IMG/VR virus record: IMGVR_UViG_3300023184_000139
Location: 1 to 59,173 of that record
Reading direction: 5' to 3' (one strand)
From: a virus
Length of the DNA stretch: 59,173 nt
Positions 1 to 59,173 of the stretch are shown in pieces (position 1 is the first letter of the stretch; each line of letters begins with the position of its first letter). The translations under genes and the position numbers were made by a program. A model generated the notes under the pieces. It did no database searches and was not told where the DNA came from. It saw nothing but the letters and a program-made list of their open reading frames with translations.

Positions 1-228
1 CAAAAAGAAGAGTTAAAAAATATTTTATCAATTTCTTATGATGATTTAATTACTAAAAGTAATGAATTATCTGAATCGGTTATTAAACAAGTATCTACAC
101 TTTTAAGTGAATCAAATGATACTGATTTATCTACTAAATTAAATGCGGTTAAAGATGAGGTAACTCAGATGTCTCCGTCAAGATATAACTATTATAGATT
201 AAACGAATTAAAAAATGGACTTAACTAA
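1..228 (+). CDS. Unknown protein, C-terminal fragment (left edge)
   Basis: The reading frame is open from base 1 and stops at TAA 226-228, giving 75 residues with no start inside the window. The visible part is predicted helical and polar, with many Ser, Leu, Lys and Asp residues, and ends in a Tyr-rich stretch (RYNYYRLNELKNGLN). I do not recognise the family. In T4 the portal gene (gp20) lies upstream of gp21, so a head-related gene would fit here, but nothing in the fragment shows that. Its last 8 bases overlap the end of the convergent bS21 gene, and a hairpin covers both stop codons. Confidence 0.7.
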   Translation, partial: QKEELKNILSISYDDLITKSNELSESVIKQVSTLLSESNDTDLSTKLNAVKDEVTQMSPSRYNYYRLNELKNGLN

Positions 229-243
229 GTCCATTTCTTTTTT
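214..243. terminator. Bidirectional intrinsic terminator between convergent genes
   Basis: AATGGACTT (214-222) pairs perfectly with AAGTCCATT (227-235) around a 4-base loop. T-runs follow on both strands (TCTTTTTT at 236-243 on +; the A-run at 211-215 on -). The stem contains the stop codons of both flanking genes, so one element ends both transcripts. Confidence 0.75.
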
Positions 244-412
244 GTTGTAGATAAACTGCTTTTAATTTTTCAGTTCTTTTTTTAACTGAAGGTTTTACAA
301 ACTGTTGTCTTTCCCTTAATTTTTGAACTTGCTTTGTTTTCTGAACTTTTTGTTTATAAGTTCTTAATGCTGTCTCAATACTTTTTTCTTTAGATAAGTC
401 TATAATAATCAT
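221..412 (-). CDS. rpsU: Small ribosomal subunit protein bS21 (phage-encoded)
   Basis: The 63-residue product has the length and layout of bS21: a short beta-like start (MIIIDLSKEKS), a basic helix (ALRTYKQKVQKTK), then the family signature LRERQQFVKPSVKKR followed by a second basic helix. bS21 binds the 30S platform near the 3' end of 16S rRNA. In Bacteroidota ribosomes it is known to help hide the anti-Shine-Dalgarno sequence. The gene is alone on its strand. A TATTTATTA motif (416-424) ends 3 bases before the ATG, which suggests late expression, and a host-like TATATTTG lies at 430-437. I infer that the product replaces or supplements host bS21 on ribosomes late in infection. Confidence 0.88.
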   Translation of the reverse strand: MIIIDLSKEKSIETALRTYKQKVQKTKQVQKLRERQQFVKPSVKKRTEKLKAVYLQQKRNGLS

Positions 413-415
413 ATA

Positions 416-424
416 TAATAAATA
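416..424 (-). promoter_or_regulatory. Late-promoter-like motif upstream of bS21
   Basis: Read on the minus strand this is TATTTATTA, ending 3 bases before the bS21 ATG. It matches the motif found before virion genes across the window. A second element, TATATTTG (minus strand, 430-437), resembles the Bacteroidota -7 box but has no good TTTG 19-21 bases upstream. Confidence 0.6.
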
Positions 425-514
425 TACAACAAATATATGAAATTATTTTTGGTTATTCCATTTATTTTAGTTATTTTTTAAAAACACCATAAGAAATAAT
501 AATATGAAATATTA

Positions 515-940
515 ATGAAAACAGGTAAGTATATCCCGTTAGGGACTTACAATGATGTAAAGATCGGTTATGGTACCGTAGATTTTAAGAATCTTAAAAC
601 CATTTATTTAAAGTTAAACTCATGGGTTCAACCCGAAAATGAGACTGATGATTTTGATCATATGATCCATAAATCAAGACGAAAAGTTAAAGACATTATT
701 TATAATCTTAAAGATCCTCATTTTAAACAACAATCTATTGTTGATTTAGATATTAGAACAAAGGGAATTAAATTAGAAAAAAGATCTTTTATGAACTTAG
801 AAATCACATTATATGTTGATAAACAGTTTGACGTTAAATCAAAAGAAATTAAAAATAATATAAAAGATATTCTATCTATGGTGGTAGAAGATGGACTTTC
901 GGATAAAAACCTGTTCAATTTCTACAAATCTAAAAAATAA
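515..940 (+). CDS. Hypothetical protein preceding the prohead protease
   Basis: This is a 141-residue basic protein of unknown function. It opens with MKTGKYIPLGTYNDVKIGYG and has mixed alpha/beta character without signal peptide or membrane segment. The start is fixed because the ATG at 504 runs into a stop after two codons. Its position between the left-edge gene and the gp21-like protease corresponds to the T4 interval that holds small head-core genes 67 and 68, but I see no similarity to those. The upstream 100 bases contain a weak host-like promoter (TTTG 448-451, 20 bases, TATTTTTT 472-479). Confidence 0.75.
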   Translation: MKTGKYIPLGTYNDVKIGYGTVDFKNLKTIYLKLNSWVQPENETDDFDHMIHKSRRKVKDIIYNLKDPHFKQQSIVDLDIRTKGIKLEKRSFMNLEITLYVDKQFDVKSKEIKNNIKDILSMVVEDGLSDKNLFNFYKSKK

Positions 941-954
941 TAGGGATATCGATG

Positions 955-962
955 TATTTATA
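955..962 (+). promoter_or_regulatory. Late-promoter-like motif, prohead protease
   Basis: TATTTATA, 16 bases before the ATG at 979, lies in the short gap after the preceding gene. Confidence 0.6.
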
Positions 963-978
963 GTAATAAAATCTATAA

Positions 979-1662
979 ATGAAGATATTAGGACCCAAAG
1001 AACTTGGAACAGGAATTTTAATAGAATACGACGCAGGACACGTATCTCCGGAAGAGAATAAAAAAATTATACAGGAAATGAAGGGTGTGGACTTCTCCGA
1101 AGACCTAATCCTTTACGCTGTTTTACAAAAATTTGATACTCCAAATAAGAACGGAAGGATATATCCTGAAATGTTACTTAAGAGAGAAAACGAAAAATAT
1201 CAATCACTAATTAAAAAGGGTGGAGCATTAAATGAATTAAATCACCCTTCATCTTCACTAATAGATTTAGACCGAGTATCACATTCAATTTTAGAAACTT
1301 GGTGGGACGGTAGAATCCTTATGGGTAAAATCAAACTATTCACATCGCCAGGATGGAAAAAGATGGGTATCGTTTCAACCAAAGGAGACCAAGCTGCAAT
1401 GTTATTAATGAACGGAGCAACTCTTGGTATCTCTTCACGCGGTGTAGGGTCACTTAAACAAGTTAAAGGAGAAAACATCGTACAAGATGATTTTGAATTA
1501 GTTTGTTTTGATTTAGTATCATCACCATCAACTCCAGGGGCTTACATTTTTAAAGACCCATCAGAAAGAGACCAATATCAAGAGGCGGAAATTAAAAAAC
1601 CGACACTTGACAGTAGAATGTCAAAACTTATGGGCAATTTAGATACATTTTTATCTAAATAA
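979..1662 (+). CDS. 21: Prohead core protease, T4 gp21 family (peptidase S80)
   Basis: The product is 227 residues, close to T4 gp21. It cleaves scaffold, capsid and internal proteins during prohead maturation. Family blocks are clear: LYAVLQKFDTPNKNGRIYP near residue 45, the catalytic-His block ELNHP (about residue 89), the catalytic-Ser block GISSRG (about 151), and FELVCFDLVSSPSTPGAYI near 170. It is followed by scaffold and capsid genes in the T4 order 21-22-23, and a late motif lies just upstream. The major capsid protein contains a matching I-x-E site (see that entry). Confidence 0.93.
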   Translation: MKILGPKELGTGILIEYDAGHVSPEENKKIIQEMKGVDFSEDLILYAVLQKFDTPNKNGRIYPEMLLKRENEKYQSLIKKGGALNELNHPSSSLIDLDRVSHSILETWWDGRILMGKIKLFTSPGWKKMGIVSTKGDQAAMLLMNGATLGISSRGVGSLKQVKGENIVQDDFELVCFDLVSSPSTPGAYIFKDPSERDQYQEAEIKKPTLDSRMSKLMGNLDTFLSK

Positions 1663-1695
1663 TAAACTTTATAGGGGCAGTAATATTAAAAAACT

Positions 1696-1713
1696 CGATT
1701 TTTTATAAAATCG
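1696..1713 (+). other. Hairpin upstream of scaffold promoter
   Basis: CGATTTT (1696-1702) and AAAATCG (1707-1713) form a perfect 7-bp stem with a TTAT loop. It is followed directly by the late motif at 1717-1724. There is no T-run after it, so it is not a classical terminator. It could be an mRNA processing or stability element between the protease and scaffold genes. Confidence 0.4.
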
Positions 1714-1716
1714 TAG

Positions 1717-1724
1717 TATTTATA
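1717..1724 (+). promoter_or_regulatory. Late-promoter-like motif, scaffold and capsid
   Basis: TATTTATA, 27 bases before the scaffold ATG (1752). The major capsid gene has no motif of its own and lies 24 bases after the scaffold stop, so both are probably transcribed from here. Confidence 0.6.
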
Positions 1725-1751
1725 AGGTAATAAAAACAATTAATTTTCACA

Positions 1752-3026
1752 ATGAGCGAAAAATCAATTTTAGAACAAGCGTTACTTCAAGTACAAAATC
1801 TTGAAGAGGCCGTAAAGCAAAATGCAAAAGGTATACTTGCTTCAACAATGAAGGAAGAACTTAAAGATTTGCTTAAAGAATCATTGGAAGAAGAGGAAGA
1901 AACAACTACTGAAGAAGAAGTTGCTAAACCTGAAGAAGAGGCAGAACAAGATGTAACAGCTGACGACGAAGAAACAGACGATGAGTCTGAAGAAGACGTT
2001 GATGCAGATGTTGATACAGATACAGACCTCGATAACTTAGACTCAACAGATGACGTTGATTCGGATGTTGACGCTGACGTTGACATGGATGATATGGGTA
2101 CCGATATGGGTACAGATATGGAATCTATGGGGGACGAAGGTTCAATGGATGATGAAGACGTTATGGATATGACAGGTGCTTCAGACGATGAAGTTCTTAA
2201 AGTATTCAAGGCTATGAAACCAGAAGATGGTATTGTAGTTAAAAAAGACGGTAACAATGTAGAATTCGGTGACGGAGAAAATGAATACATTATCAAATTA
2301 GATAGTGAAGATTCTGATCTTGACACTGGTATGGACATGGGAACTGATGTTGATTCTGATGTTGATTCTGATGTTGATACAGAAATGGATACAGATGTAG
2401 ACACTGACGTTGATGCTGACACAGATATGGATACAGATGTAGACACCGATGTTGAAGCTGACACAGATGAAGAAACAATCTATGAAATTGAGTTAGACGA
2501 GGAAGATGAGGTTGAAGAACCTAAAAAAGTTGAAGCTACTGAAGCTGCACGTACAAAATCAAACCCTCATGGAAACAAGAATGGTATGAAAAGAGCTGGT
2601 TTACCAAGCAAAAAAATGTACAAAGCGGGTTCATCTATCAACGAAGAAGTTGAAACATTGAAAAAACAAAACGCTGAATATAAAAAGGCATTAGTGTTAT
2701 TCAAGGATAAACTAAATGAAGTTGCGGTATTCAATGCAAACTTAGCTTACGCTACACGTTTGTTTACTGAACATTCAACTACTAAACAAGAGAAATTGAA
2801 CATATTAAAGAGATTTGATACAGTTTCTACTATGAATGAAGCTAAGTCTTTATTCTCAACAATCAAAACTGAATTAGGTTCAAAAACTACGGTTACCGAA
2901 TCAGTTGCGAAAAAAATCTCTAACACTCCATCAACATCTTCTTCTACAGAAGTATTATCTGAGTCAAAAGCTTATGAAAATCCTCAATTCAGTAGAATCA
3001 AAGAAATGATGAGAAAAATAAAATAA
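1752..3026 (+). CDS. 22: Prohead scaffolding core protein, T4 gp22-like
   Basis: This 424-residue protein sits between the gp21-type protease and the major capsid protein, the place of the scaffold gene in T4. The N-terminal 40 residues are helical. Residues about 40-260 are extremely acidic with repeated VDTDVD/VDSDVD units. The C-terminal third is helical and coiled-coil-like (ETLKKQNAEYKKALVLFKDK). It ends in PQFSRIKEMMRKIK, which resembles the tag found at the ends of other proteins here. LSE-S near the C terminus fits the gp21 cleavage consensus. Assignment is by position and composition; scaffold sequences diverge fast. Confidence 0.75.
   Translation: MSEKSILEQALLQVQNLEEAVKQNAKGILASTMKEELKDLLKESLEEEEETTTEEEVAKPEEEAEQDVTADDEETDDESEEDVDADVDTDTDLDNLDSTDDVDSDVDADVDMDDMGTDMGTDMESMGDEGSMDDEDVMDMTGASDDEVLKVFKAMKPEDGIVVKKDGNNVEFGDGENEYIIKLDSEDSDLDTGMDMGTDVDSDVDSDVDTEMDTDVDTDVDADTDMDTDVDTDVEADTDEETIYEIELDEEDEVEEPKKVEATEAARTKSNPHGNKNGMKRAGLPSKKMYKAGSSINEEVETLKKQNAEYKKALVLFKDKLNEVAVFNANLAYATRLFTEHSTTKQEKLNILKRFDTVSTMNEAKSLFSTIKTELGSKTTVTESVAKKISNTPSTSSSTEVLSESKAYENPQFSRIKEMMRKIK
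2341..2470 (+). repeat. Asp/Val-rich coding repeats in scaffold gene
   Basis: Short imperfect repeats of GATGTTGATTCT and ACAGATATGGATACAGATG encode alternating Val-Asp-Thr/Ser-Asp. A similar array lies at about 2000-2110. The units are nearly identical at DNA level, so unit number can change by slippage. Confidence 0.7.
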
Positions 3027-3050
3027 AACAAAAACAAAATACAATTCAAA

Positions 3051-4817
3051 ATGGGAGCATTATTAGAATCAGGTATGGTTGGTAACATCGGTTTAAAACA
3101 CCTTAGAGTTATCAAGGAAGATACCATCAAAAAATGGGACGAATTAGGCTTTTTAGAAGGTCTTGACGGTCACCAAAAAGATAACATCGCGCAATTATAT
3201 GAAAACCAAGCGTCTTATTTAATCAACGAAGCGGCAGTAGCTGATGCGTCTGGTTCTTTCGAGACTGTAGTTTTCCCTATCATTCGTCGTGTGTTCTCTA
3301 AATTATTGGCAAACGATATCGTTTCTGTACAAGCAATGAACTTACCAATCGGTAAATTATTCTTCTTCGTACCTAAAATTCAAGAAAGAGACGGAAATGG
3401 TCACTATAGTCCATATGTTGGTGTAAACGGTTCTGCAACTGATAATAACAGTGCAGCAGCAGGTTACCCAGCTGGAAAGAGAAGTCTTTACGATCGTTTC
3501 TACGAAGGTAGTGATGATTTAGATCAAGGTCTTTTTGATTATTCAAAAGGTTCTTTTTCTGTTGAAACATTAGCGGTTGCGGGTTTCGCAACTTTCTCTA
3601 ACGGTGTAGCTACTGTTAGTGGTACTGCAATTGCAACTGGCACAACAAAATCAAATATTATCTTAGCTTTAACTGGTTTCACATCAGCAGGTGCGGGTAA
3701 ATTAAAAGGACCAGATGGTAATGAAATGGATTCTGAAGAATTCTTAGCTTCATTAGAAGTGTTCACTTCAGATGCTAACTTATTAGCTTTCTTAGGTGCA
3801 ACTACAGGTACCTCTTTACCAATCAATATCGTTACTCAAAAGTACGGTAAAGGTATGGTTGAATATGGTGCTAAAACAACTAACGCAACACAAAATTATT
3901 ATGATATTTGTGATGCTGAAAATGTTATTTACGTTCAAGTAGATTTACAAAAATACAGTGCAACTGCAGGTTTTGTTGATTACGTTGTTACAGGTTCAAC
4001 ATTAGATGATCAAGAATTCAATGCATCTTACCGTAAGTATGATACTTTAGAATTCGAAGAGCAAATTGGTGAAGTTTCTTTTGATTTAGAATCTGTAACA
4101 GTTTCTGTAACTGAAAGAAAATTAAGAGCAAGCTGGTCTCCTGAATTAGCTCAAGACGTTAGTGCATTCCACAACATCGATGCTGAGGCAGAATTGACAG
4201 CTTTATTATCAGAGCAAATCGCTGCTGAGGTTGACCGTGAAATCTTACGTGACTTACGTAAAGGTGCAGCATGGAAAGCTAAATGGGATTACAATGGTTG
4301 GAAATACGGTGGAACTGCAGGTGCAACTTTACAAGGTTACACTCAGAAAGATTGGAACCAAACTTTGGTTACAAAAATCAACCAAATTTCTGCTCAAATC
4401 CACAAAACTACGTTAAGAGGTGGTGCTAACTGGATCGTTGTTTCTTCAGAAGTTTCTGCAGTATTCGATGATTTAGAGTATTTCCACGTTTCTAACGCAG
4501 AACCAGAACAAGATCAGTATAACATGGGTATCGAGAAAATCGGTACTGTAGGTGGACGTTACCAAGTGTATCGTGACCCTTACTTCCCAGCTAACAAAAT
4601 CTTGATTGGTCATAAAGGAAAATCATTGTTAGATGCAGGTTATGTATACGCACCATATGTGCCATTACAATTAACTCCTACAATGTACAATCCATTTAAC
4701 ATGACTCCGATCAAAGGTATCATGACTCGTTACGCAAAGAAAATGGTGAACAACCGTTACTTTGGTATCATCGATGTTCAAGGTATCCAAGTGTTTGGTT
4801 TAGATACATTAAGATAA
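3051..4817 (+). CDS. 23: Major capsid protein, T4 gp23 family
   Basis: The 588-residue product forms the hexameric capsid lattice. Gp23-type features include the N-terminal propeptide, the block FETVVFPIIRRVFSKLLAND, and the C-terminal block YVPLQLTPTMYNPFNMTPI with RYAKKMVNNRYFGIIDVQG. Residues INE60-A61 match the T4 maturation site (I/L-x-E followed by a small residue), at almost the same distance from the start as in T4 gp23 (Glu65), so the first 60 residues are probably removed by the gp21-like protease. Codons are more GC-biased at wobble positions than in neighbouring genes, as expected for high expression. A strong terminator follows. Confidence 0.95.
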   Translation: MGALLESGMVGNIGLKHLRVIKEDTIKKWDELGFLEGLDGHQKDNIAQLYENQASYLINEAAVADASGSFETVVFPIIRRVFSKLLANDIVSVQAMNLPIGKLFFFVPKIQERDGNGHYSPYVGVNGSATDNNSAAAGYPAGKRSLYDRFYEGSDDLDQGLFDYSKGSFSVETLAVAGFATFSNGVATVSGTAIATGTTKSNIILALTGFTSAGAGKLKGPDGNEMDSEEFLASLEVFTSDANLLAFLGATTGTSLPINIVTQKYGKGMVEYGAKTTNATQNYYDICDAENVIYVQVDLQKYSATAGFVDYVVTGSTLDDQEFNASYRKYDTLEFEEQIGEVSFDLESVTVSVTERKLRASWSPELAQDVSAFHNIDAEAELTALLSEQIAAEVDREILRDLRKGAAWKAKWDYNGWKYGGTAGATLQGYTQKDWNQTLVTKINQISAQIHKTTLRGGANWIVVSSEVSAVFDDLEYFHVSNAEPEQDQYNMGIEKIGTVGGRYQVYRDPYFPANKILIGHKGKSLLDAGYVYAPYVPLQLTPTMYNPFNMTPIKGIMTRYAKKMVNNRYFGIIDVQGIQVFGLDTLR

Positions 4818-4833
4818 TCTTAATAGGAATATC

Positions 4834-4866
4834 AAAAAAACCCTCGAGAAATCGGGGGTTTTTTAT
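4834..4866. terminator. Bidirectional terminator after major capsid gene
   Basis: AAAAACCCTCG (4836-4846) pairs with CGGGGGTTTTT (4853-4863) around AGAAAT, with one T-G pair. T-runs occur on both strands. It ends the head operon. On the minus strand it is the first terminator met by transcripts leaving the 5201-7650 operon, which would run antisense through the SAP-like gene. Confidence 0.85.
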
Positions 4867-4867
4867 T

Positions 4868-4899
4868 TTTGGTATATTCCAAATAAAATTGTATATTTG
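4868..4899 (+). promoter_or_regulatory. Bacteroidota-type host promoter
   Basis: TTTG (4868-4871), 20 bases, then TATATTTG (4892-4899) is a full match to the Bacteroidota primary sigma consensus (TTTG, 19-21 bases, TAnnTTTG). The expected transcription start falls close to the ATG at 4904, so the message may have almost no leader. Confidence 0.7.
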
Positions 4900-4903
4900 T
4901 GTT

Positions 4904-5200
4904 ATGGAATACGAAAACCTACGATTAGACGTTTTAACCAAACTCATAGATGAGAGGGGGATTACGTGTAAAAATAAGAAAGAAGTAATGATTGAATACC
5001 TCAAAATGGACGATGAGGGAAAATATGTGCGTGAAACTACATACGAAAAGTATGAAGGTCGTTTATTGGTGGGTATAGACCTTAAAAATGGTCCTCATTT
5101 AATACAAATGGGTAAGTTAGTGGAAAAGAAAGAGGCGTCCTATAAAGGTCTCTATGCGTCCGATAGAGTATACTTTATATCTAATCAAAAATTAATGTAA
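4904..5200 (+). CDS. Small SAP-like domain protein
   Basis: A 98-residue protein starting at ATG 4904; a longer TTG-started version from 4889 would begin inside the promoter. Residues 6-36 follow the SAP/HeH pattern for DNA binding: LRLDVLTKLIDERGI, then K-N-K-K-E, then VMIEYLKM. The rest is a small beta-rich region ending VYFISNQKLM. It stands alone behind a host-type promoter and between terminator and convergent operon, which suggests expression early in infection, perhaps acting on DNA or the host nucleoid. The domain call is from pattern only. Confidence 0.65.
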   Translation: MEYENLRLDVLTKLIDERGITCKNKKEVMIEYLKMDDEGKYVRETTYEKYEGRLLVGIDLKNGPHLIQMGKLVEKKEASYKGLYASDRVYFISNQKLM

Positions 5201-5953
5201 TTACCAAGTTCTACAAGCCCAATAACGAGGTTTCCAACGAGGACCTGGATTATCACAATTCATACGTGCTCTGAATGATTTGCGTCTTTCAGGGTTATTC
5301 TTTTTAATTTTCATAACCTTACCTTTGGCGGAATTACCACCAAACCCGAAATTAACTTTAACGACTTTACCTTTGTCGTTTTTAACGTATACTTTGAATT
5401 TCTTTATATCACCTTGCATGATTTTACCAAGTTGTACTTTACGTCCTTGATATTCGGCCTCATTTAAAAGACCTAAGTCGTATTCAAATTTAGTATTTTG
5501 TATTGAACCAAACTCATCTTCATATATCAATACGGGAGTTTGTTCATTATATTCAAATAGTCTTTCAAATTGATCTTCCGATATTTGAATTATTGTTCTT
5601 TTTTCCATGTTTTCATCAAATTTAGTCATTGTTGGTTTATTACCCTTACCTACCTTTGGGTCTTTCTTTTCGGCTCTTCTTTTTTGTGAAGTCATTGCCT
5701 TCTTTTCTTTTTTATCATATGAGGAAGCTACCTTTGGTGTTTCCTTAGATACTTTTTTAGATGGACGACATTTAGGGTATGATTTACCGTCGGCGTCTTT
5801 TCTACCACACGGGGGATGTTTACCATCTACCTTTTTACTAACATCAACCCATTTTTCTTTGAACCATCTTCTTAAATCTTCTTTTAAAACTTCACCATAT
5901 TTAATAGATTCTTCAATATATTCTCTATCTTCTTTTGAAACAATAATTTTCAT
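5201..5953 (-). CDS. Cys-motif basic protein of late operon
   Basis: A 250-residue protein starting at ATG 5953, one base after the preceding stop (TAATATG junction), rather than 10 codons further upstream. The N terminus MKIIVSKEDREYIEES resembles that of its operon neighbours. A module with HPPCGRKDADGKSYPKCRP (about residues 44-62) and a C-terminal module RARMNCDNPGPRWKPRYWAC each hold a Cys pair. Both resemble short motifs that recur in environmental T4-like phage virion proteins. The middle is Lys-rich, then beta-rich. The function is unknown; DNA or capsid association is possible. Its stop abuts that of the SAP-like gene with no gap. Confidence 0.7.
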   Translation of the reverse strand: MKIIVSKEDREYIEESIKYGEVLKEDLRRWFKEKWVDVSKKVDGKHPPCGRKDADGKSYPKCRPSKKVSKETPKVASSYDKKEKKAMTSQKRRAEKKDPKVGKGNKPTMTKFDENMEKRTIIQISEDQFERLFEYNEQTPVLIYEDEFGSIQNTKFEYDLGLLNEAEYQGRKVQLGKIMQGDIKKFKVYVKNDKGKVVKVNFGFGGNSAKGKVMKIKKNNPERRKSFRARMNCDNPGPRWKPRYWACRTW

Positions 5954-5954
5954 A

Positions 5955-6233
5955 TTATTTAATTTTATTAACCTCATTAACAAATTTATGACACTTATCA
6001 GATACCTTACCTTTATCGTGGTCTGTAATAGATAACTTTACATTATCGTAATGAACCGTCATATCGGGGTGATGATTTTGTTTGTCAGCAATTTTCATCA
6101 CCTGATTTGTAAATGTCATAACCTCTTTATAATCTTTAAAATAAAATGTTTTAATTAATTTACCGTTTGTTTCCACCCAATCATTACTATTCATAATTTT
6201 ATTTTTTTGGTCTTCGGTTATTATTATTCTCAT
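5955..6233 (-). CDS. Pterin-4a-carbinolamine dehydratase
   Basis: A 92-residue protein with the PCD fold signature: FKDYKEVMTFTNQVMKIADK, then NHHPD (His54, His55), then a Tyr at 62 and DHD (His72), matching the three active-site histidines. The enzyme dehydrates 4a-hydroxytetrahydropterin to recycle pterin cofactor. The start is ATG 6233, one base after the upstream stop; the longer frame runs antisense-like through the previous gene and is not real. The segment after His72 is one or two residues shorter than usual. It lies in a late operon between a flavin reductase and a virion-like protein. The N terminus MRIIITEDQ resembles its neighbours. Confidence 0.85.
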   Translation of the reverse strand: MRIIITEDQKNKIMNSNDWVETNGKLIKTFYFKDYKEVMTFTNQVMKIADKQNHHPDMTVHYDNVKLSITDHDKGKVSDKCHKFVNEVNKIK

Positions 6234-6234
6234 A

Positions 6235-6996
6235 TTATAATTTAGTGTCTTTAATAAACTTTTTATATGAGTCTTTATAAGACTTTTGACTTTCATCATT
6301 AATATCTTTAGTGTATTGCCAATTCCAATATATGTCATCGTTAGGTTTAAATCCATAAAATGAATGAACTTGTTTTTGTAGATCAACAACATTACTTCCA
6401 TTCCAATTATGTCCCGTACAAATGTATCCAGATTCAATATCCTTTACTATGTTTGATTCATTTTGTGTTGTATGTCTATTTTCAATCCAATTAAGTCTTT
6501 CAATTAGATTTTGATAATACATATTTGTTTGCCCCCACCTTATTGAACTAAAGAATATAACTGCATCTGATTCAAATAGTTCTTTGGATATTTTCCAAAG
6601 TTCATCTGATTTGTTGTTGATACTCGCCCAACATCTGTGATGACCCGAAGGATTTTTATCCTTGTCTTCAAGTTTGGATTTTAATACTCCACATGAATCT
6701 CCGTCTTTTCTTGATACGTTACCTTCACAAGGAAATATCTTAAGTTCAGGTACATCTATTAATGTTGACTTATCACCTAATTCTTCATTAAGGTACATTG
6801 CAATCATTTTAGATTTTGGTATATCAATATCATTTTCGTCCCAATTATGTCTATTAGAACAACTTAATAGTAAAACTTTTTTCTTCTTTTTAAGAACATC
6901 TAACGTCTTTTTTAAAGATTTCCAAGCATCAGATTGTACCATCTCCTCAGAAATCATCATTTGTTTAATCCTTTGTATGTTCTCTTGTAAATTCAT
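6235..6996 (-). CDS. Flavodoxin-like NAD(P)H-dependent FMN reductase
   Basis: A 253-residue protein. After a tag-like N terminus (NLQENIQRIKQMMISEE) comes a flavodoxin fold: VLLLSCSNRHNWDENDI is the phosphate-binding strand-loop, followed by a helix with KSKMIAMYLNEEL, ELKIFPCEG, and DAVIFFSSIRWGQTNMYYQN, the counterpart of the P-x-Y-W-G segment that contacts flavin. Cys residues (CEG, SCG, RCW) are spaced as in iron-sulfur flavoprotein relatives but do not form a clear cluster motif. It probably reduces FMN or a quinone-like substrate. It is the second gene of the 7650-5201 operon and directly precedes the PCD gene. Confidence 0.72.
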   Translation of the reverse strand: MNLQENIQRIKQMMISEEMVQSDAWKSLKKTLDVLKKKKKVLLLSCSNRHNWDENDIDIPKSKMIAMYLNEELGDKSTLIDVPELKIFPCEGNVSRKDGDSCGVLKSKLEDKDKNPSGHHRCWASINNKSDELWKISKELFESDAVIFFSSIRWGQTNMYYQNLIERLNWIENRHTTQNESNIVKDIESGYICTGHNWNGSNVVDLQKQVHSFYGFKPNDDIYWNWQYTKDINDESQKSYKDSYKKFIKDTKL

Positions 6997-7650
6997 CTAT
7001 TTACATTTTTTCCATCCACCACCTTTTGATTTATAATCTTTTGCCGCAAATCCATTTGCATAGGCTGAAGGGTAGACATCAAATTTAGCTTTAGCTTTAG
7101 CCTTAGACGCGGCCCATTTCGCAGGATCTGTTGGACAATTCTTACTTTCGTCTATTTCACCATATGATTCATTTTTAGGTTCAACACCCTTTTTCTTCAT
7201 ATTGATAGCAATTGCAGCTTGTTGTGCAGGACTACTTGCTTCACTTACAGGTACACAGTTTGGAACTTTTTTACCGTTCTTCTTCTTACTACCAACTTGT
7301 TTGTAACCATCCCAACATTTTTCGTCTAATTGTCCTTCTTCGTTCATACTAAACTGATCCATATCTGCGGTTACATCTTGTTTATCTTTACTTTTAGTTT
7401 CATTCATAAAGAAATCAAAAACTTGATCCATATTGTTCTTAGCCTCAGACACGTGATCATCAGCCCAATCGTGACCGTTTTTAATAATTTGATCTAACTC
7501 TTGTGGATCCATTTTCATCAACATTTCACATTGTCTATGTATTTGTTGTAAATTACTGAAAAACATGTAGTTTTCAGTTGATTGATTTTCCTTTATAATC
7601 TTAGCTATATATTTTCTAAGATCGTTTTCTTTTAATTTAATAACTTTCAT
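6997..7650 (-). CDS. Modular virion-type protein with Cys-Tyr-Lys motifs
   Basis: A 217-residue protein and first gene of the late operon; the motif at 7655-7662 ends 4 bases before its ATG. The N terminus is KVIKLKENDLRKYIAKIIKE, a Lys-rich helix similar to those of neighbours. Two modules follow that I recognise from many marine and freshwater T4-like phage proteins: CWDGYKQVGSKKKNGKKVP-NC (about 111-131) and CPTDPAKWAASKAKAKAKFD continuing to VYPSAYANGFAAKDYKSKGG (about 171-210). Their function is not established. Association with DNA or the capsid interior is possible from their basic charge. Confidence 0.7.
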   Translation of the reverse strand: MKVIKLKENDLRKYIAKIIKENQSTENYMFFSNLQQIHRQCEMLMKMDPQELDQIIKNGHDWADDHVSEAKNNMDQVFDFFMNETKSKDKQDVTADMDQFSMNEEGQLDEKCWDGYKQVGSKKKNGKKVPNCVPVSEASSPAQQAAIAINMKKKGVEPKNESYGEIDESKNCPTDPAKWAASKAKAKAKFDVYPSAYANGFAAKDYKSKGGGWKKCK

Positions 7651-7654
7651 AAAT

Positions 7655-7662
7655 TATAAATA
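7655..7662 (-). promoter_or_regulatory. Late-promoter-like motif, cargo operon
   Basis: TATTTATA on the minus strand, 4 bases before the ATG at 7650. It would drive the four genes down to 5201. Confidence 0.6.
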
Positions 7663-7665
7663 GTT

Positions 7666-9054
7666 TTACTTTTCAGATAATATTTCAAATTTTATTGATT
7701 CGTTGTGATAAATTTCCTCAGTATGTGTCTTCGCTTTAATCTCTAAATGATATTCTCTCGGGATGTAATTGTTGGTATCCAAATAGAATGAGTTTTCATT
7801 GGTTTTATCCAATAAAGTCCAATCATGAACGTTTACGTCTACACTACCCTCTTTAATATATAATCTATAATAAACCTCATCAAATAATACCGATTTAGGA
7901 ACATCTAAAGATTTTATCGTAACAACCACTTTTCTAATGTCTCCGCGTTTAATTTTTTCACCTTGTTTAATACCAAAATATTGTATTTTATAACGTTGTA
8001 ATTCGGTTTGATTTTCACCAATTGTATATTGTGTCGTAAATGGTTTTGGTACAAATTTTTGACTTATATTCGCAAGTTCAACACCATCAATTGAAAGATC
8101 AGTCCAACGATCGTAGAAAAAACGTTTTCCATCACATAAATTACCGTCAATTCCTAATGTTACTTTATACACTCCTTTTTTAACTTGGGACACTAATTGT
8201 ATACCACCTAAACCTGTAATAATCGTTCCATTTGAATCTAATATATCAACCCTTGGCGTAGTATCTAAATCGTAAAAATTGGTACCTTTAGTGACATATA
8301 AATAAAGGTTATTAAACACACCCGCCGCAAAATTTTGTCTATTATCATCAATTCTATCATCAACAAATGTCTCAACATAAGGTTCAAAGAAAGTTTGTGT
8401 ATATTTTGTAAAAAATGAAACAGATTGTTCTGTCATAGGGGTCAAATCTTGAAATGGAACTGAAAACGCCAAACCAAATCCTTGATGTTGATTTAAAGTT
8501 CCAAATAGTAACATTGAATTAATGTGTGAAGTTATATCAACATTAATGTCTTCATTACCGTTATCAAAATGTATAGTTTGAATAATTGTTGGATTTTCCG
8601 CATATATACCTGAGGTTGCCCAACTGTCTAATGTGGTTCTATCATACCAATTTGAAGGTCTTTGATCAAATACTTTAAAACCATTTAATGCATCTGCATT
8701 AACATTAACATAATCAAATCCAACTCCTTCATCCCAAAACTCAGTTATTCTAAATAAAATTAAGTCAAATGATGTTGCTCTATCTCTACCTGTTGATCTT
8801 AATTGACCTTTAAATCCTTCGTCCCCAAAAATACAATTGGTTAAATGTAATGTATGTGTAATCTTACTAAGGTTGGCGACCGATAAGTCACCTGTCGTGA
8901 ACTTATTAATTAATTCAGTAAAATCTACCTTAAATATAAATTTAGAAAAACCACCACCATAATAGATCTCGGTTGTTGGGTTTTTAGCCGTATTAACCTG
9001 AGAATTCTTTATAATTGTGTTGTTCTTCTCAAAATAGGAACGTATATATGACAT
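7666..9054 (-). CDS. Hypothetical tail/baseplate structural protein
   Basis: A 462-residue, beta-rich protein without signal or membrane segments. The N terminus (SYIRSYFEKNNTIIKNSQVN) and the following repeats of strands resemble the DNRLRE-type beta-sandwich, then an Ig-like segment (KVTLGIDGNLCDGKRFFYD) and a final beta domain. It lies next to an OB-fold baseplate protein on the same strand, with its own late motif. A role in a baseplate appendage is inferred from position and fold class only. Confidence 0.6.
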   Translation of the reverse strand: MSYIRSYFEKNNTIIKNSQVNTAKNPTTEIYYGGGFSKFIFKVDFTELINKFTTGDLSVANLSKITHTLHLTNCIFGDEGFKGQLRSTGRDRATSFDLILFRITEFWDEGVGFDYVNVNADALNGFKVFDQRPSNWYDRTTLDSWATSGIYAENPTIIQTIHFDNGNEDINVDITSHINSMLLFGTLNQHQGFGLAFSVPFQDLTPMTEQSVSFFTKYTQTFFEPYVETFVDDRIDDNRQNFAAGVFNNLYLYVTKGTNFYDLDTTPRVDILDSNGTIITGLGGIQLVSQVKKGVYKVTLGIDGNLCDGKRFFYDRWTDLSIDGVELANISQKFVPKPFTTQYTIGENQTELQRYKIQYFGIKQGEKIKRGDIRKVVVTIKSLDVPKSVLFDEVYYRLYIKEGSVDVNVHDWTLLDKTNENSFYLDTNNYIPREYHLEIKAKTHTEEIYHNESIKFEILSEK

Positions 9055-9063
9055 CTTTTTTAT

Positions 9064-9072
9064 TAATAAATA
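9064..9072 (-). promoter_or_regulatory. Late-promoter-like motif
   Basis: TATTTATTA on the minus strand, 9 bases before the ATG at 9054, in the short gap after the OB-fold protein gene. Confidence 0.55.
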
Positions 9073-9077
9073 TCAAA

Positions 9078-10601
9078 TTAATTGATTCTAATTGATTTAT
9101 TTAATATGTCATTTTCAATAGTCTTAAAAAGTTCTTTTAATTGATTTCCCTCAGAATAGTCATATTGTCCAGAGATAGGCATTAAAGGGTTATGTCTATG
9201 AGTAAAAATTACCTCAATCATTTTACTCAACAATCTTAAAAGGTTTTCACCCCTCACAGTTGAGAAGGTCTTTGGGTCAATATTTTTAATATAATCTTGT
9301 TGTGATAAATCGTACCCGTTTAAGTCAAAAAATGGTATTGGGTCATTGGATTCGTTAGTACCTAAATCAGTGGATAAAAAATATATTTTATCCGCCATAA
9401 CCGTACCAAATGTTTGTTCTGGTGAATTAGGGTCAATATTAATTCTCTCTTCAATAGATTCAACTTCCTTAATTTCTAATTTTGCTTTAGTTTTTGACCA
9501 TATTAACCCACTTGACGGTCCAATTCTTAAAACATTAATATTATTTAAAATTAATTGCCTATTTGTAGCTTCCGTCGTATCTAAAATTTTTGTTTTAAAT
9601 GATTTACTTGGTCTAAAATAAAATGGATGAACTTCTCCACCTTCATATTGTTGATTTAGTTCGGTGAGATCTTTATCATGTATTAAAAATATTTTATCTC
9701 TAATTTCTCTATAGATGTCGTTAATTGAGGATGCGGTAACAGTATATGTTGGTGTTACACCATCACCTTCAGGATTAACTAACTTAACTAAAGATTCTGT
9801 CGCAACGGAATGTTCTGTAAAATAATTAGTTTTAAATTCATCACCATATGGTGTAATTACCTTATAAACATATAGATCTATTTTGGCCGGAGATTCATCA
9901 GATAAATCTTTTAATTTATCTACATCATATTCAATAATGTATTTAAGATCTTTATTGTCAGAAACATTATTTTTTACCACCACCTCCTCAAGAGTCATTT
10001 TTTTAGGAAATTTTTTGAGGTATATTCTTGATGATTTTCTAGCCATTATTGGGTAATCCAATAAAATTTCTCTGTTTGACGGACTAGCCGCCTCTTTTGA
10101 TAAAAGTTTACCACCTCTAAGTTGTAATCCGTTTTCAGTGAAAAGAACATCTGAATTGTTTTTACCATAAATTGCAAAATCTTTTTCTTCGGCAAAGGTA
10201 TTTTCAGATTTTTTATTTATGTAAGTTTTACTGACATTATTTCTAATATTTGGTTTATGTAAAACACTGGTTCCGTAAGTTGTATTCGCAACTTGTTGTG
10301 AAAATGTTTGACCGTTATAATCATACATTGTGGTAAATGGTCCGGCAATATACTCAGTATTTACCGTATCTTTATCAGTGTCATAGTTAATAATTTTAAC
10401 CGACTGATTAATTTCAGGTATGTAGTTTAGGTTACTAGGTAAAAATGGATTAGCTAAAAATAAATCCCTATCACTCCACGGTTCATAGTCAATTGCTTTT
10501 TCCTTTTGTCCTGGAACCTCATTATAACGAATAATTCGTATTCTACCAATACCTAATGGATCAACATTATCAATACATTTACCAATATCTATTATTTTCA
10601 T
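9078..10601 (-). CDS. Baseplate hub-associated protein with gp5-type OB fold
   Basis: A 507-residue protein. Residues 1-80 carry the pattern of a phage OB domain: GKCIDNVDPLGIGRIRI, then EPWSDRDLFLANPFLP and IPEINQSVKIINYD, as in the N-terminal domain of T4 gp5 and related spike or hub proteins. The C-terminal FTHRHNPLMPIS is also common in such proteins. There is no lysozyme domain and no long triple-beta-helix repeat, so this is not a full gp5. It overlaps the upstream 67-residue gene by 4 bases (ATGA). I infer that it is part of the baseplate centre. Confidence 0.62.
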   Translation of the reverse strand: MKIIDIGKCIDNVDPLGIGRIRIIRYNEVPGQKEKAIDYEPWSDRDLFLANPFLPSNLNYIPEINQSVKIINYDTDKDTVNTEYIAGPFTTMYDYNGQTFSQQVANTTYGTSVLHKPNIRNNVSKTYINKKSENTFAEEKDFAIYGKNNSDVLFTENGLQLRGGKLLSKEAASPSNREILLDYPIMARKSSRIYLKKFPKKMTLEEVVVKNNVSDNKDLKYIIEYDVDKLKDLSDESPAKIDLYVYKVITPYGDEFKTNYFTEHSVATESLVKLVNPEGDGVTPTYTVTASSINDIYREIRDKIFLIHDKDLTELNQQYEGGEVHPFYFRPSKSFKTKILDTTEATNRQLILNNINVLRIGPSSGLIWSKTKAKLEIKEVESIEERINIDPNSPEQTFGTVMADKIYFLSTDLGTNESNDPIPFFDLNGYDLSQQDYIKNIDPKTFSTVRGENLLRLLSKMIEVIFTHRHNPLMPISGQYDYSEGNQLKELFKTIENDILNKSIRIN

Positions 10602-10801
10602 TTCCCTGTATATCTTTTTTCTAATTCCTTATTAACTTTATTATATAAACTTTCAACACCATCTAAATGACGTGTTAAATCAATAATTAATTCTTTTGTT
10701 TTTTCAAATTCTTCCAATAATTCATCTGCAACAATGACTAAATCTTTATTAGATTTATTTTGTACATCGTTTGCTATTTCTATTAATTTTTGACTTTCCA
10801 T
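10598..10801 (-). CDS. Small helical protein
   Basis: A 67-residue protein, entirely helical and coiled-coil-like (ELLEEFEKTKELIIDLTRHL). It is translationally coupled to the OB-fold gene by a 4-base overlap and starts 3 bases after the upstream stop. It may be an assembly chaperone or small baseplate subunit; no family is recognised. Confidence 0.7.
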   Translation of the reverse strand: MESQKLIEIANDVQNKSNKDLVIVADELLEEFEKTKELIIDLTRHLDGVESLYNKVNKELEKRYTGK

Positions 10802-10804
10802 ATT

Positions 10805-12772
10805 TTAATTTTTCATTAATGCATATGATGGTGTCCCTACCGGTCCATTTATACTTTTAAATGGTGTTACCGCTAAATTATCAGCAAATCCTTGTACTTG
10901 TGCGGATGCTGAGAGTACGTGGTAATTTGGTTCTCCGTTTATATCCCCCGTCGGGATTCCCATGTTTTGCATTTTTTCTGTTATATCCATGGTTGTTTTA
11001 ACCGCACTGAATCCAGGTAATTTACCGGCTAATAATAAAAGTGGATTAGGTATATCTAAACCACCCGCAGCGGTTAACGCACCATTAATTGCCGCACCAA
11101 TTGCTGCAATAATAGCCTCACAACTATCTAATCCATTTTCAAGTATTTGTTTTAATAATGCAATTAATGCGGCAATAACAAGATAATACCTTTTTAATTT
11201 ATCTTTTAATATTTTTCTAATAATCTTCATTAAGAAATTTTTAAGATCCACTTTGACTCTTTTCCAAAATTCTCTAATAAATTTCCAAAATAACTCCTTT
11301 ATTACACACGTAAAAATCTTTTTTAATTTTTTCATTAACTCCTTTGCATCCATAACTAAGTTTTTAGCTGATGCAACAAATTGTTTATAAATTATAACAA
11401 ATGGTAAAAACATTTTAGGAGATATAATACTCATAATTAACGCCTTAGGGATATTAAAAATAAATGATAAATTAATTGAAATTTGAAAACTTGGTAAATC
11501 AATTGAAAAGTCAGATTGTTCGTATGCGTCGGATGCCGCCTTATTTAATGCACCGTCTATACGTTTTCTGGTATCTTGTTTGTCTTCTAAATAAATAAAA
11601 TCTTCAATATGTACAGTGTTATAAGGAACTTCGTAGTTACCACAATCTTTAAATTTTAACACTTTTCTTCTTCTAGCGTCTTCATCATCTAAATCAATTC
11701 CTTCAACATCGTCAAAATCAAAGTAAAACTCATCGTTTTCTTCTTCATCATGAAACAAATTAGTTGGGGTTTGTCCTGTTAATCTTCCATCATTACAAAA
11801 TGCAAATATTTTATTTAACATTCTCTCAAGACTATTAATTGCATCATCTAAAGATGGTGCAAAATCTAATGGATTTTCCATACCACTAAATGAACCACCG
11901 ACACTAACCCCATTTTTATCGGCAGATGCATTACAAGCTTTTAATGTCATTAACATCGCCTTTTTAAGTATTTCGTTCAAATCTGGCATCTCCATATTTG
12001 AATAATAGTCGTTAAAAAAATCGCCGACATTAACATTACCATAACTAATAACTCCACCAATATTTGTGGGTTGAGTTAAACCTGTAATAAAAAATCTTTG
12101 ATGTTCAGCTTGCCAATTTAAGTTAAATAATGTTTTATTGCTTGGTGTGTCATATTGAAACTGTAATCCGTTTGGTGTTGTTGTACCGGCACTTATAAAT
12201 GTTTGATAAAGTCCATAATTTATTTGAGCCTTAAGTCCATTTCTTTTTTTAGGGTTCTCATACATTATTTTACCATAATCACTTTCTGGAGGAACTTTAA
12301 ACATCCCTAAAAAATCAATTTCTTTTGGATAAATAAAAACTTCATCCATCTCTTGTGTTCCACCCATAACTTGATTAGCACCACAAATACCATCATTTGC
12401 AAAAAATGCGTTTTTAACACAATCCATTAGGATTTGTTTAGCTGAATTTTTTGTAACATCAACTGAATCTAATACATGTTGTCTAAGTCTTTGAGTTGAT
12501 TGAAATCTATCGGGATCATTAACGGTTCTACCCGCCTCTAAAAATTTATTAACAACTGAAACAACTTCTTCAAATATGTTTTTTTTATTTTTAGTTTTTG
12601 GTTTTTTGTTTCCTAATTTAGACTTAAGTTGTTCTAATTTAGTATTTAAATTGGGAAGATTGGGTGAAAACTTTTTAAGGGCATCCTCAGGACTTATATC
12701 AAGATCAATGTGTTTATCTTGATCCACAGTTTTTTGAATAATATCAATCGTGGTTTTTATCTTTTCAAACAT
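10805..12772 (-). CDS. Large structural protein with hydrophobic C-terminal segments
   Basis: A 655-residue protein. The first half is soluble with a Lys-rich linker (KLGNKKPKTKNKK near 50-65) and an acidic patch (DEEENDEFYFDFDDVEG near 345). Residues about 435-475 (INLSFIFNIPKALIMSII) and 525-590 contain long hydrophobic or amphipathic stretches (YYLVIAALIALLKQIL; AIIAAIGAAINGALTAAGG) that could be membrane-interacting. It lies among baseplate genes and overlaps its upstream neighbour at one base. It might be a hub or ejected protein that contacts the host membrane; that role is inference. Confidence 0.6.
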   Translation of the reverse strand: MFEKIKTTIDIIQKTVDQDKHIDLDISPEDALKKFSPNLPNLNTKLEQLKSKLGNKKPKTKNKKNIFEEVVSVVNKFLEAGRTVNDPDRFQSTQRLRQHVLDSVDVTKNSAKQILMDCVKNAFFANDGICGANQVMGGTQEMDEVFIYPKEIDFLGMFKVPPESDYGKIMYENPKKRNGLKAQINYGLYQTFISAGTTTPNGLQFQYDTPSNKTLFNLNWQAEHQRFFITGLTQPTNIGGVISYGNVNVGDFFNDYYSNMEMPDLNEILKKAMLMTLKACNASADKNGVSVGGSFSGMENPLDFAPSLDDAINSLERMLNKIFAFCNDGRLTGQTPTNLFHDEEENDEFYFDFDDVEGIDLDDEDARRRKVLKFKDCGNYEVPYNTVHIEDFIYLEDKQDTRKRIDGALNKAASDAYEQSDFSIDLPSFQISINLSFIFNIPKALIMSIISPKMFLPFVIIYKQFVASAKNLVMDAKELMKKLKKIFTCVIKELFWKFIREFWKRVKVDLKNFLMKIIRKILKDKLKRYYLVIAALIALLKQILENGLDSCEAIIAAIGAAINGALTAAGGLDIPNPLLLLAGKLPGFSAVKTTMDITEKMQNMGIPTGDINGEPNYHVLSASAQVQGFADNLAVTPFKSINGPVGTPSYALMKN

Positions 12773-13152
12773 TATAATGAATAGTTACTTGATTTATTAT
12801 CGTTTCCGTCATTAACCAATCTATCCAAAATCTCACGATCTTCGTCAGATAAAGTCAATTTACCCATAGAACCCCCACCACTTCCAGATCCACCGGTGGT
12901 TTGTTTAAGTAAAACACTTTGTAATTTAACTAATGAAATTTTCTTTTCTGTACAATCATTTAAGATCTTCTGTTGTTCTTTAATAACAGGTCCAATTGTA
13001 CTCATGTCTTCTGCGTCCTTCATAAAACTCATCATTTTTCTCAAAATGGTTGAGGCGGTATTTCTATTCTCAACGACATCGTTGTAGATCTCCTGCATTA
13101 AGGCTAACGCCGAATCAACATCTAATGTAATATTGTTTCTTTGTGTTCTCAT
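12772..13152 (-). CDS. Small helical protein with Gly/Ser linker
   Basis: A 126-residue protein. The N-terminal 85 residues are helical (NITLDVDSALALMQEIYNDV), followed by a GGSGSGGGS linker (about 92-100) and an acidic helix (LTLSDEDREILDRLVND). The late-type motif at 13155-13163 ends 2 bases before the ATG. It begins the baseplate operon 13152-9078. The family is not recognised. Confidence 0.68.
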   Translation of the reverse strand: MRTQRNNITLDVDSALALMQEIYNDVVENRNTASTILRKMMSFMKDAEDMSTIGPVIKEQQKILNDCTEKKISLVKLQSVLLKQTTGGSGSGGGSMGKLTLSDEDREILDRLVNDGNDNKSSNYSL

Positions 13153-13154
13153 AT

Positions 13155-13163
13155 CAATAAATA
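13155..13163 (-). promoter_or_regulatory. Late-promoter-like motif, baseplate operon
   Basis: TATTTATTG on the minus strand, 2 bases before the ATG at 13152 and 3 bases past the end of the sigma factor gene. It separates the sigma operon from the virion operon downstream. Confidence 0.55.
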
Positions 13164-13166
13164 GAT

Positions 13167-13868
13167 TTATTCTAAAAACCCACCCAAAATACCGTCATAT
13201 AGTTTCTTATAACGTTTTAGGGAGACTCTAATCTCTTTTGTTGATAAGGATGTCATTTCTCGTAAAGAGAGTAAAATGAGGTTCTTATTGAATTTGTTAC
13301 CATCACCAACCTGAAATATCTTATCAAAATTACTGAAGATTTCAAGTAATGCGTAACCTAACTTTCTCTCGTTATCGGATAGGTTTTTTTCTTTTTCTAT
13401 AAAATTTTCTAAATCAATTGTAAGTTTAGTAATTACTGAACTATAATCAATTACGAATTCGTCAATCACATATGATAAATCTTTACTATCTTCAAAATCC
13501 GAAGAAATATCATCATATGATACTTGTCTATTTTGTTCCTTTGTATCTTTCTGTATTGCTCCCATAAGGTAGTTTTTACAGATAGTTCCAAAATAAGAAT
13601 ATGCTTTGGTATTCTTGGTATGATCAAACTTGTTGATCTTTGTTATAAGAAAAGACATTGTGTCTGTATGAATCTCTTCAAATTCCATGTCTTTTCTATA
13701 AAGTTTATAACGGCGAATAATTGATTCAACCATTATAATTAGGGGTTCACGTAAATATTCGTTGAATATCTTATTTTTTTCTGCTTCATCAGTACTTTCT
13801 AAGTAATTGACTACCGCCTTCTCTTGATCCTCCCCAAAATATATTTTTTGGGTTCTTGGTCTTGGCAT
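13167..13868 (-). CDS. 55: Late-transcription sigma factor, T4 gp55-like
   Basis: A 233-residue protein. Residues about 40-112 match sigma region 2 as in T4 gp55: a helix ending in IRRYKLY, then INKFDHTKNTKAYSYFGTIC and KNYLMGAIQKD, the -10 binding and core-binding surface. The C-terminal part (LREMTSLSTKEIRVSLKRYK) is longer than in T4 gp55 and could be a region-4-like helix pair. The acidic clamp-binding tail of T4 gp55 is not visible; the protein instead ends in YDGILGGFLE. The gene overlaps the upstream glycosyltransferase by one base, at the end of the operon read from the host-type promoter at 19723-19753. It is the natural reader of the TATTTATA/TATTTATTA motif. Confidence 0.8.
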   Translation of the reverse strand: MPRPRTQKIYFGEDQEKAVVNYLESTDEAEKNKIFNEYLREPLIIMVESIIRRYKLYRKDMEFEEIHTDTMSFLITKINKFDHTKNTKAYSYFGTICKNYLMGAIQKDTKEQNRQVSYDDISSDFEDSKDLSYVIDEFVIDYSSVITKLTIDLENFIEKEKNLSDNERKLGYALLEIFSNFDKIFQVGDGNKFNKNLILLSLREMTSLSTKEIRVSLKRYKKLYDGILGGFLE

Positions 13869-14647
13869 TAAGATATTTCATAATTTACATCTCGTTTATT
13901 TTTAAAGAAAAACTCTTTCTTTGCCGTCTCCAACCAAAACTTAGCTTCATCTTCACTAACCTTATTAGTATCATCATTTTTGTATGACCAAAATAACGAA
14001 TCCTCTCTAAAATTTAAGTGTTGATATCCTACTCTTGGTACGGTCATAACCTTAATATTGTTATGTGTTAATCTTAATAAAAACTCATATCCAAATGTTA
14101 ATTTAATATTTTCTTTTAATGAACCATTATCTTTAATAACTTGTGTTCTATAAAGTCCTCCACTAATTTGATAGTTTTGAAAATCTAATAATACTTCATT
14201 ATCTAAAACACCTTGTTTTTCTGTAAATCCATAGGCCCATGTTGATTCATTTGTAAAACTTACAAAATTACCATCAGTGTTTATATCTTTAACCACAGGT
14301 AAAAATACATCAACATCCGTGTATGTTTTAACATATTCGTTTGTAGATTTCAACCAGATTGATTTATATTCGTCATCAATTTCCAAAATACTAAACCATT
14401 CAGTATCACATTTTTCAATACCCAAGTTAACTTGGGAACAAAAATCCGTTTTAGAATTATTAGTAACTATGTTAATATCTAATACCTCTGAAATATTTGT
14501 TAATTCAGTTTTAACCGAAGAAGGACAAACAATCATTAATTTAACATCTTCGTGAAATTGTTCTACGGATTTAATTGCGTTATCTAACATTACACGATAA
14601 CTGTCTTCAATTCTATGTACAGGTAAAATTACTGTTATATTTTTCAT
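13868..14647 (-). CDS. Glycosyltransferase, GT-A (family 2-like)
   Basis: A 259-residue protein with a GT-A fold. NITVILPVHRIEDS is the first nucleotide-binding strand, and WFSILEIDDEY (Asp91-Asp92) stands in the place of the DxD motif that binds metal and UDP-sugar. Later blocks (ISGGLYRTQVIKD; FGYEFLLRLTHN) fit the acceptor side. It lies between another glycosyltransferase and the sigma gene with a 1-base overlap. The substrate is unknown; virion protein, modified DNA base or host surface glycan are all possible. Confidence 0.8.
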   Translation of the reverse strand: MKNITVILPVHRIEDSYRVMLDNAIKSVEQFHEDVKLMIVCPSSVKTELTNISEVLDINIVTNNSKTDFCSQVNLGIEKCDTEWFSILEIDDEYKSIWLKSTNEYVKTYTDVDVFLPVVKDINTDGNFVSFTNESTWAYGFTEKQGVLDNEVLLDFQNYQISGGLYRTQVIKDNGSLKENIKLTFGYEFLLRLTHNNIKVMTVPRVGYQHLNFREDSLFWSYKNDDTNKVSEDEAKFWLETAKKEFFFKNKRDVNYEIS

Positions 14648-14648
14648 A

Positions 14649-15704
14649 TTATTCTTGTTCTTTTTTTAGATTTTCTAATGCCTTTGTAAATGTCTCAACT
14701 CTCTTATTTGTAAATGAATTGAAAATTGATAAGATATTATTTTTAGTTATTTCAGTTTCATATGGTAATAAAGTATCTTTCATTTTTTGTTTAACTTCGT
14801 CAGTTAATTCAACTCCGTCTAACCAAGCTAAAACAAATGTTCCTAAAATGTCAACTAATTTATTTTCATCATAAGTCCACATACCATTTTCATTTAACCA
14901 ACCAGGTTCTGTACTTGGTATTTTACCAATAACAGGAACGCCCGATTTCATTGATTCTAATGGGAATGTACCAAATGTTGATTCGTCATCCACCCATAAT
15001 GAAACCATACAATCTTTTAGTCCTTCTGAAAATTCCTCATATGTCATTTGTACCATATCTTTAAAAGTGATCCAACGTAAATGTGGATATTTTAAATAAA
15101 ATTCGGAAATAAATTTTCTATGTTTAACTCTATCTCTACAACTAATTGCAATGTAAGGTTTTACGATACCTTCGGTAGGTTTAAAATTATCTCCAATAAT
15201 TGGAGGGGTTATATGAACTAATACTTCAGGGAAAACCTCTTGAATATATTTTTTTGATTCTTCTGTTGTTGTAATAACTCTATCAAAACCATAATCACTC
15301 CAACGACTACCGACTGGTAATGTTTCAAAAATATATTCTTTTTGTTGTATCAACATAACTTTAGTACATCTTACGTTTGCTAATTGTTGTAGTACATTTG
15401 AATAATATTCAGGAACAACAATAACGTCATCAATTTGAATATTAACTTTATCTTCTTTGATTGATACAAGTTCTAAAACGTCATATTTTTCACCTAACCA
15501 TTCAGGTCTAATATATGATTTATCTTCTGTTAAAATTTTTGGAGTGTGTCCGTTTTCTTTTAACGTTAAAGCCATATCATAGATATGTTTAATTGCCGCT
15601 CTAGCATTATTTTTAGTATCATACGTTAAAAAATATATAACGTTTTCTTTTGTTTCTAACCTTCCTAAGGCTGATTCAAGTTTTTCTATGTTTTCTTTAC
15701 TCAT
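14649..15704 (-). CDS. Glycosyltransferase, GT-B (group 1-like)
   Basis: A 351-residue protein. The N-terminal Rossmann domain begins at about residue 22 (NVIYFLTYDTKNNA). The C-terminal domain has the donor-binding block STFGTFPLESMKSGVPVIG (about 262-280), whose Glu is the E of the E-x7-E type motif. It overlaps the upstream 94-residue gene by 8 bases and is one base from the GT-A gene. It probably acts with that enzyme on the same acceptor. Confidence 0.82.
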   Translation of the reverse strand: MSKENIEKLESALGRLETKENVIYFLTYDTKNNARAAIKHIYDMALTLKENGHTPKILTEDKSYIRPEWLGEKYDVLELVSIKEDKVNIQIDDVIVVPEYYSNVLQQLANVRCTKVMLIQQKEYIFETLPVGSRWSDYGFDRVITTTEESKKYIQEVFPEVLVHITPPIIGDNFKPTEGIVKPYIAISCRDRVKHRKFISEFYLKYPHLRWITFKDMVQMTYEEFSEGLKDCMVSLWVDDESTFGTFPLESMKSGVPVIGKIPSTEPGWLNENGMWTYDENKLVDILGTFVLAWLDGVELTDEVKQKMKDTLLPYETEITKNNILSIFNSFTNKRVETFTKALENLKKEQE

Positions 15705-15981
15705 CTTCGTCTTCTATTAAAATTTGATTTTTTATTAATGTGTTAAATGCTATTCTGAAAGATACTGATGTCCCTTCTTGTGCAAATTTTCCAAGCCCTT
15801 CGTCAACTTCATCAATTTCACCTAAAACCCTATCCAAACACATTTTTATAATTTCGTATTTGAATATGTTTACTTCAGTTACTTCAGTTCCGTCTTCGTC
15901 TGGGATTGTTCCTCCTGTTCTACATTTCTCTGTGATTCCATCAAGGTCAATGTAGTAGTTTTTTCCAAAGATTTCAACCAT
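15697..15981 (-). CDS. Conserved small acidic phage protein
   Basis: A 94-residue acidic protein (VEIFGKNYYIDLDGITEKC, then NIFKYEIIKMCLDRVLGEID, then SFRIAFNTLIKNQILIED). I have the impression of a conserved helical protein of Bacteroidota phages but cannot name a function. Its start lies about 100 bases inside the upstream HAD-like gene in another frame, an unusually long overlap in this genome. It also overlaps the following glycosyltransferase. Confidence 0.7.
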   Translation of the reverse strand: MVEIFGKNYYIDLDGITEKCRTGGTIPDEDGTEVTEVNIFKYEIIKMCLDRVLGEIDEVDEGLGKFAQEGTSVSFRIAFNTLIKNQILIEDEDE

Positions 15982-16562
15982 GGTTCGTTTATTTCTATTA
16001 ATTTAGATATTTCTTTACCATAAGTAAAGAATTGATTATAAGTGGTATTGAATTTAATTCCAGTTTTGTTCTCAGGAATTAGGTCAATAATCTTTTTATT
16101 GTCAGTGATCCACACATCACATTGTTTCCAATTATCTTCAATATCTTTTGTTTTAATAAATTTAATATTATTACCAAGATATCCATTTTTAGATAAAAAA
16201 AATAATGTTGCAGGTTTTGCTTTACCTAACTCATCCAACCCAACTAATGTAAAATTATGTTCGGGGTTATCAAATAAAATTTTGTGTAAATCGGTAAATG
16301 TAGTTGAATAACTTAATCCGGCGTGACCAAATATTTCAATTGGATATTCAATAAATAAAAAGTTTTCAAACTCTTCTTGTGATTGAAATTTGTATGAATT
16401 TAAAAGATTATCATTTTGAATAGGTTCAGTAACGGCATATTCAAATGTGTTTTCTTCTCCTTCAATTGTAATATCACTATTAAAATATGATTCATTATAA
16501 TGATAATCAAACTTTTGAATTGTATTTCTTAAAACACCATCAATACTAATATATATTTCCAT
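15879..16562 (-). CDS. HAD-like protein lacking the nucleophile Asp
   Basis: A 227-residue protein starting at ATG 16562 (MEIYIS). YISIDGVLRNT matches HAD motif I (DxDGVLxx), but the first Asp, the phosphoryl nucleophile, is Ser here. DVWITDNKKIIDLIPEN (about 162-178) resembles HAD motif IV. The fold looks like small phage or bacterial nucleotidase-type HADs, so a binding rather than catalytic role is likely if the family call is right. The last 100 bases overlap the next gene. The start is preceded by TATATTTT 4 bases upstream. Confidence 0.62.
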   Translation of the reverse strand: MEIYISIDGVLRNTIQKFDYHYNESYFNSDITIEGEENTFEYAVTEPIQNDNLLNSYKFQSQEEFENFLFIEYPIEIFGHAGLSYSTTFTDLHKILFDNPEHNFTLVGLDELGKAKPATLFFLSKNGYLGNNIKFIKTKDIEDNWKQCDVWITDNKKIIDLIPENKTGIKFNTTYNQFFTYGKEISKLIEINEPWLKSLEKTTTLTLMESQRNVEQEEQSQTKTELK

Positions 16563-16566
16563 TGTA

Positions 16567-16597
16567 AAAATATACAACGAATTGAATTATAAGTAAA
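16567..16597 (-). promoter_or_regulatory. Weak host-type promoter candidate
   Basis: On the minus strand: TTTA, 19 bases, TATATTTT (16567-16574), one mismatch from each box of the Bacteroidota consensus. It lies between PhoH and the HAD-like gene, 4 bases before the ATG. AT-rich background makes chance matches easy. Confidence 0.35.
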
Positions 16598-16599
16598 TA

Positions 16600-17334
16600 C
16601 TAATCGTATCTATTCAATATTTCACCGATGATTGGGTTTCTTACAATATCTTGCATTCCAAATTCAAAAATACCAATTCCCTTTACATCTTCTAATCTCA
16701 TTTTAGCATCATATAAACCAGATTTTGTTTTATCTCTGAATTTATCTGATTGTTCAAGATCACCAGAAATAAAGAATTTAGAATTAAAACCGATACGAGT
16801 TAATAATAACTTAATCTGTGACGGTGTCGCATTTTGAGCTTCTTCAAAAACAAGGATAGTATTATCCACATTCCAACCTCTCATATATGCAAGTGCAGCA
16901 ACTTCAATATAACCTTGGTCTTTTAACTCCTCACGAGCCTCTTTACCAATAATCTTATTTAAAAGATAATATGATGGATAGATGTACGGATCTAATTTCT
17001 CCTCTAAACCCCCTGGAAGTGACCCTAATTTCTCTTCAGCTTCAACTGCGGGTCTTACTATAATAATTTTCTCATACTTGTTAGAATCGTCGTATAATAG
17101 GTCTACCGCACGTTTCATCGCTATGTAGGACTTACCTACACCTGCGGGACCAAAACATAATGTAATTTGATTTTCTCCAAGAATATTCCAATAGGTTTCT
17201 TGGTTTTTGGTTAGGAACTTTTCTTTAGGACGTTTAATGATTTGTCTAATCTTATCCTTATGTGATATCTTCTTTTCTTCTACTAATACGGGTGATGGTT
17301 GGTGAGATGTTTTGGTTCTTGTTTTATACGCCAA
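16600..17334 (-). CDS. phoH: PhoH-like ATPase
   Basis: A 244-residue protein with Walker A GPAGVGKS (62-69) and Walker B ILVFEEAQN (160-168), plus the PhoH blocks IIVRPAVEAEEKLGSLPGG and FFISGDLEQSD. PhoH-like proteins are common in phages; an RNA helicase/nuclease-linked role is proposed for relatives. The start appears to be TTG (17332-17334, then GCG TAT AAA), since no in-frame ATG precedes it before a stop. A late-type motif lies 31 bases upstream at 17366-17374, unusual for a non-structural gene here. Confidence 0.9.
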   Translation of the reverse strand: MAYKTRTKTSHQPSPVLVEEKKISHKDKIRQIIKRPKEKFLTKNQETYWNILGENQITLCFGPAGVGKSYIAMKRAVDLLYDDSNKYEKIIIVRPAVEAEEKLGSLPGGLEEKLDPYIYPSYYLLNKIIGKEAREELKDQGYIEVAALAYMRGWNVDNTILVFEEAQNATPSQIKLLLTRIGFNSKFFISGDLEQSDKFRDKTKSGLYDAKMRLEDVKGIGIFEFGMQDIVRNPIIGEILNRYD

Positions 17335-17365
17335 AGTGAATAGTTTTAAGGGTTCCGTTTATTGT

Positions 17366-17374
17366 TAATAAATA
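17366..17374 (-). promoter_or_regulatory. Late-promoter-like motif upstream of phoH
   Basis: TATTTATTA on the minus strand, 31 bases before the TTG start of phoH and just past the end of the dUTPase gene. It is the only copy that serves a gene without a virion or ribosome role. Confidence 0.5.
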
Positions 17375-17377
17375 TCA

Positions 17378-18001
17378 TCATTTTCCTGTAGATCCAAATC
17401 CACCACTACCTCTTTCAGTATCTGATAACTCAGGAACCTCCGTCATATATATGGTAGGATAAGGTAATATGATAATCTGTGCACCTCTTTCACCCACTTT
17501 ATATTTAATTGAATCCAAACCTTGAGTTTTCTTAAATGTTGCCTGTAATTCTCCTCTATATCCACTATCAATTACACCAACACAATTTGATAATATTAAA
17601 TCTTGATTACGAACTGATGATCTTGGGAAAACTAACCCAACATAACCTTTAGGAATTTCCATTGCGATACCAAAACCATAAGATACACTAAATGATGTAT
17701 TTTCAATTTCTTTTGTAATGGTTAAATCCATACCAGCATCACCAACTTTTGAATACGATGGTATTACGGCATTTAAATCTAATTTTTTTACTTTAATTAA
17801 AACACCACTGTTTGTGGTTGGTTGAGTGTTAATAATATTTTGTCCGTCAACAGGAGGAGTTGAAAAATCTTCTTGTAATTTATTTAATAAATCATTTAAT
17901 TCGGTAACAAAATTTAAATCAATTTCTTCATCATCCGAACCTATTGTTTTTTCAAAATTTTCTAATTGTTTAAGATAATTTTCTACATCTTCTTTTTCCA
18001 T
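17378..18001 (-). CDS. dut: dUTP diphosphatase with N-terminal extension
   Basis: A 207-residue trimeric-type dUTPase. All five motifs are visible: GDAGMDL (87-93), PRSSV (126-130), GVIDSGYRGELQ (142-153), GERGAQIIILP (170-180) and RGSGGFGSTG (197-206). It hydrolyses dUTP to dUMP, lowering uracil in DNA and feeding dTMP synthesis. The first 65 residues are an acidic helical extension not found in typical dUTPases of about 140 residues; its role is unknown. It lies in the operon read from 19723-19753. Confidence 0.95.
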   Translation of the reverse strand: MEKEDVENYLKQLENFEKTIGSDDEEIDLNFVTELNDLLNKLQEDFSTPPVDGQNIINTQPTTNSGVLIKVKKLDLNAVIPSYSKVGDAGMDLTITKEIENTSFSVSYGFGIAMEIPKGYVGLVFPRSSVRNQDLILSNCVGVIDSGYRGELQATFKKTQGLDSIKYKVGERGAQIIILPYPTIYMTEVPELSDTERGSGGFGSTGK

Positions 18002-18002
18002 A

Positions 18003-18218
18003 TTATTTGTTTTTCTTTTCTTCTAACCATTTATCTAACGCCTTAATTCTTTGTTTAAGGTTATCATCTTGTGGACGTAAACATATCTCCACAAATAAAT
18101 CGGTAATTCTTACCAACTCCTCAAGAGTAACAGAGACACCAACTGATGTAACATACTCTAAAGCCATTTTACTTTGCGATTGACGCATAATTTGTATTTC
18201 ACGACTATAGAATTCCAT
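18003..18218 (-). CDS. Small helical hypothetical protein
   Basis: A 71-residue protein, helical throughout (EFYSREIQIMRQSQSKMALE; LEELVRITDLFVEICL), with a Lys-rich C terminus. It starts 19 bases after the DUF4494-like gene and ends one base before the dUTPase start. I do not recognise the family; size and charge resemble small DNA-binding or regulatory phage proteins. Confidence 0.7.
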   Translation of the reverse strand: MEFYSREIQIMRQSQSKMALEYVTSVGVSVTLEELVRITDLFVEICLRPQDDNLKQRIKALDKWLEEKKNK

Positions 18219-18237
18219 ATCAGTTGGTGTTTAATTG

Positions 18238-18474
18238 TTATTTACTTTTGTAATACTCGGGTGTGTTCTTTTCGTCAATCACACACTCAATTGGAAATTT
18301 AGCGACACTTAAACTTTCGCTACCTCTAATGTCACCTTCACGATATCTTGCTGCAACAATTGTTGCTTCTTCTACCGATTCAGCTTGAATTACGTATTTT
18401 ACTTTTTTAACACGAGGGTTTCCTTCTCTGTCCATTTGTTCGGTTTCATAACCGATTGTAACTTGATAATACAT
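18238..18474 (-). CDS. DUF4494-like protein
   Basis: A 78-residue protein: YYQVTIGYETEQMD, then KVKYVIQAESVEEATIVAAR, then ESLSVAKFPIECVI. The order of a beta strand, a central strand plus helix carrying the EA-A pattern, and a final strand resembles DUF4494, a small family known mainly from Bacteroidota and their phages. The function is unknown. It supports the host guess and is second in the glycosyltransferase-sigma operon. Confidence 0.6.
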   Translation of the reverse strand: MYYQVTIGYETEQMDREGNPRVKKVKYVIQAESVEEATIVAARYREGDIRGSESLSVAKFPIECVIDEKNTPEYYKSK

Positions 18475-18481
18475 GTTGTTT

Positions 18482-19702
18482 CTATTTAATTATTGATTTA
18501 AAAAATTCTACTCTATCTTTACATACTTTCTTTAATGAGTATGTGTCTTTAACTGTTTCATATAAACGATTACCTAAGTCTTCAATCATATTAGGATTTT
18601 CAACTAAACGTTTCATATGTTTTGCCCAATCTTTATGGTTCTTTTTAGAACCTACTAATAGTGCGTTTCCTTTGTCGTTAAACTTACCTTCATCAACCGC
18701 CGAAATTAAATCAATTGTGAAAGGGTCAACATCACTTGCGATGATAGCCTTCTTAAAAAAACCGGCTTCAATTACTTTTAATTGTGATTTATTGGCATTG
18801 AATACTGAGTCAACTAAAGGTGCTAATGACACATCAAAGGTATTGTAGTTTGTTGCATAACTATTAATATCTTTAGTCCATCTTCTTCTATATGGTTCAT
18901 TTGTGTCATTGTAATTTCCATCTGTAAATGTACCTAAATAATTTTTATATTCGGGACTTAACACTTTAAAATTGTCAGTGAAAAATCCTTCATATTTATA
19001 CCATACTGTTTCTGTTGGTTGTATAGGTCTTTGTTGTTGTTTACCTTCTTGATCAATCACAGTAACGGTGCCTCTTGTATCAAACCCACATAAAACAAAT
19101 TGTACTTTATCTTTAAATAAATTATATGTGGAAGAAATTCCATTAGACATTAATTCTAAATCGTGTAAATGTGATGACCCACCTAACCAACCGAATCTAA
19201 CTTTATCTGATTTAATTGATTTATTTTGAAATTGAGGTTCGTCTTCATTTACCGCATTTGGAAAAACAACAACATTACTAACTTTTAATTTGTCTTTAAT
19301 TGTTTGAGCAAATATTGAAGTTGTGGTGCTAACATAATCAACAGTCTTTAACATGTCAATTTTCATCTCACCAACTTTATTCATTTTAATTGCCATATAC
19401 ATTGGATGTCTCTGATCAACAAACCATAAATCATCAATGTCCATTACAGTGATAATACCTTTGGATTTTAACCAATTAATTCTTTTAATGTTATGTTCGT
19501 GATTTGTTTGATGGATAAAAGTATGGAAAACTACAATATCGTAGTTTAAAAAATAATCATCTCTATCTTCCGCATTATACGAAATATCCACGTGAATATC
19601 CTCTGAATGTTTATCTGAAATGAATACAAATGGATCCATCATTCTAAACTTACCTACACCATGCTTATCGGATGGAATCGCTAAAATTCTAATTTTTGAC
19701 AT
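18482..19702 (-). CDS. Glycosyltransferase, GT-B (GT4-like)
   Basis: A 406-residue protein. The N-terminal domain starts RILAIPSDKHGVGKFRM; ITVMDIDDLWFVD lies near residue 90. The C-terminal domain has RFGWLGGSSHLHDLE (about 168-182), then FDVSLAPLVDSVFNANKSQL and KVIEAGFFKKAIIASDVDPF, the equivalent of the GT4 donor-binding E-x7-E region. It is the first gene after the host-type promoter and the head of the operon ending in the sigma factor. The target is unknown. Confidence 0.82.
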   Translation of the reverse strand: MSKIRILAIPSDKHGVGKFRMMDPFVFISDKHSEDIHVDISYNAEDRDDYFLNYDIVVFHTFIHQTNHEHNIKRINWLKSKGIITVMDIDDLWFVDQRHPMYMAIKMNKVGEMKIDMLKTVDYVSTTTSIFAQTIKDKLKVSNVVVFPNAVNEDEPQFQNKSIKSDKVRFGWLGGSSHLHDLELMSNGISSTYNLFKDKVQFVLCGFDTRGTVTVIDQEGKQQQRPIQPTETVWYKYEGFFTDNFKVLSPEYKNYLGTFTDGNYNDTNEPYRRRWTKDINSYATNYNTFDVSLAPLVDSVFNANKSQLKVIEAGFFKKAIIASDVDPFTIDLISAVDEGKFNDKGNALLVGSKKNHKDWAKHMKRLVENPNMIEDLGNRLYETVKDTYSLKKVCKDRVEFFKSIIK

Positions 19703-19722
19703 TTAAATTAACTTATATGTCT

Positions 19723-19753
19723 AAAATATAACTAAAAAAATTGGAAAAACAAA
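19723..19753 (-). promoter_or_regulatory. Bacteroidota-type host promoter for the sigma operon
   Basis: On the minus strand: TTTG (19753-19750), 19 bases, TATATTTT (19730-19723), one mismatch from the TTTG / TAnnTTTG consensus. It ends 20 bases before the ATG at 19702. It would transcribe the glycosyltransferase, dUTPase and sigma genes with host RNA polymerase before the late switch. Confidence 0.55.
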
Positions 19754-19754
19754 A

Positions 19755-20324
19755 TTACTTGGCTTTATTTACTCCTGTAATTTTACCCTTGAAAATAGAG
19801 TCTCCCACCTTCAATACTAAATTTTCATTAATAGATGATGTTGTAGATGCGGTAAGAATTTGATTTAATTTTTCATCCATTACTTTACGAACTGTATTTT
19901 CAATAAGAACTGCAATTGCGTTCATGTCAATATTGTTATTAACGATAGTTTGTTTTGATTGTGCGGAAGGTCTTGTTGCAACACCTTCTTGTTCCATTAA
20001 ACGTTTTGCACCTTTAACAAAATCCATATCTAAAGTATCATTTAAAGAAATTTGTTGAATTGGGTTTTCCATCATTGCTTTTTTAATTGCATCAGGTAAT
20101 TTTGAATTTTGAATTTTATCAATATTCATATTACCACCTACTGGTCTTGTATTAGGTTGTTGAGGTGTTTGCATTTCCATTAATTCTGAAGGATCAGATC
20201 TTAACACTTCACTATTAACATGACCTCTTTCATAATTTCCACCGTCAACTTTATTCATTACTTTTTTTGCTTGTACTAACTTTTTCATTAAATCGTTAGA
20301 TGATATTGATCCTTGTTGTGACAT
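19755..20324 (-). CDS. Hypothetical virion-type protein
   Basis: A 189-residue protein. The N-terminal half is polar, Gln/Pro/Asn-rich and probably disordered. A helix with DMNAIAVLIENTVRKVMDEK (about 136-155) and a short beta C terminus (NLVLKVGDSIFKGKITGV) follow. The late motif ends only 2 bases before the ATG. The family is not recognised. Its own late promoter and the neighbouring tagged proteins suggest a virion role. Confidence 0.65.
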   Translation of the reverse strand: MSQQGSISSNDLMKKLVQAKKVMNKVDGGNYERGHVNSEVLRSDPSELMEMQTPQQPNTRPVGGNMNIDKIQNSKLPDAIKKAMMENPIQQISLNDTLDMDFVKGAKRLMEQEGVATRPSAQSKQTIVNNNIDMNAIAVLIENTVRKVMDEKLNQILTASTTSSINENLVLKVGDSIFKGKITGVNKAK

Positions 20325-20326
20325 GT

Positions 20327-20335
20327 TAATAAATA
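20327..20335 (-). promoter_or_regulatory. Late-promoter-like motif, 2 bases from start codon
   Basis: TATTTATTA on the minus strand, then AC, then ATG (20324-20322). If transcription starts 5-7 bases past the motif, as in T4 late promoters, it would start inside the first codons. Confidence 0.55.
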
Positions 20336-20357
20336 TTTTATATTATAATAAACTATT

Positions 20358-21107
20358 TTAAGAAAACATTAAACGCTTAATATTTTTAATACTTTCTTGT
20401 AAATTTTTATTTTCCTCATCCTCTTCAGGATTTGCAACAGGTTTTTCTGTTTGTTTTGGTTGGGGTAATTCTTGTGTTTTTGCTTGTGTTGTTTCAGGTT
20501 CCGTTTGTGTTGGTTCAGGTTTTGACACAACTTTCTCAGGTTTAGTTTGAGTTTTTGGTTGTGGTAGTTCTGTTGTTTTTGGTTCCTCGGGTGTAGTCGT
20601 TGTTGTCGGCTCAACATTCGGAGTTGGTTCCGTTGTTGCAGTTGCCGAAGGAACTGCGGGTTTTGGTTTAATAATCCTTGGTTTTTTAACATCAGGTTTA
20701 TTAGTCCAATCTGTTGTCACATAAGTAACACTCATTGATCTATCATCACCCTCTTTATAGTCAGGTCTTTTTTGATCAAATTTATCATCACTAATTCTTA
20801 AATCACTCATTCTACCAACCATAAATGTTCTCCATCCCGTTTTATCAAATCCTTTTTTAGAAACTGACGGTGGTTGAACATACGCACGAATAACTAAATT
20901 ACCTCTTTTACTTAATCCTAAAGCAACCGCCTCAGCATCAATTCTTTTACCTGGTTTTACACTATCTTTTAATGGTTTTCTTGGTCCCGTATAGAAAAAA
21001 GAAATCTTATTCCTATTTTTGATTGCGTCAACTATAGGTTTAGTTTTAGATGTCTTTAAAATATTTTGTTCTTCAAGTATCTTGAAGATCGTATTGGTAA
21101 AACTCAT
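20358..21107 (-). CDS. WYL-like domain protein with Pro/Thr-rich linker and C-terminal tag
   Basis: A 249-residue protein. Residues about 22-115 follow the WYL-domain pattern: IVDAIKNRNKISFFYTG, an R-I-D-A-E strand, LGLSKRGNLVIRAYVQPP, and WRTFMVGRMSDLRISD. Residues about 145-230 are a Pro/Thr/Gln/Glu linker. The last residues LQESIKNIKRLMFS match a motif at the N terminus of the FMN reductase and the C terminus of the 21801-22292 product. WYL domains usually bind ligands or nucleic acid in regulators; this one has no DNA-binding domain and sits in a late virion operon. Confidence 0.68.
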   Translation of the reverse strand: MSFTNTIFKILEEQNILKTSKTKPIVDAIKNRNKISFFYTGPRKPLKDSVKPGKRIDAEAVALGLSKRGNLVIRAYVQPPSVSKKGFDKTGWRTFMVGRMSDLRISDDKFDQKRPDYKEGDDRSMSVTYVTTDWTNKPDVKKPRIIKPKPAVPSATATTEPTPNVEPTTTTTPEEPKTTELPQPKTQTKPEKVVSKPEPTQTEPETTQAKTQELPQPKQTEKPVANPEEDEENKNLQESIKNIKRLMFS

Positions 21108-21799
21108 TATGTTGTTGGGTGTCTATTATATTCTTTTTTAGAGTTATAACTATTTTTACCTGTGTTTTCAGTTCTTTTTAAAATATCAGTTTTAGAACCA
21201 ACGGTTCCATTTTCATCTTTAGGTCCTTTACCGTTTTCATCTCCATCAGATATTGCATCAGGATTTGTACTATTATAAAGATTCTTTTTATTAAATTTAT
21301 TTTTAACTAAATTTTCTTTTCTTTTTAAAACGTCAGTTTTAGAACCAACTTCTCCCGTTTCACCTCTTTGTCCTTTACCAAACTCATCGCCATTAGAAAT
21401 TGCATTAGGATTATTAACACCATATTGATTATTTAATTTATACGTGTTTTTACTTAATAATAAATTTCTATTTGCAATATCTATAGACGTTCCTATTGCA
21501 ACATTATCTTCCTTTTGACCTCTTCCTTTTTCATCACCATCTGCTAATGCATTTGGGTTTGTTAAACTATATTGATTATTTTCATTATAGGCATTTCTAC
21601 CTAAACTTGAAATTCTATTTTGTATATCTGTGGTTGAGCCAACTTTATTACTATCACCTATTTGACCTTTACCTTTTTCATCTCCGTCAGATAAAGCATT
21701 AATATTTTGACTGTTATATAAATTCTTTTCATTATAAGAATTTCTTGTTAGAGATTCTTTTCTAAATTGTTCTGATATTTGATCTAATTTTGTTGCCAT
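21107..21799 (-). CDS. Protein of four 49-residue repeats with DGDE loops
   Basis: A 230-residue protein. The DGDE (once NGDE) tetrads start at residues 38, 87, 136 and 185, an exact 49-residue period. Each repeat reads roughly YN-x-N-x-Y, NPNA-S-DGDE-x-GKGQ, V-G-S-x-T-D-I, R. The loop D-G-D-E-x-G has acidic residues at positions 1, 3 and 12, so calcium binding is conceivable. It is strongly polar with no membrane segment. It overlaps the WYL-like gene start by one base and lies in the late operon 23034-20358. It may be a repetitive virion or DNA-bound protein. Confidence 0.72.
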   Translation of the reverse strand: MATKLDQISEQFRKESLTRNSYNEKNLYNSQNINALSDGDEKGKGQIGDSNKVGSTTDIQNRISSLGRNAYNENNQYSLTNPNALADGDEKGRGQKEDNVAIGTSIDIANRNLLLSKNTYKLNNQYGVNNPNAISNGDEFGKGQRGETGEVGSKTDVLKRKENLVKNKFNKKNLYNSTNPDAISDGDENGKGPKDENGTVGSKTDILKRTENTGKNSYNSKKEYNRHPTT

Positions 21800-21800
21800 A

Positions 21801-22292
21801 TTATAACATTAATTTTTTTATTCTTTTAACTTGTTCAAATAAACCAGTTAATTTTATTGACTCCACTGAATTTTTTTCTGAGTTAGAATTAAATTTAAAT
21901 GACGGTAACCAACTTGATTTTTTTGTATGTTTTTTTAAGAAACTATTTTTTCTTTCTCCTGTTGTACTTGAAATATCGTCGGCTTGTTTTCTACCCTCTT
22001 TTCTATTTTGAATTAAATCTCTTTCTCCCTGAAGATATTGTTTAGACCAAGAATCCATTAAGTCACCACCAGCCAAGTCATACCTAACTCTATCAGCAAC
22101 TTTATCCATACCTTGTATGTCATGAATAATTCGTTTAAGTTGACCATATGTTACTTTTTTATCAGTTAATAGTTTTTTTGCTCTCATCACCCCATGCACA
22201 TTTTGACCGTTAAGACCTGTAACCGTATGGTTGATCTTATCTAATATGTTTTGGGGTAAATCAAAGTCCCTATTTTTTAATTCTTTATTCAT
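21801..22292 (-). CDS. Hypothetical virion-operon protein with C-terminal tag
   Basis: A 163-residue basic protein. Residues 10-85 are helical (NVHGVMRAKKLLTDKKVTYG; LKRIIHDIQGMDK; RYDLAGGDLMDSW). The end GLFEQVKRIKKLML matches the tag seen at the ends of two other proteins and includes the L-x-E of a gp21-type cleavage site. It overlaps the upstream gene by 8 bases. The family is not recognised. Confidence 0.7.
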   Translation of the reverse strand: MNKELKNRDFDLPQNILDKINHTVTGLNGQNVHGVMRAKKLLTDKKVTYGQLKRIIHDIQGMDKVADRVRYDLAGGDLMDSWSKQYLQGERDLIQNRKEGRKQADDISSTTGERKNSFLKKHTKKSSWLPSFKFNSNSEKNSVESIKLTGLFEQVKRIKKLML

Positions 22293-23034
22293 TATCGTCT
22301 TTAAGTCCTTTCAAAATATGATCTGGTTTAAGACCATAAGTTTTCATACTATTTTTAAGTGATTTTATTTGTTTTGCAACTATTGGATTAATTTCAACTT
22401 CTTCAACCTCTTCTTCCTTGGATAAAACATCATTATCTTTTCCTTTTTGTTTTAAAAGATTATCAATGTATTCTTCCATGAATTTTTTAGGATTCTCTAC
22501 CAATCTTACTTTATCGTCAGGTAATTTTGGATCATACCCCATTTGTCCTAATCTATTTTCCAATTCCTTTGGATCAGTTACACCCAACTCAATAAACTTC
22601 TTTTTAGCTTCTTCATAGTTAGCGTCATCCATAATTGTATCTTCAGCACCCAATGCTTTACTCATATCAGATTCACCCCAATATCTTCTGAATCCCATAC
22701 CTAATTTTGGTGATATTGACGATTGACCCGCGGCGGTTAACGCCACCTCATCACTTGTTGAATTTGATGTTATTTCAGCTCTTGAGTTAGTTGGTTTTTT
22801 ACTTTTAGCAAAATTACCAGCAGCATCCACAATTTCATCCACTTCTTCCTCTTTCTCTACTTTATCGGGGATTTCATCATAATCTGTCTTATCAGAGAAC
22901 TCTTTAGCCCATTTGGACCATTTCTTCTTTTCTTTCTTAGGTTTACCCTTTTCATTCGCCTTAGCGTAGAAGAACCTTTGTTGTGCTTTTGAAGCAAATT
23001 TCTCCTCAATTACCTGTTTTATAAAATTATTCAT
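22285..23034 (-). CDS. Virion-type protein with SKAQQ motif
   Basis: A 249-residue, highly charged protein. After a short helix (NNFIKQVIEEK) comes FASKAQQRFFYAKANEKG, a motif shared with the DUF3008 group of small phage proteins and many T4-like head-core proteins. Acidic and Lys-rich segments follow, then NPKKFMEEYIDNLLKQKG and a C-terminal helix (PIVAKQIKSLKNSMKTYG). First gene of a late operon; motif 23050-23057 is 15 bases upstream. The function is unknown. Confidence 0.68.
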   Translation of the reverse strand: MNNFIKQVIEEKFASKAQQRFFYAKANEKGKPKKEKKKWSKWAKEFSDKTDYDEIPDKVEKEEEVDEIVDAAGNFAKSKKPTNSRAEITSNSTSDEVALTAAGQSSISPKLGMGFRRYWGESDMSKALGAEDTIMDDANYEEAKKKFIELGVTDPKELENRLGQMGYDPKLPDDKVRLVENPKKFMEEYIDNLLKQKGKDNDVLSKEEEVEEVEINPIVAKQIKSLKNSMKTYGLKPDHILKGLKDDNE

Positions 23035-23049
23035 CTAAATAGACTTTTA

Positions 23050-23057
23050 TATAAATA
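23050..23057 (-). promoter_or_regulatory. Late-promoter-like motif (divergent pair, left arm)
   Basis: TATTTATA on the minus strand, in the context GATATTTATA, 15 bases before the ATG at 23034. It forms an inverted repeat with the copy at 23075-23082. Confidence 0.6.
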
Positions 23058-23074
23058 TCAAATGTTATGAAAGA

Positions 23075-23082
23075 TATTTATA
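23075..23082 (+). promoter_or_regulatory. Late-promoter-like motif (divergent pair, right arm)
   Basis: TATTTATA in the context GATATTTATA, 5 bases before ATG 23088. It shows that the fibre gene starts at 23088 and not at the ATG at 23067, which lies upstream of the motif. Confidence 0.6.
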
Positions 23083-23087
23083 TTATA

Positions 23088-24890
23088 ATGAATAGACAGA
23101 ATATTTTAAACTATTATGGATCTAAATTGGATTTGAAGTTAGATTCATCGGAGCTTTACGACTACCAATTAACCACAAATGAGGTTGATTACGATACGGA
23201 TGTGTTAGATTTATCTACCTCAATCACATATAGTGCTCTCACAATTGACTCAAGTTGTTTAACCACACCTTTAAATGATCAGAAACCATGGGTTGTTCCG
23301 GTTGATAGTCGTTACACGGGAGATACCTGTGATTTTACGGTTAGAAGAAGAACTGAAAAGGGTTGGACGTTGGACTTTGTATTTAATAGAGATGAAGTAG
23401 CTTGGTCTGGTGGTACGATTTTTTACTATATCGGAGTTGATGGTGATACTACTTATACAAATTATTTGGATAATAACTTATCATTTCAATTTACAAATGA
23501 TGGTAGAGTAAAATGGGTTTCATATCATTATTCAGGTTATTGTGATTTAACGGGTTATACTGAGACACATAGTCTTTTAAATGGTCAAACACCGGTTTTA
23601 TGTGTTACAGGAGATACAAGTGATTTTAATTTAACAATAGTTTTTAATAGATACAAAGAATTTAATGGTTGTGATTTGGATAATGTGGGCGGATTTAACA
23701 ATTTAATTAGGGGTCCACATGCGGTAGAATTTATTAAACCATTAACAGGTGTGACCGCAATGACGTCAACACAAATCACAACAGGATACACAATTACCAA
23801 TACAATAGAAGATTGGGTTACGGGTGGTACAATTACAACTGAGTATGTTGAAGAATTAAATAAAAAATGGGCGGAACAAAGAAATATGAGATTGGGTGAT
23901 TTAAAGTTTTATTTAAATGGTAATTTAATTTATACCGAAACTAATTGGGAAGAAATTATACCATCATATAGAGACGAACAAACTTTAATACAATCTTGGG
24001 GTGGCGGTTATAACTACACATATTTTGGTAATACATCAAAAACATGTGAGTTTAATATTAAATCAGCATTATATTATGAAGAACCGTTAGATTTTATTCA
24101 CGTTAAACATAACTTTAGAACATTAACTGGTTATACTTTTGAAATATGTAATGCACCTTGTGTAGATGATGTAAGAGCTTACGTTCCTCCAACTGCAACA
24201 CCAACTGTAACACCTTCACCTACACCTGTTCCTACATCTACACCAACTCCCACACCTACAGGTGCGCCGACAAGTACCCCAACACCCACAATTACAGGTA
24301 CACCAACGCCGACACCTACACCGTTTATAACACCAACACCATATCCATTTATAACACCTCTACCAAGTGGATTTACATTTGATGCTGACTATATAATCGT
24401 TTCATATGCATTTACAGATGGTGCAGATTTAGATACAAGAACAAGAATTAGTAGTCCTAATATAGGTCAAAGTAGTGCACAAACATACCTTGGTTGGTGT
24501 AGGTCTGAATTGTTTCCCGATAACGGAGGAACACCAATATTAACTTGGAGTGGTGATAATACGGGTCAAGGATTTGAATCTGTATTTGTCAATTTAATTG
24601 AATTTAAAAATCAATATCCATCTGAAACATCACTTACAATTGAAATGAGTGCAATGTGGTATGGTGACCTTGGGAATAACCCTGTTATTATGGATGTGAT
24701 GTTATATAAAGGTGGAACAATATCATTGGTTCAAGAGGTTTTCATGTTTGTAAATGAAGGTTATACTGGAATATATGGAGTTGCTTCCACAGGTACAACG
24801 GTTACGTTACAATCCCAACAATGTTTTGATCAACAATTAGTTTCAAGATTACAATATAATTTATCAACATATAACGGTCAATTCATCTAA
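23088..24890 (+). CDS. Fibre-type structural protein with Thr-Pro linker
   Basis: A 600-residue protein. Residues 1-365 are beta-rich and include pieces typical of concanavalin-like folds ([34 protein letters not shown]). A Thr-Pro linker of about 60 residues (about 367-428) leads to a C-terminal beta domain (residues 430-600) with [20 protein letters not shown]. The start at 23088 follows the late motif by 5 bases. It is the first of five fibre-module genes sharing Thr-Pro or Gly-Thr-Ser repeats, so it probably forms part of a host-recognition appendage. Confidence 0.7.
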
Positions 24891-24907
24891 AACAAAATAT
24901 TTAAGGT

Positions 24908-25123
24908 ATGTCTTGGCAGATAAACGGTAAGTTCATTTTAGTCCCAAAAAACCAAACACTCCCACCAACAGGGACACCTACACCGACGCCATCAATTACC
25001 CCAACCCCTACAATAACAAACACACCAAGTCCAACTCCAACAAATGCACCGTTATATGATGTGTTATTGATGGAAGATGGATTTAATTTATTACAAGAAA
25101 ATAATTCAAAAATCATATTATAA
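24908..25123 (+). CDS. Short Thr-Pro fibre-module protein
   Basis: A 71-residue protein: a 17-residue start (SWQINGKFILVPKNQTLPP), about 25 residues of Thr-Pro-rich linker, then YDVLLMEDGFNLLQENNSKIIL. Its stop overlaps the ATG of the next gene (TAATG). It may be a small connector or a remnant of a larger fibre gene with the same linker. Confidence 0.68.
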   Translation: MSWQINGKFILVPKNQTLPPTGTPTPTPSITPTPTITNTPSPTPTNAPLYDVLLMEDGFNLLQENNSKIIL

Positions 25124-27219
25124 TGGCGGATCAAAAAATATCACAATTAAATGAAGTTACATCACCAAATTCAAGTGATGTTTTACCGATAGTAAGCGGT
25201 GGTGAAACCAAAAAAATAACAGTTGCCAATTTGGCGGTTGCAGGTTCTTCAGGAACTAGCGGAACGTCAGGTGTAAATGGAACTAGTGGTTCCTCAGGTA
25301 CATCGGGTTCTAATGGTAGCTCAGGAACAAGTGGAACATCAGGATTAAACGGGTCTTCTGGCACATCGGGTTCTAATGGTAGTTCGGGTACATCGGGATT
25401 ACAAGGTCCCGCAGGAGAAACTTTAACGGTTCTTGGTGTGTATCCATCATACAGTGGTTTAACGGGATTAACACCAAATAATTTAGACACATACATTACT
25501 CAAGATACTAGTCATTTATGGATATATAATCCATCTTCACCTTCAGCAAATGGAGCTGGTTGGGTTGATATGGGACAAATTCAAGGACCGAAAGGTGAGA
25601 GTGGTACATCAGGTACAAGTGGTGTTGGAACAAACGGAACATCAGGTACAAGTGGTGTTGGAACAAACGGAACATCAGGTAGTAATGGTAGTTCAGGAAC
25701 TAGTGGTAATACAGGTTCTTCAGGAACAAGTGGGTCATCAGGTTCATCAGGAACTTCAGGTTCATCCGGAACTTCAGGAAGTAGTGGTACGAGTGGTTCT
25801 TCAGGAACATCGGGTTCTTCAGGTACTTCAGGAACTAGTGGTTCTTCAGGTTCTTCAGGAACATCGGGTTCATCAGGTACATCAGGAACAAGTGGTTCAT
25901 CAGGGACGAGTGGTAGTAATGGTTCTTCAGGAACTAGTGGTTCTTCAGGAACGACCGGCACATCAGGGACATCAGGTTCATCGGGTACAAGTCCATCAGG
26001 AGTGGCAACAACAACAGTAAATCCTGATTATATCCAAGTTGGTAGGATAACTACAGGCCAAAATGTATCTAATGCTGCAACACCACAAGATATTGTATTC
26101 AACACCAATATTGTAACTAACTCAGGTATTACATATAACACATCAACAGGTGTGTTTACATTAACTGCAGGCAAGACATATGAGTTTGAGTCACAAATAA
26201 CTTACACTAATATGGCGGCCAACAACAATTATATTTTGTTTACTTGGGTAGATGCAACTACTAATGGAGCACTGGACACCTCGGGTACTAGTGTGGGTAG
26301 TGTAATACCGACTACTTGGGGATCACAAGTATCGGCTCCAAATGCAAATTATGGTGGTATATCTAAACTAATATACACACCTATCACCAATCAAACGGTA
26401 AAGGTAAGAATTATTAGTGGAGTTGGTAGTGGAACTATTATGTTAGGTCAAGGAACATATGCAAAAATTACACAAATAAACCCAACGGTTACGGTTAATA
26501 ATGGAACATCAGGAACTAGTGGTACATCAGGTTCATCAGGTTCGTCAGGTTCATCAGGAACTTCAGGTTCTTCAGGTACATCAGTTTTAACAACAGTAAC
26601 AGGTACAACATCAACAGGTAATTTAAACGTTGGTGGCAATTCAACATTTAGTGGAAGTGTGGTTGTTAGTGCTCAGGGTGGTGTTGAGGGTGGTGAGATT
26701 GATTTAGCATATCCAATATCGGGTAACACTTTAACAGGTAGTTATGTTGCTTTAGATGTTTATGGTGATAAATTAAGAATATTTGAAAATGGTGGAAATA
26801 GTAGAGGTGTTAGTATTGATTTAAGTAAAGCACCTACAGGTGTTGGGGGTGATTTAATGTGGAAAACAAGTGGATTACTGAATACCGGTTCATTTGTTCA
26901 AATGGACAATCTTAAGGCTGGTCCAACACGAAATGGTGCCGGTGGTAGTTTAGTTGGTTTAAGTATTGGTGCAGTATCGACCTCATTTATTGCGGATGTA
27001 AGTGCAACTTATGCAAATAACACTATTGGTGGTACTACTATTACTAATACCACATATACAACAACCGCGTCTAATGCATTGAATGGATGGGGGTTTTCTC
27101 AAGGTAATCATTCAACTTATATATTAAACGATACCACAAATAGTAGGGTATATCGAATTACATTTATGGTAGGTGCTTCCTTTAACAATAACTTTACCTC
27201 AATAGAAAGATTATATTAA
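25123..27219 (+). CDS. Long fibre protein with Gly-Thr-Ser-Gly repeats
   Basis: A 698-residue protein. MADQKISQLNEVTSPNSSDV is a common N terminus of phage appendage proteins that attaches to the particle. Residues about 40-100 and 160-290 are GTSG/GSSG triplet repeats with occasional Asn, resembling collagen-like stalks but without Gly-x-Pro triplets. A small beta domain lies between them, another after residue 295 (TGVFTLTAGKTYEFESQITY), then a short repeat and a C-terminal head (about 505-698). It probably forms a trimeric extended fibre. Ser and Thr density makes it a possible O-glycosylation target. Confidence 0.78.
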   Translation: MADQKISQLNEVTSPNSSDVLPIVSGGETKKITVANLAVAGSSGTSGTSGVNGTSGSSGTSGSNGSSGTSGTSGLNGSSGTSGSNGSSGTSGLQGPAGETLTVLGVYPSYSGLTGLTPNNLDTYITQDTSHLWIYNPSSPSANGAGWVDMGQIQGPKGESGTSGTSGVGTNGTSGTSGVGTNGTSGSNGSSGTSGNTGSSGTSGSSGSSGTSGSSGTSGSSGTSGSSGTSGSSGTSGTSGSSGSSGTSGSSGTSGTSGSSGTSGSNGSSGTSGSSGTTGTSGTSGSSGTSPSGVATTTVNPDYIQVGRITTGQNVSNAATPQDIVFNTNIVTNSGITYNTSTGVFTLTAGKTYEFESQITYTNMAANNNYILFTWVDATTNGALDTSGTSVGSVIPTTWGSQVSAPNANYGGISKLIYTPITNQTVKVRIISGVGSGTIMLGQGTYAKITQINPTVTVNNGTSGTSGTSGSSGSSGSSGTSGSSGTSVLTTVTGTTSTGNLNVGGNSTFSGSVVVSAQGGVEGGEIDLAYPISGNTLTGSYVALDVYGDKLRIFENGGNSRGVSIDLSKAPTGVGGDLMWKTSGLLNTGSFVQMDNLKAGPTRNGAGGSLVGLSIGAVSTSFIADVSATYANNTIGGTTITNTTYTTTASNALNGWGFSQGNHSTYILNDTTNSRVYRITFMVGASFNNNFTSIERLY
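25243..26006 (+). repeat. GGTTCTTCAGGAACATCA-type coding repeats
   Basis: Dense near-identical units encode Gly-Ser-Ser-Gly-Thr-Ser, in two blocks (about 25243-25400 and 25597-26006). A third short block lies at 26500-26590. A 33-base unit is duplicated exactly around 25612-25680. High identity favours copy-number change by recombination. Confidence 0.85.
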
Positions 27220-27247
27220 AAAATTAAAATAGACAAAAAAATAAAAG

Positions 27248-27255
27248 TATTTATA
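27248..27255 (+). promoter_or_regulatory. Late-promoter-like motif, fibre gene
   Basis: TATTTATA, 7 bases before the ATG at 27263. Confidence 0.6.
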
Positions 27256-27262
27256 TAACATA

Positions 27263-28843
27263 ATGGCAACAACAAGACCCTTCGCATACAACACAGGTTC
27301 CACCATAGATGGAACAATACAAATAGGAAACATCGCAATAGGTGTAACCGAACAAGATTATTCACAAAATCCAGGTGGGGTTAAATGGTGGATGGGACCA
27401 GACGAAGAATTAGGTTATGTCATTGCACACGAGGTTCCGGCAGGAGACCAACCAACACCTGTTGAGGTGGATGCAAGTATATCGTTTTGGAGATCAACAA
27501 GTTTAACAGATCAATCTTTATTAGATTTATTAAATGTTTTACCAATAACAGATGGTTTACCTTTATTTACAAATATAAACGATGCACAAACTTGGTTGAT
27601 CACTAACGGTCATTTTACATCATACGATAATAATTTACCAACACCAACTCCAACACCGACATTAGGTATTCCTACTGCAACACCTACACCTACACCTACA
27701 TCTACATCTACACCAACACCAGTACCTACAGATACACCAACTCCTACACCAACTGTAACCAGTACACCAACACCTCAACCAACTGATACACCAACTCCTA
27801 CACCAACTGTAACCAGTACACCAACGGTAACACCTACGAGTACTCCAACACCTACACCTACACCAACGGCAACGGAGGTACCACCAACACCAACACCAAC
27901 TTCAGCTTCATGTAGTGGTATAAGATATAATTTAACAGATCAAAATGTATCACCCGTATCGGGAAATACTCTTTGGATGTATAATGGTTTACCAATCGGA
28001 GCATCTAACGAGGTTAACAAATTAGCAATTGGAAATCCATTCTTTATTAGTAGATATGATAGTGACGGAACTGATCAATTAACATATTTTGGTAATCTTA
28101 CGGGTAATACATTTACAATGGTAGTATGTCAAGATGGAAATAGTGCAATATATTCAGGTATAACCGGAACTATATCATATGATGGTTCATCCTTTTTCCA
28201 ATTTGACGCCACTAAACTTCATTTATCACAGAGTTCACCTGTAACAGCGTTTACATTTAATCAATCGGTATATTATGATTTCTCAGTTATAGGTGCTGCA
28301 ACTCCAACACCAACTCCAACAAGTGCTCCAACAAGCACCCCAACTCCAACACCGGCACCTACAGACACACCAACTCCTACACCAACGGCAACGGAGGTGC
28401 CACCAACAAGTACTCCGACACCGACACCAACAAGTGGAAGTTCAGGTCAAGGTTCTTGGTATTTTTATAGTGATGAGGGTAACATAAATGCAATGGCACC
28501 AACATCTAATGGTAATGCTATATTCACAACACAATCACCGATTGTTGAAACATTTAATCCAAACGCAATTGATGGGGTATCTTATCTCCATTTCAATACG
28601 AAGGATAGTTCAGGAACGGATTATACATCTCAATTTAGTCAGTATACAGGAGGAACCGGTACAATAACAATTTCACAAAATGGAGATACGGCAACATATA
28701 CAAGCACAACATCCGGCTCATTTATGATTCAAACTATTGGTGGGGGTTCATTCTTTATGATTGATACTTCTAAGTGTGATCAAACTAAAGAATCGAATAA
28801 TTCATATGTATTTGCCGATGCAATATCATTATCATTTAGTTAG
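27263..28843 (+). CDS. Fibre protein with two Thr-Pro linkers and duplicated domain
   Basis: A 526-residue protein. The N-terminal domain (1-125, with GGVKWWMGPDEELGYVIAHE) is followed by a Thr-Pro linker (about 126-214), a beta domain (about 217-345), a second linker (about 346-392) and a second beta domain (395-526). The two beta domains look like diverged copies: both have YDSDGTDQL or TKDSSGTDYT, then a T-G-N/G-T-x-T strand, QDGNSAIY or QNGDTATY, and a G-S-F-F-x-x-D strand. It is probably a modular receptor-binding or decorative fibre. Confidence 0.72.
   Translation: MATTRPFAYNTGSTIDGTIQIGNIAIGVTEQDYSQNPGGVKWWMGPDEELGYVIAHEVPAGDQPTPVEVDASISFWRSTSLTDQSLLDLLNVLPITDGLPLFTNINDAQTWLITNGHFTSYDNNLPTPTPTPTLGIPTATPTPTPTSTSTPTPVPTDTPTPTPTVTSTPTPQPTDTPTPTPTVTSTPTVTPTSTPTPTPTPTATEVPPTPTPTSASCSGIRYNLTDQNVSPVSGNTLWMYNGLPIGASNEVNKLAIGNPFFISRYDSDGTDQLTYFGNLTGNTFTMVVCQDGNSAIYSGITGTISYDGSSFFQFDATKLHLSQSSPVTAFTFNQSVYYDFSVIGAATPTPTPTSAPTSTPTPTPAPTDTPTPTPTATEVPPTSTPTPTPTSGSSGQGSWYFYSDEGNINAMAPTSNGNAIFTTQSPIVETFNPNAIDGVSYLHFNTKDSSGTDYTSQFSQYTGGTGTITISQNGDTATYTSTTSGSFMIQTIGGGSFFMIDTSKCDQTKESNNSYVFADAISLSFS
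27645..27905 (+). repeat. Thr-Pro coding repeats
   Basis: Repeats based on ACACCAACTCCTACACCAAC encode TPTPTP. A unit containing GATACACCAACTCCTACACC and GTAACCAGTACACCAAC occurs twice (about 27730 and 27786). The same phrase recurs in the 29212-30441 gene, showing exchange between fibre genes. Confidence 0.8.
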
Positions 28844-28851
28844 TATTTATA
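28844..28851 (+). promoter_or_regulatory. Late-promoter-like motif, 4 bases from start codon
   Basis: TATTTATA, then ACAT, then ATG at 28856. It overlaps the end of the preceding gene (stop at 28841-28843). Confidence 0.55.
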
Positions 28852-28855
28852 ACAT

Positions 28856-29212
28856 ATGGAATTTCACATAAGACAAGGGGCAACTGACCCAATATTAAAA
28901 ATGAGAATGATTGACGACGGTAAAAACGATAAGTCATCATTCAACGATATGTTAGCAAGTGGTTGTACAATTACGTTTGATATGTATAACGCAACCACCG
29001 AAGAGCCTTTAATATTAGGGTCCGAATGTCTTTTGACGAATAGAACAAAGAAATATAATTATACAACCGACGAATACTATATTACACATAGATTTACAAC
29101 CGAGCACACATCACAAGTGGGAAGATATGAGGGAAAGGTAACCATTACATTTGATAATGGAAATATTCTTATATTACCCGTTAAAGAAAAATTATTTATT
29201 AATATTAATTAA
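28856..29212 (+). CDS. BppU-like beta-sandwich structural protein
   Basis: A 118-residue protein with a pattern common at the start of baseplate upper or fibre-anchor proteins: FHIRQGATDPILKMRM, then ASGCTITFDMYNATTEEPLI, then RFTTEHTSQVGRYEGKVTIT and ILILPVKEKLFININ. It is a single small beta-sandwich without the usual C-terminal extension. Its TAATGG junction couples it to the next gene. It is probably an adaptor for the fibre encoded downstream. Confidence 0.68.
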   Translation: MEFHIRQGATDPILKMRMIDDGKNDKSSFNDMLASGCTITFDMYNATTEEPLILGSECLLTNRTKKYNYTTDEYYITHRFTTEHTSQVGRYEGKVTITFDNGNILILPVKEKLFININ

Positions 29213-30441
29213 TGGCACCAATAAATTCAAATTATATAAAGTCAGGTTCTACATTGCAAAATGCAATCACAAAGAACACAACATTTAGTGTAGGAGTTAG
29301 TGGTGGTGATGATTATGGTCCAACAAATTTGAAAGGTTTTTATAAAGGTATAATTCCACCAGCAGGTGGTTATACAATTTATATACACAAGGAAGTTCAA
29401 GGTCCGTCCATACATGTTGCACATAATGATGAACAGTGTATTTTCTTTCTTAAATCTTTTGGTGCAACGGGTACAACAATATCAGAAGTTTTAGCATGGT
29501 CAACAGGTAGAACTGATTTATGGGTACAAACAGAAGAAATTTTATTATCGGATTTATCAAATATTACACCTCAACCAACTGACACACCAACTCCAACACC
29601 AACAGTTACGAGTACACCAACTCCAACACCAACAGTTACGAGTACACCAACTCCAACACCAACAGTTACGAGTACACCAACTCCAACACCAACGATAACA
29701 AACACACCGATACCGGAAACTAGTACACCAACACCGACACCAACAGCCACAAGTACACCTACAATAATAAACCCCATATCATCTGGTTTAGAATTATATT
29801 ATGATCCTTCAAATTCCTTGTCATATCCAGGTAGCGGTACCACACTTTATGATTTATCACCAAGTGCGGTCAATGCTTCAATTTCAGGTAGTCCAACAGA
29901 TAGTGGTAATTGGTTTACATTTACTGGAACACAAAACATACAAACAGGAAATTTAGCGGGTTTATATTCAGGTTGGCAACATACTTTAGAAATATGGTTT
30001 AATGCAAGTGCCGCTGGAGCTGTATTCAGTGATACCGGTTCTGGTCCAACTAATACAGGTTATCATTCTACGGGATTAGAAGTTTATAGTATTGGCCCAG
30101 TTTATTTAACAAACGCTATGTTGTGGAGTAGTGCAGGCGTTACCCGAGTTGGCGGAGGAACTGTTTCACTCAACAATTGGTATCAACTTGTAAGAGTGTA
30201 TAATGGTTCTAATCTTGCATATGCATATTTGAATAAGGTTAAATCATCAGATACTTCAATTAGTTGGATTACACCATCACCAGGTTGGTATTTAAATTTC
30301 GGAGCGTCAGAAACTACAAAATTTTCAAATGGAAGTGCATTTCAAGGAAAATTAGGTGTAATTCGTCTTTATAATAGAGTTTTATCACAATCGGAAATTA
30401 CTCAAAATTTTGACGCTGAGAAATCGAAATACGGTCTGTAA
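29212..30441 (+). CDS. Fibre protein with C-terminal LamG-like lectin domain
   Basis: A 409-residue protein. The N-terminal domain (1-118) is followed by a Thr-Pro linker (about 120-186). Residues about 190-405 form a LamG/concanavalin-like domain: LELYYDPSNSLSYPGSGTTL, then FTFTGTQNIQTG, HTLEIWFNAS, NNWYQLVRVYNG, and GKLGVIRLYNRVLSQSEITQ at the end. This is a glycan-binding fold common in phage receptor-binding proteins. It is last in the fibre module and the best candidate here for the host-contact tip. Confidence 0.78.
   Translation: MAPINSNYIKSGSTLQNAITKNTTFSVGVSGGDDYGPTNLKGFYKGIIPPAGGYTIYIHKEVQGPSIHVAHNDEQCIFFLKSFGATGTTISEVLAWSTGRTDLWVQTEEILLSDLSNITPQPTDTPTPTPTVTSTPTPTPTVTSTPTPTPTVTSTPTPTPTITNTPIPETSTPTPTPTATSTPTIINPISSGLELYYDPSNSLSYPGSGTTLYDLSPSAVNASISGSPTDSGNWFTFTGTQNIQTGNLAGLYSGWQHTLEIWFNASAAGAVFSDTGSGPTNTGYHSTGLEVYSIGPVYLTNAMLWSSAGVTRVGGGTVSLNNWYQLVRVYNGSNLAYAYLNKVKSSDTSISWITPSPGWYLNFGASETTKFSNGSAFQGKLGVIRLYNRVLSQSEITQNFDAEKSKYGL
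29582..29691 (+). repeat. 30-base tandem repeat (about 3.7 copies)
   Basis: The unit, ACACCAACTCCAACACCAAC followed by AGTTACGAGT, repeats exactly at 29582, 29612 and 29642, with a 20-base partial copy at 29672. It encodes TPTPTPTVTS. Exact identity between copies points to recent expansion. Confidence 0.92.
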
Positions 30442-30492
30442 TTTTTTATTATCACTTTTTTTTGTTATAATTATTAATGTAAACAAGGCAAA

Positions 30493-30509
30493 CTGTGGTT
30501 TTCCACAAG
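30493..30509 (+). promoter_or_regulatory. Hairpin in the DNA polymerase leader
   Basis: TGTGG (30494-30498) and CCACA (30503-30507) form a perfect 5-bp stem with a TTTT loop, 32 bases before the polymerase ATG. In T4 and RB69, gp43 represses its own translation by binding a leader hairpin. The position here is similar, though the loop differs. No late motif lies upstream. Confidence 0.35.
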
Positions 30510-30539
30510 CTAATACGTCACATTAAAAAAAATTAAAAC

Positions 30540-33437
30540 ATGAAAGAGGTTATCTCTCAGGAAGTTATTGAAGGCTTCCTCAATGGTGGCGACGATGAAA
30601 TGCATATCGTCGGAGTTGAATATGATTATCCCACAAATACAATCTTTAAAATTATTCAAGACCCTGAACAAGGGAAAATAGTAAAACCCGACACTTTTAC
30701 TCCGTTTTTATGGGTAGGTGATTTGACAGGTATGAATTTCTATGGAGATTCAAAGGCGATGCAGAAAAAACGTATGGGTGAGTTCGGTATCTTAATTGAA
30801 AAATTAGAAACTCATGGAAACGAACGTTTAGAAAATGGTATGACTCATATTGTGAGAAGTATCAAATCATACACAGATTTAGTATCGTTTTTTAGATTAG
30901 GTGGATTAAATCCTTGGGATGAAAAATGTAGACATTTATTTACAATTTTAAACCCAGTAGAACAATATCTAATACAAAAAAGAAAAAGATTATTTAAGGG
31001 TATTGAAGATTACGGTGGGGTTCATCGTTTTGTATTTGATATTGAAACCACCGGTCTTGATCCCGAAACGTGTAATATCATTTTGATTGGGGTTAAAGAT
31101 AATCGTGGTTTACAAGAAACAATTCCAGCATTCGGTGAAGACGGAGAAAAGAAATGTATCGAAAGATTTTTCCAATATATAAAAGATTTAAAACCAACAA
31201 TTGTTGCAGGTTATAACTCGGCGTTCTTTGACTTTCCGTTTATATTAAAACGCGCACAAAAACTTGGTGTTGATGTTGATGGTCTAACACAGATTTTTAC
31301 AACGCAAGGAATGAAGGAAAAGGAAGGAATGTTAAAACTTGCAAATGAAGTTGAGCCATATACGCAACACGTTATTTGGGGATTTAATATTATTGATATC
31401 GCACATTCAGTAAGACGTGCACAGGCAATCAATTCCGAAATTAAATCTTGGGGTTTGAAATACATTACAAAGTATTTGGAAAAAGAAAAAGAAAATCGTG
31501 TGTATGTTGATGGTGCGAAGATTTCAAAAATATATCTTGATAATGAAAGTTATTATGTTAATCCAAAGACAGGTGGATATAAACAAATTGGTGAGCCTGG
31601 TACAGAAAATTTAACGCAAAAATATCCGGGTAAGTTTGAGATATGGACAGGAAGAAAAATTGTTGAGCAATATCTAGATGATGACTTGTATGAAACTATG
31701 ATTGTAGATGATAGTTTCTCTCAATCAACATTTTTACTTTCTAAATTGGTTCCTACCACATATGAAAGAATTGCAACAATGGGAACTGCAACACTGTGGA
31801 AAATTATAATGTTAGCATGGTCATATGAACACAATTTAGCAATACCGGCAAAGGATGAGAAACGTGCTTTCACAGGAGGGTTATCTCGTTTATTAAATGT
31901 GGGTTATGCAAAGAACATTGTTAAGTTTGACTATTCATCACTCTATCCATCTATTCAATTAGTATATGATGTGTTTCCTGATTGTGATGTTATGGGAGTA
32001 CAGAAATCAATGTTAAAATATTTCAGAAACATTCGTATTAAATATAAAAACTTGGCTGGTGAATTAAAGAATAGTGATCCCGCAATGTCGGAGGTATATG
32101 ATCGTAAACAATTACCAATTAAGATTTTTATCAACGCATATTTTGGTTCATTATCTGCACCACATGTATTCCCTTGGGGAGAAATGAATTCGGGTGAAAC
32201 CATTACCTGTATTGGTCGTCAGTGTTTACGTATGATGATTATGTTCTACATGAAGAAGGGTTATAAACCTCTTGTAATGGATACGGATGGTGTGAACTTT
32301 GAAACACCTGAGAGTGCTAAAGATGCTGTATATGTTGGTAAAGGATTAAATGAATTAGTTACAGAAGGAAAAGAATACATAGGTATTGAAGCACATACCG
32401 CAGAGTTCAATGATATTTTTATGAGAGGTGAGATGGGATTGGATATTGACTATGTTGCTCCAGCTTGTATTAATGTTTCTCGTAAAAACTATATTATTAA
32501 AATAATAAAGAAAGGAAAAGAGAAAATTAAATTAACGGGTAATACAATTAAATCTAAAAAATTACAAACATATATTGTTGAGTTCTTAGATGAAGGATTA
32601 AAGTATTTGTTAAATGGTGATGGTCATTCGTTTGTAGAATTATATTATGATTATGTAACGAAGATTTATGAAAAAGAAATTCCATTATCAAAAATTGCAA
32701 ACAAAGCTCGTGTTAAACAAAGTATTAATGAATATAAAAAGTATGTTATGAAAACTACTAAGGCTGGTTCATTAATGTCTCGTCAAGCACATATGGAATT
32801 AATTATGAATAGTGATTACCCGGCAGGTTTAGGAGATACAATTTATTATGTAAATAACGGTACAAAGAAATCATCTGGAGACGTTCAGAAGATTGTTAAA
32901 CCAACAAAGAAACAACAAGAAGAATTCACGGCGAAGAATGGTTATCCAATGCCAAATGATTACATTGAAGTGAATTGTTATATGATTGATGAGAAAGAAA
33001 TATTAAATAACCCTGATTTAAAAGGTGATTATAATGTTCCTCGTTATCTTAATAATTTTAATAAACGTGTTGAACCTTTATTAGTTGTATTCAATCCATC
33101 AATTAGAGAAGATATATTAATTGAAGATCCAAAAGATAGACAATACTTTACAAAAGCACAATGTGATCTTGTGAATGGTTTTCCATTAAAAGAAGAAGGT
33201 CAAGATAAGTTAGATGAGGTTATGACTTTGTCTGATAGTGAAGTAATATTTTGGAATAGAGTTGGTCGTGATCCTTACTTTATGTATGTAGAAAATAGTT
33301 TAGAACTCGCTGACCAATATTGGGTAGAACATAATAGAAAAGTTGTCACACTTCAAGCTGAAAGCACTAAATCAAATGAAGAAGAAATAATCGAAAATAA
33401 CAATCACGATTATGCGTTTCACGCAATAGAAATTTAG
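30540..33437 (+). CDS. 43: DNA polymerase, family B (T4 gp43-like)
   Basis: A 965-residue replicative polymerase with proofreading exonuclease. Exo I: FDIETTGL (about 167); Exo II: YNSAFFDFPF (about 225); Exo III: a Y-x3-D match in EQYLDDDLYET (about 377). Polymerase motif A: DYSSLYPSI (about 464); motif B: KIFINAYFGS (about 530); motif C: MDTDGVNF (about 580). No intein interrupts it. Catalytic residues are intact in both sites. It lies between the fibre module and a convergent neck gene, and their stop codons overlap by 3 bases. No late motif lies upstream. Confidence 0.95.
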   Translation: MKEVISQEVIEGFLNGGDDEMHIVGVEYDYPTNTIFKIIQDPEQGKIVKPDTFTPFLWVGDLTGMNFYGDSKAMQKKRMGEFGILIEKLETHGNERLENGMTHIVRSIKSYTDLVSFFRLGGLNPWDEKCRHLFTILNPVEQYLIQKRKRLFKGIEDYGGVHRFVFDIETTGLDPETCNIILIGVKDNRGLQETIPAFGEDGEKKCIERFFQYIKDLKPTIVAGYNSAFFDFPFILKRAQKLGVDVDGLTQIFTTQGMKEKEGMLKLANEVEPYTQHVIWGFNIIDIAHSVRRAQAINSEIKSWGLKYITKYLEKEKENRVYVDGAKISKIYLDNESYYVNPKTGGYKQIGEPGTENLTQKYPGKFEIWTGRKIVEQYLDDDLYETMIVDDSFSQSTFLLSKLVPTTYERIATMGTATLWKIIMLAWSYEHNLAIPAKDEKRAFTGGLSRLLNVGYAKNIVKFDYSSLYPSIQLVYDVFPDCDVMGVQKSMLKYFRNIRIKYKNLAGELKNSDPAMSEVYDRKQLPIKIFINAYFGSLSAPHVFPWGEMNSGETITCIGRQCLRMMIMFYMKKGYKPLVMDTDGVNFETPESAKDAVYVGKGLNELVTEGKEYIGIEAHTAEFNDIFMRGEMGLDIDYVAPACINVSRKNYIIKIIKKGKEKIKLTGNTIKSKKLQTYIVEFLDEGLKYLLNGDGHSFVELYYDYVTKIYEKEIPLSKIANKARVKQSINEYKKYVMKTTKAGSLMSRQAHMELIMNSDYPAGLGDTIYYVNNGTKKSSGDVQKIVKPTKKQQEEFTAKNGYPMPNDYIEVNCYMIDEKEILNNPDLKGDYNVPRYLNNFNKRVEPLLVVFNPSIREDILIEDPKDRQYFTKAQCDLVNGFPLKEEGQDKLDEVMTLSDSEVIFWNRVGRDPYFMYVENSLELADQYWVEHNRKVVTLQAESTKSNEEEIIENNNHDYAFHAIEI

Positions 33438-34549
33438 ATAACAATAATAGATGAAGGCATCGCTCTAAATTTAAGTGCCTTATTAAGATTCTCAGCTTCG
33501 TTACCTTTCCTCTCAAGGATTTTATCGGGGCGGAGTCTTTCTAATCTAGCCATAAGTTCTTCAACCAATTTAGATTTTTCGTCTTTACCTTCCGTAATTA
33601 ACGATGAATAATCTAATTTAACCTGACTATCAGGAACTTGTAGATCGCCTGAGAATTTACCCCAAATACGACCTAAACCTTCTTTAGCATAAGCAATCAA
33701 ATATTTTCTAACCCAGTTTTGGGCTGGTTTATTTAACGATTCCCACATTAATGTTTCGGTGTCAACATCAGATGGTAATTTAATTACATCTTTATTATTT
33801 TTAAGACAACTGTCTCTATCCATAGTATCGTAGTACCAATACCAAACATTATAATTTTTTTGTTTTATTGAACCAAAATCAAATTTACCACCCGGTACAT
33901 TATATAAATGAACTAATTTTTTACCTTCAGGACCCGCAGTTATTCTATATGTTAAATCACCACCAATTAGTCTATTCTTAATACTTCTATCTTGCATTCT
34001 TAATAATAAGTCAAATGCGGGAGTCATAAAATAAGATCCGGTATTACCCATTTGAGCAAATCCACCGGCACCACCAAAACCTAACCCACCAAGACCACCA
34101 AATCCAGCCATAAACGGATCAACAAATGAGTCACTTAGTTCAGCACGAGTGAACCATAATAATTCATTTATTTCACGACCAGCAGGTATTTCATAAACTT
34201 GAGTCCCTCCTGTAAGTGTAAAAAAATCCTTTTTTAATTCCCAATCGCCACCAGATTGTAAACCTACAATTTTAGAGTATGAGTGAGTATATTGTGTTTC
34301 GTAATCTAAACTTCTTGTTGTAAATGCTCTTGATAATGATTGTGTATCTAAATCTAATCCAGCAAGTGCCGACCATTGAGATTCAATCAACCAATCACTA
34401 ACGTATTGTTCGTATTCAGATAAAGCTAATTCCATGAAGGTATCCATTTGTTCTTCAGTAAGTTCAATACCACGAACTGGCATACCTAATAGGTGAAATA
34501 CCTGTGTATATAATTTATCCTTTTCCGCTTGTGAAATAATTTGAGACAT
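33434..34549 (-). CDS. 13: Neck protein, T4 gp13-like
   Basis: A 371-residue protein. The N-terminal block GMPVRGIELTEEQMDTFMEL, then ALSEYEQYVSDWLI, and the C-terminal block RKYLIAYAKEGLGRIWGKFS, then QVKLDYSSLITEGKDEKSKL, match the gp13 (neck or head-completion) family of environmental T4-like phages. A Gly-rich stretch (FGGLGGLGFGGAGG, about 151-164) sits mid-protein. It stands alone on the minus strand with its own late motif, away from the other neck genes at 36577-38350. Confidence 0.68.
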   Translation of the reverse strand: MSQIISQAEKDKLYTQVFHLLGMPVRGIELTEEQMDTFMELALSEYEQYVSDWLIESQWSALAGLDLDTQSLSRAFTTRSLDYETQYTHSYSKIVGLQSGGDWELKKDFFTLTGGTQVYEIPAGREINELLWFTRAELSDSFVDPFMAGFGGLGGLGFGGAGGFAQMGNTGSYFMTPAFDLLLRMQDRSIKNRLIGGDLTYRITAGPEGKKLVHLYNVPGGKFDFGSIKQKNYNVWYWYYDTMDRDSCLKNNKDVIKLPSDVDTETLMWESLNKPAQNWVRKYLIAYAKEGLGRIWGKFSGDLQVPDSQVKLDYSSLITEGKDEKSKLVEELMARLERLRPDKILERKGNEAENLNKALKFRAMPSSIIVI

Positions 34550-34564
34550 AATTTGATTTATTCT

Positions 34565-34572
34565 TATAAATA
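34565..34572 (-). promoter_or_regulatory. Late-promoter-like motif, gp13-like gene
   Basis: TATTTATA on the minus strand, in the context GATATTTATA, 15 bases before the ATG at 34549. Confidence 0.6.
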
Positions 34573-34587
34573 TCTTATATTTCTATT

Positions 34588-34791
34588 ATGAACGAGAAAC
34601 TAAACGAATTATTCAGTATCTGTGGGATTAACGATTTTGTGTTCCACTTACAAAAAGAGGGGGAAACTAACTTTATTGACTATACTTTAGACCCTAAAAC
34701 CATCGTAGTTAATATTCCCGATATTGAAGATAAGGAGTTAGATCAGTTATTAACTGATAAAATTAAAGAATTAAAAGAGACTTTTAAGTAG
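34588..34791 (+). CDS. Small hypothetical protein
   Basis: A 67-residue acidic protein (NEKLNELFSICGINDFVFHL; IEDKELDQLLTDKIKELKET). It has an alpha-beta-alpha arrangement and no recognised family. Its last 21 bases overlap the end of the convergent helicase gene. No late motif precedes it; the upstream TATATTTC (34577-34584) is a partial host -7 match. Confidence 0.62.
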   Translation: MNEKLNELFSICGINDFVFHLQKEGETNFIDYTLDPKTIVVNIPDIEDKELDQLLTDKIKELKETFK

Positions 34792-36522
34792 GTCTTTACT
34801 GAACGATTCGGAGTATTCTCCGTCACCCATTACTTGGTCAATAACGTTCTTTTTCTTTTGTAATATATTATATATAATTTTCTCAACCGTATTCTCAAAC
34901 ACGGGATAATAAACTAATACACTATTTTTTTGACCGTAACGATACGCTCTATCTTCCGCTTGACTATGATGAGCCGGCACAAATGATAAATCATTCATAA
35001 CCACAACTTCACCAGCAGTTAAAGTAATACCAACACCACCTGCAATAATATTAGAAATAAAAATCTTTATTTTATCTTCATTTTGAAATCTATCAACACT
35101 CTCTTGTTTTTTTTCTTTAGACATACTACCATTTAATATTACAGAGTTCTTTTTGTATTTCTCATGTAACATATCTAATGACATTGTAAAGTTGGTGAAT
35201 ACAATTACTTTCTTTCCTTGGTCTAAACATTTATCTATAATCTCACAAGTATATGGAATTTTTTCGTAAGCGATAAGTTGTCTAATTTTCATTAAACGAT
35301 TTAAAGTTACACTTAATGTTTCTTTATCTTTATTGTCATTACTAATTCTTGTGAACTCCTCTAACTCCTCATCATACATTTTACTACTTAATTCCACAAA
35401 CACAGGAGTAACTATCTTTTCAGGTAAATCTAAAATGTCAGTTTTCATTCTACGAAGAACATATGACTTAGTACGTTCACGTAATTCGTCTAAATTACTT
35501 GCCCCACTTGTGTTCCACACTTTTCTATTACCAACTGTGAATTGATATCCTTTACAATAACGACGAACGTATGATTGCCAATTTAATGTTAAAGGTGAAT
35601 CAACAATCTTTAATAAGTTAAAATAATTTATTGGTCTTGATGTCATCGGTGTTCCCGTTAATAACCAAACTCGTGGTATGGTTTCCAATACATCATTTAA
35701 TAAACGAGTTCTATTGGCGGTACTATTACTAACATAGTGTGCTTCATCCACAATTGCCAAATCAAACTTTTCATTTACCAATAATTTATAATCATCACTA
35801 TCTTCACTTTTTTCTGTGGTATGGTAATTCTTTAATATATCGTAATTGATAATATAGTAATCAAAAGTAGAACCCCACTTACGACCTTCCACTATTAAAA
35901 CTTTTCTATCTGTATAATTTTTAATCTCTCTATCCCAATTTATTTTAAGAGATGCGGGACAAACAATTAAAACTTTCTTTGCACCACTTTCCATAGATGC
36001 AATAACTGCGGCGGTTGTTTTTCCAAGACCCATATCGTCAGCTAATATAAACTTATTATTTGCCAATAACTTCTCAATAGCAACCTTTTGGTGTTCCATA
36101 GGTGGACGAACGTCATATGGACTATAATCAATAACACGATTTAACTTTTTCTCTTCTTGAACAATTGCTGACTTGGGTAACCACATCGCATGGTTTTGTT
36201 GACTATCAATAACTTTACCCCAAATATGATATGCTTTATCCGATTCACATAATAATTTTTCACACCATACTTTTTCAGGGGGTAACGGTAATAACATCTC
36301 TTCCATTAATTTCTCACCAAATGTAGAAACAATATTGATATGTTTACGAGCAACTTTTGGATCGGTATCTTTATATTTTAGGACATATTCAGATTGAGGA
36401 CGAGTTAATTTAAAGTTTTTAACTTCCACAAATTTGCGTTTGTATTCCAATAAAACATTATTGGACCCCACATATTCGTTCAATATTTCTCTAGCTTCAA
36501 CCTCGGGTATTTTCTTTTCCAT
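34771..36522 (-). CDS. SNF2-type DNA helicase/translocase
   Basis: A 583-residue SF2 protein. Motif I ADDMGLGKTT (161-170), Ia VLIVCPASLKINW, II DEAH (259-262), III LLTGTPM, then the C-terminal lobe with VIVFTNFTMSLDMLHEKY, IFISNIIAGGVGITLTAG (motif V) and QAEDRAYRYGQ (motif VI). The core resembles SMARCAL1/HARP-type annealing helicases more than T4 UvsW. A 140-residue N-terminal region precedes it. A role in fork remodelling or recombination is likely. No late motif lies upstream, in line with a replication-phase gene. Confidence 0.85.
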   Translation of the reverse strand: MEKKIPEVEAREILNEYVGSNNVLLEYKRKFVEVKNFKLTRPQSEYVLKYKDTDPKVARKHINIVSTFGEKLMEEMLLPLPPEKVWCEKLLCESDKAYHIWGKVIDSQQNHAMWLPKSAIVQEEKKLNRVIDYSPYDVRPPMEHQKVAIEKLLANNKFILADDMGLGKTTAAVIASMESGAKKVLIVCPASLKINWDREIKNYTDRKVLIVEGRKWGSTFDYYIINYDILKNYHTTEKSEDSDDYKLLVNEKFDLAIVDEAHYVSNSTANRTRLLNDVLETIPRVWLLTGTPMTSRPINYFNLLKIVDSPLTLNWQSYVRRYCKGYQFTVGNRKVWNTSGASNLDELRERTKSYVLRRMKTDILDLPEKIVTPVFVELSSKMYDEELEEFTRISNDNKDKETLSVTLNRLMKIRQLIAYEKIPYTCEIIDKCLDQGKKVIVFTNFTMSLDMLHEKYKKNSVILNGSMSKEKKQESVDRFQNEDKIKIFISNIIAGGVGITLTAGEVVVMNDLSFVPAHHSQAEDRAYRYGQKNSVLVYYPVFENTVEKIIYNILQKKKNVIDQVMGDGEYSESFSKDLLKSLF

Positions 36523-36563
36523 CTATTATATATAATATAACTAAATAGAATGGAAGATTAAAC

Positions 36564-36572
36564 TATTTATTA
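36564..36572 (+). promoter_or_regulatory. Late-promoter-like motif, neck/tail operon
   Basis: TATTTATTA, 4 bases before the ATG at 36577. Confidence 0.6.
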
Positions 36573-36576
36573 GGAT

Positions 36577-37089
36577 ATGAACAATAAACTACCGATTACT
36601 CGTTTAGGTAAATTCTTCTCCCAAGATGACTTTGATATTAATATTCAGATGGGTCAGGAGTATCTACACGGGGATTTGAATATGAAATTGGTCTTATATC
36701 GTGTTGATAGACAAAAGACCGACAATGACGACGTATACGCCGAGGCGGGCATGGATGAGATTAAGTTTTTCCCTCCGGTTGAGTTTAACGCATTGGTTAA
36801 AATTGAAGAACCAAAAAATTCAACTTATACTAAGGGATTATTAAGGTATAACGAACCGGGTAATATGATATTATCGGTTTACATCACACATCTTAATGAA
36901 TTGGGGGTTGATATTAGATACGGTGATTATATTGGTTATGCAGATTCAGAAGAAAAATTGAGATATTATACCGTTACAAATGACGGTAGAATTACATCGG
37001 ATAATAAACATAAAATGTTTGGGTACAAACCACATTATAGAAGTATAGTTTGTGCTCCAACACAAGAAGGAGAATTTAGAGGAGTTTAA
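36577..37089 (+). CDS. Neck/head-closure protein, possibly gp14-like
   Basis: A 170-residue beta-rich protein. LVLYRVDRQKTDNDDVYAEA with F-F-P-P-V-E-F and RYGDYIGYADSEEKLRYYTV follow the order of blocks in T4 gp14 (tyrosine-rich strand, acidic D-x-F/Y-x-E element, G-D-x-I-x-x). The similarity is weak. Position directly before a gp15-like gene supports a head-to-tail connector role. The next gene starts one base after its stop. Confidence 0.55.
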   Translation: MNNKLPITRLGKFFSQDDFDINIQMGQEYLHGDLNMKLVLYRVDRQKTDNDDVYAEAGMDEIKFFPPVEFNALVKIEEPKNSTYTKGLLRYNEPGNMILSVYITHLNELGVDIRYGDYIGYADSEEKLRYYTVTNDGRITSDNKHKMFGYKPHYRSIVCAPTQEGEFRGV

Positions 37090-37090
37090 T

Positions 37091-38350
37091 ATGGGAATAC
37101 CTAAAAGAAAAAACATGATCAATGTTTACGGAGATAAGGAAACTTATCAAGGTGAAAACATAGGAAAAAGAAGACAAGAGTTATTGGATAGAATAACTAA
37201 GTCAGATTCGTTTCTTCCTGATTCTATTTTACACGATGATTTAGATAAAGGTATGTTGGATTACATTAAAGAAACTTTTAAAGTAGTTTCCGACGGAGTA
37301 CAGATTCCCGTAATTGAAAAAATATTAACAATTCAAAGATGGGGTGAGTTTAGTGCTAATTGGGAGTTTTCAGATGGTGACGGAAACGTAAAACTACCTT
37401 TCATTGCAATTATTAGAAAACCCGACGTACAATTCGGAACAAATCCATCAATACAAAGAACAATACCTGATAGACATCAATTTCATTATGCAACCGTTCC
37501 AACTTGGGATGGTAATCAAGTGGGAGCCGATATCTACAAAATACCACAACCAATTCCATGTGATATATCATATGAAGTTATAATTGTTTGTAATAAATTC
37601 AGAGATTTAAATAAGTTTAATAAGATTATCCTTCAACATTTCTCGTCAAGACAATCATATACAACGGTTAAAGGTCATTATATTCCAATTATTTTAGATA
37701 CAATTGAAGATAACACTCCAATGGAAACAATGGACGGTCGTAGATTTTATATGCAAAACTATAAATGTACTATGTTAGGGTTCCTAATTGATAGTGATGA
37801 GTTTGAGGTTAAACCAGCAATTACAAGATCATTTATTGTAAATGAATCTTTAGGTGGTGCAACTTTTAAAAGAACTTATATTAGTAAAACAATAGATGTG
37901 GTTATATCCACAATTGTGGCTGGTGAAAATCAAACAACATTTACCGTTGGGGAAAGTATTAATATTTTATTTAATGTGGCAATAAATGGTATTGTACAAA
38001 TAAAAGACGTTCATTACAGACATTTAGGTGGAACATCTAATATTATTTTTGATTTGGTTGGGACTCCATTATTAGGTGATGTGGTAACTGTAAGTTATTA
38101 TAAGGGTAATGGTGATACGATGTCCGATCAATTTGGTAATGAATTACAAGTGGGACGTGAAAGTTTTACATTTAACGGAAATGATTTATCTTTTACTTTA
38201 AGTCATAAAATAAATTCTATTATTAATATTACAACTAACGGTCTGATTGAATTTAGTGATGAAGGATATCAATTAACAGATGTTGACGAAGTGACACTTA
38301 CAAGTGCACCCGTTAACGGATCTAAAATTGACTTCGTTTATTTATACTAA
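37091..38350 (+). CDS. 15: Tail terminator/sheath stabiliser, T4 gp15-like
   Basis: A 419-residue protein starting at ATG 37091, one base after the previous stop. The first 250 residues carry gp15-type blocks: KLPFIAIIRKPDVQFGTNPS, IPQPIPCDISYEVIIVCNKF, LQHFSSRQSYTTVKGHYIPI and RRFYMQNYKCTMLGFLID. T4 gp15 caps the tail and joins it to the neck. Here an extra C-terminal region (about 270-419) of beta repeats, with TIVAGENQTTFTVGES and ESFTFNGNDLSFTLSH, suggests two added small beta domains. The gene directly precedes the sheath region. Confidence 0.65.
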   Translation: MGIPKRKNMINVYGDKETYQGENIGKRRQELLDRITKSDSFLPDSILHDDLDKGMLDYIKETFKVVSDGVQIPVIEKILTIQRWGEFSANWEFSDGDGNVKLPFIAIIRKPDVQFGTNPSIQRTIPDRHQFHYATVPTWDGNQVGADIYKIPQPIPCDISYEVIIVCNKFRDLNKFNKIILQHFSSRQSYTTVKGHYIPIILDTIEDNTPMETMDGRRFYMQNYKCTMLGFLIDSDEFEVKPAITRSFIVNESLGGATFKRTYISKTIDVVISTIVAGENQTTFTVGESINILFNVAINGIVQIKDVHYRHLGGTSNIIFDLVGTPLLGDVVTVSYYKGNGDTMSDQFGNELQVGRESFTFNGNDLSFTLSHKINSIINITTNGLIEFSDEGYQLTDVDEVTLTSAPVNGSKIDFVYLY

Positions 38351-38505
38351 TCGTCCCCGTAGATATCTTTCTTTTTAGGTTTACAGTATTCTTCTACAAA
38401 TTTTTCAAGGACCTTATAAATCTTAAGTCCATTTTTATCACAGTGATTCTTTAACATTTCGTGGTGTTTTTCACTTATTTTAACATTTTTTTGTTTGTTT
38501 TCCAT
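38347..38505 (-). CDS. 52-residue basic protein, ribbon-helix-helix-like
   Basis: ATG 38505 to TAG 38347 encodes ENKQKNVKISEKHHEMLKNH and then CDKNGLKIYKVLEKFVEEYC, ending KKKDIYGDD. A short strand (NVKIS) followed by two helices, the second after a G-L-K turn, is the ribbon-helix-helix pattern of small DNA-binding repressors. Its stop overlaps that of the gp15-like gene by 4 bases. It is the only minus-strand gene in the 36577-59173 block. It may be a small regulator. Coding is supported by tight placement between two genes and lack of stops. Confidence 0.6.
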   Translation of the reverse strand: MENKQKNVKISEKHHEMLKNHCDKNGLKIYKVLEKFVEEYCKPKKKDIYGDD

Positions 38506-38575
38506 ATAAAAGATAATTAAAGATAAATAACTATCTTTTTAAGAAAAGTTGGGAAATCTTTGATAAAAACAAAGA

Positions 38576-38584
38576 TATTTATTA
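38576..38584 (+). promoter_or_regulatory. Late-promoter-like motif, tail sheath
   Basis: TATTTATTA in the context GATATTTATTA, 36 bases before the ATG at 38621. The A-rich leader (TTAACCAAACAAAAATCA) has no Shine-Dalgarno sequence, typical of strongly expressed Bacteroidota genes. Confidence 0.62.
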
Positions 38585-38620
38585 GATAAGTAATAAAATT
38601 AATTAACCAAACAAAAATCA

Positions 38621-41566
38621 ATGGCAAGTAATAACAGAGTTTTCGTGTCTCCAGGTGTCTATACATCCGAGCTCGATTTAACATTTGTAGCACAGAGTGT
38701 AGGTGTTACAACATTAGGTTTAGTAGGTGAGACTTTAAAAGGTCCCGCTTTTGAACCGATTTTAATTTCAAATTTTGACGATTTCAAATTGTACTTTGGA
38801 TCAACTTCACCTGAAAAAGATGGTGACGGTAACCCAAAATATGAATTAGGATACGTTGCAAAATCATATTTGCAAGAATCAAACCAATTATTCGTAACAA
38901 GAGTATTAGGTCTTACAGGTTATAAACCATATAAAACTTTCGGTATCAAAACCGTAGGAGGTATTATTTTTGAAAACCAACCGGCAGTATTAACTGCAGA
39001 TGTAACTGGAGTAACAATTACTACAACAGGTATTACTACAACACAAACAGGTAGTGATTTAACTAAGATTTTAAAACATTTGTCAGGGGTTACATCACAT
39101 CTTGGAACTGATATTGTAAGTTATTTAAAGTCTGAATACGGTGGTTATACAGGTTCAACTAATGGATCAACGAATGAATATTTTATAATTGGTTTATTTC
39201 CTTCAGGTGAAACAACACCAAATGGTACTGAATTAGTATCCCCATTAACTAATAATGTTTATGAAAATAATTATAACACTAAAGAGTGGTGGAACACAAT
39301 GCATCACCAATCAGACGGTTTAGTTACCCCAATTACAGGTACAGGAGTTAACGGTATTTATTCATATGTATTTGAATTTACAAACTCAACAGATAAGTGG
39401 AGTATTTCACAATTTGATTGGGATGCACGTTTAGATGTAGATAACCACGATGTGGTTGTTGCAGCTATCAGACCAAGAGGTATTTATAGCGGACAAACTT
39501 TAATTCATGAAGTAACAGGTAATACAAGTTTCACTTTAACTGAAGTTTCAGGTCAAACATTAGATACTAATCCATTAGGTGAATTTACAATTAATGTAAC
39601 AGGTTATACTGATGGAGCGAAAGAATTTACATGTACATTTGACACAACATCTTCAAAATATATTTCTAAAGTATTAGGAAGTGAACCATTTGATAAAGAT
39701 CATGGTAACTATCCTGTTTACGTACATGAGGTTTATCCTAATTATTTAATGGCAGCTTATCAAAGAGGATTAGTTAGAGGTATTTCTACAGTGGTTTCTT
39801 ATGAGTTGGAAGGAAACAATTTCTTAGATACTTGGGATACTACAATTTCTCCAATGGTTGTATCTGAAGTTCGCGGTGGTGGAGTTGCTGATTTATTCCA
39901 AGTTATTACAATTTCTGACGGTGAAGCGGCAAACTTCCAAGTTAAAATTAATATTCAAAATATTAACTTAGAAACAATGGAATTTGATTTAGTGGTTCGT
40001 GATTTCAACGATACTGACGATAATCAAGTTGTTTTAGAGAAATACTCAAGATGTTCAATGAATCCTGATATGCCAGGTTATGTGGCTAAGAAGGTTGGTA
40101 CATCTGATGGTGAGTATACTTTAGTTTCAAAAAGAATTATGTTAACTATGGCAACCGATGCTCCTGTGGATGCAATACCTGCTGGTTTCAAAGGTTTTGC
40201 AAATAACGAATCATTTGGTGCAAATAATGATACTTTTGGTAACATTCTATATAAAACAAAATATAACGACGCAGGTGACGTTGAAACATATGACGTATCA
40301 GGTGCTCCAAATATTGAAGGTGGAGATAAGATAAGAAAAGTAATTTTAGGTTTATCCAGTACGGTTGGGTTTGACCAAGATTTGTTAAAATATAAAGGTG
40401 CAAGTGGGTCAACCGAAACATTTGGTTTCCACTTATCAACAAACGCTTCAACAATTGTTGACTCAAATAGTAGACAAATTTTCCAAACAACATCTTACGA
40501 TTTAGAAGGTCAAACAAGTCCTGATACTAACAAATTAACAAATATCAATTATCGTAAGTTCACATTTGCGGTTTATGGTGGTAGAGATGGTTGGGATATC
40601 TATAGAAGAACAAGAACTAATACAGATGCTTATATCTTTGGTAAAACGATTTATAAGTCAGGTCACACAGTAAATGGTGGTGTATTCAGTTCAAATGTAG
40701 GTAATTCAGACTACTATGCTTATTTAGATGGTATTAAAACATACGAAAACCCTGAAGCTGTAGATATTAACGTATTTGCAACACCAGGTATTAACTTCCA
40801 AGATCATAGTTCTTTAGTTAATCAAGCGATTGACATGATTGAAACAGATAGAGCGGATTCGTTATATGTTATGAACTCACCTAATATCACAGGTACAACC
40901 GCTACGGATGAAATTGTTGCCGCTTTAGATGCTGCATCAATTGATTCTAACTACTCAGCGACATATTGGCCTTGGATTCAAGTAAGAGACACAGATAATG
41001 TGACTCAATTATATATCCCACCAACAGGTGAGGTATTAAAAAACATTGCATTAACTGACAATGTATCTTATCCTTGGTTCGCAGTCGCGGGTTACAGTAG
41101 AGGTTTGGTAAATGCCATTAAAGCAACTAAAAAATTGACTTTGGACGATAGAGACGTATTATATAAAAATAGAATTAACCCAATCGCAACATTCTCAGAC
41201 ACAGGTACCATTATATGGGGTAACAAAACGTTACAAGTTAGAGAATCAGCTTTAGATAGAATCAACGTAAGAAGATTGTTATTAAGAGCAAGAAAGTTAA
41301 TTTCTGCCGTTTCTGTAAGATTATTGTTTGAACAAAACGACGATCAAGTAAGAAATGAGTTCTTAAGATTGGTAAACCCTATCTTGGATGCAATTAAAAA
41401 AGAAAGAGGTTTGTATGACTTCCGTGTAACAGTTTCTAACGATCCTGAAGACATTGATGCAAACACAATGAGAGGTAAGATTTATATCAAACCAACTCGT
41501 TCTCTTGAATTTATTGATGTAGAGTTCGTAATTACACCAACAGGAGCTTCATTTGAAAATATCTAA
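38621..41566 (+). CDS. 18: Tail sheath protein, T4 gp18-like
   Basis: A 981-residue protein; T4 gp18 has 659, so extra surface domains lie mid-protein (about residues 110-600). The sheath N terminus VFVSPGVYTSELDLTF with LGLVGETLKGPAFEPI is intact. The C-terminal conserved region has PGINFQDHSSLVNQAIDMIE, YWPWIQVRD, PWFAVAGYSRGLV, RINPIATFSDTGTIIWGNKT and LLLRARKLISAVSVRLLFEQ, the contractile core fold. Wobble-position usage suggests high expression. Own late motif upstream and a terminator downstream. Confidence 0.93.
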   Translation: MASNNRVFVSPGVYTSELDLTFVAQSVGVTTLGLVGETLKGPAFEPILISNFDDFKLYFGSTSPEKDGDGNPKYELGYVAKSYLQESNQLFVTRVLGLTGYKPYKTFGIKTVGGIIFENQPAVLTADVTGVTITTTGITTTQTGSDLTKILKHLSGVTSHLGTDIVSYLKSEYGGYTGSTNGSTNEYFIIGLFPSGETTPNGTELVSPLTNNVYENNYNTKEWWNTMHHQSDGLVTPITGTGVNGIYSYVFEFTNSTDKWSISQFDWDARLDVDNHDVVVAAIRPRGIYSGQTLIHEVTGNTSFTLTEVSGQTLDTNPLGEFTINVTGYTDGAKEFTCTFDTTSSKYISKVLGSEPFDKDHGNYPVYVHEVYPNYLMAAYQRGLVRGISTVVSYELEGNNFLDTWDTTISPMVVSEVRGGGVADLFQVITISDGEAANFQVKINIQNINLETMEFDLVVRDFNDTDDNQVVLEKYSRCSMNPDMPGYVAKKVGTSDGEYTLVSKRIMLTMATDAPVDAIPAGFKGFANNESFGANNDTFGNILYKTKYNDAGDVETYDVSGAPNIEGGDKIRKVILGLSSTVGFDQDLLKYKGASGSTETFGFHLSTNASTIVDSNSRQIFQTTSYDLEGQTSPDTNKLTNINYRKFTFAVYGGRDGWDIYRRTRTNTDAYIFGKTIYKSGHTVNGGVFSSNVGNSDYYAYLDGIKTYENPEAVDINVFATPGINFQDHSSLVNQAIDMIETDRADSLYVMNSPNITGTTATDEIVAALDAASIDSNYSATYWPWIQVRDTDNVTQLYIPPTGEVLKNIALTDNVSYPWFAVAGYSRGLVNAIKATKKLTLDDRDVLYKNRINPIATFSDTGTIIWGNKTLQVRESALDRINVRRLLLRARKLISAVSVRLLFEQNDDQVRNEFLRLVNPILDAIKKERGLYDFRVTVSNDPEDIDANTMRGKIYIKPTRSLEFIDVEFVITPTGASFENI

Positions 41567-41590
41567 TCTAAAAGGAGATATAAAAAGAAG

Positions 41591-41618
41591 AAGGGTATCA
41601 GAAATGGTACCCTTTTTT
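41591..41618 (+). terminator. Terminator after tail sheath gene
   Basis: AAGGGTATC (41591-41599) pairs with GGTACCCTT (41606-41614) with one T-G pair around AGAAAT, followed by a T-run. It separates sheath from tube transcription. Confidence 0.8.
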
Positions 41619-41620
41619 AA

Positions 41621-41636
41621 TGCTCCACGTGGAACG
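41621..41636. other. parS-like palindrome
   Basis: TGCTCCACGTGGAACG contains the perfect 10-bp palindrome TCCACGTGGA. It matches the bacterial ParB-binding consensus TGTTNCACGTGAAACA at all but three of the fixed positions, including the whole CACGTG core. It is the only such sequence I see in the window and lies just past a terminator. It could equally be a binding site for an unknown dimeric protein. Confidence 0.4.
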
Positions 41637-41888
41637 TTTTGTATAATAAAAAAATAATTATACTTTATCCAGAATACTAGAACTAGATATACTAGTATTT
41701 ATTAATGATATATTATTTATTAAAGTAGAGTATTAAACTGGAACTAGATACTGGGGCCTGTAAAAAACTACGAAAAATAATTGATATAAACAACCTTTTT
41801 GAGATAATTAATTCAAAATAAAATTATTTTCCTTTTGGATATATTTATTAGAAAGTAAATAACTAACAAAAACTAACAAACACACAAT
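41637..41888 (+). promoter_or_regulatory. Long intergenic region with three late motifs upstream of tail tube
   Basis: About 250 bases without a gene. TATTTATTA occurs at 41696-41704, 41714-41722 and 41842-41850, the last 38 bases before the tube ATG. GAACTAGATA occurs twice (near 41690 and 41743) within a CTAG-rich stretch. No tRNA fold or open frame was found. Three promoters in series fit the very high demand for tube protein. The leader just before the gene is A/C-rich (ACTAACAAAAACTAACAAAC). Confidence 0.55.
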
Positions 41889-42377
41889 ATGGCCGATTTA
41901 TTAATGAAAATGCCGACACCTTACGAACCAAAAAGGGTCAACCGATTTATCGTAAGATTTAACTCATCTTTGGGTATAAACGAATGGTACATTTCTGCTG
42001 CTGCTAGACCAAGTGCAAAAATCAATTCAGTTGCAATTCCTTTCCTGAACACTTCAACATATGTTGCAGGTAGATTTGAATGGAATGAAATTAAAGTAAC
42101 GTTTAGAGATCCAATCGGTCCTTCGGCTTCTCAAGCACTTATGGAATGGTTCCGTTTACATGCTGAATCAGTTACAGGTCGTATGGGTTACGCCGCTGGT
42201 TACAAAAAAGACGTAGAATTGGAGATGTTAGACCCAACAGGAGTTGTGGTTGAAAAATGGTTATTAGAAAACTGTTTCTTAACTGACTTAAACTTTGGTG
42301 ATTTAGATTACAACAGAGATGAATTAGCAAATATCACATGTTCATTAAGAATGGATAGATGTATTTTGATCTATTAA
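41889..42377 (+). CDS. 19: Tail tube protein, T4 gp19-like
   Basis: A 162-residue protein, as in T4 gp19 (163). Typical blocks: RVNRFIVRFNSSLGINEWYI near the start, then IPFLNTSTYVAGRFEWNEIK, VTFRDPIGPSASQALMEWF, and KWLLENCFLTDLNFGDLDYN near the end. It polymerises into the rigid inner tube through which DNA passes. Monocistronic: motifs upstream, terminator downstream. Confidence 0.93.
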   Translation: MADLLMKMPTPYEPKRVNRFIVRFNSSLGINEWYISAAARPSAKINSVAIPFLNTSTYVAGRFEWNEIKVTFRDPIGPSASQALMEWFRLHAESVTGRMGYAAGYKKDVELEMLDPTGVVVEKWLLENCFLTDLNFGDLDYNRDELANITCSLRMDRCILIY

Positions 42378-42398
42378 TATTATAGTTTTTCATATATT

Positions 42399-42436
42399 AA
42401 AACCGGTAGTCCACAAGATTATCGGTTTTTCTTTTT
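42399..42436 (+). terminator. Terminator after tail tube gene
   Basis: AAAACCGGTA (42399-42408) pairs with TATCGGTTTT (42420-42429) with one G-T pair around an 11-base loop. A T-rich tail follows to 42437. Confidence 0.78.
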
Positions 42437-42480
42437 TAAAAACTTTACTTTGAACTAGTTATTAAGTAAATTATAGTATT

Positions 42481-43230
42481 ATGGAAGAAATGAGAATTGA
42501 CCCAACAATTGCGTATGACGTAGTAGAATTACCTAGTAGAGGTATTCATTATTCAAATAAAAGAAAATCAGTTAGAGTTGCGTATTTAACCGCAGCAGAT
42601 GAGAATATATTATCATCACCTAGTTTCTTAAATACTAATACGGTTATACCTGAATTACTTAAAAGAAAAATTTTAGATAGAGATTTCCCAATTGACGAAA
42701 TAGTTGAGGAAGATAGACAAGCAATTTTAATATTTTTAAGAAACACAGCATTTGGTTCTGAATATATATTAACAACTTACGATCCAAAAACAGAAAAAGA
42801 ATTTAATACCACAATTAATTTAGAAACCCTTAAAATTAAAGATTTCAATTTATCTGAAAACTCAGAGGGAGAATATAGTTATTATTTAACAAAAAGTAAA
42901 GTTGATGTAACATTTAAATTTTTAACAAGAAAACAAGAGGATGAAATTGATAAAATAAAGGATAATTGGTCAGGAAATGGGGTCGCTCCAATTGTAACAA
43001 AACAACTTGAAATGATGATTAAATCATTCAATGGTGTTAAAGATGCATTAAAGATTAGAAGTTTTATTGAAATGATGCCAATTAGAGATTCACAAGAATT
43101 TAGAAAATTTATACAAGATAATAAACCAGGGTTAGATTTAACCCAAACAGTAACAACCCCATCAGGAGATAATATCCAAGTTAACATTGGATTTGGGGTA
43201 GAATTTTTTCGTCCTTTCTACGGATTATAA
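42481..43230 (+). CDS. 26: T4 gp26-family baseplate/tail-assembly protein (T4_baseplate type)
   Basis: A 249-residue protein. ELPSRGIHYSNKRKSVRVAY, then LTAADENILSSPSFLNTNTV and IFLRNTAFGSEYILTTYDPK match the family containing T4 gp26, which in many myoviruses takes the place of the tail-tube assembly chaperone before the tape measure gene. It ends NIGFGVEFFRPFYGL. The following frame (43202-43360) overlaps its end in the +1 frame and has no start of its own, which suggests that part of the product is extended by ribosomal frameshift. Confidence 0.75.
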   Translation: MEEMRIDPTIAYDVVELPSRGIHYSNKRKSVRVAYLTAADENILSSPSFLNTNTVIPELLKRKILDRDFPIDEIVEEDRQAILIFLRNTAFGSEYILTTYDPKTEKEFNTTINLETLKIKDFNLSENSEGEYSYYLTKSKVDVTFKFLTRKQEDEIDKIKDNWSGNGVAPIVTKQLEMMIKSFNGVKDALKIRSFIEMMPIRDSQEFRKFIQDNKPGLDLTQTVTTPSGDNIQVNIGFGVEFFRPFYGL

Positions 43231-43360
43231 AAAAGGTCAATTAGACGAAATTTTATTTTTGGTTAAAAAAGGATTCTCATATGGAGATATTTTAACTATG
43301 CCAGTTTATTTAAGAAAATATTACGTTAATTACATAATTGAATTAGAAAATACTAAATAA
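43202..43360 (+). CDS. Tail-chaperone C-terminal extension in +1 frame (candidate programmed frameshift product)
   Basis: The frame is open for 52 codons from 43202, just after an in-frame TAG at 43199-43201, and overlaps the gp26-family gene by 29 bases. Its first ATG is codon 33, too late for the conserved-looking part. It reads FFVLSTDYKKGQLDEILFLV, KKGFSYGDILTMPVYLRKYY, then VNYIIELENTK. The M-P-x-x-x-R-K/R-Y-Y segment is typical of the C-terminal part of tail-assembly chaperones, normally made by frameshift. A slip from TTT to TTC at 43207-43210 ahead of a CGT codon could give a +1 shift. The tape measure-like gene follows 14 bases later. Confidence 0.6.
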   Translation, partial: NFFVLSTDYKKGQLDEILFLVKKGFSYGDILTMPVYLRKYYVNYIIELENTK

Positions 43361-43363
43361 TTG

Positions 43364-43371
43364 TATTTATA
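43364..43371 (+). promoter_or_regulatory. Late-promoter-like motif, tape measure
   Basis: TATTTATA, 3 bases before ATG 43375 and 9 bases before a second in-frame ATG at 43381. The second start would leave a short leader. Confidence 0.55.
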
Positions 43372-43374
43372 GGT

Positions 43375-45258
43375 ATGGCTATGACTACAGCACAAGCGGA
43401 AAGGACCGGTAAAGCATATAGACAATCAGGATATTCAAGAACTGATTTACAAGGTGTTATGCAAAATGAAACTAATGACGTTAAAAATGCGGCTTTAAGC
43501 GCTTACGATAACACTAGAATACCCAATAACAATAGTAATACAACAACACAAGGTTCGGTTTTAAAACTATACGATGTAATAAAGGCAGGTCAAGGAGATT
43601 CTAGAATCTCACCAATGTCAGAACAGTTAAAAACCGGATTAGAAACTGAAATGGATTTAGGTAATTCGGTAAAACTTAATGACGCAATTTTAAAACAATT
43701 AAAATTAGAGTCAGATCTACATACTCAAATTAATGAAGATATGGGAATGACTGGTGAAATGTCGGAAGCTTTTAGAAATTCATTAATTGATACACTACCA
43801 AAGGCGGCAATGTTAGGATATGACGTTCAAAACATTAGTGATGCAATAACAAGTTTATCTGAAAAAACCGGTAAATGGAATATTATAGCGTCAAACACAT
43901 TAGAACAAGGATTTGAAACCGCCCGCGCGTTTGGTATGACTTTACCACAATTAACTGAGGCATTTGGTGAATTTGAAAAAGTTGGTTTTGGTGCTGCGGA
44001 TACAATATTAAAGATTAATCAAGCTGGAATGAAATCAGCGTCACTTGGTTTAAATTCTAAAAAAACAACACAAGATTTAAAGGCAAATATTGAAAAATTA
44101 AATGAGTTTGGGTTTAAAAATGGGGTTGATGGATTAAATAGAATGGTTCAAAAGGCTGCTGAATTTAGAATGAATATGGCTGAGACATTTAAAGTAGCTG
44201 AAAAAGTTATGAATCCAGAATCGGCAATTGAATTAACAGCAAACATGCAGATGTTAGGAGGGGCAATAGGTGATCTTAACGATCCACTTAAGTTAATGTA
44301 CATGGCAACTAATAATGTGGAAGGACTTCAAGACGCTCTTCAAGGTGCAGCAAGTACATTAGCAACATATAATACAGAACAACAACGATTTGAAATAACA
44401 GGAGCCAATTTAAGAAGAGCACAAGAAATGGCGAAAACGTTAGGTGTGGATTATAAAGAATTTACTAAAGGAGCAATCGCCGCTCAAGAAAGAATTTTAG
44501 CAAATGATACATTATTATCAAAAGGATTTGATATTGATGATAAAGATAAGGAGTTTCTTACCAATTTATCATCTATGAAAGATGGTGAAATGCAAATTGT
44601 TGTACCTAAATCATTAGAAGATAGTTTAGGAAAAGAATTAGGTAAAAATGAGGTAAAATTAAGTGATTTAAGTTCCGCACAGAAAGATATTTTAGTAAGC
44701 TACCGAAAACAGTTGGAAGATAAAACACCGGCTGAAATGGCAAAGGAAATGTTTAGTGAGACCGCTTTAATTAGAAATGCAACTGAAGCAACTGCGAGAG
44801 CAATGGTAACATATGGTAAAAGACAAATATTTGGTAGAGAAGGTAAAATAGGAAAAGATGGTTTACCAGTGATGAAACAGGCTGTAAACGCAATAGGTGA
44901 ATTAAGACAAGGTCAATATGAATTTTCAAAAGATAACAATTATATCAAAGGTTTAATTGAACAACCTCTTAATATTTTAAAATCGGGAGCCACAACTCTT
45001 AATTTAGTATTAGATGGGACTATGATGACAATTAATACCGCCACCGAACAATTAAGAAACTCAACAAAAGGAAAAACAACTGAAGAACAAAAAAGAATTG
45101 AAGAAGAAAACGAAAGAAGATCAAAAGCGGCAAAGGCGGGAAATGCATCCGTAAACCATTATCATACATTTAAGATATCTAAGACCAATAATTTAGAAAA
45201 TTACTCAATAGATCAAACTTCTAAAGGTTACACAGTTGATCAGACTTTAATGGGATAA
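43375..45258 (+). CDS. Tape measure-like protein (T4 gp29 position)
   Basis: A 627-residue, mostly helical protein in the place of the tape measure, right after the chaperone-type gene. T4 gp29 has 590 residues. Segments such as NMQMLGGAIGDLNDPLKLMY and ANLRRAQEMAKTLGVDYKEF are typical of tape measure proteins, which span the tail tube and set its length. No enzymatic domain is seen. If the usual 0.15 nm per residue holds, the tail would be about 94 nm. The start could be ATG 43375 or 43381. Confidence 0.62.
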   Translation: MAMTTAQAERTGKAYRQSGYSRTDLQGVMQNETNDVKNAALSAYDNTRIPNNNSNTTTQGSVLKLYDVIKAGQGDSRISPMSEQLKTGLETEMDLGNSVKLNDAILKQLKLESDLHTQINEDMGMTGEMSEAFRNSLIDTLPKAAMLGYDVQNISDAITSLSEKTGKWNIIASNTLEQGFETARAFGMTLPQLTEAFGEFEKVGFGAADTILKINQAGMKSASLGLNSKKTTQDLKANIEKLNEFGFKNGVDGLNRMVQKAAEFRMNMAETFKVAEKVMNPESAIELTANMQMLGGAIGDLNDPLKLMYMATNNVEGLQDALQGAASTLATYNTEQQRFEITGANLRRAQEMAKTLGVDYKEFTKGAIAAQERILANDTLLSKGFDIDDKDKEFLTNLSSMKDGEMQIVVPKSLEDSLGKELGKNEVKLSDLSSAQKDILVSYRKQLEDKTPAEMAKEMFSETALIRNATEATARAMVTYGKRQIFGREGKIGKDGLPVMKQAVNAIGELRQGQYEFSKDNNYIKGLIEQPLNILKSGATTLNLVLDGTMMTINTATEQLRNSTKGKTTEEQKRIEEENERRSKAAKAGNASVNHYHTFKISKTNNLENYSIDQTSKGYTVDQTLMG

Positions 45259-45287
45259 GAATACAATCAAAAAAACCATATATTATC

Positions 45288-45295
45288 TATTTATA
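45288..45295 (+). promoter_or_regulatory. Late-promoter-like motif inside a palindrome
   Basis: TATTTATA lies within the perfect inverted repeat TATCTATTTATAGATA (45284-45299). It ends 13 bases before the ATG at 45309 and would drive the baseplate operon 45309-56099. Confidence 0.58.
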
Positions 45296-45308
45296 GATAA
45301 ACAATAAG

Positions 45309-48300
45309 ATGCCATTAGATTTTAATACTACTAAAGATTTTAGGGACAATCTATTAAAAAGGACATTAAATCCTGTTTATGGAAGAAGTCCGTCCCCTAA
45401 AACATTTACAAGTACCAACTATAGTGTTCAAAGTTTAAGTGATAGTTCTAACTTACTTTTACCAAATGTTGATGATAATAGGTCTAATGATTTATTAACA
45501 CCCCAAAAGTCTAATATATTTAAACCAAATGAATACTTTATAAAAGATTCATTTCAAGATATACCAAGAAGGGCTAATTTAAATTTATATCCATATTTTA
45601 CCCAAAGTGATGATAATTTAATTGGTATCATGTTAACAAAAAACTATGATACAGAATCTGAATTATTTAAATTTGCAGCAAATAACATTAGAACAAACCC
45701 ACAAGGACCTGTTTTAGCAAGAATAAGTAAAAATCTTAATACAGCAACTAACGCAAAAAATAAGATAGGTGAGGCTTTGGCTGGTAATACAACCACATTA
45801 ATTAACATCATCAGAGGTAAACAACCTTTAATTGAGGGAAATGAAAGTATTACGGTATCAAGTAGTTTATTAGGTAAAGGAATTGATTTTTTACAGACCG
45901 TAGCGGGAACCCAATTACCTTTTAGTACAATACCAGGTGATTATCTAACAAATCCTCGTAATCCGATTAATGTTAGACCGACGGATGTTTCCACAGGAAC
46001 AAAGGCTTGGCAGGATTTAACAGGGGTTTTAGGGTCAATAGTGGGTATTCAGAGAAGACCACTCCCATCAAGAAAACCTTCAGATATTTTAATTGAACAT
46101 ATGGGTAGTTCATCAAAAAATAGACTTTTTGATTTATTATCCTTTTCAAAATATTCTCCCAATTATACTACAACGGCAAGATCACAAATGTCAACTCAAC
46201 TTGGTAGATTTCCAAGTCAAGTTGCTCAAGGAGTTAAATCTCTTTTAGGTATGGAGGCACCAAATAGTGGTGCTTATATTGGAGATGATAGAGAAAATGA
46301 TGTTAAACAGGCAACAACAGATTTATTTAGTGGAAGACCTGTAAGAAGTAGTTATTATTTAACTCTTATGTTTGATAAGGTATCCGCTGAATTATTTCAT
46401 AATACCAAAAGTATTATTGAAAATGGACCTATTGGTGGTAATTTAACATGGATTAGTAAAAATAGAACAAGTAAATCTGATATTACAGGTTTAGGTAAAA
46501 CAAAGTCAACTGATTTTACTTTTAGAACAGATTCTATTTTAGAAACCACACAAAAAATATTAGATACTAAACCACAAAATGGTGGAGATGCGTTAGCACA
46601 TATTGGACATGTTTTAGATCAAACAAGTAAATATTTTAAAGACGGAGACACATATATTTCAAGAGGGTCCGCGGTTCGTTATATGGATAATTCAGGAAGA
46701 GATATTGGAGTTGAATATGCTAGAGTTTGGACTAAGGATAGACCTTATTTAACATATGGAGACACGATGCCACTTTATAAAGAAACAACACAAACTCCAT
46801 ATTACAAAGGAGGAGAAAAACCATTTAGAAGAACGGGTATTAGAAAGTTTGATGGTAGTGTTATGACAAATACTTGGAACCTTAATATGGCACCAATGTC
46901 TGACGGAACTTCAAATCGTGAATTTCCAAATTCATCAAATATTGTAAAAGGAGAAAAAGGTTTTTACGCTAAAAAATACATGTTATCTATTGAAAATTTA
47001 GCGTGGGCTTCATCAACATTACCTGGTTTTACTGTTAATGATTTACCATATTCAGAAAGAGGACCTAATGGTGGTCGTGTTATGTGGTTTCCACCATATG
47101 ATTTAAAAGTATCAGAACAAAACAGTGCAAAATGGGAACCCAATACATTTTTAGGTAGACCAGAACCAATATACACATATCAAAATACTGAAAGAAATGG
47201 TAGTTTATCATTCAAAGTAATTGTGGATCATCCGAGTATATTAAATTTATTAATAAGAGAACATTTTAAGTCTATAAATGAAACTGACGTTGATGCATAT
47301 ATTAATGCATTTTTTGCTGGAGCAAAAGATATTGATTTTTATAGTTTAATTAGAAAATATACACATTTAGAATCTGATGACATTAAAATGATTCAAAATT
47401 ACTTAGGTAATGGAGGTGATCCATCCGATATTCAAAGATTTAAAAATAGTGTTAGTTCCGTAGTAAAAGATAGTCCGGACGGCACATCAACTCAAGATGC
47501 AAATAAAGACACCATTAATAAAAAATTAAAGTTAGTTTTTCCAAATGATTTACCTGGAGATGAAGAAAGTGATATTTCAGAAACAAATTATAAAGAAATA
47601 ATTTCTAAAATTAATAAAACAATCAGTGAAACAGAATTAAGGTCTGTATTAACTAACATTATTATAGGAACAACATCAAACGATTTAAATGATTGTAAAA
47701 GTATTTTTGGAAAAAGTAGACTTGAAAGTTCAGAATCTGGAAGTACCATTAATAAAGTTGCAACAGATTTACAAACAATATTTACAACAAATGACACCGC
47801 AACAACAGATTTAATAAATTCATTAACAGGTTTAACTGCTGATTTAGAAAGTAAAAGTGTTAATGGTGATGTTGTTATATTGATTAATTCAACAACATCA
47901 AAAGCGGGAGACGATAAAAGTAATTATCGACTATCAGTTAGAAGATCACATGCAATTTATTTAACTGTTTTAGATAAATTAAATAAAAATAAAGTAGCAA
48001 GTAAATGGGGATTTAAAAAATTAGATAGTCAATTGTTTGCAGATGGAATGGAGGTATATACTTATGAAAATCAATATAGTTTTAGTGAGTTAGGGTATGA
48101 AGGCCAAACTGGTAATCTTATTATAAGAACAACAAATTATGGATATAAAGCTAATATAGATAATATTGATTGTAGTAAAGTTAGTTATAGTAATCCAAAT
48201 TTAATTAAATATAGTCCGTTTACATATGGTTGTAGATCATCCATATTTTCAGTTGAATATGAAAAATCTAAAAAAGTGGATTCACCAATTAATGGTTCGG

Positions 48301-50024
48301 TTAATACTAAATTAAGTCCAACGGGTACGGTTAGTACTAATAAAACTAAACCCACCATTGATGTGATGAAAAGAATAATAATGAAAACATTATCAGAAGA
48401 ATTTTACTTTAAAAAATTAGAGGAAAGTTCACCGATGATATACAGTTCATTAAAAGAAAAATTAAGATATTTTCATCCAGGTTTTCACTCAATGACACCA
48501 GAAGGATTAAACTCAAGATTAACATTTTTACAACAATGTTTAAGACCAGGTGACACAATACCTGTTAAAGGTTTATCGGACAATTCAGATATAAACGCAA
48601 GAAATACGACATTTGGACCACCACCTGTATGTGTTCTAAGAGTTGGAGATTTTTATAACTCTAAAGTTATTATAAAAGATCTTAACATACAATTTGAACA
48701 AAACGTATGGGACTTAAATCCAGAAGGTATTGGTATTCAACCAATGATAGCAGATGTTACTATGCAATTAAGTTTCTTAGGTGGACAAGGATTAGAAAAA
48801 CCAGTAGAAAGATTACAAAACGCATTATCATCAAATTTCTTTGCCAATACGGAAATGTATGATGAAAGATCAATTTCTACAAATACACAAATTGGTGGTA
48901 AAGATGCGAATAAATTTACAAGAGAGTTTATACAAAGTTTAAGTGATACACTTATTCCACAAACAGCATTGAAAGATACTAAAGGTAAAGGACCGACAGA
49001 GGGTCAATATATTGGAACTTTAGAACCAATGGAACCTTCAATTAATTATACAACTTTAGTTGACCAACTCTTTGAAAAAACAAATACATATTTTACATCA
49101 TATGAAAATTTGTATAATAATGTTTTAACCTCTAATGGTTCATTACTTACAAATTTAATTATTAATAGAGACTATAGAAAGTTAAATGCTTATAACGTAT
49201 TCACGGGAGATACAAGTGTTGTAATTAGTTTATTTGGTTTATATAAAGATAAAACATTACCAACTTATATTGAGGATCTATCAAAAAAATTAACCACATA
49301 TTTAAAAGATTCAAATCCATTATATTTGATAGATACGTTTGATTTAAATAAAATTATACCTGAAAAATATCAAAAAGATATTAATGAAATATTAAGTAAT
49401 AATATTATTAATTTAGTACCAACAAAATTAAATGATATTAATGAGTTAAAAAGTATTAAAGAGTTTGAAATAAAAAGAAACGAATTAATTGAATTATTAG
49501 ATAAATTAAACCACATAACTCAAAATGGTTATGATGTTAAAACTGAGAAAAATAAAGCAACTAAATTAACATTAGGTGATTTTAGTAAAAATGAATTTTA
49601 TTTAAATTATAGTACAAATATTGATTACATCAATAATAATACAGCAAAAATGTATGAAAAGTTAGATACAACTTTTAATTTTGAAAATATAGTAATAACT
49701 CATGATGTTGTAAAAAATATATTAAATGCAATATTAAAGAATAGTATTGATGATATTGTTACAGGAGTTGAAATTCCGTTACCACAAGAAGACTATTCAC
49801 TTTCACCTAAAATTAAAGATGGTATTACTAAATGGTTTACTAAAATAAAAGAAGAAAAATTAAAATTTGGAAAACCACCAATTCGTAAAAACAGTAAACC
49901 AATTGTTTATAAAACGCCACCATTAGATGTAAGTGAAAGTGAAATACCAATAACTAATGAAATAAAATGGTTATTTGGTGAAAAACATAATGTTACAGAC
50001 GCATTAAATTATTATAGAATATGA
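45309..50024 (+). CDS. Giant baseplate protein 1 (1571 residues)
   Basis: The first 500 residues are polar and beta-rich without a recognised family. Around residue 570, WASSTLPGFTVNDLPYSERG with RVMWFPPYDLKVSEQ, and around 1060-1180 FHPGFHSMTPEGLNSRLTFL, FGPPPVCVLRVGDFYNSKVI and DLNPEGIGIQPMIADVTM, form blocks I associate with large hub or tube-initiator-type proteins of environmental myoviruses. Near residues 855-890, INSTTSKAGDDKSNYRLSVR followed by RSHAIYLTVLD follows the OmpA-like peptidoglycan-binding pattern (N-x-x-L-S-x-x-R-x-x-A). The next gene overlaps by 4 bases (ATGA). The baseplate role is inferred from these blocks and position. Confidence 0.7.
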   Translation: MPLDFNTTKDFRDNLLKRTLNPVYGRSPSPKTFTSTNYSVQSLSDSSNLLLPNVDDNRSNDLLTPQKSNIFKPNEYFIKDSFQDIPRRANLNLYPYFTQSDDNLIGIMLTKNYDTESELFKFAANNIRTNPQGPVLARISKNLNTATNAKNKIGEALAGNTTTLINIIRGKQPLIEGNESITVSSSLLGKGIDFLQTVAGTQLPFSTIPGDYLTNPRNPINVRPTDVSTGTKAWQDLTGVLGSIVGIQRRPLPSRKPSDILIEHMGSSSKNRLFDLLSFSKYSPNYTTTARSQMSTQLGRFPSQVAQGVKSLLGMEAPNSGAYIGDDRENDVKQATTDLFSGRPVRSSYYLTLMFDKVSAELFHNTKSIIENGPIGGNLTWISKNRTSKSDITGLGKTKSTDFTFRTDSILETTQKILDTKPQNGGDALAHIGHVLDQTSKYFKDGDTYISRGSAVRYMDNSGRDIGVEYARVWTKDRPYLTYGDTMPLYKETTQTPYYKGGEKPFRRTGIRKFDGSVMTNTWNLNMAPMSDGTSNREFPNSSNIVKGEKGFYAKKYMLSIENLAWASSTLPGFTVNDLPYSERGPNGGRVMWFPPYDLKVSEQNSAKWEPNTFLGRPEPIYTYQNTERNGSLSFKVIVDHPSILNLLIREHFKSINETDVDAYINAFFAGAKDIDFYSLIRKYTHLESDDIKMIQNYLGNGGDPSDIQRFKNSVSSVVKDSPDGTSTQDANKDTINKKLKLVFPNDLPGDEESDISETNYKEIISKINKTISETELRSVLTNIIIGTTSNDLNDCKSIFGKSRLESSESGSTINKVATDLQTIFTTNDTATTDLINSLTGLTADLESKSVNGDVVILINSTTSKAGDDKSNYRLSVRRSHAIYLTVLDKLNKNKVASKWGFKKLDSQLFADGMEVYTYENQYSFSELGYEGQTGNLIIRTTNYGYKANIDNIDCSKVSYSNPNLIKYSPFTYGCRSSIFSVEYEKSKKVDSPINGSVNTKLSPTGTVSTNKTKPTIDVMKRIIMKTLSEEFYFKKLEESSPMIYSSLKEKLRYFHPGFHSMTPEGLNSRLTFLQQCLRPGDTIPVKGLSDNSDINARNTTFGPPPVCVLRVGDFYNSKVIIKDLNIQFEQNVWDLNPEGIGIQPMIADVTMQLSFLGGQGLEKPVERLQNALSSNFFANTEMYDERSISTNTQIGGKDANKFTREFIQSLSDTLIPQTALKDTKGKGPTEGQYIGTLEPMEPSINYTTLVDQLFEKTNTYFTSYENLYNNVLTSNGSLLTNLIINRDYRKLNAYNVFTGDTSVVISLFGLYKDKTLPTYIEDLSKKLTTYLKDSNPLYLIDTFDLNKIIPEKYQKDINEILSNNIINLVPTKLNDINELKSIKEFEIKRNELIELLDKLNHITQNGYDVKTEKNKATKLTLGDFSKNEFYLNYSTNIDYINNNTAKMYEKLDTTFNFENIVITHDVVKNILNAILKNSIDDIVTGVEIPLPQEDYSLSPKIKDGITKWFTKIKEEKLKFGKPPIRKNSKPIVYKTPPLDVSESEIPITNEIKWLFGEKHNVTDALNYYRI

Positions 50025-50347
50025 GTAGGGATTATTTTGATAGGTATCAATTTTTTATAGATGACGGTAATTTTAGAATTGTACCAGGAATTGAGGTTGC
50101 AATTAAAGGAACTGACAAATATATACAATATAAAAAAGGTAAAGATAGATTGGATAAAATGTCACAAGAATATTATGGTAGCCCGACTTTTGGTTGGTTA
50201 ATATTAATGGCTAATCCCACGGCGGGTAGTATTGAGTTTAATATACCTGATAATTTCTTTTTGAGGATACCATATCCATTAATTAGCTCTTTACAAGATT
50301 ACAAAAGAGGTGTAGAATTGTATAATCTATATTATGGAGAAAAATAA
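50021..50347 (+). CDS. 53: Baseplate wedge protein, gp53/LysM-like
   Basis: A 108-residue protein with the small LysM-like fold of T4 gp53 and gpX-type proteins: YKKGKDRLDKMSQEYYGSPT, then FGWLILMANPTAGSIEFNIP, ending FLRIPYP. In T4, gp53 closes contacts between baseplate wedges. It overlaps both neighbours (4 bases upstream, 14 bases downstream), so the three baseplate proteins are translationally coupled. Confidence 0.7.
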   Translation: MSRDYFDRYQFFIDDGNFRIVPGIEVAIKGTDKYIQYKKGKDRLDKMSQEYYGSPTFGWLILMANPTAGSIEFNIPDNFFLRIPYPLISSLQDYKRGVELYNLYYGEK

Positions 50348-53300
50348 CATATCAAATACAGAAGATATATACGTTAAGGTTGATCAAAATAATTTAATTT
50401 ATATTGATCCAAACTCAACAATTGATAGTGAGGGAAATGTGTCTGCGAGAAACATAAAAACAGAAAAGTTAGTAATGTATGTTAATCTTGAGGCCGACAT
50501 TGTTCCAAGATCAATATTAGCGTCAAGTAATGATACAAATACATTAACAAGTATTGCAAGTGGAACATTAAATTTTCTTAAAAATGCAGACGGACAAGAT
50601 TATGATACATCATGGACAGACTCTTATTCAAAAACCGAAGAAAAAAAAGATTCAAACGGATCACCAACAGGGGAGTTTTTTCAATCAGATAAAACAGGAC
50701 AATCGTTTGGTATAAATGATATAACTATATCAATAAAAGGATTTAATTCAATACCTACAATTAGTATTAATTTTATAGACATAAGAGGTAAAACTTTATT
50801 TGAATCACCTGAAAATTCACCATATAAAGCGTTTTTTCACATACCATGGCCTATATTTTATTTAACCGTTAAAGGGTTCTATGGTAAGGCTATAAAATAT
50901 AGATTACATTTAGTTAAGTTTACAAGTAAGTTTAATGAATCAAGTGGTAATTTTGAAGTTAACACCTCATTTGTTGGATCTACATATGCTTATTTATCTG
51001 ATATTCCATTACAAGGACTTTTAAATGCTCCATATCTTTTACCAACGGAATCTGTAAAAACAAGTAAAACAAATACATTAACACTTAAAGAGCTTGAAAC
51101 CATTAAGAAATCTTCAAGGGGTTATGATATTTTAAAAACGGTTTATAACGAATATAAATTAAAAGGACTTATACCCGATGATTTTCCTGTTAAGACACTA
51201 AGAGAGGTTTTAACAATTGCAGAAACTTTAGATACATTATTAGAAAAACAAATATTTGATCAAGTTGTGGATATGAGATTATTTGCCGCAATGAAAGAAT
51301 TTGGTGAAACTATTGACAAATTTGAAGCTTCAGTGAATGGTTGGGCAAAAACTCGTTTGGAAAGAACCCCTGTAACCTCATTAGATGAAATAGATCCGAC
51401 AGACTCAACCTCAACATTACAATCTTATTATCTTAAAGTAGAGGATAAGAAATCAAAAAAATATATTGAAGGTCCAAACGAAGAAGGTTCTTTAGAACAT
51501 CTTTTAAATCTATACACAACTTTAATTGATAAAAGTCAACTTTTTACTAGAAATTTAATTAAAAATCAACCTTCAATGATTAATAATACCGGATCTTCAT
51601 TTACTGAAAGTTCATTAGGTATTAGTAAAGTTGAAAAAGATATAAACAAATATATTACAGTAAACAAAAATGAAGAGTCTAAAGTTGCGGTAAAGATTGA
51701 AAAGTTAGTAAATGATATTAGGGGTGTAAGAAGAGGTTTTGAACAACAAAGAGATAAATTAGAAAAGGCTGTAGAAATAAAAATGAACGAAATTGTTCGT
51801 AATAAAAAGAACGGTTTTGGATTTGAACCAACAATAAGAAGTATTTTTGCAGTTATATTAGCAAATGCGGAAGTTTTGATACGTTTAATGAAAGATGTAC
51901 ACAAAAGAGCATTTGAACAAGGGGAAACAAGAAAAAAGATTGTTTCTGATTTTTCAAAAGAAAGTACAGGAGAGTCAATTTATCCATGGCCTGAATTAAA
52001 GGCGACAGTAAATAAGAAAGAGAATACAATAATATATCCTGGTGATCCAGACTATCAAGTAAAATTAGGATCTGATGATCCATCTAGATGGCCTGAGGTT
52101 GCATTTCTTGAATCATATATTAGTATAGCAACAAATAAAATTGATCCTCTTTCAGAAAAAGAAGGAGGTGTTGATAAAGTACCTGATCAAACAGAAAGTG
52201 ACTTTGATAGTAAAAAAATAAAGAAAATAAGTTCAGCAAATGGTGTTGTTAATATTATACCTTATGTGAATAAATTACCAGATAACTTTGTTTATGAAAT
52301 ATATGAAAGAGCACTAACATATACATTAATTGATTCGTTTTCTGTAAAAACTATACAAGAATTAGCGAACATTGAATACTCTAATATTTCAGAATCAATA
52401 AACGGAGAAAGAAGTTTAAGACAGTTATTAAAAGTAAATATTTTAAATAGTGGTTCGCTTTTAACTCAGTTAGAAAAATTATCACCTTTTGATAAATTTT
52501 CATATTACAAAGATAATTTACCAACAACAGATTATTTAAAATCTTTTTACGAACAATCATTTAATATTGAACAATATAAAACTTCAAATGGTTTTAATGA
52601 TAAAACATCATATAAAGAACTAGATAAGGAATTGTTAAATATGGTACCGGATGAGTATAGAACAAATATATACCCTTTTTCATCTGACACATATATTAGT
52701 TATATAAAAGGAGTACTAACTTTTGACGAAAGTTTATTAAAGTTTAATGGTTTTTTAGAAGTTGATACAACACAAGGTTTAATATCAGGTCAAGCAGATC
52801 CAAAATTTTGGGCTCAGTCAAACTACGAAACAAATTTATTTGCAAAAAAGTTTAACGTAAATAATACCGCAACAAATATTTTAAACACACCATATTTTCA
52901 TAAACAATTATATTCAGATTTTAACACCACAACATCTTACGGAAAATATGCGGGATCGGCGTACCTTTTATTAAACTCAATGGCATTTACTGAGTTAGAT
53001 GAAATTAAATCAGGTTTAACACTTGATAAAAAAATACCATACAGTGTTTTACCTTCTTCTTTATTTAGAGAAGTTAGTTCTAGTCAATACATACCATATC
53101 ATTTAATTTTAAAATGGGGGTCTATATATCACAGATATAAGAAACATATAAATGAAGGTATAGATATTTTAACGGGATTTACCACATCAAATACAAATAC
53201 CACAACAACACCGATTAATGGGTCTGATTTTTTTGATTTTAATAGTGATAAAGTATATGTTATAGACCCACCGTTATATGTGAGATATAATGAAAATATA

Positions 53301-56099
53301 GATCTTGGAATACACCCTTATTATGATGATATTTTTTATAATGTAGTTAATGATGTAAGTTATTTTAATTTCTCAACCGGAAATACAACTGGATTTACTG
53401 AATCTATAACAAACGGAGTATTAAATGTAAAAAATGATATCAAAACAAATACAGGAGGTACTAGATATTATTGGACACAATATGTTGACAATTCATTAAT
53501 AACAAAAAAAGATACATTCACATTATTACCATCGGCAGGAGGTAATACAAGAATAGGTGAAATAGATTCAACAACACTTGGTGAAACAACAAGTTCTAAT
53601 AATTCTTACTCAATTGAAGAACAAAAACATTTTAGAATTATTTGGGATGACGAATCTTTAAATGATAATTTTCATGATACAGATTATAAGTTTTCGTCTT
53701 ATGATGAATACAACACAACAGTTTCAGGAAAGTATGAAATTGGAAGCGATTATAAAAAAGTTATGGACTTAATTGCAACATTTAATCCTTCAATATTGAA
53801 TGAATTTGAAAATTATTTTTTAAATTTTTCATCTGAAAGAGTTAATTTAAATGTTTCAAATAAACAATTTGAAACAACAGTCTATGACAACCTTCAAGAT
53901 TTATTAAAAGAAATTGTTACAGTAACAAAAAAGACAGACGACACTTCTATACAAATTAAGGATTTAAAAGATAAACAAAAAACTAATTTAGAGAGTATAA
54001 CAAAATCAATTTTATCAAATAACAATTTAATAAAAATTACAATTGGTAACCCAAAAGAACTTGACCCACACGTATTAATTGGTTTTATTGGTAAGGATAA
54101 AAACAATAGTTTAACTTATAAGAAATATGATAGTACAACATCATTAACAACCCCAAATAAAAAATTATTAGATCTCTATATAGGTCCACATCCGGATCAG
54201 GTTGATCCATTAATTAACCCATATCAAAATTTCTTTATAGATAATGATATTGAAATTACAGAAGATAATGTATTAATGTTTAGATCAATAGTTTACATGT
54301 ATGAAGGATTTAAAAAACTTGGATTAAGTATTAATTTTAAAGATTATCTTAGTGAAAATATTTTTACATTACCATTAGCAGCAAATTCAAGATTCAATAC
54401 CTTTATTGAACATTTAATACCTAAATTTACAAATTTTGTCTATAAAGAGGATCAAACAAAAATTGATTTTTTTGATGGTTATAACAACAAAGGTTTAAAA
54501 GTTGAATTGTATAATTTATTTAAATCCATGAATGATAAATGGATAGCAGGTAATTCAATAGGACAAAGATCTTTATTAGAGGAGTTTTTATTTTTAGACA
54601 AAGCCAACAAAGATATCGGTAACGATTATTATTTTGATATATCAAGATTAAAAATGTTAGGTGACCCTAAAAATTCAAAAATAAGTTTATTTAGCGCAAT
54701 ATCAACTTTATTAAGTGGAACGGGATTTGATTTAAGGGCATTACCGGCTTACGTTAATTTTTATGGTACTAATTTTTCAAATACACCTAAAATAATACCG
54801 TCTAAAAAAATAGCACAAAATTTATTTGGGACCTTCTTAGAAGTGGATACCCAAGAGTCGTCACCTAAAATCGTTATTCAATACGTGGGTAAAAATTCAA
54901 CACGTCCCGATATGGAAAAAAACGGTAAGTATAAATTTACCGACGATAGTTTTAATATCGGTAATACTAATAACAATCCGGTTATGATTACTTTACCTAA
55001 AGTTTTTAAAACAGGAGACCTATCAAAAACAAATAAAGTAGTTGCATTTGAAGTAAGTTTTGGTGATCAAAACCAAAGTATTTTTAAAGGGGTTACTTTA
55101 GATCAGGCATCAATAAAAAATACAAGTGAATCATTTTATGTATTGGAAAACTTAGCAAGATCCGAATCTGGGTCCGGAGCACATAATGTTGATATTGGAT
55201 TATATGATTATTATAGACAGGCCGCATATACTTGTGACGTAACATGTATGGGTAATGTTATGATACAACCCACAATGTATTTCTACCTTAAAAACATACC
55301 AATGTTTAAAGGAACATATTGGATTACTGAAGTAACACACTCCATAAAAAACGGATCAATTACAACTTCATTTAAAGGTTCAAGAGTACCATACACGGCA
55401 CTTCCTGATTTAAAAGATTCCTTTATGTCAAGTTATAAAACATTATTTGATAAGTTACAACAAAAAGCAGTTAACAGAATTAATGGTGCGGGTAAGGTTA
55501 CTGAAACAACGAGAACGGTTACAAATACTGACGGTTCTAATTATACATTTGACACTACAGATAAAAAAGTTGATAACGAGGTATTCACAAGTGAAGCGTC
55601 ATATTCAAATGCGGGAATACCATTTAATGGTTATAAAGACTCAAGATACATTTCAAAAGTCACACATCCATCTGGCACTTGGTTAAGAGCACAAGCAGTT
55701 TTAATGGGAGAAAAAAATTACGCAGTACAACCTGACACTAAAATGTCAATAGTCATTGAATCAAAAACTAAACAAGATCCACCATTAACTTGGGAAATTG
55801 TATACGATTTTACTAAAAATTATTATTTCTACGCGACTAAATTTTTAACAGATAAAGTTAAAGTTGAAGATATGATGAAATTAAAAACTACATTCTACAA
55901 CCCAAATAAACCTAATGTGAATAAAATCACCATTGACACTAGTTTTAAAGTTGACCAAACAGTTACATCACCTATTCAATTCTCAGGTGCAATTGATAAA
56001 ATAAGAGATGCTGAACCATATGGTATTGCGTTATCAGAAAAATTAATGACAGATTTAAGATTAGCTGACGGGGACATAGTTTACTTTAATGTAGGATAA
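50334..56099 (+). CDS. Giant baseplate protein 2 with hub-like C-terminal region (1921 residues)
   Basis: The N-terminal region has FGINDITISIKGFNSIPTIS with FIDIRGKTLFESPENSPY and FHIPWPIFYLTVKGFYGKAI (about residues 120-195), a beta domain conserved in related phages. Long helical and mixed regions follow. Near residues 1600-1700 the run YYRQAAYTCDVTCMGNVMIQ, then PTMYFYLKNIPMFKGTYWIT and EVTHSIKNGSITTSFKG is typical of gpD/gp27-type hub domains. The end (residues about 1770-1921) is another beta domain. It probably combines functions that T4 spreads over several baseplate genes. Confidence 0.72.
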   Translation: MEKNNISNTEDIYVKVDQNNLIYIDPNSTIDSEGNVSARNIKTEKLVMYVNLEADIVPRSILASSNDTNTLTSIASGTLNFLKNADGQDYDTSWTDSYSKTEEKKDSNGSPTGEFFQSDKTGQSFGINDITISIKGFNSIPTISINFIDIRGKTLFESPENSPYKAFFHIPWPIFYLTVKGFYGKAIKYRLHLVKFTSKFNESSGNFEVNTSFVGSTYAYLSDIPLQGLLNAPYLLPTESVKTSKTNTLTLKELETIKKSSRGYDILKTVYNEYKLKGLIPDDFPVKTLREVLTIAETLDTLLEKQIFDQVVDMRLFAAMKEFGETIDKFEASVNGWAKTRLERTPVTSLDEIDPTDSTSTLQSYYLKVEDKKSKKYIEGPNEEGSLEHLLNLYTTLIDKSQLFTRNLIKNQPSMINNTGSSFTESSLGISKVEKDINKYITVNKNEESKVAVKIEKLVNDIRGVRRGFEQQRDKLEKAVEIKMNEIVRNKKNGFGFEPTIRSIFAVILANAEVLIRLMKDVHKRAFEQGETRKKIVSDFSKESTGESIYPWPELKATVNKKENTIIYPGDPDYQVKLGSDDPSRWPEVAFLESYISIATNKIDPLSEKEGGVDKVPDQTESDFDSKKIKKISSANGVVNIIPYVNKLPDNFVYEIYERALTYTLIDSFSVKTIQELANIEYSNISESINGERSLRQLLKVNILNSGSLLTQLEKLSPFDKFSYYKDNLPTTDYLKSFYEQSFNIEQYKTSNGFNDKTSYKELDKELLNMVPDEYRTNIYPFSSDTYISYIKGVLTFDESLLKFNGFLEVDTTQGLISGQADPKFWAQSNYETNLFAKKFNVNNTATNILNTPYFHKQLYSDFNTTTSYGKYAGSAYLLLNSMAFTELDEIKSGLTLDKKIPYSVLPSSLFREVSSSQYIPYHLILKWGSIYHRYKKHINEGIDILTGFTTSNTNTTTTPINGSDFFDFNSDKVYVIDPPLYVRYNENIDLGIHPYYDDIFYNVVNDVSYFNFSTGNTTGFTESITNGVLNVKNDIKTNTGGTRYYWTQYVDNSLITKKDTFTLLPSAGGNTRIGEIDSTTLGETTSSNNSYSIEEQKHFRIIWDDESLNDNFHDTDYKFSSYDEYNTTVSGKYEIGSDYKKVMDLIATFNPSILNEFENYFLNFSSERVNLNVSNKQFETTVYDNLQDLLKEIVTVTKKTDDTSIQIKDLKDKQKTNLESITKSILSNNNLIKITIGNPKELDPHVLIGFIGKDKNNSLTYKKYDSTTSLTTPNKKLLDLYIGPHPDQVDPLINPYQNFFIDNDIEITEDNVLMFRSIVYMYEGFKKLGLSINFKDYLSENIFTLPLAANSRFNTFIEHLIPKFTNFVYKEDQTKIDFFDGYNNKGLKVELYNLFKSMNDKWIAGNSIGQRSLLEEFLFLDKANKDIGNDYYFDISRLKMLGDPKNSKISLFSAISTLLSGTGFDLRALPAYVNFYGTNFSNTPKIIPSKKIAQNLFGTFLEVDTQESSPKIVIQYVGKNSTRPDMEKNGKYKFTDDSFNIGNTNNNPVMITLPKVFKTGDLSKTNKVVAFEVSFGDQNQSIFKGVTLDQASIKNTSESFYVLENLARSESGSGAHNVDIGLYDYYRQAAYTCDVTCMGNVMIQPTMYFYLKNIPMFKGTYWITEVTHSIKNGSITTSFKGSRVPYTALPDLKDSFMSSYKTLFDKLQQKAVNRINGAGKVTETTRTVTNTDGSNYTFDTTDKKVDNEVFTSEASYSNAGIPFNGYKDSRYISKVTHPSGTWLRAQAVLMGEKNYAVQPDTKMSIVIESKTKQDPPLTWEIVYDFTKNYYFYATKFLTDKVKVEDMMKLKTTFYNPNKPNVNKITIDTSFKVDQTVTSPIQFSGAIDKIRDAEPYGIALSEKLMTDLRLADGDIVYFNVG

Positions 56100-56123
56100 T
56101 AAGAATATTAATAAAAGTTGGGA

Positions 56124-56131
56124 TATTTATA
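56124..56131 (+). promoter_or_regulatory. Late-promoter-like motif
   Basis: TATTTATA in the context GATATTTATA, 17 bases before the ATG at 56149. It probably drives the four small genes to the terminator at 57679-57707. Confidence 0.6.
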
Positions 56132-56148
56132 CATATAAAACAAATATT

Positions 56149-56352
56149 ATGGAAAATAATAGATTAAATGATACCATGGATCAGTTTTTAAACCCTAAAA
56201 AGGTTAAAAACGTATCTAATGATGGTATGGAAAGAGAAGAATGTGATTTAGTAACGGGTGAATGTTACACAATCAGAGAAAAAGACGGAATCGTTGAAAG
56301 AATAAATAAAAAATACGTTACAAACGACGGAAGACAATTATTACAAGATTAA
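56149..56352 (+). CDS. Small hypothetical protein with Cys pair
   Basis: A 67-residue charged protein (DQFLNPKKVKNVSNDGMERE; CDLVTGECYTIREKDGIVER). The C-x6-C with V-T-G-E between could be a small turn or metal site. It is first in a late-type operon and starts 17 bases after the motif. No recognised family. Confidence 0.68.
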   Translation: MENNRLNDTMDQFLNPKKVKNVSNDGMEREECDLVTGECYTIREKDGIVERINKKYVTNDGRQLLQD

Positions 56353-56356
56353 TACT

Positions 56357-57049
56357 ATGTTAGAGAAAAAATTATTAGAAGAAGTAAAACGTTTCAATGC
56401 TATCAACAAGTATAGTAAGAAAATGATTATGGAGCAAGATGCTCCACCACCAGCACCAGAAGAAGATCCATTAGGTGATGTTCCACCACCTCCAACAGGT
56501 GATGCGGGTGCACCAACAGATGTTCCTCCTCCACCTCCAGCAGGTGATATGGGTGGTGATGTCCCTCCACCAGCAGGTGACATGGGAACTCCTCCAATGG
56601 ATGAAGCAGGTATGGGTGGTGATACAGAAGAAATTGATATTACAGATTTAGTTAATATGACTAAAAATATTAAAAATGATCTTGAAAGTAATAAACAAGA
56701 CAATTCTGCAGTTATTAATAAAATGGACGACGTATTCACTAAACTGAATGATCTAGAAAGTAAATTGGCTCAAATGGATCAAGTTATGGCTAAGATTGAC
56801 CAATTAGGTGCAACGGTTGAGGCTAACAAACCTAAAAGTGAAGTTGAAAAATTAGAAATGAGATCTTTAGATTCATATCCGTTTAATGAAAAACCACAAG
56901 AGTTCTTTGCTCATAAACAAGGTGAAATGAGAGCAAGTGGTAAGAACGAATATGTTTTAACAAAAGACGATGTTGAGAACTACGCCCCTGACGCATTAAA
57001 GACCTCATTCAACCCAAACGAAGATCAAAAAGATGAATATAGCTTCTAA
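56357..57049 (+). CDS. Pro-rich, coiled-coil virion-type protein
   Basis: A 230-residue protein. The helical N terminus LEKKLLEEVKRFNAINKYSK, then KMIMEQ, resembles the tag motif of other proteins here (L-x-E, V-K-R, M) and contains L-L-E and I-M-E as possible gp21-type cleavage sites. Residues about 33-90 are Pro/Gly/Asp repeats (DVPPPPPAGDMGGDVPPP). Residues about 95-160 form a coiled coil (MDDVFTKLNDLESKLAQMDQ; VMAKIDQL). The C-terminal part is globular (SYPFNEKPQEFFAHKQ). It overlaps the ferritin-like gene by 17 bases. A head-interior role is possible. Confidence 0.68.
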   Translation: MLEKKLLEEVKRFNAINKYSKKMIMEQDAPPPAPEEDPLGDVPPPPTGDAGAPTDVPPPPPAGDMGGDVPPPAGDMGTPPMDEAGMGGDTEEIDITDLVNMTKNIKNDLESNKQDNSAVINKMDDVFTKLNDLESKLAQMDQVMAKIDQLGATVEANKPKSEVEKLEMRSLDSYPFNEKPQEFFAHKQGEMRASGKNEYVLTKDDVENYAPDALKTSFNPNEDQKDEYSF

Positions 57050-57404
57050 AATAAAGTTCCTAATGGAACTACAGGCTCAAGTTAAGATTAACCATTGGCA
57101 AACCAAAGGTTATGCAAGACACAATGCCTTTGATAAGTTATATGAAGGATTGGTTGATTTGACAGATACTTTTGCTGAGGCTGCGATGGGTAAGTACGGT
57201 AGATTTAAATTAGAAGAAGAAGATAAAAGTATCAACATTGTAAATTTAACTGAATTAGATCTAAAGGACATGTTACAAACATCTAAGGAAGCGTTAATTC
57301 AATGGACAAGTGAGTTTGATTCAACAGATACGGATATAATGAATATTCGTGATGAGATTTTAGGACTATTAAATAAAATAACATATCTATTAACATTAGA
57401 ATAA
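57033..57404 (+). CDS. Ferritin-like helical protein (DUF5856 type)
   Basis: A 123-residue, all-helical protein. KFLMELQAQVKINHWQTKGY, then ARHNAFDKLYEGLVDLTDTF and GKYGRF follow a ferritin/Dps-like four-helix pattern: H-W-x-T in helix 1 and H-x-x-x-D/E-x-x-Y-E at helix 2 are the positions that hold the metal site in Dps relatives. The second pair of helices is shorter and lacks clear ligands, so metal binding is uncertain. Similar small proteins occur in many environmental phages; function unproven. Confidence 0.7.
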   Translation: MNIASKIKFLMELQAQVKINHWQTKGYARHNAFDKLYEGLVDLTDTFAEAAMGKYGRFKLEEEDKSINIVNLTELDLKDMLQTSKEALIQWTSEFDSTDTDIMNIRDEILGLLNKITYLLTLE

Positions 57405-57421
57405 AAATAAAAAAATAAGAA

Positions 57422-57655
57422 ATGGCTATAACAAACGCATCAACAAGACGTACAACTTCAGTTAATGCATTTACAGGATTAACGTATATTGACACAATAA
57501 TAGGTACTGCCGCAGGTAACGGACTTTTTTCTGTTGTAGTGGAAGGTAATTATATTGATGATACAATTACAGGGTCAATAGTAAGTGCAGGATATACAGT
57601 AAGAAAGAAATTTGACGACATGGGAACATACCCAATGTATACCATAAATTGGTAA
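57422..57655 (+). CDS. Small beta-rich hypothetical protein
   Basis: A 77-residue protein: AITNASTRRTTSVNAFTGLT, then GLFSVVVEGNYIDDTITGSI, then VSAGYTVRKKFDD, ending YPMYTINW. The S-x-G-Y-T-V helix-strand followed by a final I-x-W strand recurs in small phage virion proteins. Last gene before the terminator in the 56149-57655 operon. Function unknown. Confidence 0.66.
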   Translation: MAITNASTRRTTSVNAFTGLTYIDTIIGTAAGNGLFSVVVEGNYIDDTITGSIVSAGYTVRKKFDDMGTYPMYTINW

Positions 57656-57678
57656 AAAAAATACTTTAAAAATAGTTC

Positions 57679-57707
57679 AACCCAGATTTTATAGTCTGGG
57701 TTTTTTT
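57679..57707 (+). terminator. Terminator before the SSB gene
   Basis: AACCCAGA (57679-57686) pairs perfectly with TCTGGGTT (57695-57702) around TTTTATAG, followed by a T-run to 57707. It separates late-type genes from replication genes. Confidence 0.88.
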
Positions 57708-57754
57708 ATGTATATTATAACATAAATGATTATTAAAATTTAAATCAAAATCAC

Positions 57755-58597
57755 ATGTCTACATTTGACGCAGTACTAGCACAGTACGAGAAAAACAAAA
57801 ACGCCACAGGTGGCAACAACAACAAGATATCCTCAGAGGATAGATTAAAACGTTATTTCACGACCGTATTACAAAAAGGTTCTAAAGGTGAAGAAAGACG
57901 TATCCGTATTTTACCTACAAAAGATGGTTCTTCACCATTTGTAGAAGTTAAATTCCACGAAGTTCAAGTGGACGGAAAATGGGTAAAATTATATGATCCA
58001 GCACAAGAAAGTAAACGTTCTCCATTAAATGAGGTTTACGAAGGATTGATGATGAGCGGTGTGGATTCTGACAAAGAATTAGCACGTAACTACCGTTCTC
58101 GTAAATTTTATATCGTTAAAGTGATTGATCGTGATCATGAATCGGACGGAGTTAAATTTTGGAGATTTAAACATAATCACAAAGGTGATGGTGTTATTGA
58201 TAAAATCTTCCCAATCTTCCGTAATAAAGGAGATGTTACCAATCCTGAAACAGGTCGTGATTTAATCTTGTCTTTAGCTTTAACAAAAGCGGGTACAGGT
58301 AAAGAGTACACAGTTATCAATTCAGTATTAAACGACGACCCAAGTCCGTTACACACTGACGCAAACGTTGCAAAAACGTGGTTAGATGATGAGTTAACTT
58401 GGTCTGATGTTTACTCTAAAAAAGGTGAAGATTATTTAGAAATGGTAGCGAGAGGTGAGGTTCCACGTTGGGACACTGCAAGTAGCAAATGGGTTTCTAA
58501 TTTAACAACAGAAGAAACTATCGGAGCACCGAAGTCATCAACACCTGTAGTCGATCCACAAGACGACGCAGATGTGGATTCTGACTTACCGTTCTAA
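57755..58597 (+). CDS. 32: Single-stranded DNA-binding protein, T4 gp32-like
   Basis: A 280-residue protein. The basic N terminus (QYEKNKNATGGNNNKISSED) matches the cooperativity region. The OB core includes RRIRILPTKDGSSPFVEVKF and RNYRSRKFYIVKVIDRD. The acidic tail ends DDADVDSDLPF, the usual SSB tip that binds partner proteins. T4 gp32 has a structural zinc site (three Cys and one His); this protein has no Cys at all, so the zinc site is absent. No late motif upstream. The A-rich leader (AAATCAAAATCAC) lacks a Shine-Dalgarno sequence. Confidence 0.85.
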   Translation: MSTFDAVLAQYEKNKNATGGNNNKISSEDRLKRYFTTVLQKGSKGEERRIRILPTKDGSSPFVEVKFHEVQVDGKWVKLYDPAQESKRSPLNEVYEGLMMSGVDSDKELARNYRSRKFYIVKVIDRDHESDGVKFWRFKHNHKGDGVIDKIFPIFRNKGDVTNPETGRDLILSLALTKAGTGKEYTVINSVLNDDPSPLHTDANVAKTWLDDELTWSDVYSKKGEDYLEMVARGEVPRWDTASSKWVSNLTTEETIGAPKSSTPVVDPQDDADVDSDLPF

Positions 58598-58608
58598 TTA
58601 TTAACGGA

Positions 58609-58640
58609 GGGGTGGAGATAACGTCAGAAACCCCATTTTT
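58609..58640 (+). terminator. Weak hairpin between SSB and recombinase
   Basis: GGGGT (58609-58613) can pair with ACCCC (58630-58634) around 16 bases, followed by ATTTTT. It may attenuate read-through from the SSB gene into uvsX so that SSB is made in excess. The stem is short. Confidence 0.35.
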
Positions 58641-58651
58641 AAAACAATATT

Positions 58652-59173
58652 ATGGCAGGTATAAAAAAGACTGATTTTTCAGCAATTAAAAAGAAGTTCT
58701 CAAAAGAGGCAGAATATAAACCAGATCGTTTCTTTGATTTGGGTGATGCTTTCTTAGACGCGTGTGGTATTCCAGGTCCTGCAATGGGACATATCAATAT
58801 GTTATTAGGACATAGTGACACAGGTAAAACTACGGCACTTGTAAAGGCTGCGGTTGATGCACAAAAGAAAGGAGTAGTTCCTGTATTTGTTATCACCGAA
58901 CAAAAATGGAGTTGGGATCATGCGGAGTTAATGGGATTTAATAAAGACGGAGACTACCTTTTTAATAGTGATTTTGAATATATTGAACAAATCACTGAGT
59001 ATATTAATGAATTATTAGATGCTCAAGAGAAAGGAGATTTACCTCACGATTTATTAATCTTATGGGATTCGGTAGGTTCGGTTCCATGTAAGATGACTTA
59101 CGATGGTAAAGGTGGTAAACAACACAATGCGTCGGTATTAGCTGACAAAATTGGAATGGGTATCTACCAACGT
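58652..59173 (+). CDS. uvsX: Recombinase UvsX (RecA family), N-terminal part
   Basis: The first 174 residues are present and the right edge cuts the gene. INMLLGHSDTGKTTALVKAA holds Walker A (GHSDTGKT, about 52-59), and DLLILWDSVGSVPCK holds Walker B (about 140-147). VFVITEQKWSWDHAELMGF fits the UvsX core between them. It catalyses strand exchange in recombination-dependent replication and acts with gp32. It follows the SSB gene in the same orientation, 54 bases apart. Confidence 0.9.
   Translation, partial: MAGIKKTDFSAIKKKFSKEAEYKPDRFFDLGDAFLDACGIPGPAMGHINMLLGHSDTGKTTALVKAAVDAQKKGVVPVFVITEQKWSWDHAELMGFNKDGDYLFNSDFEYIEQITEYINELLDAQEKGDLPHDLLILWDSVGSVPCKMTYDGKGGKQHNASVLADKIGMGIYQR

Follow-up and report, generated by a model that had tools for sequence, protein, structure and literature searches.

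The stretch analysed here (the window) comprises 59,173 nucleotides of the IMG/VR virus record IMGVR_UViG_3300023184_000139 and encodes T4-like head proteins together with proteins that carry short terminal peptides, termed tags or leaders. The relevant features are the following, a slash marking a predicted cut.

979..1662, plus strand: prohead protease, T4 gp21-like (Peptidase S77; Pfam PF03420, 1.7e-21)
1752..3026, plus strand: scaffold protein, gp22-like (position between protease and gp23, acidic composition)
2955..3023, plus strand: C-terminal end of the scaffold, LSE/SKAYENPQFSRIKEMMRKIK, predicted site and tail (retained in related scaffolds)
3051..4817, plus strand: major capsid protein gp23 (Pfam PF07068, 5.7e-73)
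6195..6233, minus strand: type E leader MRIIITEDQKNKI on the 5955-6233 protein (type E pattern)
6235..6996, minus strand: flavodoxin-fold FMN/quinone-reductase-like protein with N-terminal tag (Foldseek and predicted model)
6946..6954, minus strand: predicted cleavage site I-S-E after the N-terminal tag, residues 15-17 (sequence)
6955-6993, minus strand: N-terminal tag NLQENIQRIKQMM, residues 2-14 of the 6235-6996 protein
7588..7650, minus strand: type B leader MKVIKLKENDLRKYIAKIIKE on the 6997-7650 protein (type B pattern)
20358..21107, minus strand: WYL-like protein with C-terminal tag (weak Pfam match in a homologue)
20367-20405, minus strand: C-terminal tag NLQESIKNIKRLM, NLQE/SIKNIKRLM, ending two residues short of the stop
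21801..22292, minus strand: 163-aa protein with C-terminal tag, function not assigned (AF2 model)
21807-21845, minus strand: C-terminal tag GLFEQVKRIKKLM, GLFE/QVKRIKKLM, ending one residue short of the stop
56357..56434, plus strand: a different leader, MLEKKLLEEVKRFNAINKYSKKMIME, not of the RIKxLM motif (conserved in 7 relatives)

The pattern [NG]-L-x-E-x-[IV]-x-[RN]-I-K-x-[LM]-M, which a first-pass annotation had drawn from three clear terminal copies, has exactly these three matches in the six frames of the window, all on the minus strand and where they had been placed. The NLQENIQRIKQMM copy is retained in 14 aligned homologues. Its bearer had been named an FMN reductase, a name that the fold supports (best Foldseek value 3.7e-5, SP1951 with FMN and SsuE FMN reductase) through a low-confidence model (mean pLDDT 63) and that Pfam does not, as the protein has no Pfam match; no sequence relative was found in PDB. 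Similarly, the name WYL-like draws on a weak Pfam match (1.3e-4) in a homologue and on none in the window protein, which also has an N-terminal leader, MSFTNTIFKILEE, ending in a predicted cleavage site. In the AF2 model of the 163-aa protein the body has high confidence, residues 128-148 fall below 50 and residues 149-162 form a helix, so that the tag is predicted to ride on a disordered linker; the glutamate of GLFEQVKRIKKLM is invariant across 25 aligned homologues.

A search of related genomes was made in 18 contigs with 3655 called proteins. A relaxed regular expression, composed after the motif was seen and applied to a set of which 15 of 18 contigs were picked for holding a match, gave 46 matches, and rather than lying mainly inside unrelated proteins 44 of these were terminal (33 N-terminal, 11 C-terminal, 2 internal). 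Terminal windows make up 14.9% of all windows, giving p = 3e-34 for the terminal excess, and shuffled proteins gave a mean of 0.15 matches. When proteins with the strict search motif were excluded, 28 of 30 matches were still terminal (p = 2e-21), and counting once per protein cluster left 25 N-terminal, 4 C-terminal and 2 internal. A general bias of the pattern toward protein ends was rejected, since distinct coding matches were terminal in 73 of 78 cases in viral contigs and in 25 of 57 (32 internal) in cellular genomes (p = 1e-10). A permuted control pattern matched 35 loci in the whole collection, mostly in short frames.

The tag is borne by 43 protein families with unrelated bodies and is not confined to the N terminus (34 families N-terminal, 9 C-terminal). 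Most of these families are not universal across the 18 contigs, and the bearers include enzymes and a patchily distributed family that matches the anti-CBASS protein Acb1. Tags also occur on a PQ-loop membrane protein and an M23/VanY hydrolase, which would be unusual as head cargo. Other leader types accompany the tag. Leaders of type B occupy the N terminus in 46 of 47 matches and those of type E in 34 of 35; close relatives of the 6997-7650 protein have a type E leader in place of its type B leader. A large cluster mixing tag types was rejected as evidence of tag swapping, as it had been chained through a common downstream module. The helix on the 56357 product, formerly thought similar to the tag, turned out to be distinct: MLEKKLLEEVKRFNAINKYSKKMIMEQ misses the pattern. 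A regular expression for this leader type gave no match.

Each clear copy had been noted to contain L-x-E, the core of the T4 gp21 cleavage site. For the N-terminal copy this needs revision: the useful site is probably the I-S-E just past the helix, because a cut at the internal L-x-E would leave the helix attached. Across the related contigs, 17 of 25 N-tag clusters have [IL]xE no more than 12 residues beyond the tag, and among untagged proteins 524 of 3165 do (p = 2e-8); three of the 8 clusters without a strict [IL]xE in that range have V-x-E. Ten of the 11 C-terminal tags begin with [IL]xE. The predicted gp21-type sites are placed as removal of the tag would require, behind most N-terminal tags and at the front of C-terminal ones. 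An S77 protease is encoded by 28 of 49 tag-bearing records (among the matches listed, 50 of 120 loci; many are fragments) and by 6 of 35 control records, which were not size-matched. The 21 tag-bearing records without S77 include two above 100 kb; gp23 occurs in only one of the 21, where the contig end interrupts it.

The scaffold, for which no Pfam or PHROG match was found, carries PQFSRIKEMM at 2982-3011, with RKIK and then the stop after it. This end had been described as a weaker version of the motif; it now looks like its source instead. The tail is present in 18 of 18 related scaffolds, with L-x-E just upstream in each and the consensus Y-E-N-P-Q-F-x-R-[MI]-K-[DE]-[LM]-M (minor variants). 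A profile built from 17 scaffold tails alone had 44 terminal matches among its top 110, one of them the G049 scaffold itself, and 66 internal ones; five column-shuffled profiles had 16 to 29 terminal matches among their top 110. Tail and tag were compared within one genome in two lineages, that of the window and that of the cultured Flavobacterium phage immuto, and in both the tag resembles, at the level of sequence, the C-terminal tail of the same phage's scaffold.

Immuto uses another form, RxQxLAGI, in its scaffold tail as well as in its cargo tags. The scaffold tail is SEQVSRWQKLAGIIK, and two other proteins start MKKQILSEQF[KR]RMQ[FK]LAGIITE. A scan of IMG/VR for the immuto-type form gave 77 matches, 55 N-terminal, 20 C-terminal and 2 cut by the locus end; nine distinct C-terminal ones are scaffold tails. 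No virion proteomics of immuto turned up among the matches listed in the open-access literature. The scaffolds of RM378 and Mel-JY01, identified by position, end in related tails. No convincing cargo copies of the tail were found in these two phages (Mel-JY01 without its first 5043 bases), RM378 giving a single loose C-terminal match, KLKWISM. T4 gp22 showed no similar tail on comparison.

Capsid targeting with removal by a gp21-type protease, the proposal of the first-pass annotation, is partly supported and is the best-supported reading because of the terminal position of the tag, its likeness to the scaffold tail, the placement of L/I-x-E and the linkage to S77; the details of the site, the scaffold copy and the 56357 leader are corrected as above. 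We consider it probable that the tag is a removable prohead-targeting propeptide mimicking the scaffold tail, and we infer binding, cleavage, packaging and ejection of the tagged proteins. At either terminus, the tag would dock an unrelated protein to the partner of the scaffold tail during prohead assembly, candidates for this partner being the gp23 inner surface, the core and the base of the portal. The gp21-type protease would then cut at the adjoining L/I-x-E, which follows an N-terminal tag and opens a C-terminal one, and the body would stay inside the head, probably to be ejected with the DNA.

Alternatively, tagged proteins may be additional core proteins that the tag fixes within the prohead core to serve assembly and that, like T4 gp67 and gp68, are then broken down and lost. 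The 163-aa family retains the C-terminal tag or a variant thereof in 25 aligned homologues, as a core protein would, and G042 encodes, between its protease and its scaffold, three proteins with leaders of other types; however, tags on enzymes and on the patchy Acb1 relative suit cargo better, most tagged families are not universal, and we regard this explanation as unlikely. A use of the tag as an amphipathic helix for membrane attachment, oligomer formation or degradation, on proteins acting together in the infected cell, would agree with the high helical moment of the window tags (0.59-0.76) and with the PQ-loop segments of one bearer, but seems distinctly improbable: it predicts neither the scaffold-tail likeness, nor the form shared by immuto scaffold and cargo, nor the L/I-x-E placement, and the immuto-type tag has no clear amphipathic character (0.20-0.36, not above shuffles). 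A DNA-level repeat or recombination site spreading genes, with no peptide function, has very little left in its favour. Tandem tagged genes of G048 are similar in DNA, but nine G048 tags differ pairwise at 9% of second and 38% of third codon positions, a pattern that largely excludes it, and the motif is in frame at 5′ as well as 3′ gene ends; strings of the second lineage, chosen by a fixed pattern, are little informative in this comparison. Chance likeness of short helices, to which the shortness of the motif and a ferritin-like protein at 57033 fitting a looser form by chance might point, is excluded by the shuffle and terminal counts (46 matches for 0.15 expected, 44 terminal).

Among known systems, encapsulin cargo-loading peptides are likewise short and terminal and load enzymes into an HK97-fold shell, but to our knowledge they involve no removal, no phage and no scaffold. 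A search of the open-access literature by tag peptide strings and by topic found no title on such a tag; shorter tag strings gave, among the matches listed, chance word matches. As far as the available parts of the sources go, the closest system is T4, where IPIII is targeted by a 10-residue leader and cleavage by gp21 takes place after L/I-x-E (PMC9026906). The capsid-targeting sequence (CTS) of IPI, IPII and IPIII (PMC9026906) and the window tag are both short terminal propeptides adjoining L/I-x-E, found with an S77 protease and T4-like head genes on bearers with unlike bodies. The T4 CTS, as described there, is N-terminal, whereas the window-type tag occurs at either end in 43 families; and T4 gp22 does not have a tail of this kind, whereas the window-type tag resembles the scaffold tail. 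T4 Alt, processed at both ends, resembles the window C-tags in losing a C-terminal propeptide at L-x-E, but it loses 63 residues against about 10-15 for the window-type tag and is one protein, with no common tag reported in the available text (PMC5694885). Head propeptides of SPN3US and phiKZ are removed by a related protease after x-x-E, but many in SPN3US exceed 100 residues, and the accessible parts of the sources describe no scaffold-tail copy (PMC5694885, PMC9026906). In engineered P22 loading, cargo also enters the shell via the C-terminal part of the scaffold, although, in the portion available, that system is man-made, fuses residues 141-303 and has no L-x-E protease removal (PMC9962691); the tag is natural and about 12 residues long. 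On the favoured reading, the tag would work as the T4 CTS does while being a scaffold-derived, either-end variant of it.

Injected phage proteins are usually learned only through proteomics of cultured virions, and a tag marking them would allow predicted injected proteins to be listed directly from metagenomic contigs. We lean slightly towards a clade-wide virion address code, in which adding a scaffold-tail copy to either terminus, or a leader of at least three further types, would suffice to load any protein. Sequence alone could then reveal what uncultured phages inject, redox enzymes, peptidoglycan hydrolases and anti-defence proteins such as Acb1 among them. The tagged family matching Acb1 would fit counter-defence delivered along with the genome. 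The likeness to the scaffold tail answers directly, and in a testable way, the question of how internal proteins reach the prohead, and the tag may provide short self-removing loading labels for engineered capsids. The other leader types considered under such a code are KLTESDLxRIVKRVIxE, IIITExQ and SExEKxRIxxLH.

The IMG/VR record of 59173 bases is the window itself, and its phage is T4-like, with consecutive head genes:

979-4817: S77 (gp21-type) prohead protease, acidic scaffold and gp23 capsid protein (Pfam for protease and gp23)

A six-frame search of the window with the RIKxLM tag, [NG]-L-x-E-x-[IV]-x-[RN]-I-K-x-[LM]-M, gave exactly three matches, all at the termini where the first-pass annotation had described them. 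The most probable reading of this tag is a prohead-targeting propeptide, removable and patterned on the scaffold tail. Terminal copies were also found in 18 related contigs (77-336 kb, 3655 called proteins; three of the nearest by protease and fifteen tag-bearing ones having S77): a relaxed regex, composed after the motif had been seen, yielded 46 matches, 33 N-terminal, 11 C-terminal and two internal, with terminal windows making up 14.9% of the total (p = 3e-34). Shuffled proteins gave a mean of 0.15 matches. With proteins containing the strict search motif excluded, 28 of 30 matches were terminal, and counting per protein cluster gave 25 N-terminal, four C-terminal and two internal.

In IMG/VR, E-x-I-x-R-I-K-x-[LF]-M was found at no fewer than 120 loci, and a permuted control pattern at 35 loci in the complete collection. 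Unfiltered, the 123 motif matches listed comprised 42 N-terminal, 48 C-terminal and 19 internal ones, 8 in short frames and 6 at stops, and the control gave 7 N-terminal, 1 C-terminal, 22 in short frames and 5 at stops; removal of duplicates from the listed motif matches left C 40, N 30, N via a nearby ATG 3, internal 5 and edge 1. GTDB genomes hold at least 117 loci, those listed comprising N 15, C 9 and nearby ATG 1, the remainder being internal (32), short (28), at stops (27) or duplicates (5). Among the distinct coding matches listed, 73/78 were terminal in IMG/VR versus 25/57 in GTDB (p = 1e-10).

The window scaffold ends in ENPQFSRIKEMMRKIK. All 18 contigs have scaffolds that terminate with Y-[EV]-x-[PA]-Q-[FI]-x-[RA]-[MI]-[KR]-[DE]-[LM]-[MI], followed by a few more residues; L-x-E precedes this stretch by three residues (18/18); this order, site and then helix, is that of the C-terminal tags. 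When a profile built from 17 scaffold tails was scored on its top 110 matches in other proteins, 44 were terminal (one being the scaffold of contig G049, overlooked when scaffolds were excluded); the range for five column-shuffled profiles was 16 to 29.

A second form is found in the cultured Flavobacterium phage immuto 2-6A, whose capsid protein shows 41% identity across 56% of the query. Its scaffold ends in SEQVSRWQKLAGIIK, and two other proteins start with MKKQILSEQFKRMQFLAGIITE and MKKQILSEQFRRMQKLAGIITE; across the 232 called proteins of this phage, the regex applied matched no further terminus. In IMG/VR this form has 77 matches at 74 loci: N 55 (one, in locus L461, by a nearby Met only, the frame extending 156 residues upstream), C 20, and two with the locus ending just before the tag. 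Nine distinct C-terminal matches look like the immuto scaffold end. Tail and tag thus have one common core within a lineage, different between lineages, with same-genome pairs in the window lineage and immuto only; a position search of 15 more immuto-type contigs mostly did not place both. RM378 and Mel-JY01 have similar tails on scaffolds assigned by position (LERIKRLAGL and VERMKKLAGIVK), with no convincing cargo copies, and T4 gp22 has no such tail at its end.

With tags stripped, scaffolds left out and bodies clustered by BLASTP (1e-6, single linkage), the tag occurs on 43 body clusters, 34 with N-terminal and nine with C-terminal tags. Pfam, run on 30 of the 43 representatives, gave nine above the curated cut-off, two below and 19 without any match.

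Pfam families above cut-off on tag bearers, and the Acb1-like protein
WYL, weak
M23 plus VanY, on one tag bearer
PAP2
DeoC aldolase
PG_binding_1
Shikimate-kinase-like
PQ-loop
Anti-CBASS Acb1, 1.1e-7
L5 gp82, in a cluster member with a type-E leader
L343:12195-12761 = G056 192195-192761, minus strand: Acb1-like protein with N-terminal RIKxIM tag, then GLNE (Pfam 1.1e-7)

The Acb1-like protein is a counter-defence candidate that would be delivered alongside the genome. Ten proteins of contig G048 are N-tagged, and five of their genes lie in tandem at 31575-35074 (L309), among them those for a P-loop kinase-like protein and for a protein homologous to the FMN-reductase-like one of the window (6235-6996).

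Tags appear modular: five clusters have related bodies under different tag types, cluster 8 being related by a common domain only. The clearest exchange is in the 6997-7650 protein, with leader MKVIKLKENDLRKYIAKIIKE in the window and locus L009, and MKKIIISEDQLKKIIE or a near-identical leader in L029 and L021 (whose proteins share 85% and 82% identity with that of the window). An AF2 model of the window 163-aa protein (21801-22292) has a confident body, disordered linker and isolated C-terminal helix, as would be expected for a tag on a string. Homologues of the WYL-like protein (20358-21107) without the C-terminal extension also retain a leader ending in [IL]xE. Separately, a protein ending in an RMQKLAG tag in locus L434 continues for 105 residues beyond it in L461, as though a fusion had joined a C-tagged gene to an N-tagged one.

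T4 gp21 cleaves after L/I-x-E (PMC9026906). [IL]xE lies within 12 residues after the tag in 17 of 25 N-tag clusters versus 524 of 3165 proteins without a tag, scored at comparable positions (p = 2e-8); three of the eight others have V-x-E, and [IL]xE starts 10 of 11 C-tags. The predicted site in the FMN-reductase-like protein would be MMISE|E. Among 49 tag-bearing records (50 of at least 120 loci examined), 28 had S77, versus 6 of 35 control records, sizes being unmatched; for the immuto-type tag (25 of 74 loci examined) it was 15 of 25. Of the 21 tag-bearing records without S77, gp23 occurs in one, where the contig end interrupts it, and four match another window protein; the rest are probably fragments, although two are long, G029 at 153 kb and G037 at 107 kb.

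The observations cover the position of the tag, its sharing among proteins, its likeness to the scaffold tail, a second common form, the placement of the site and the linkage to the protease. Mechanistically, the tag would bind the partner of the scaffold tail and be cleaved by the protease, and the tagged protein would be packaged in the head and later ejected. Such a tag would work like the T4 capsid-targeting sequence, from which the RIKxLM tag departs in not being confined to the N-terminus and in its added likeness to the scaffold tail.

Three extra leader types occur on about 100 clusters together (window example 7588-7650, minus strand). Across the 18 contigs and immuto, type B (LTESDL) is N-terminal in 46/47 matches, on 50 clusters; type D (IIITExQ) in 17/17, on 17; and type E (SExEKxRIxxLH) in 34/35, on 33. 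Of 92 representatives lacking the RIKxLM tag, 69 were run through Pfam, which found eight families, lysozyme, PG_binding_1 and DUF6576 twice each and nucleoside deoxyribosyltransferase, cell-wall hydrolase, two carboxypeptidase-regulatory-like domains and Clink once each; replication, terminase and tail families were absent from the matches of these 69. In immuto (MW353175), FDLKKFLxENKLTxNSxLLxE or a near variant leads four proteins (genes from 1803, 103806, 117631 and 118632) and reads as a further lineage-specific leader type. The leader MNNFIKQVIEE (23002-23034, minus strand; protein 22285-23034), almost unchanged in relatives with bodies of 42-62% identity, is a possible further propeptide. 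A module like KKKNGKKVPNCVP, at about residues 80-138 of the window protein 6997-7650 (minus strand), matches several PHROGs without assigned function and is possibly another common virion module; a similar stretch, KGMKTMFGKRYPNCVKK, directly precedes an internal RIKKLM match in locus L191.
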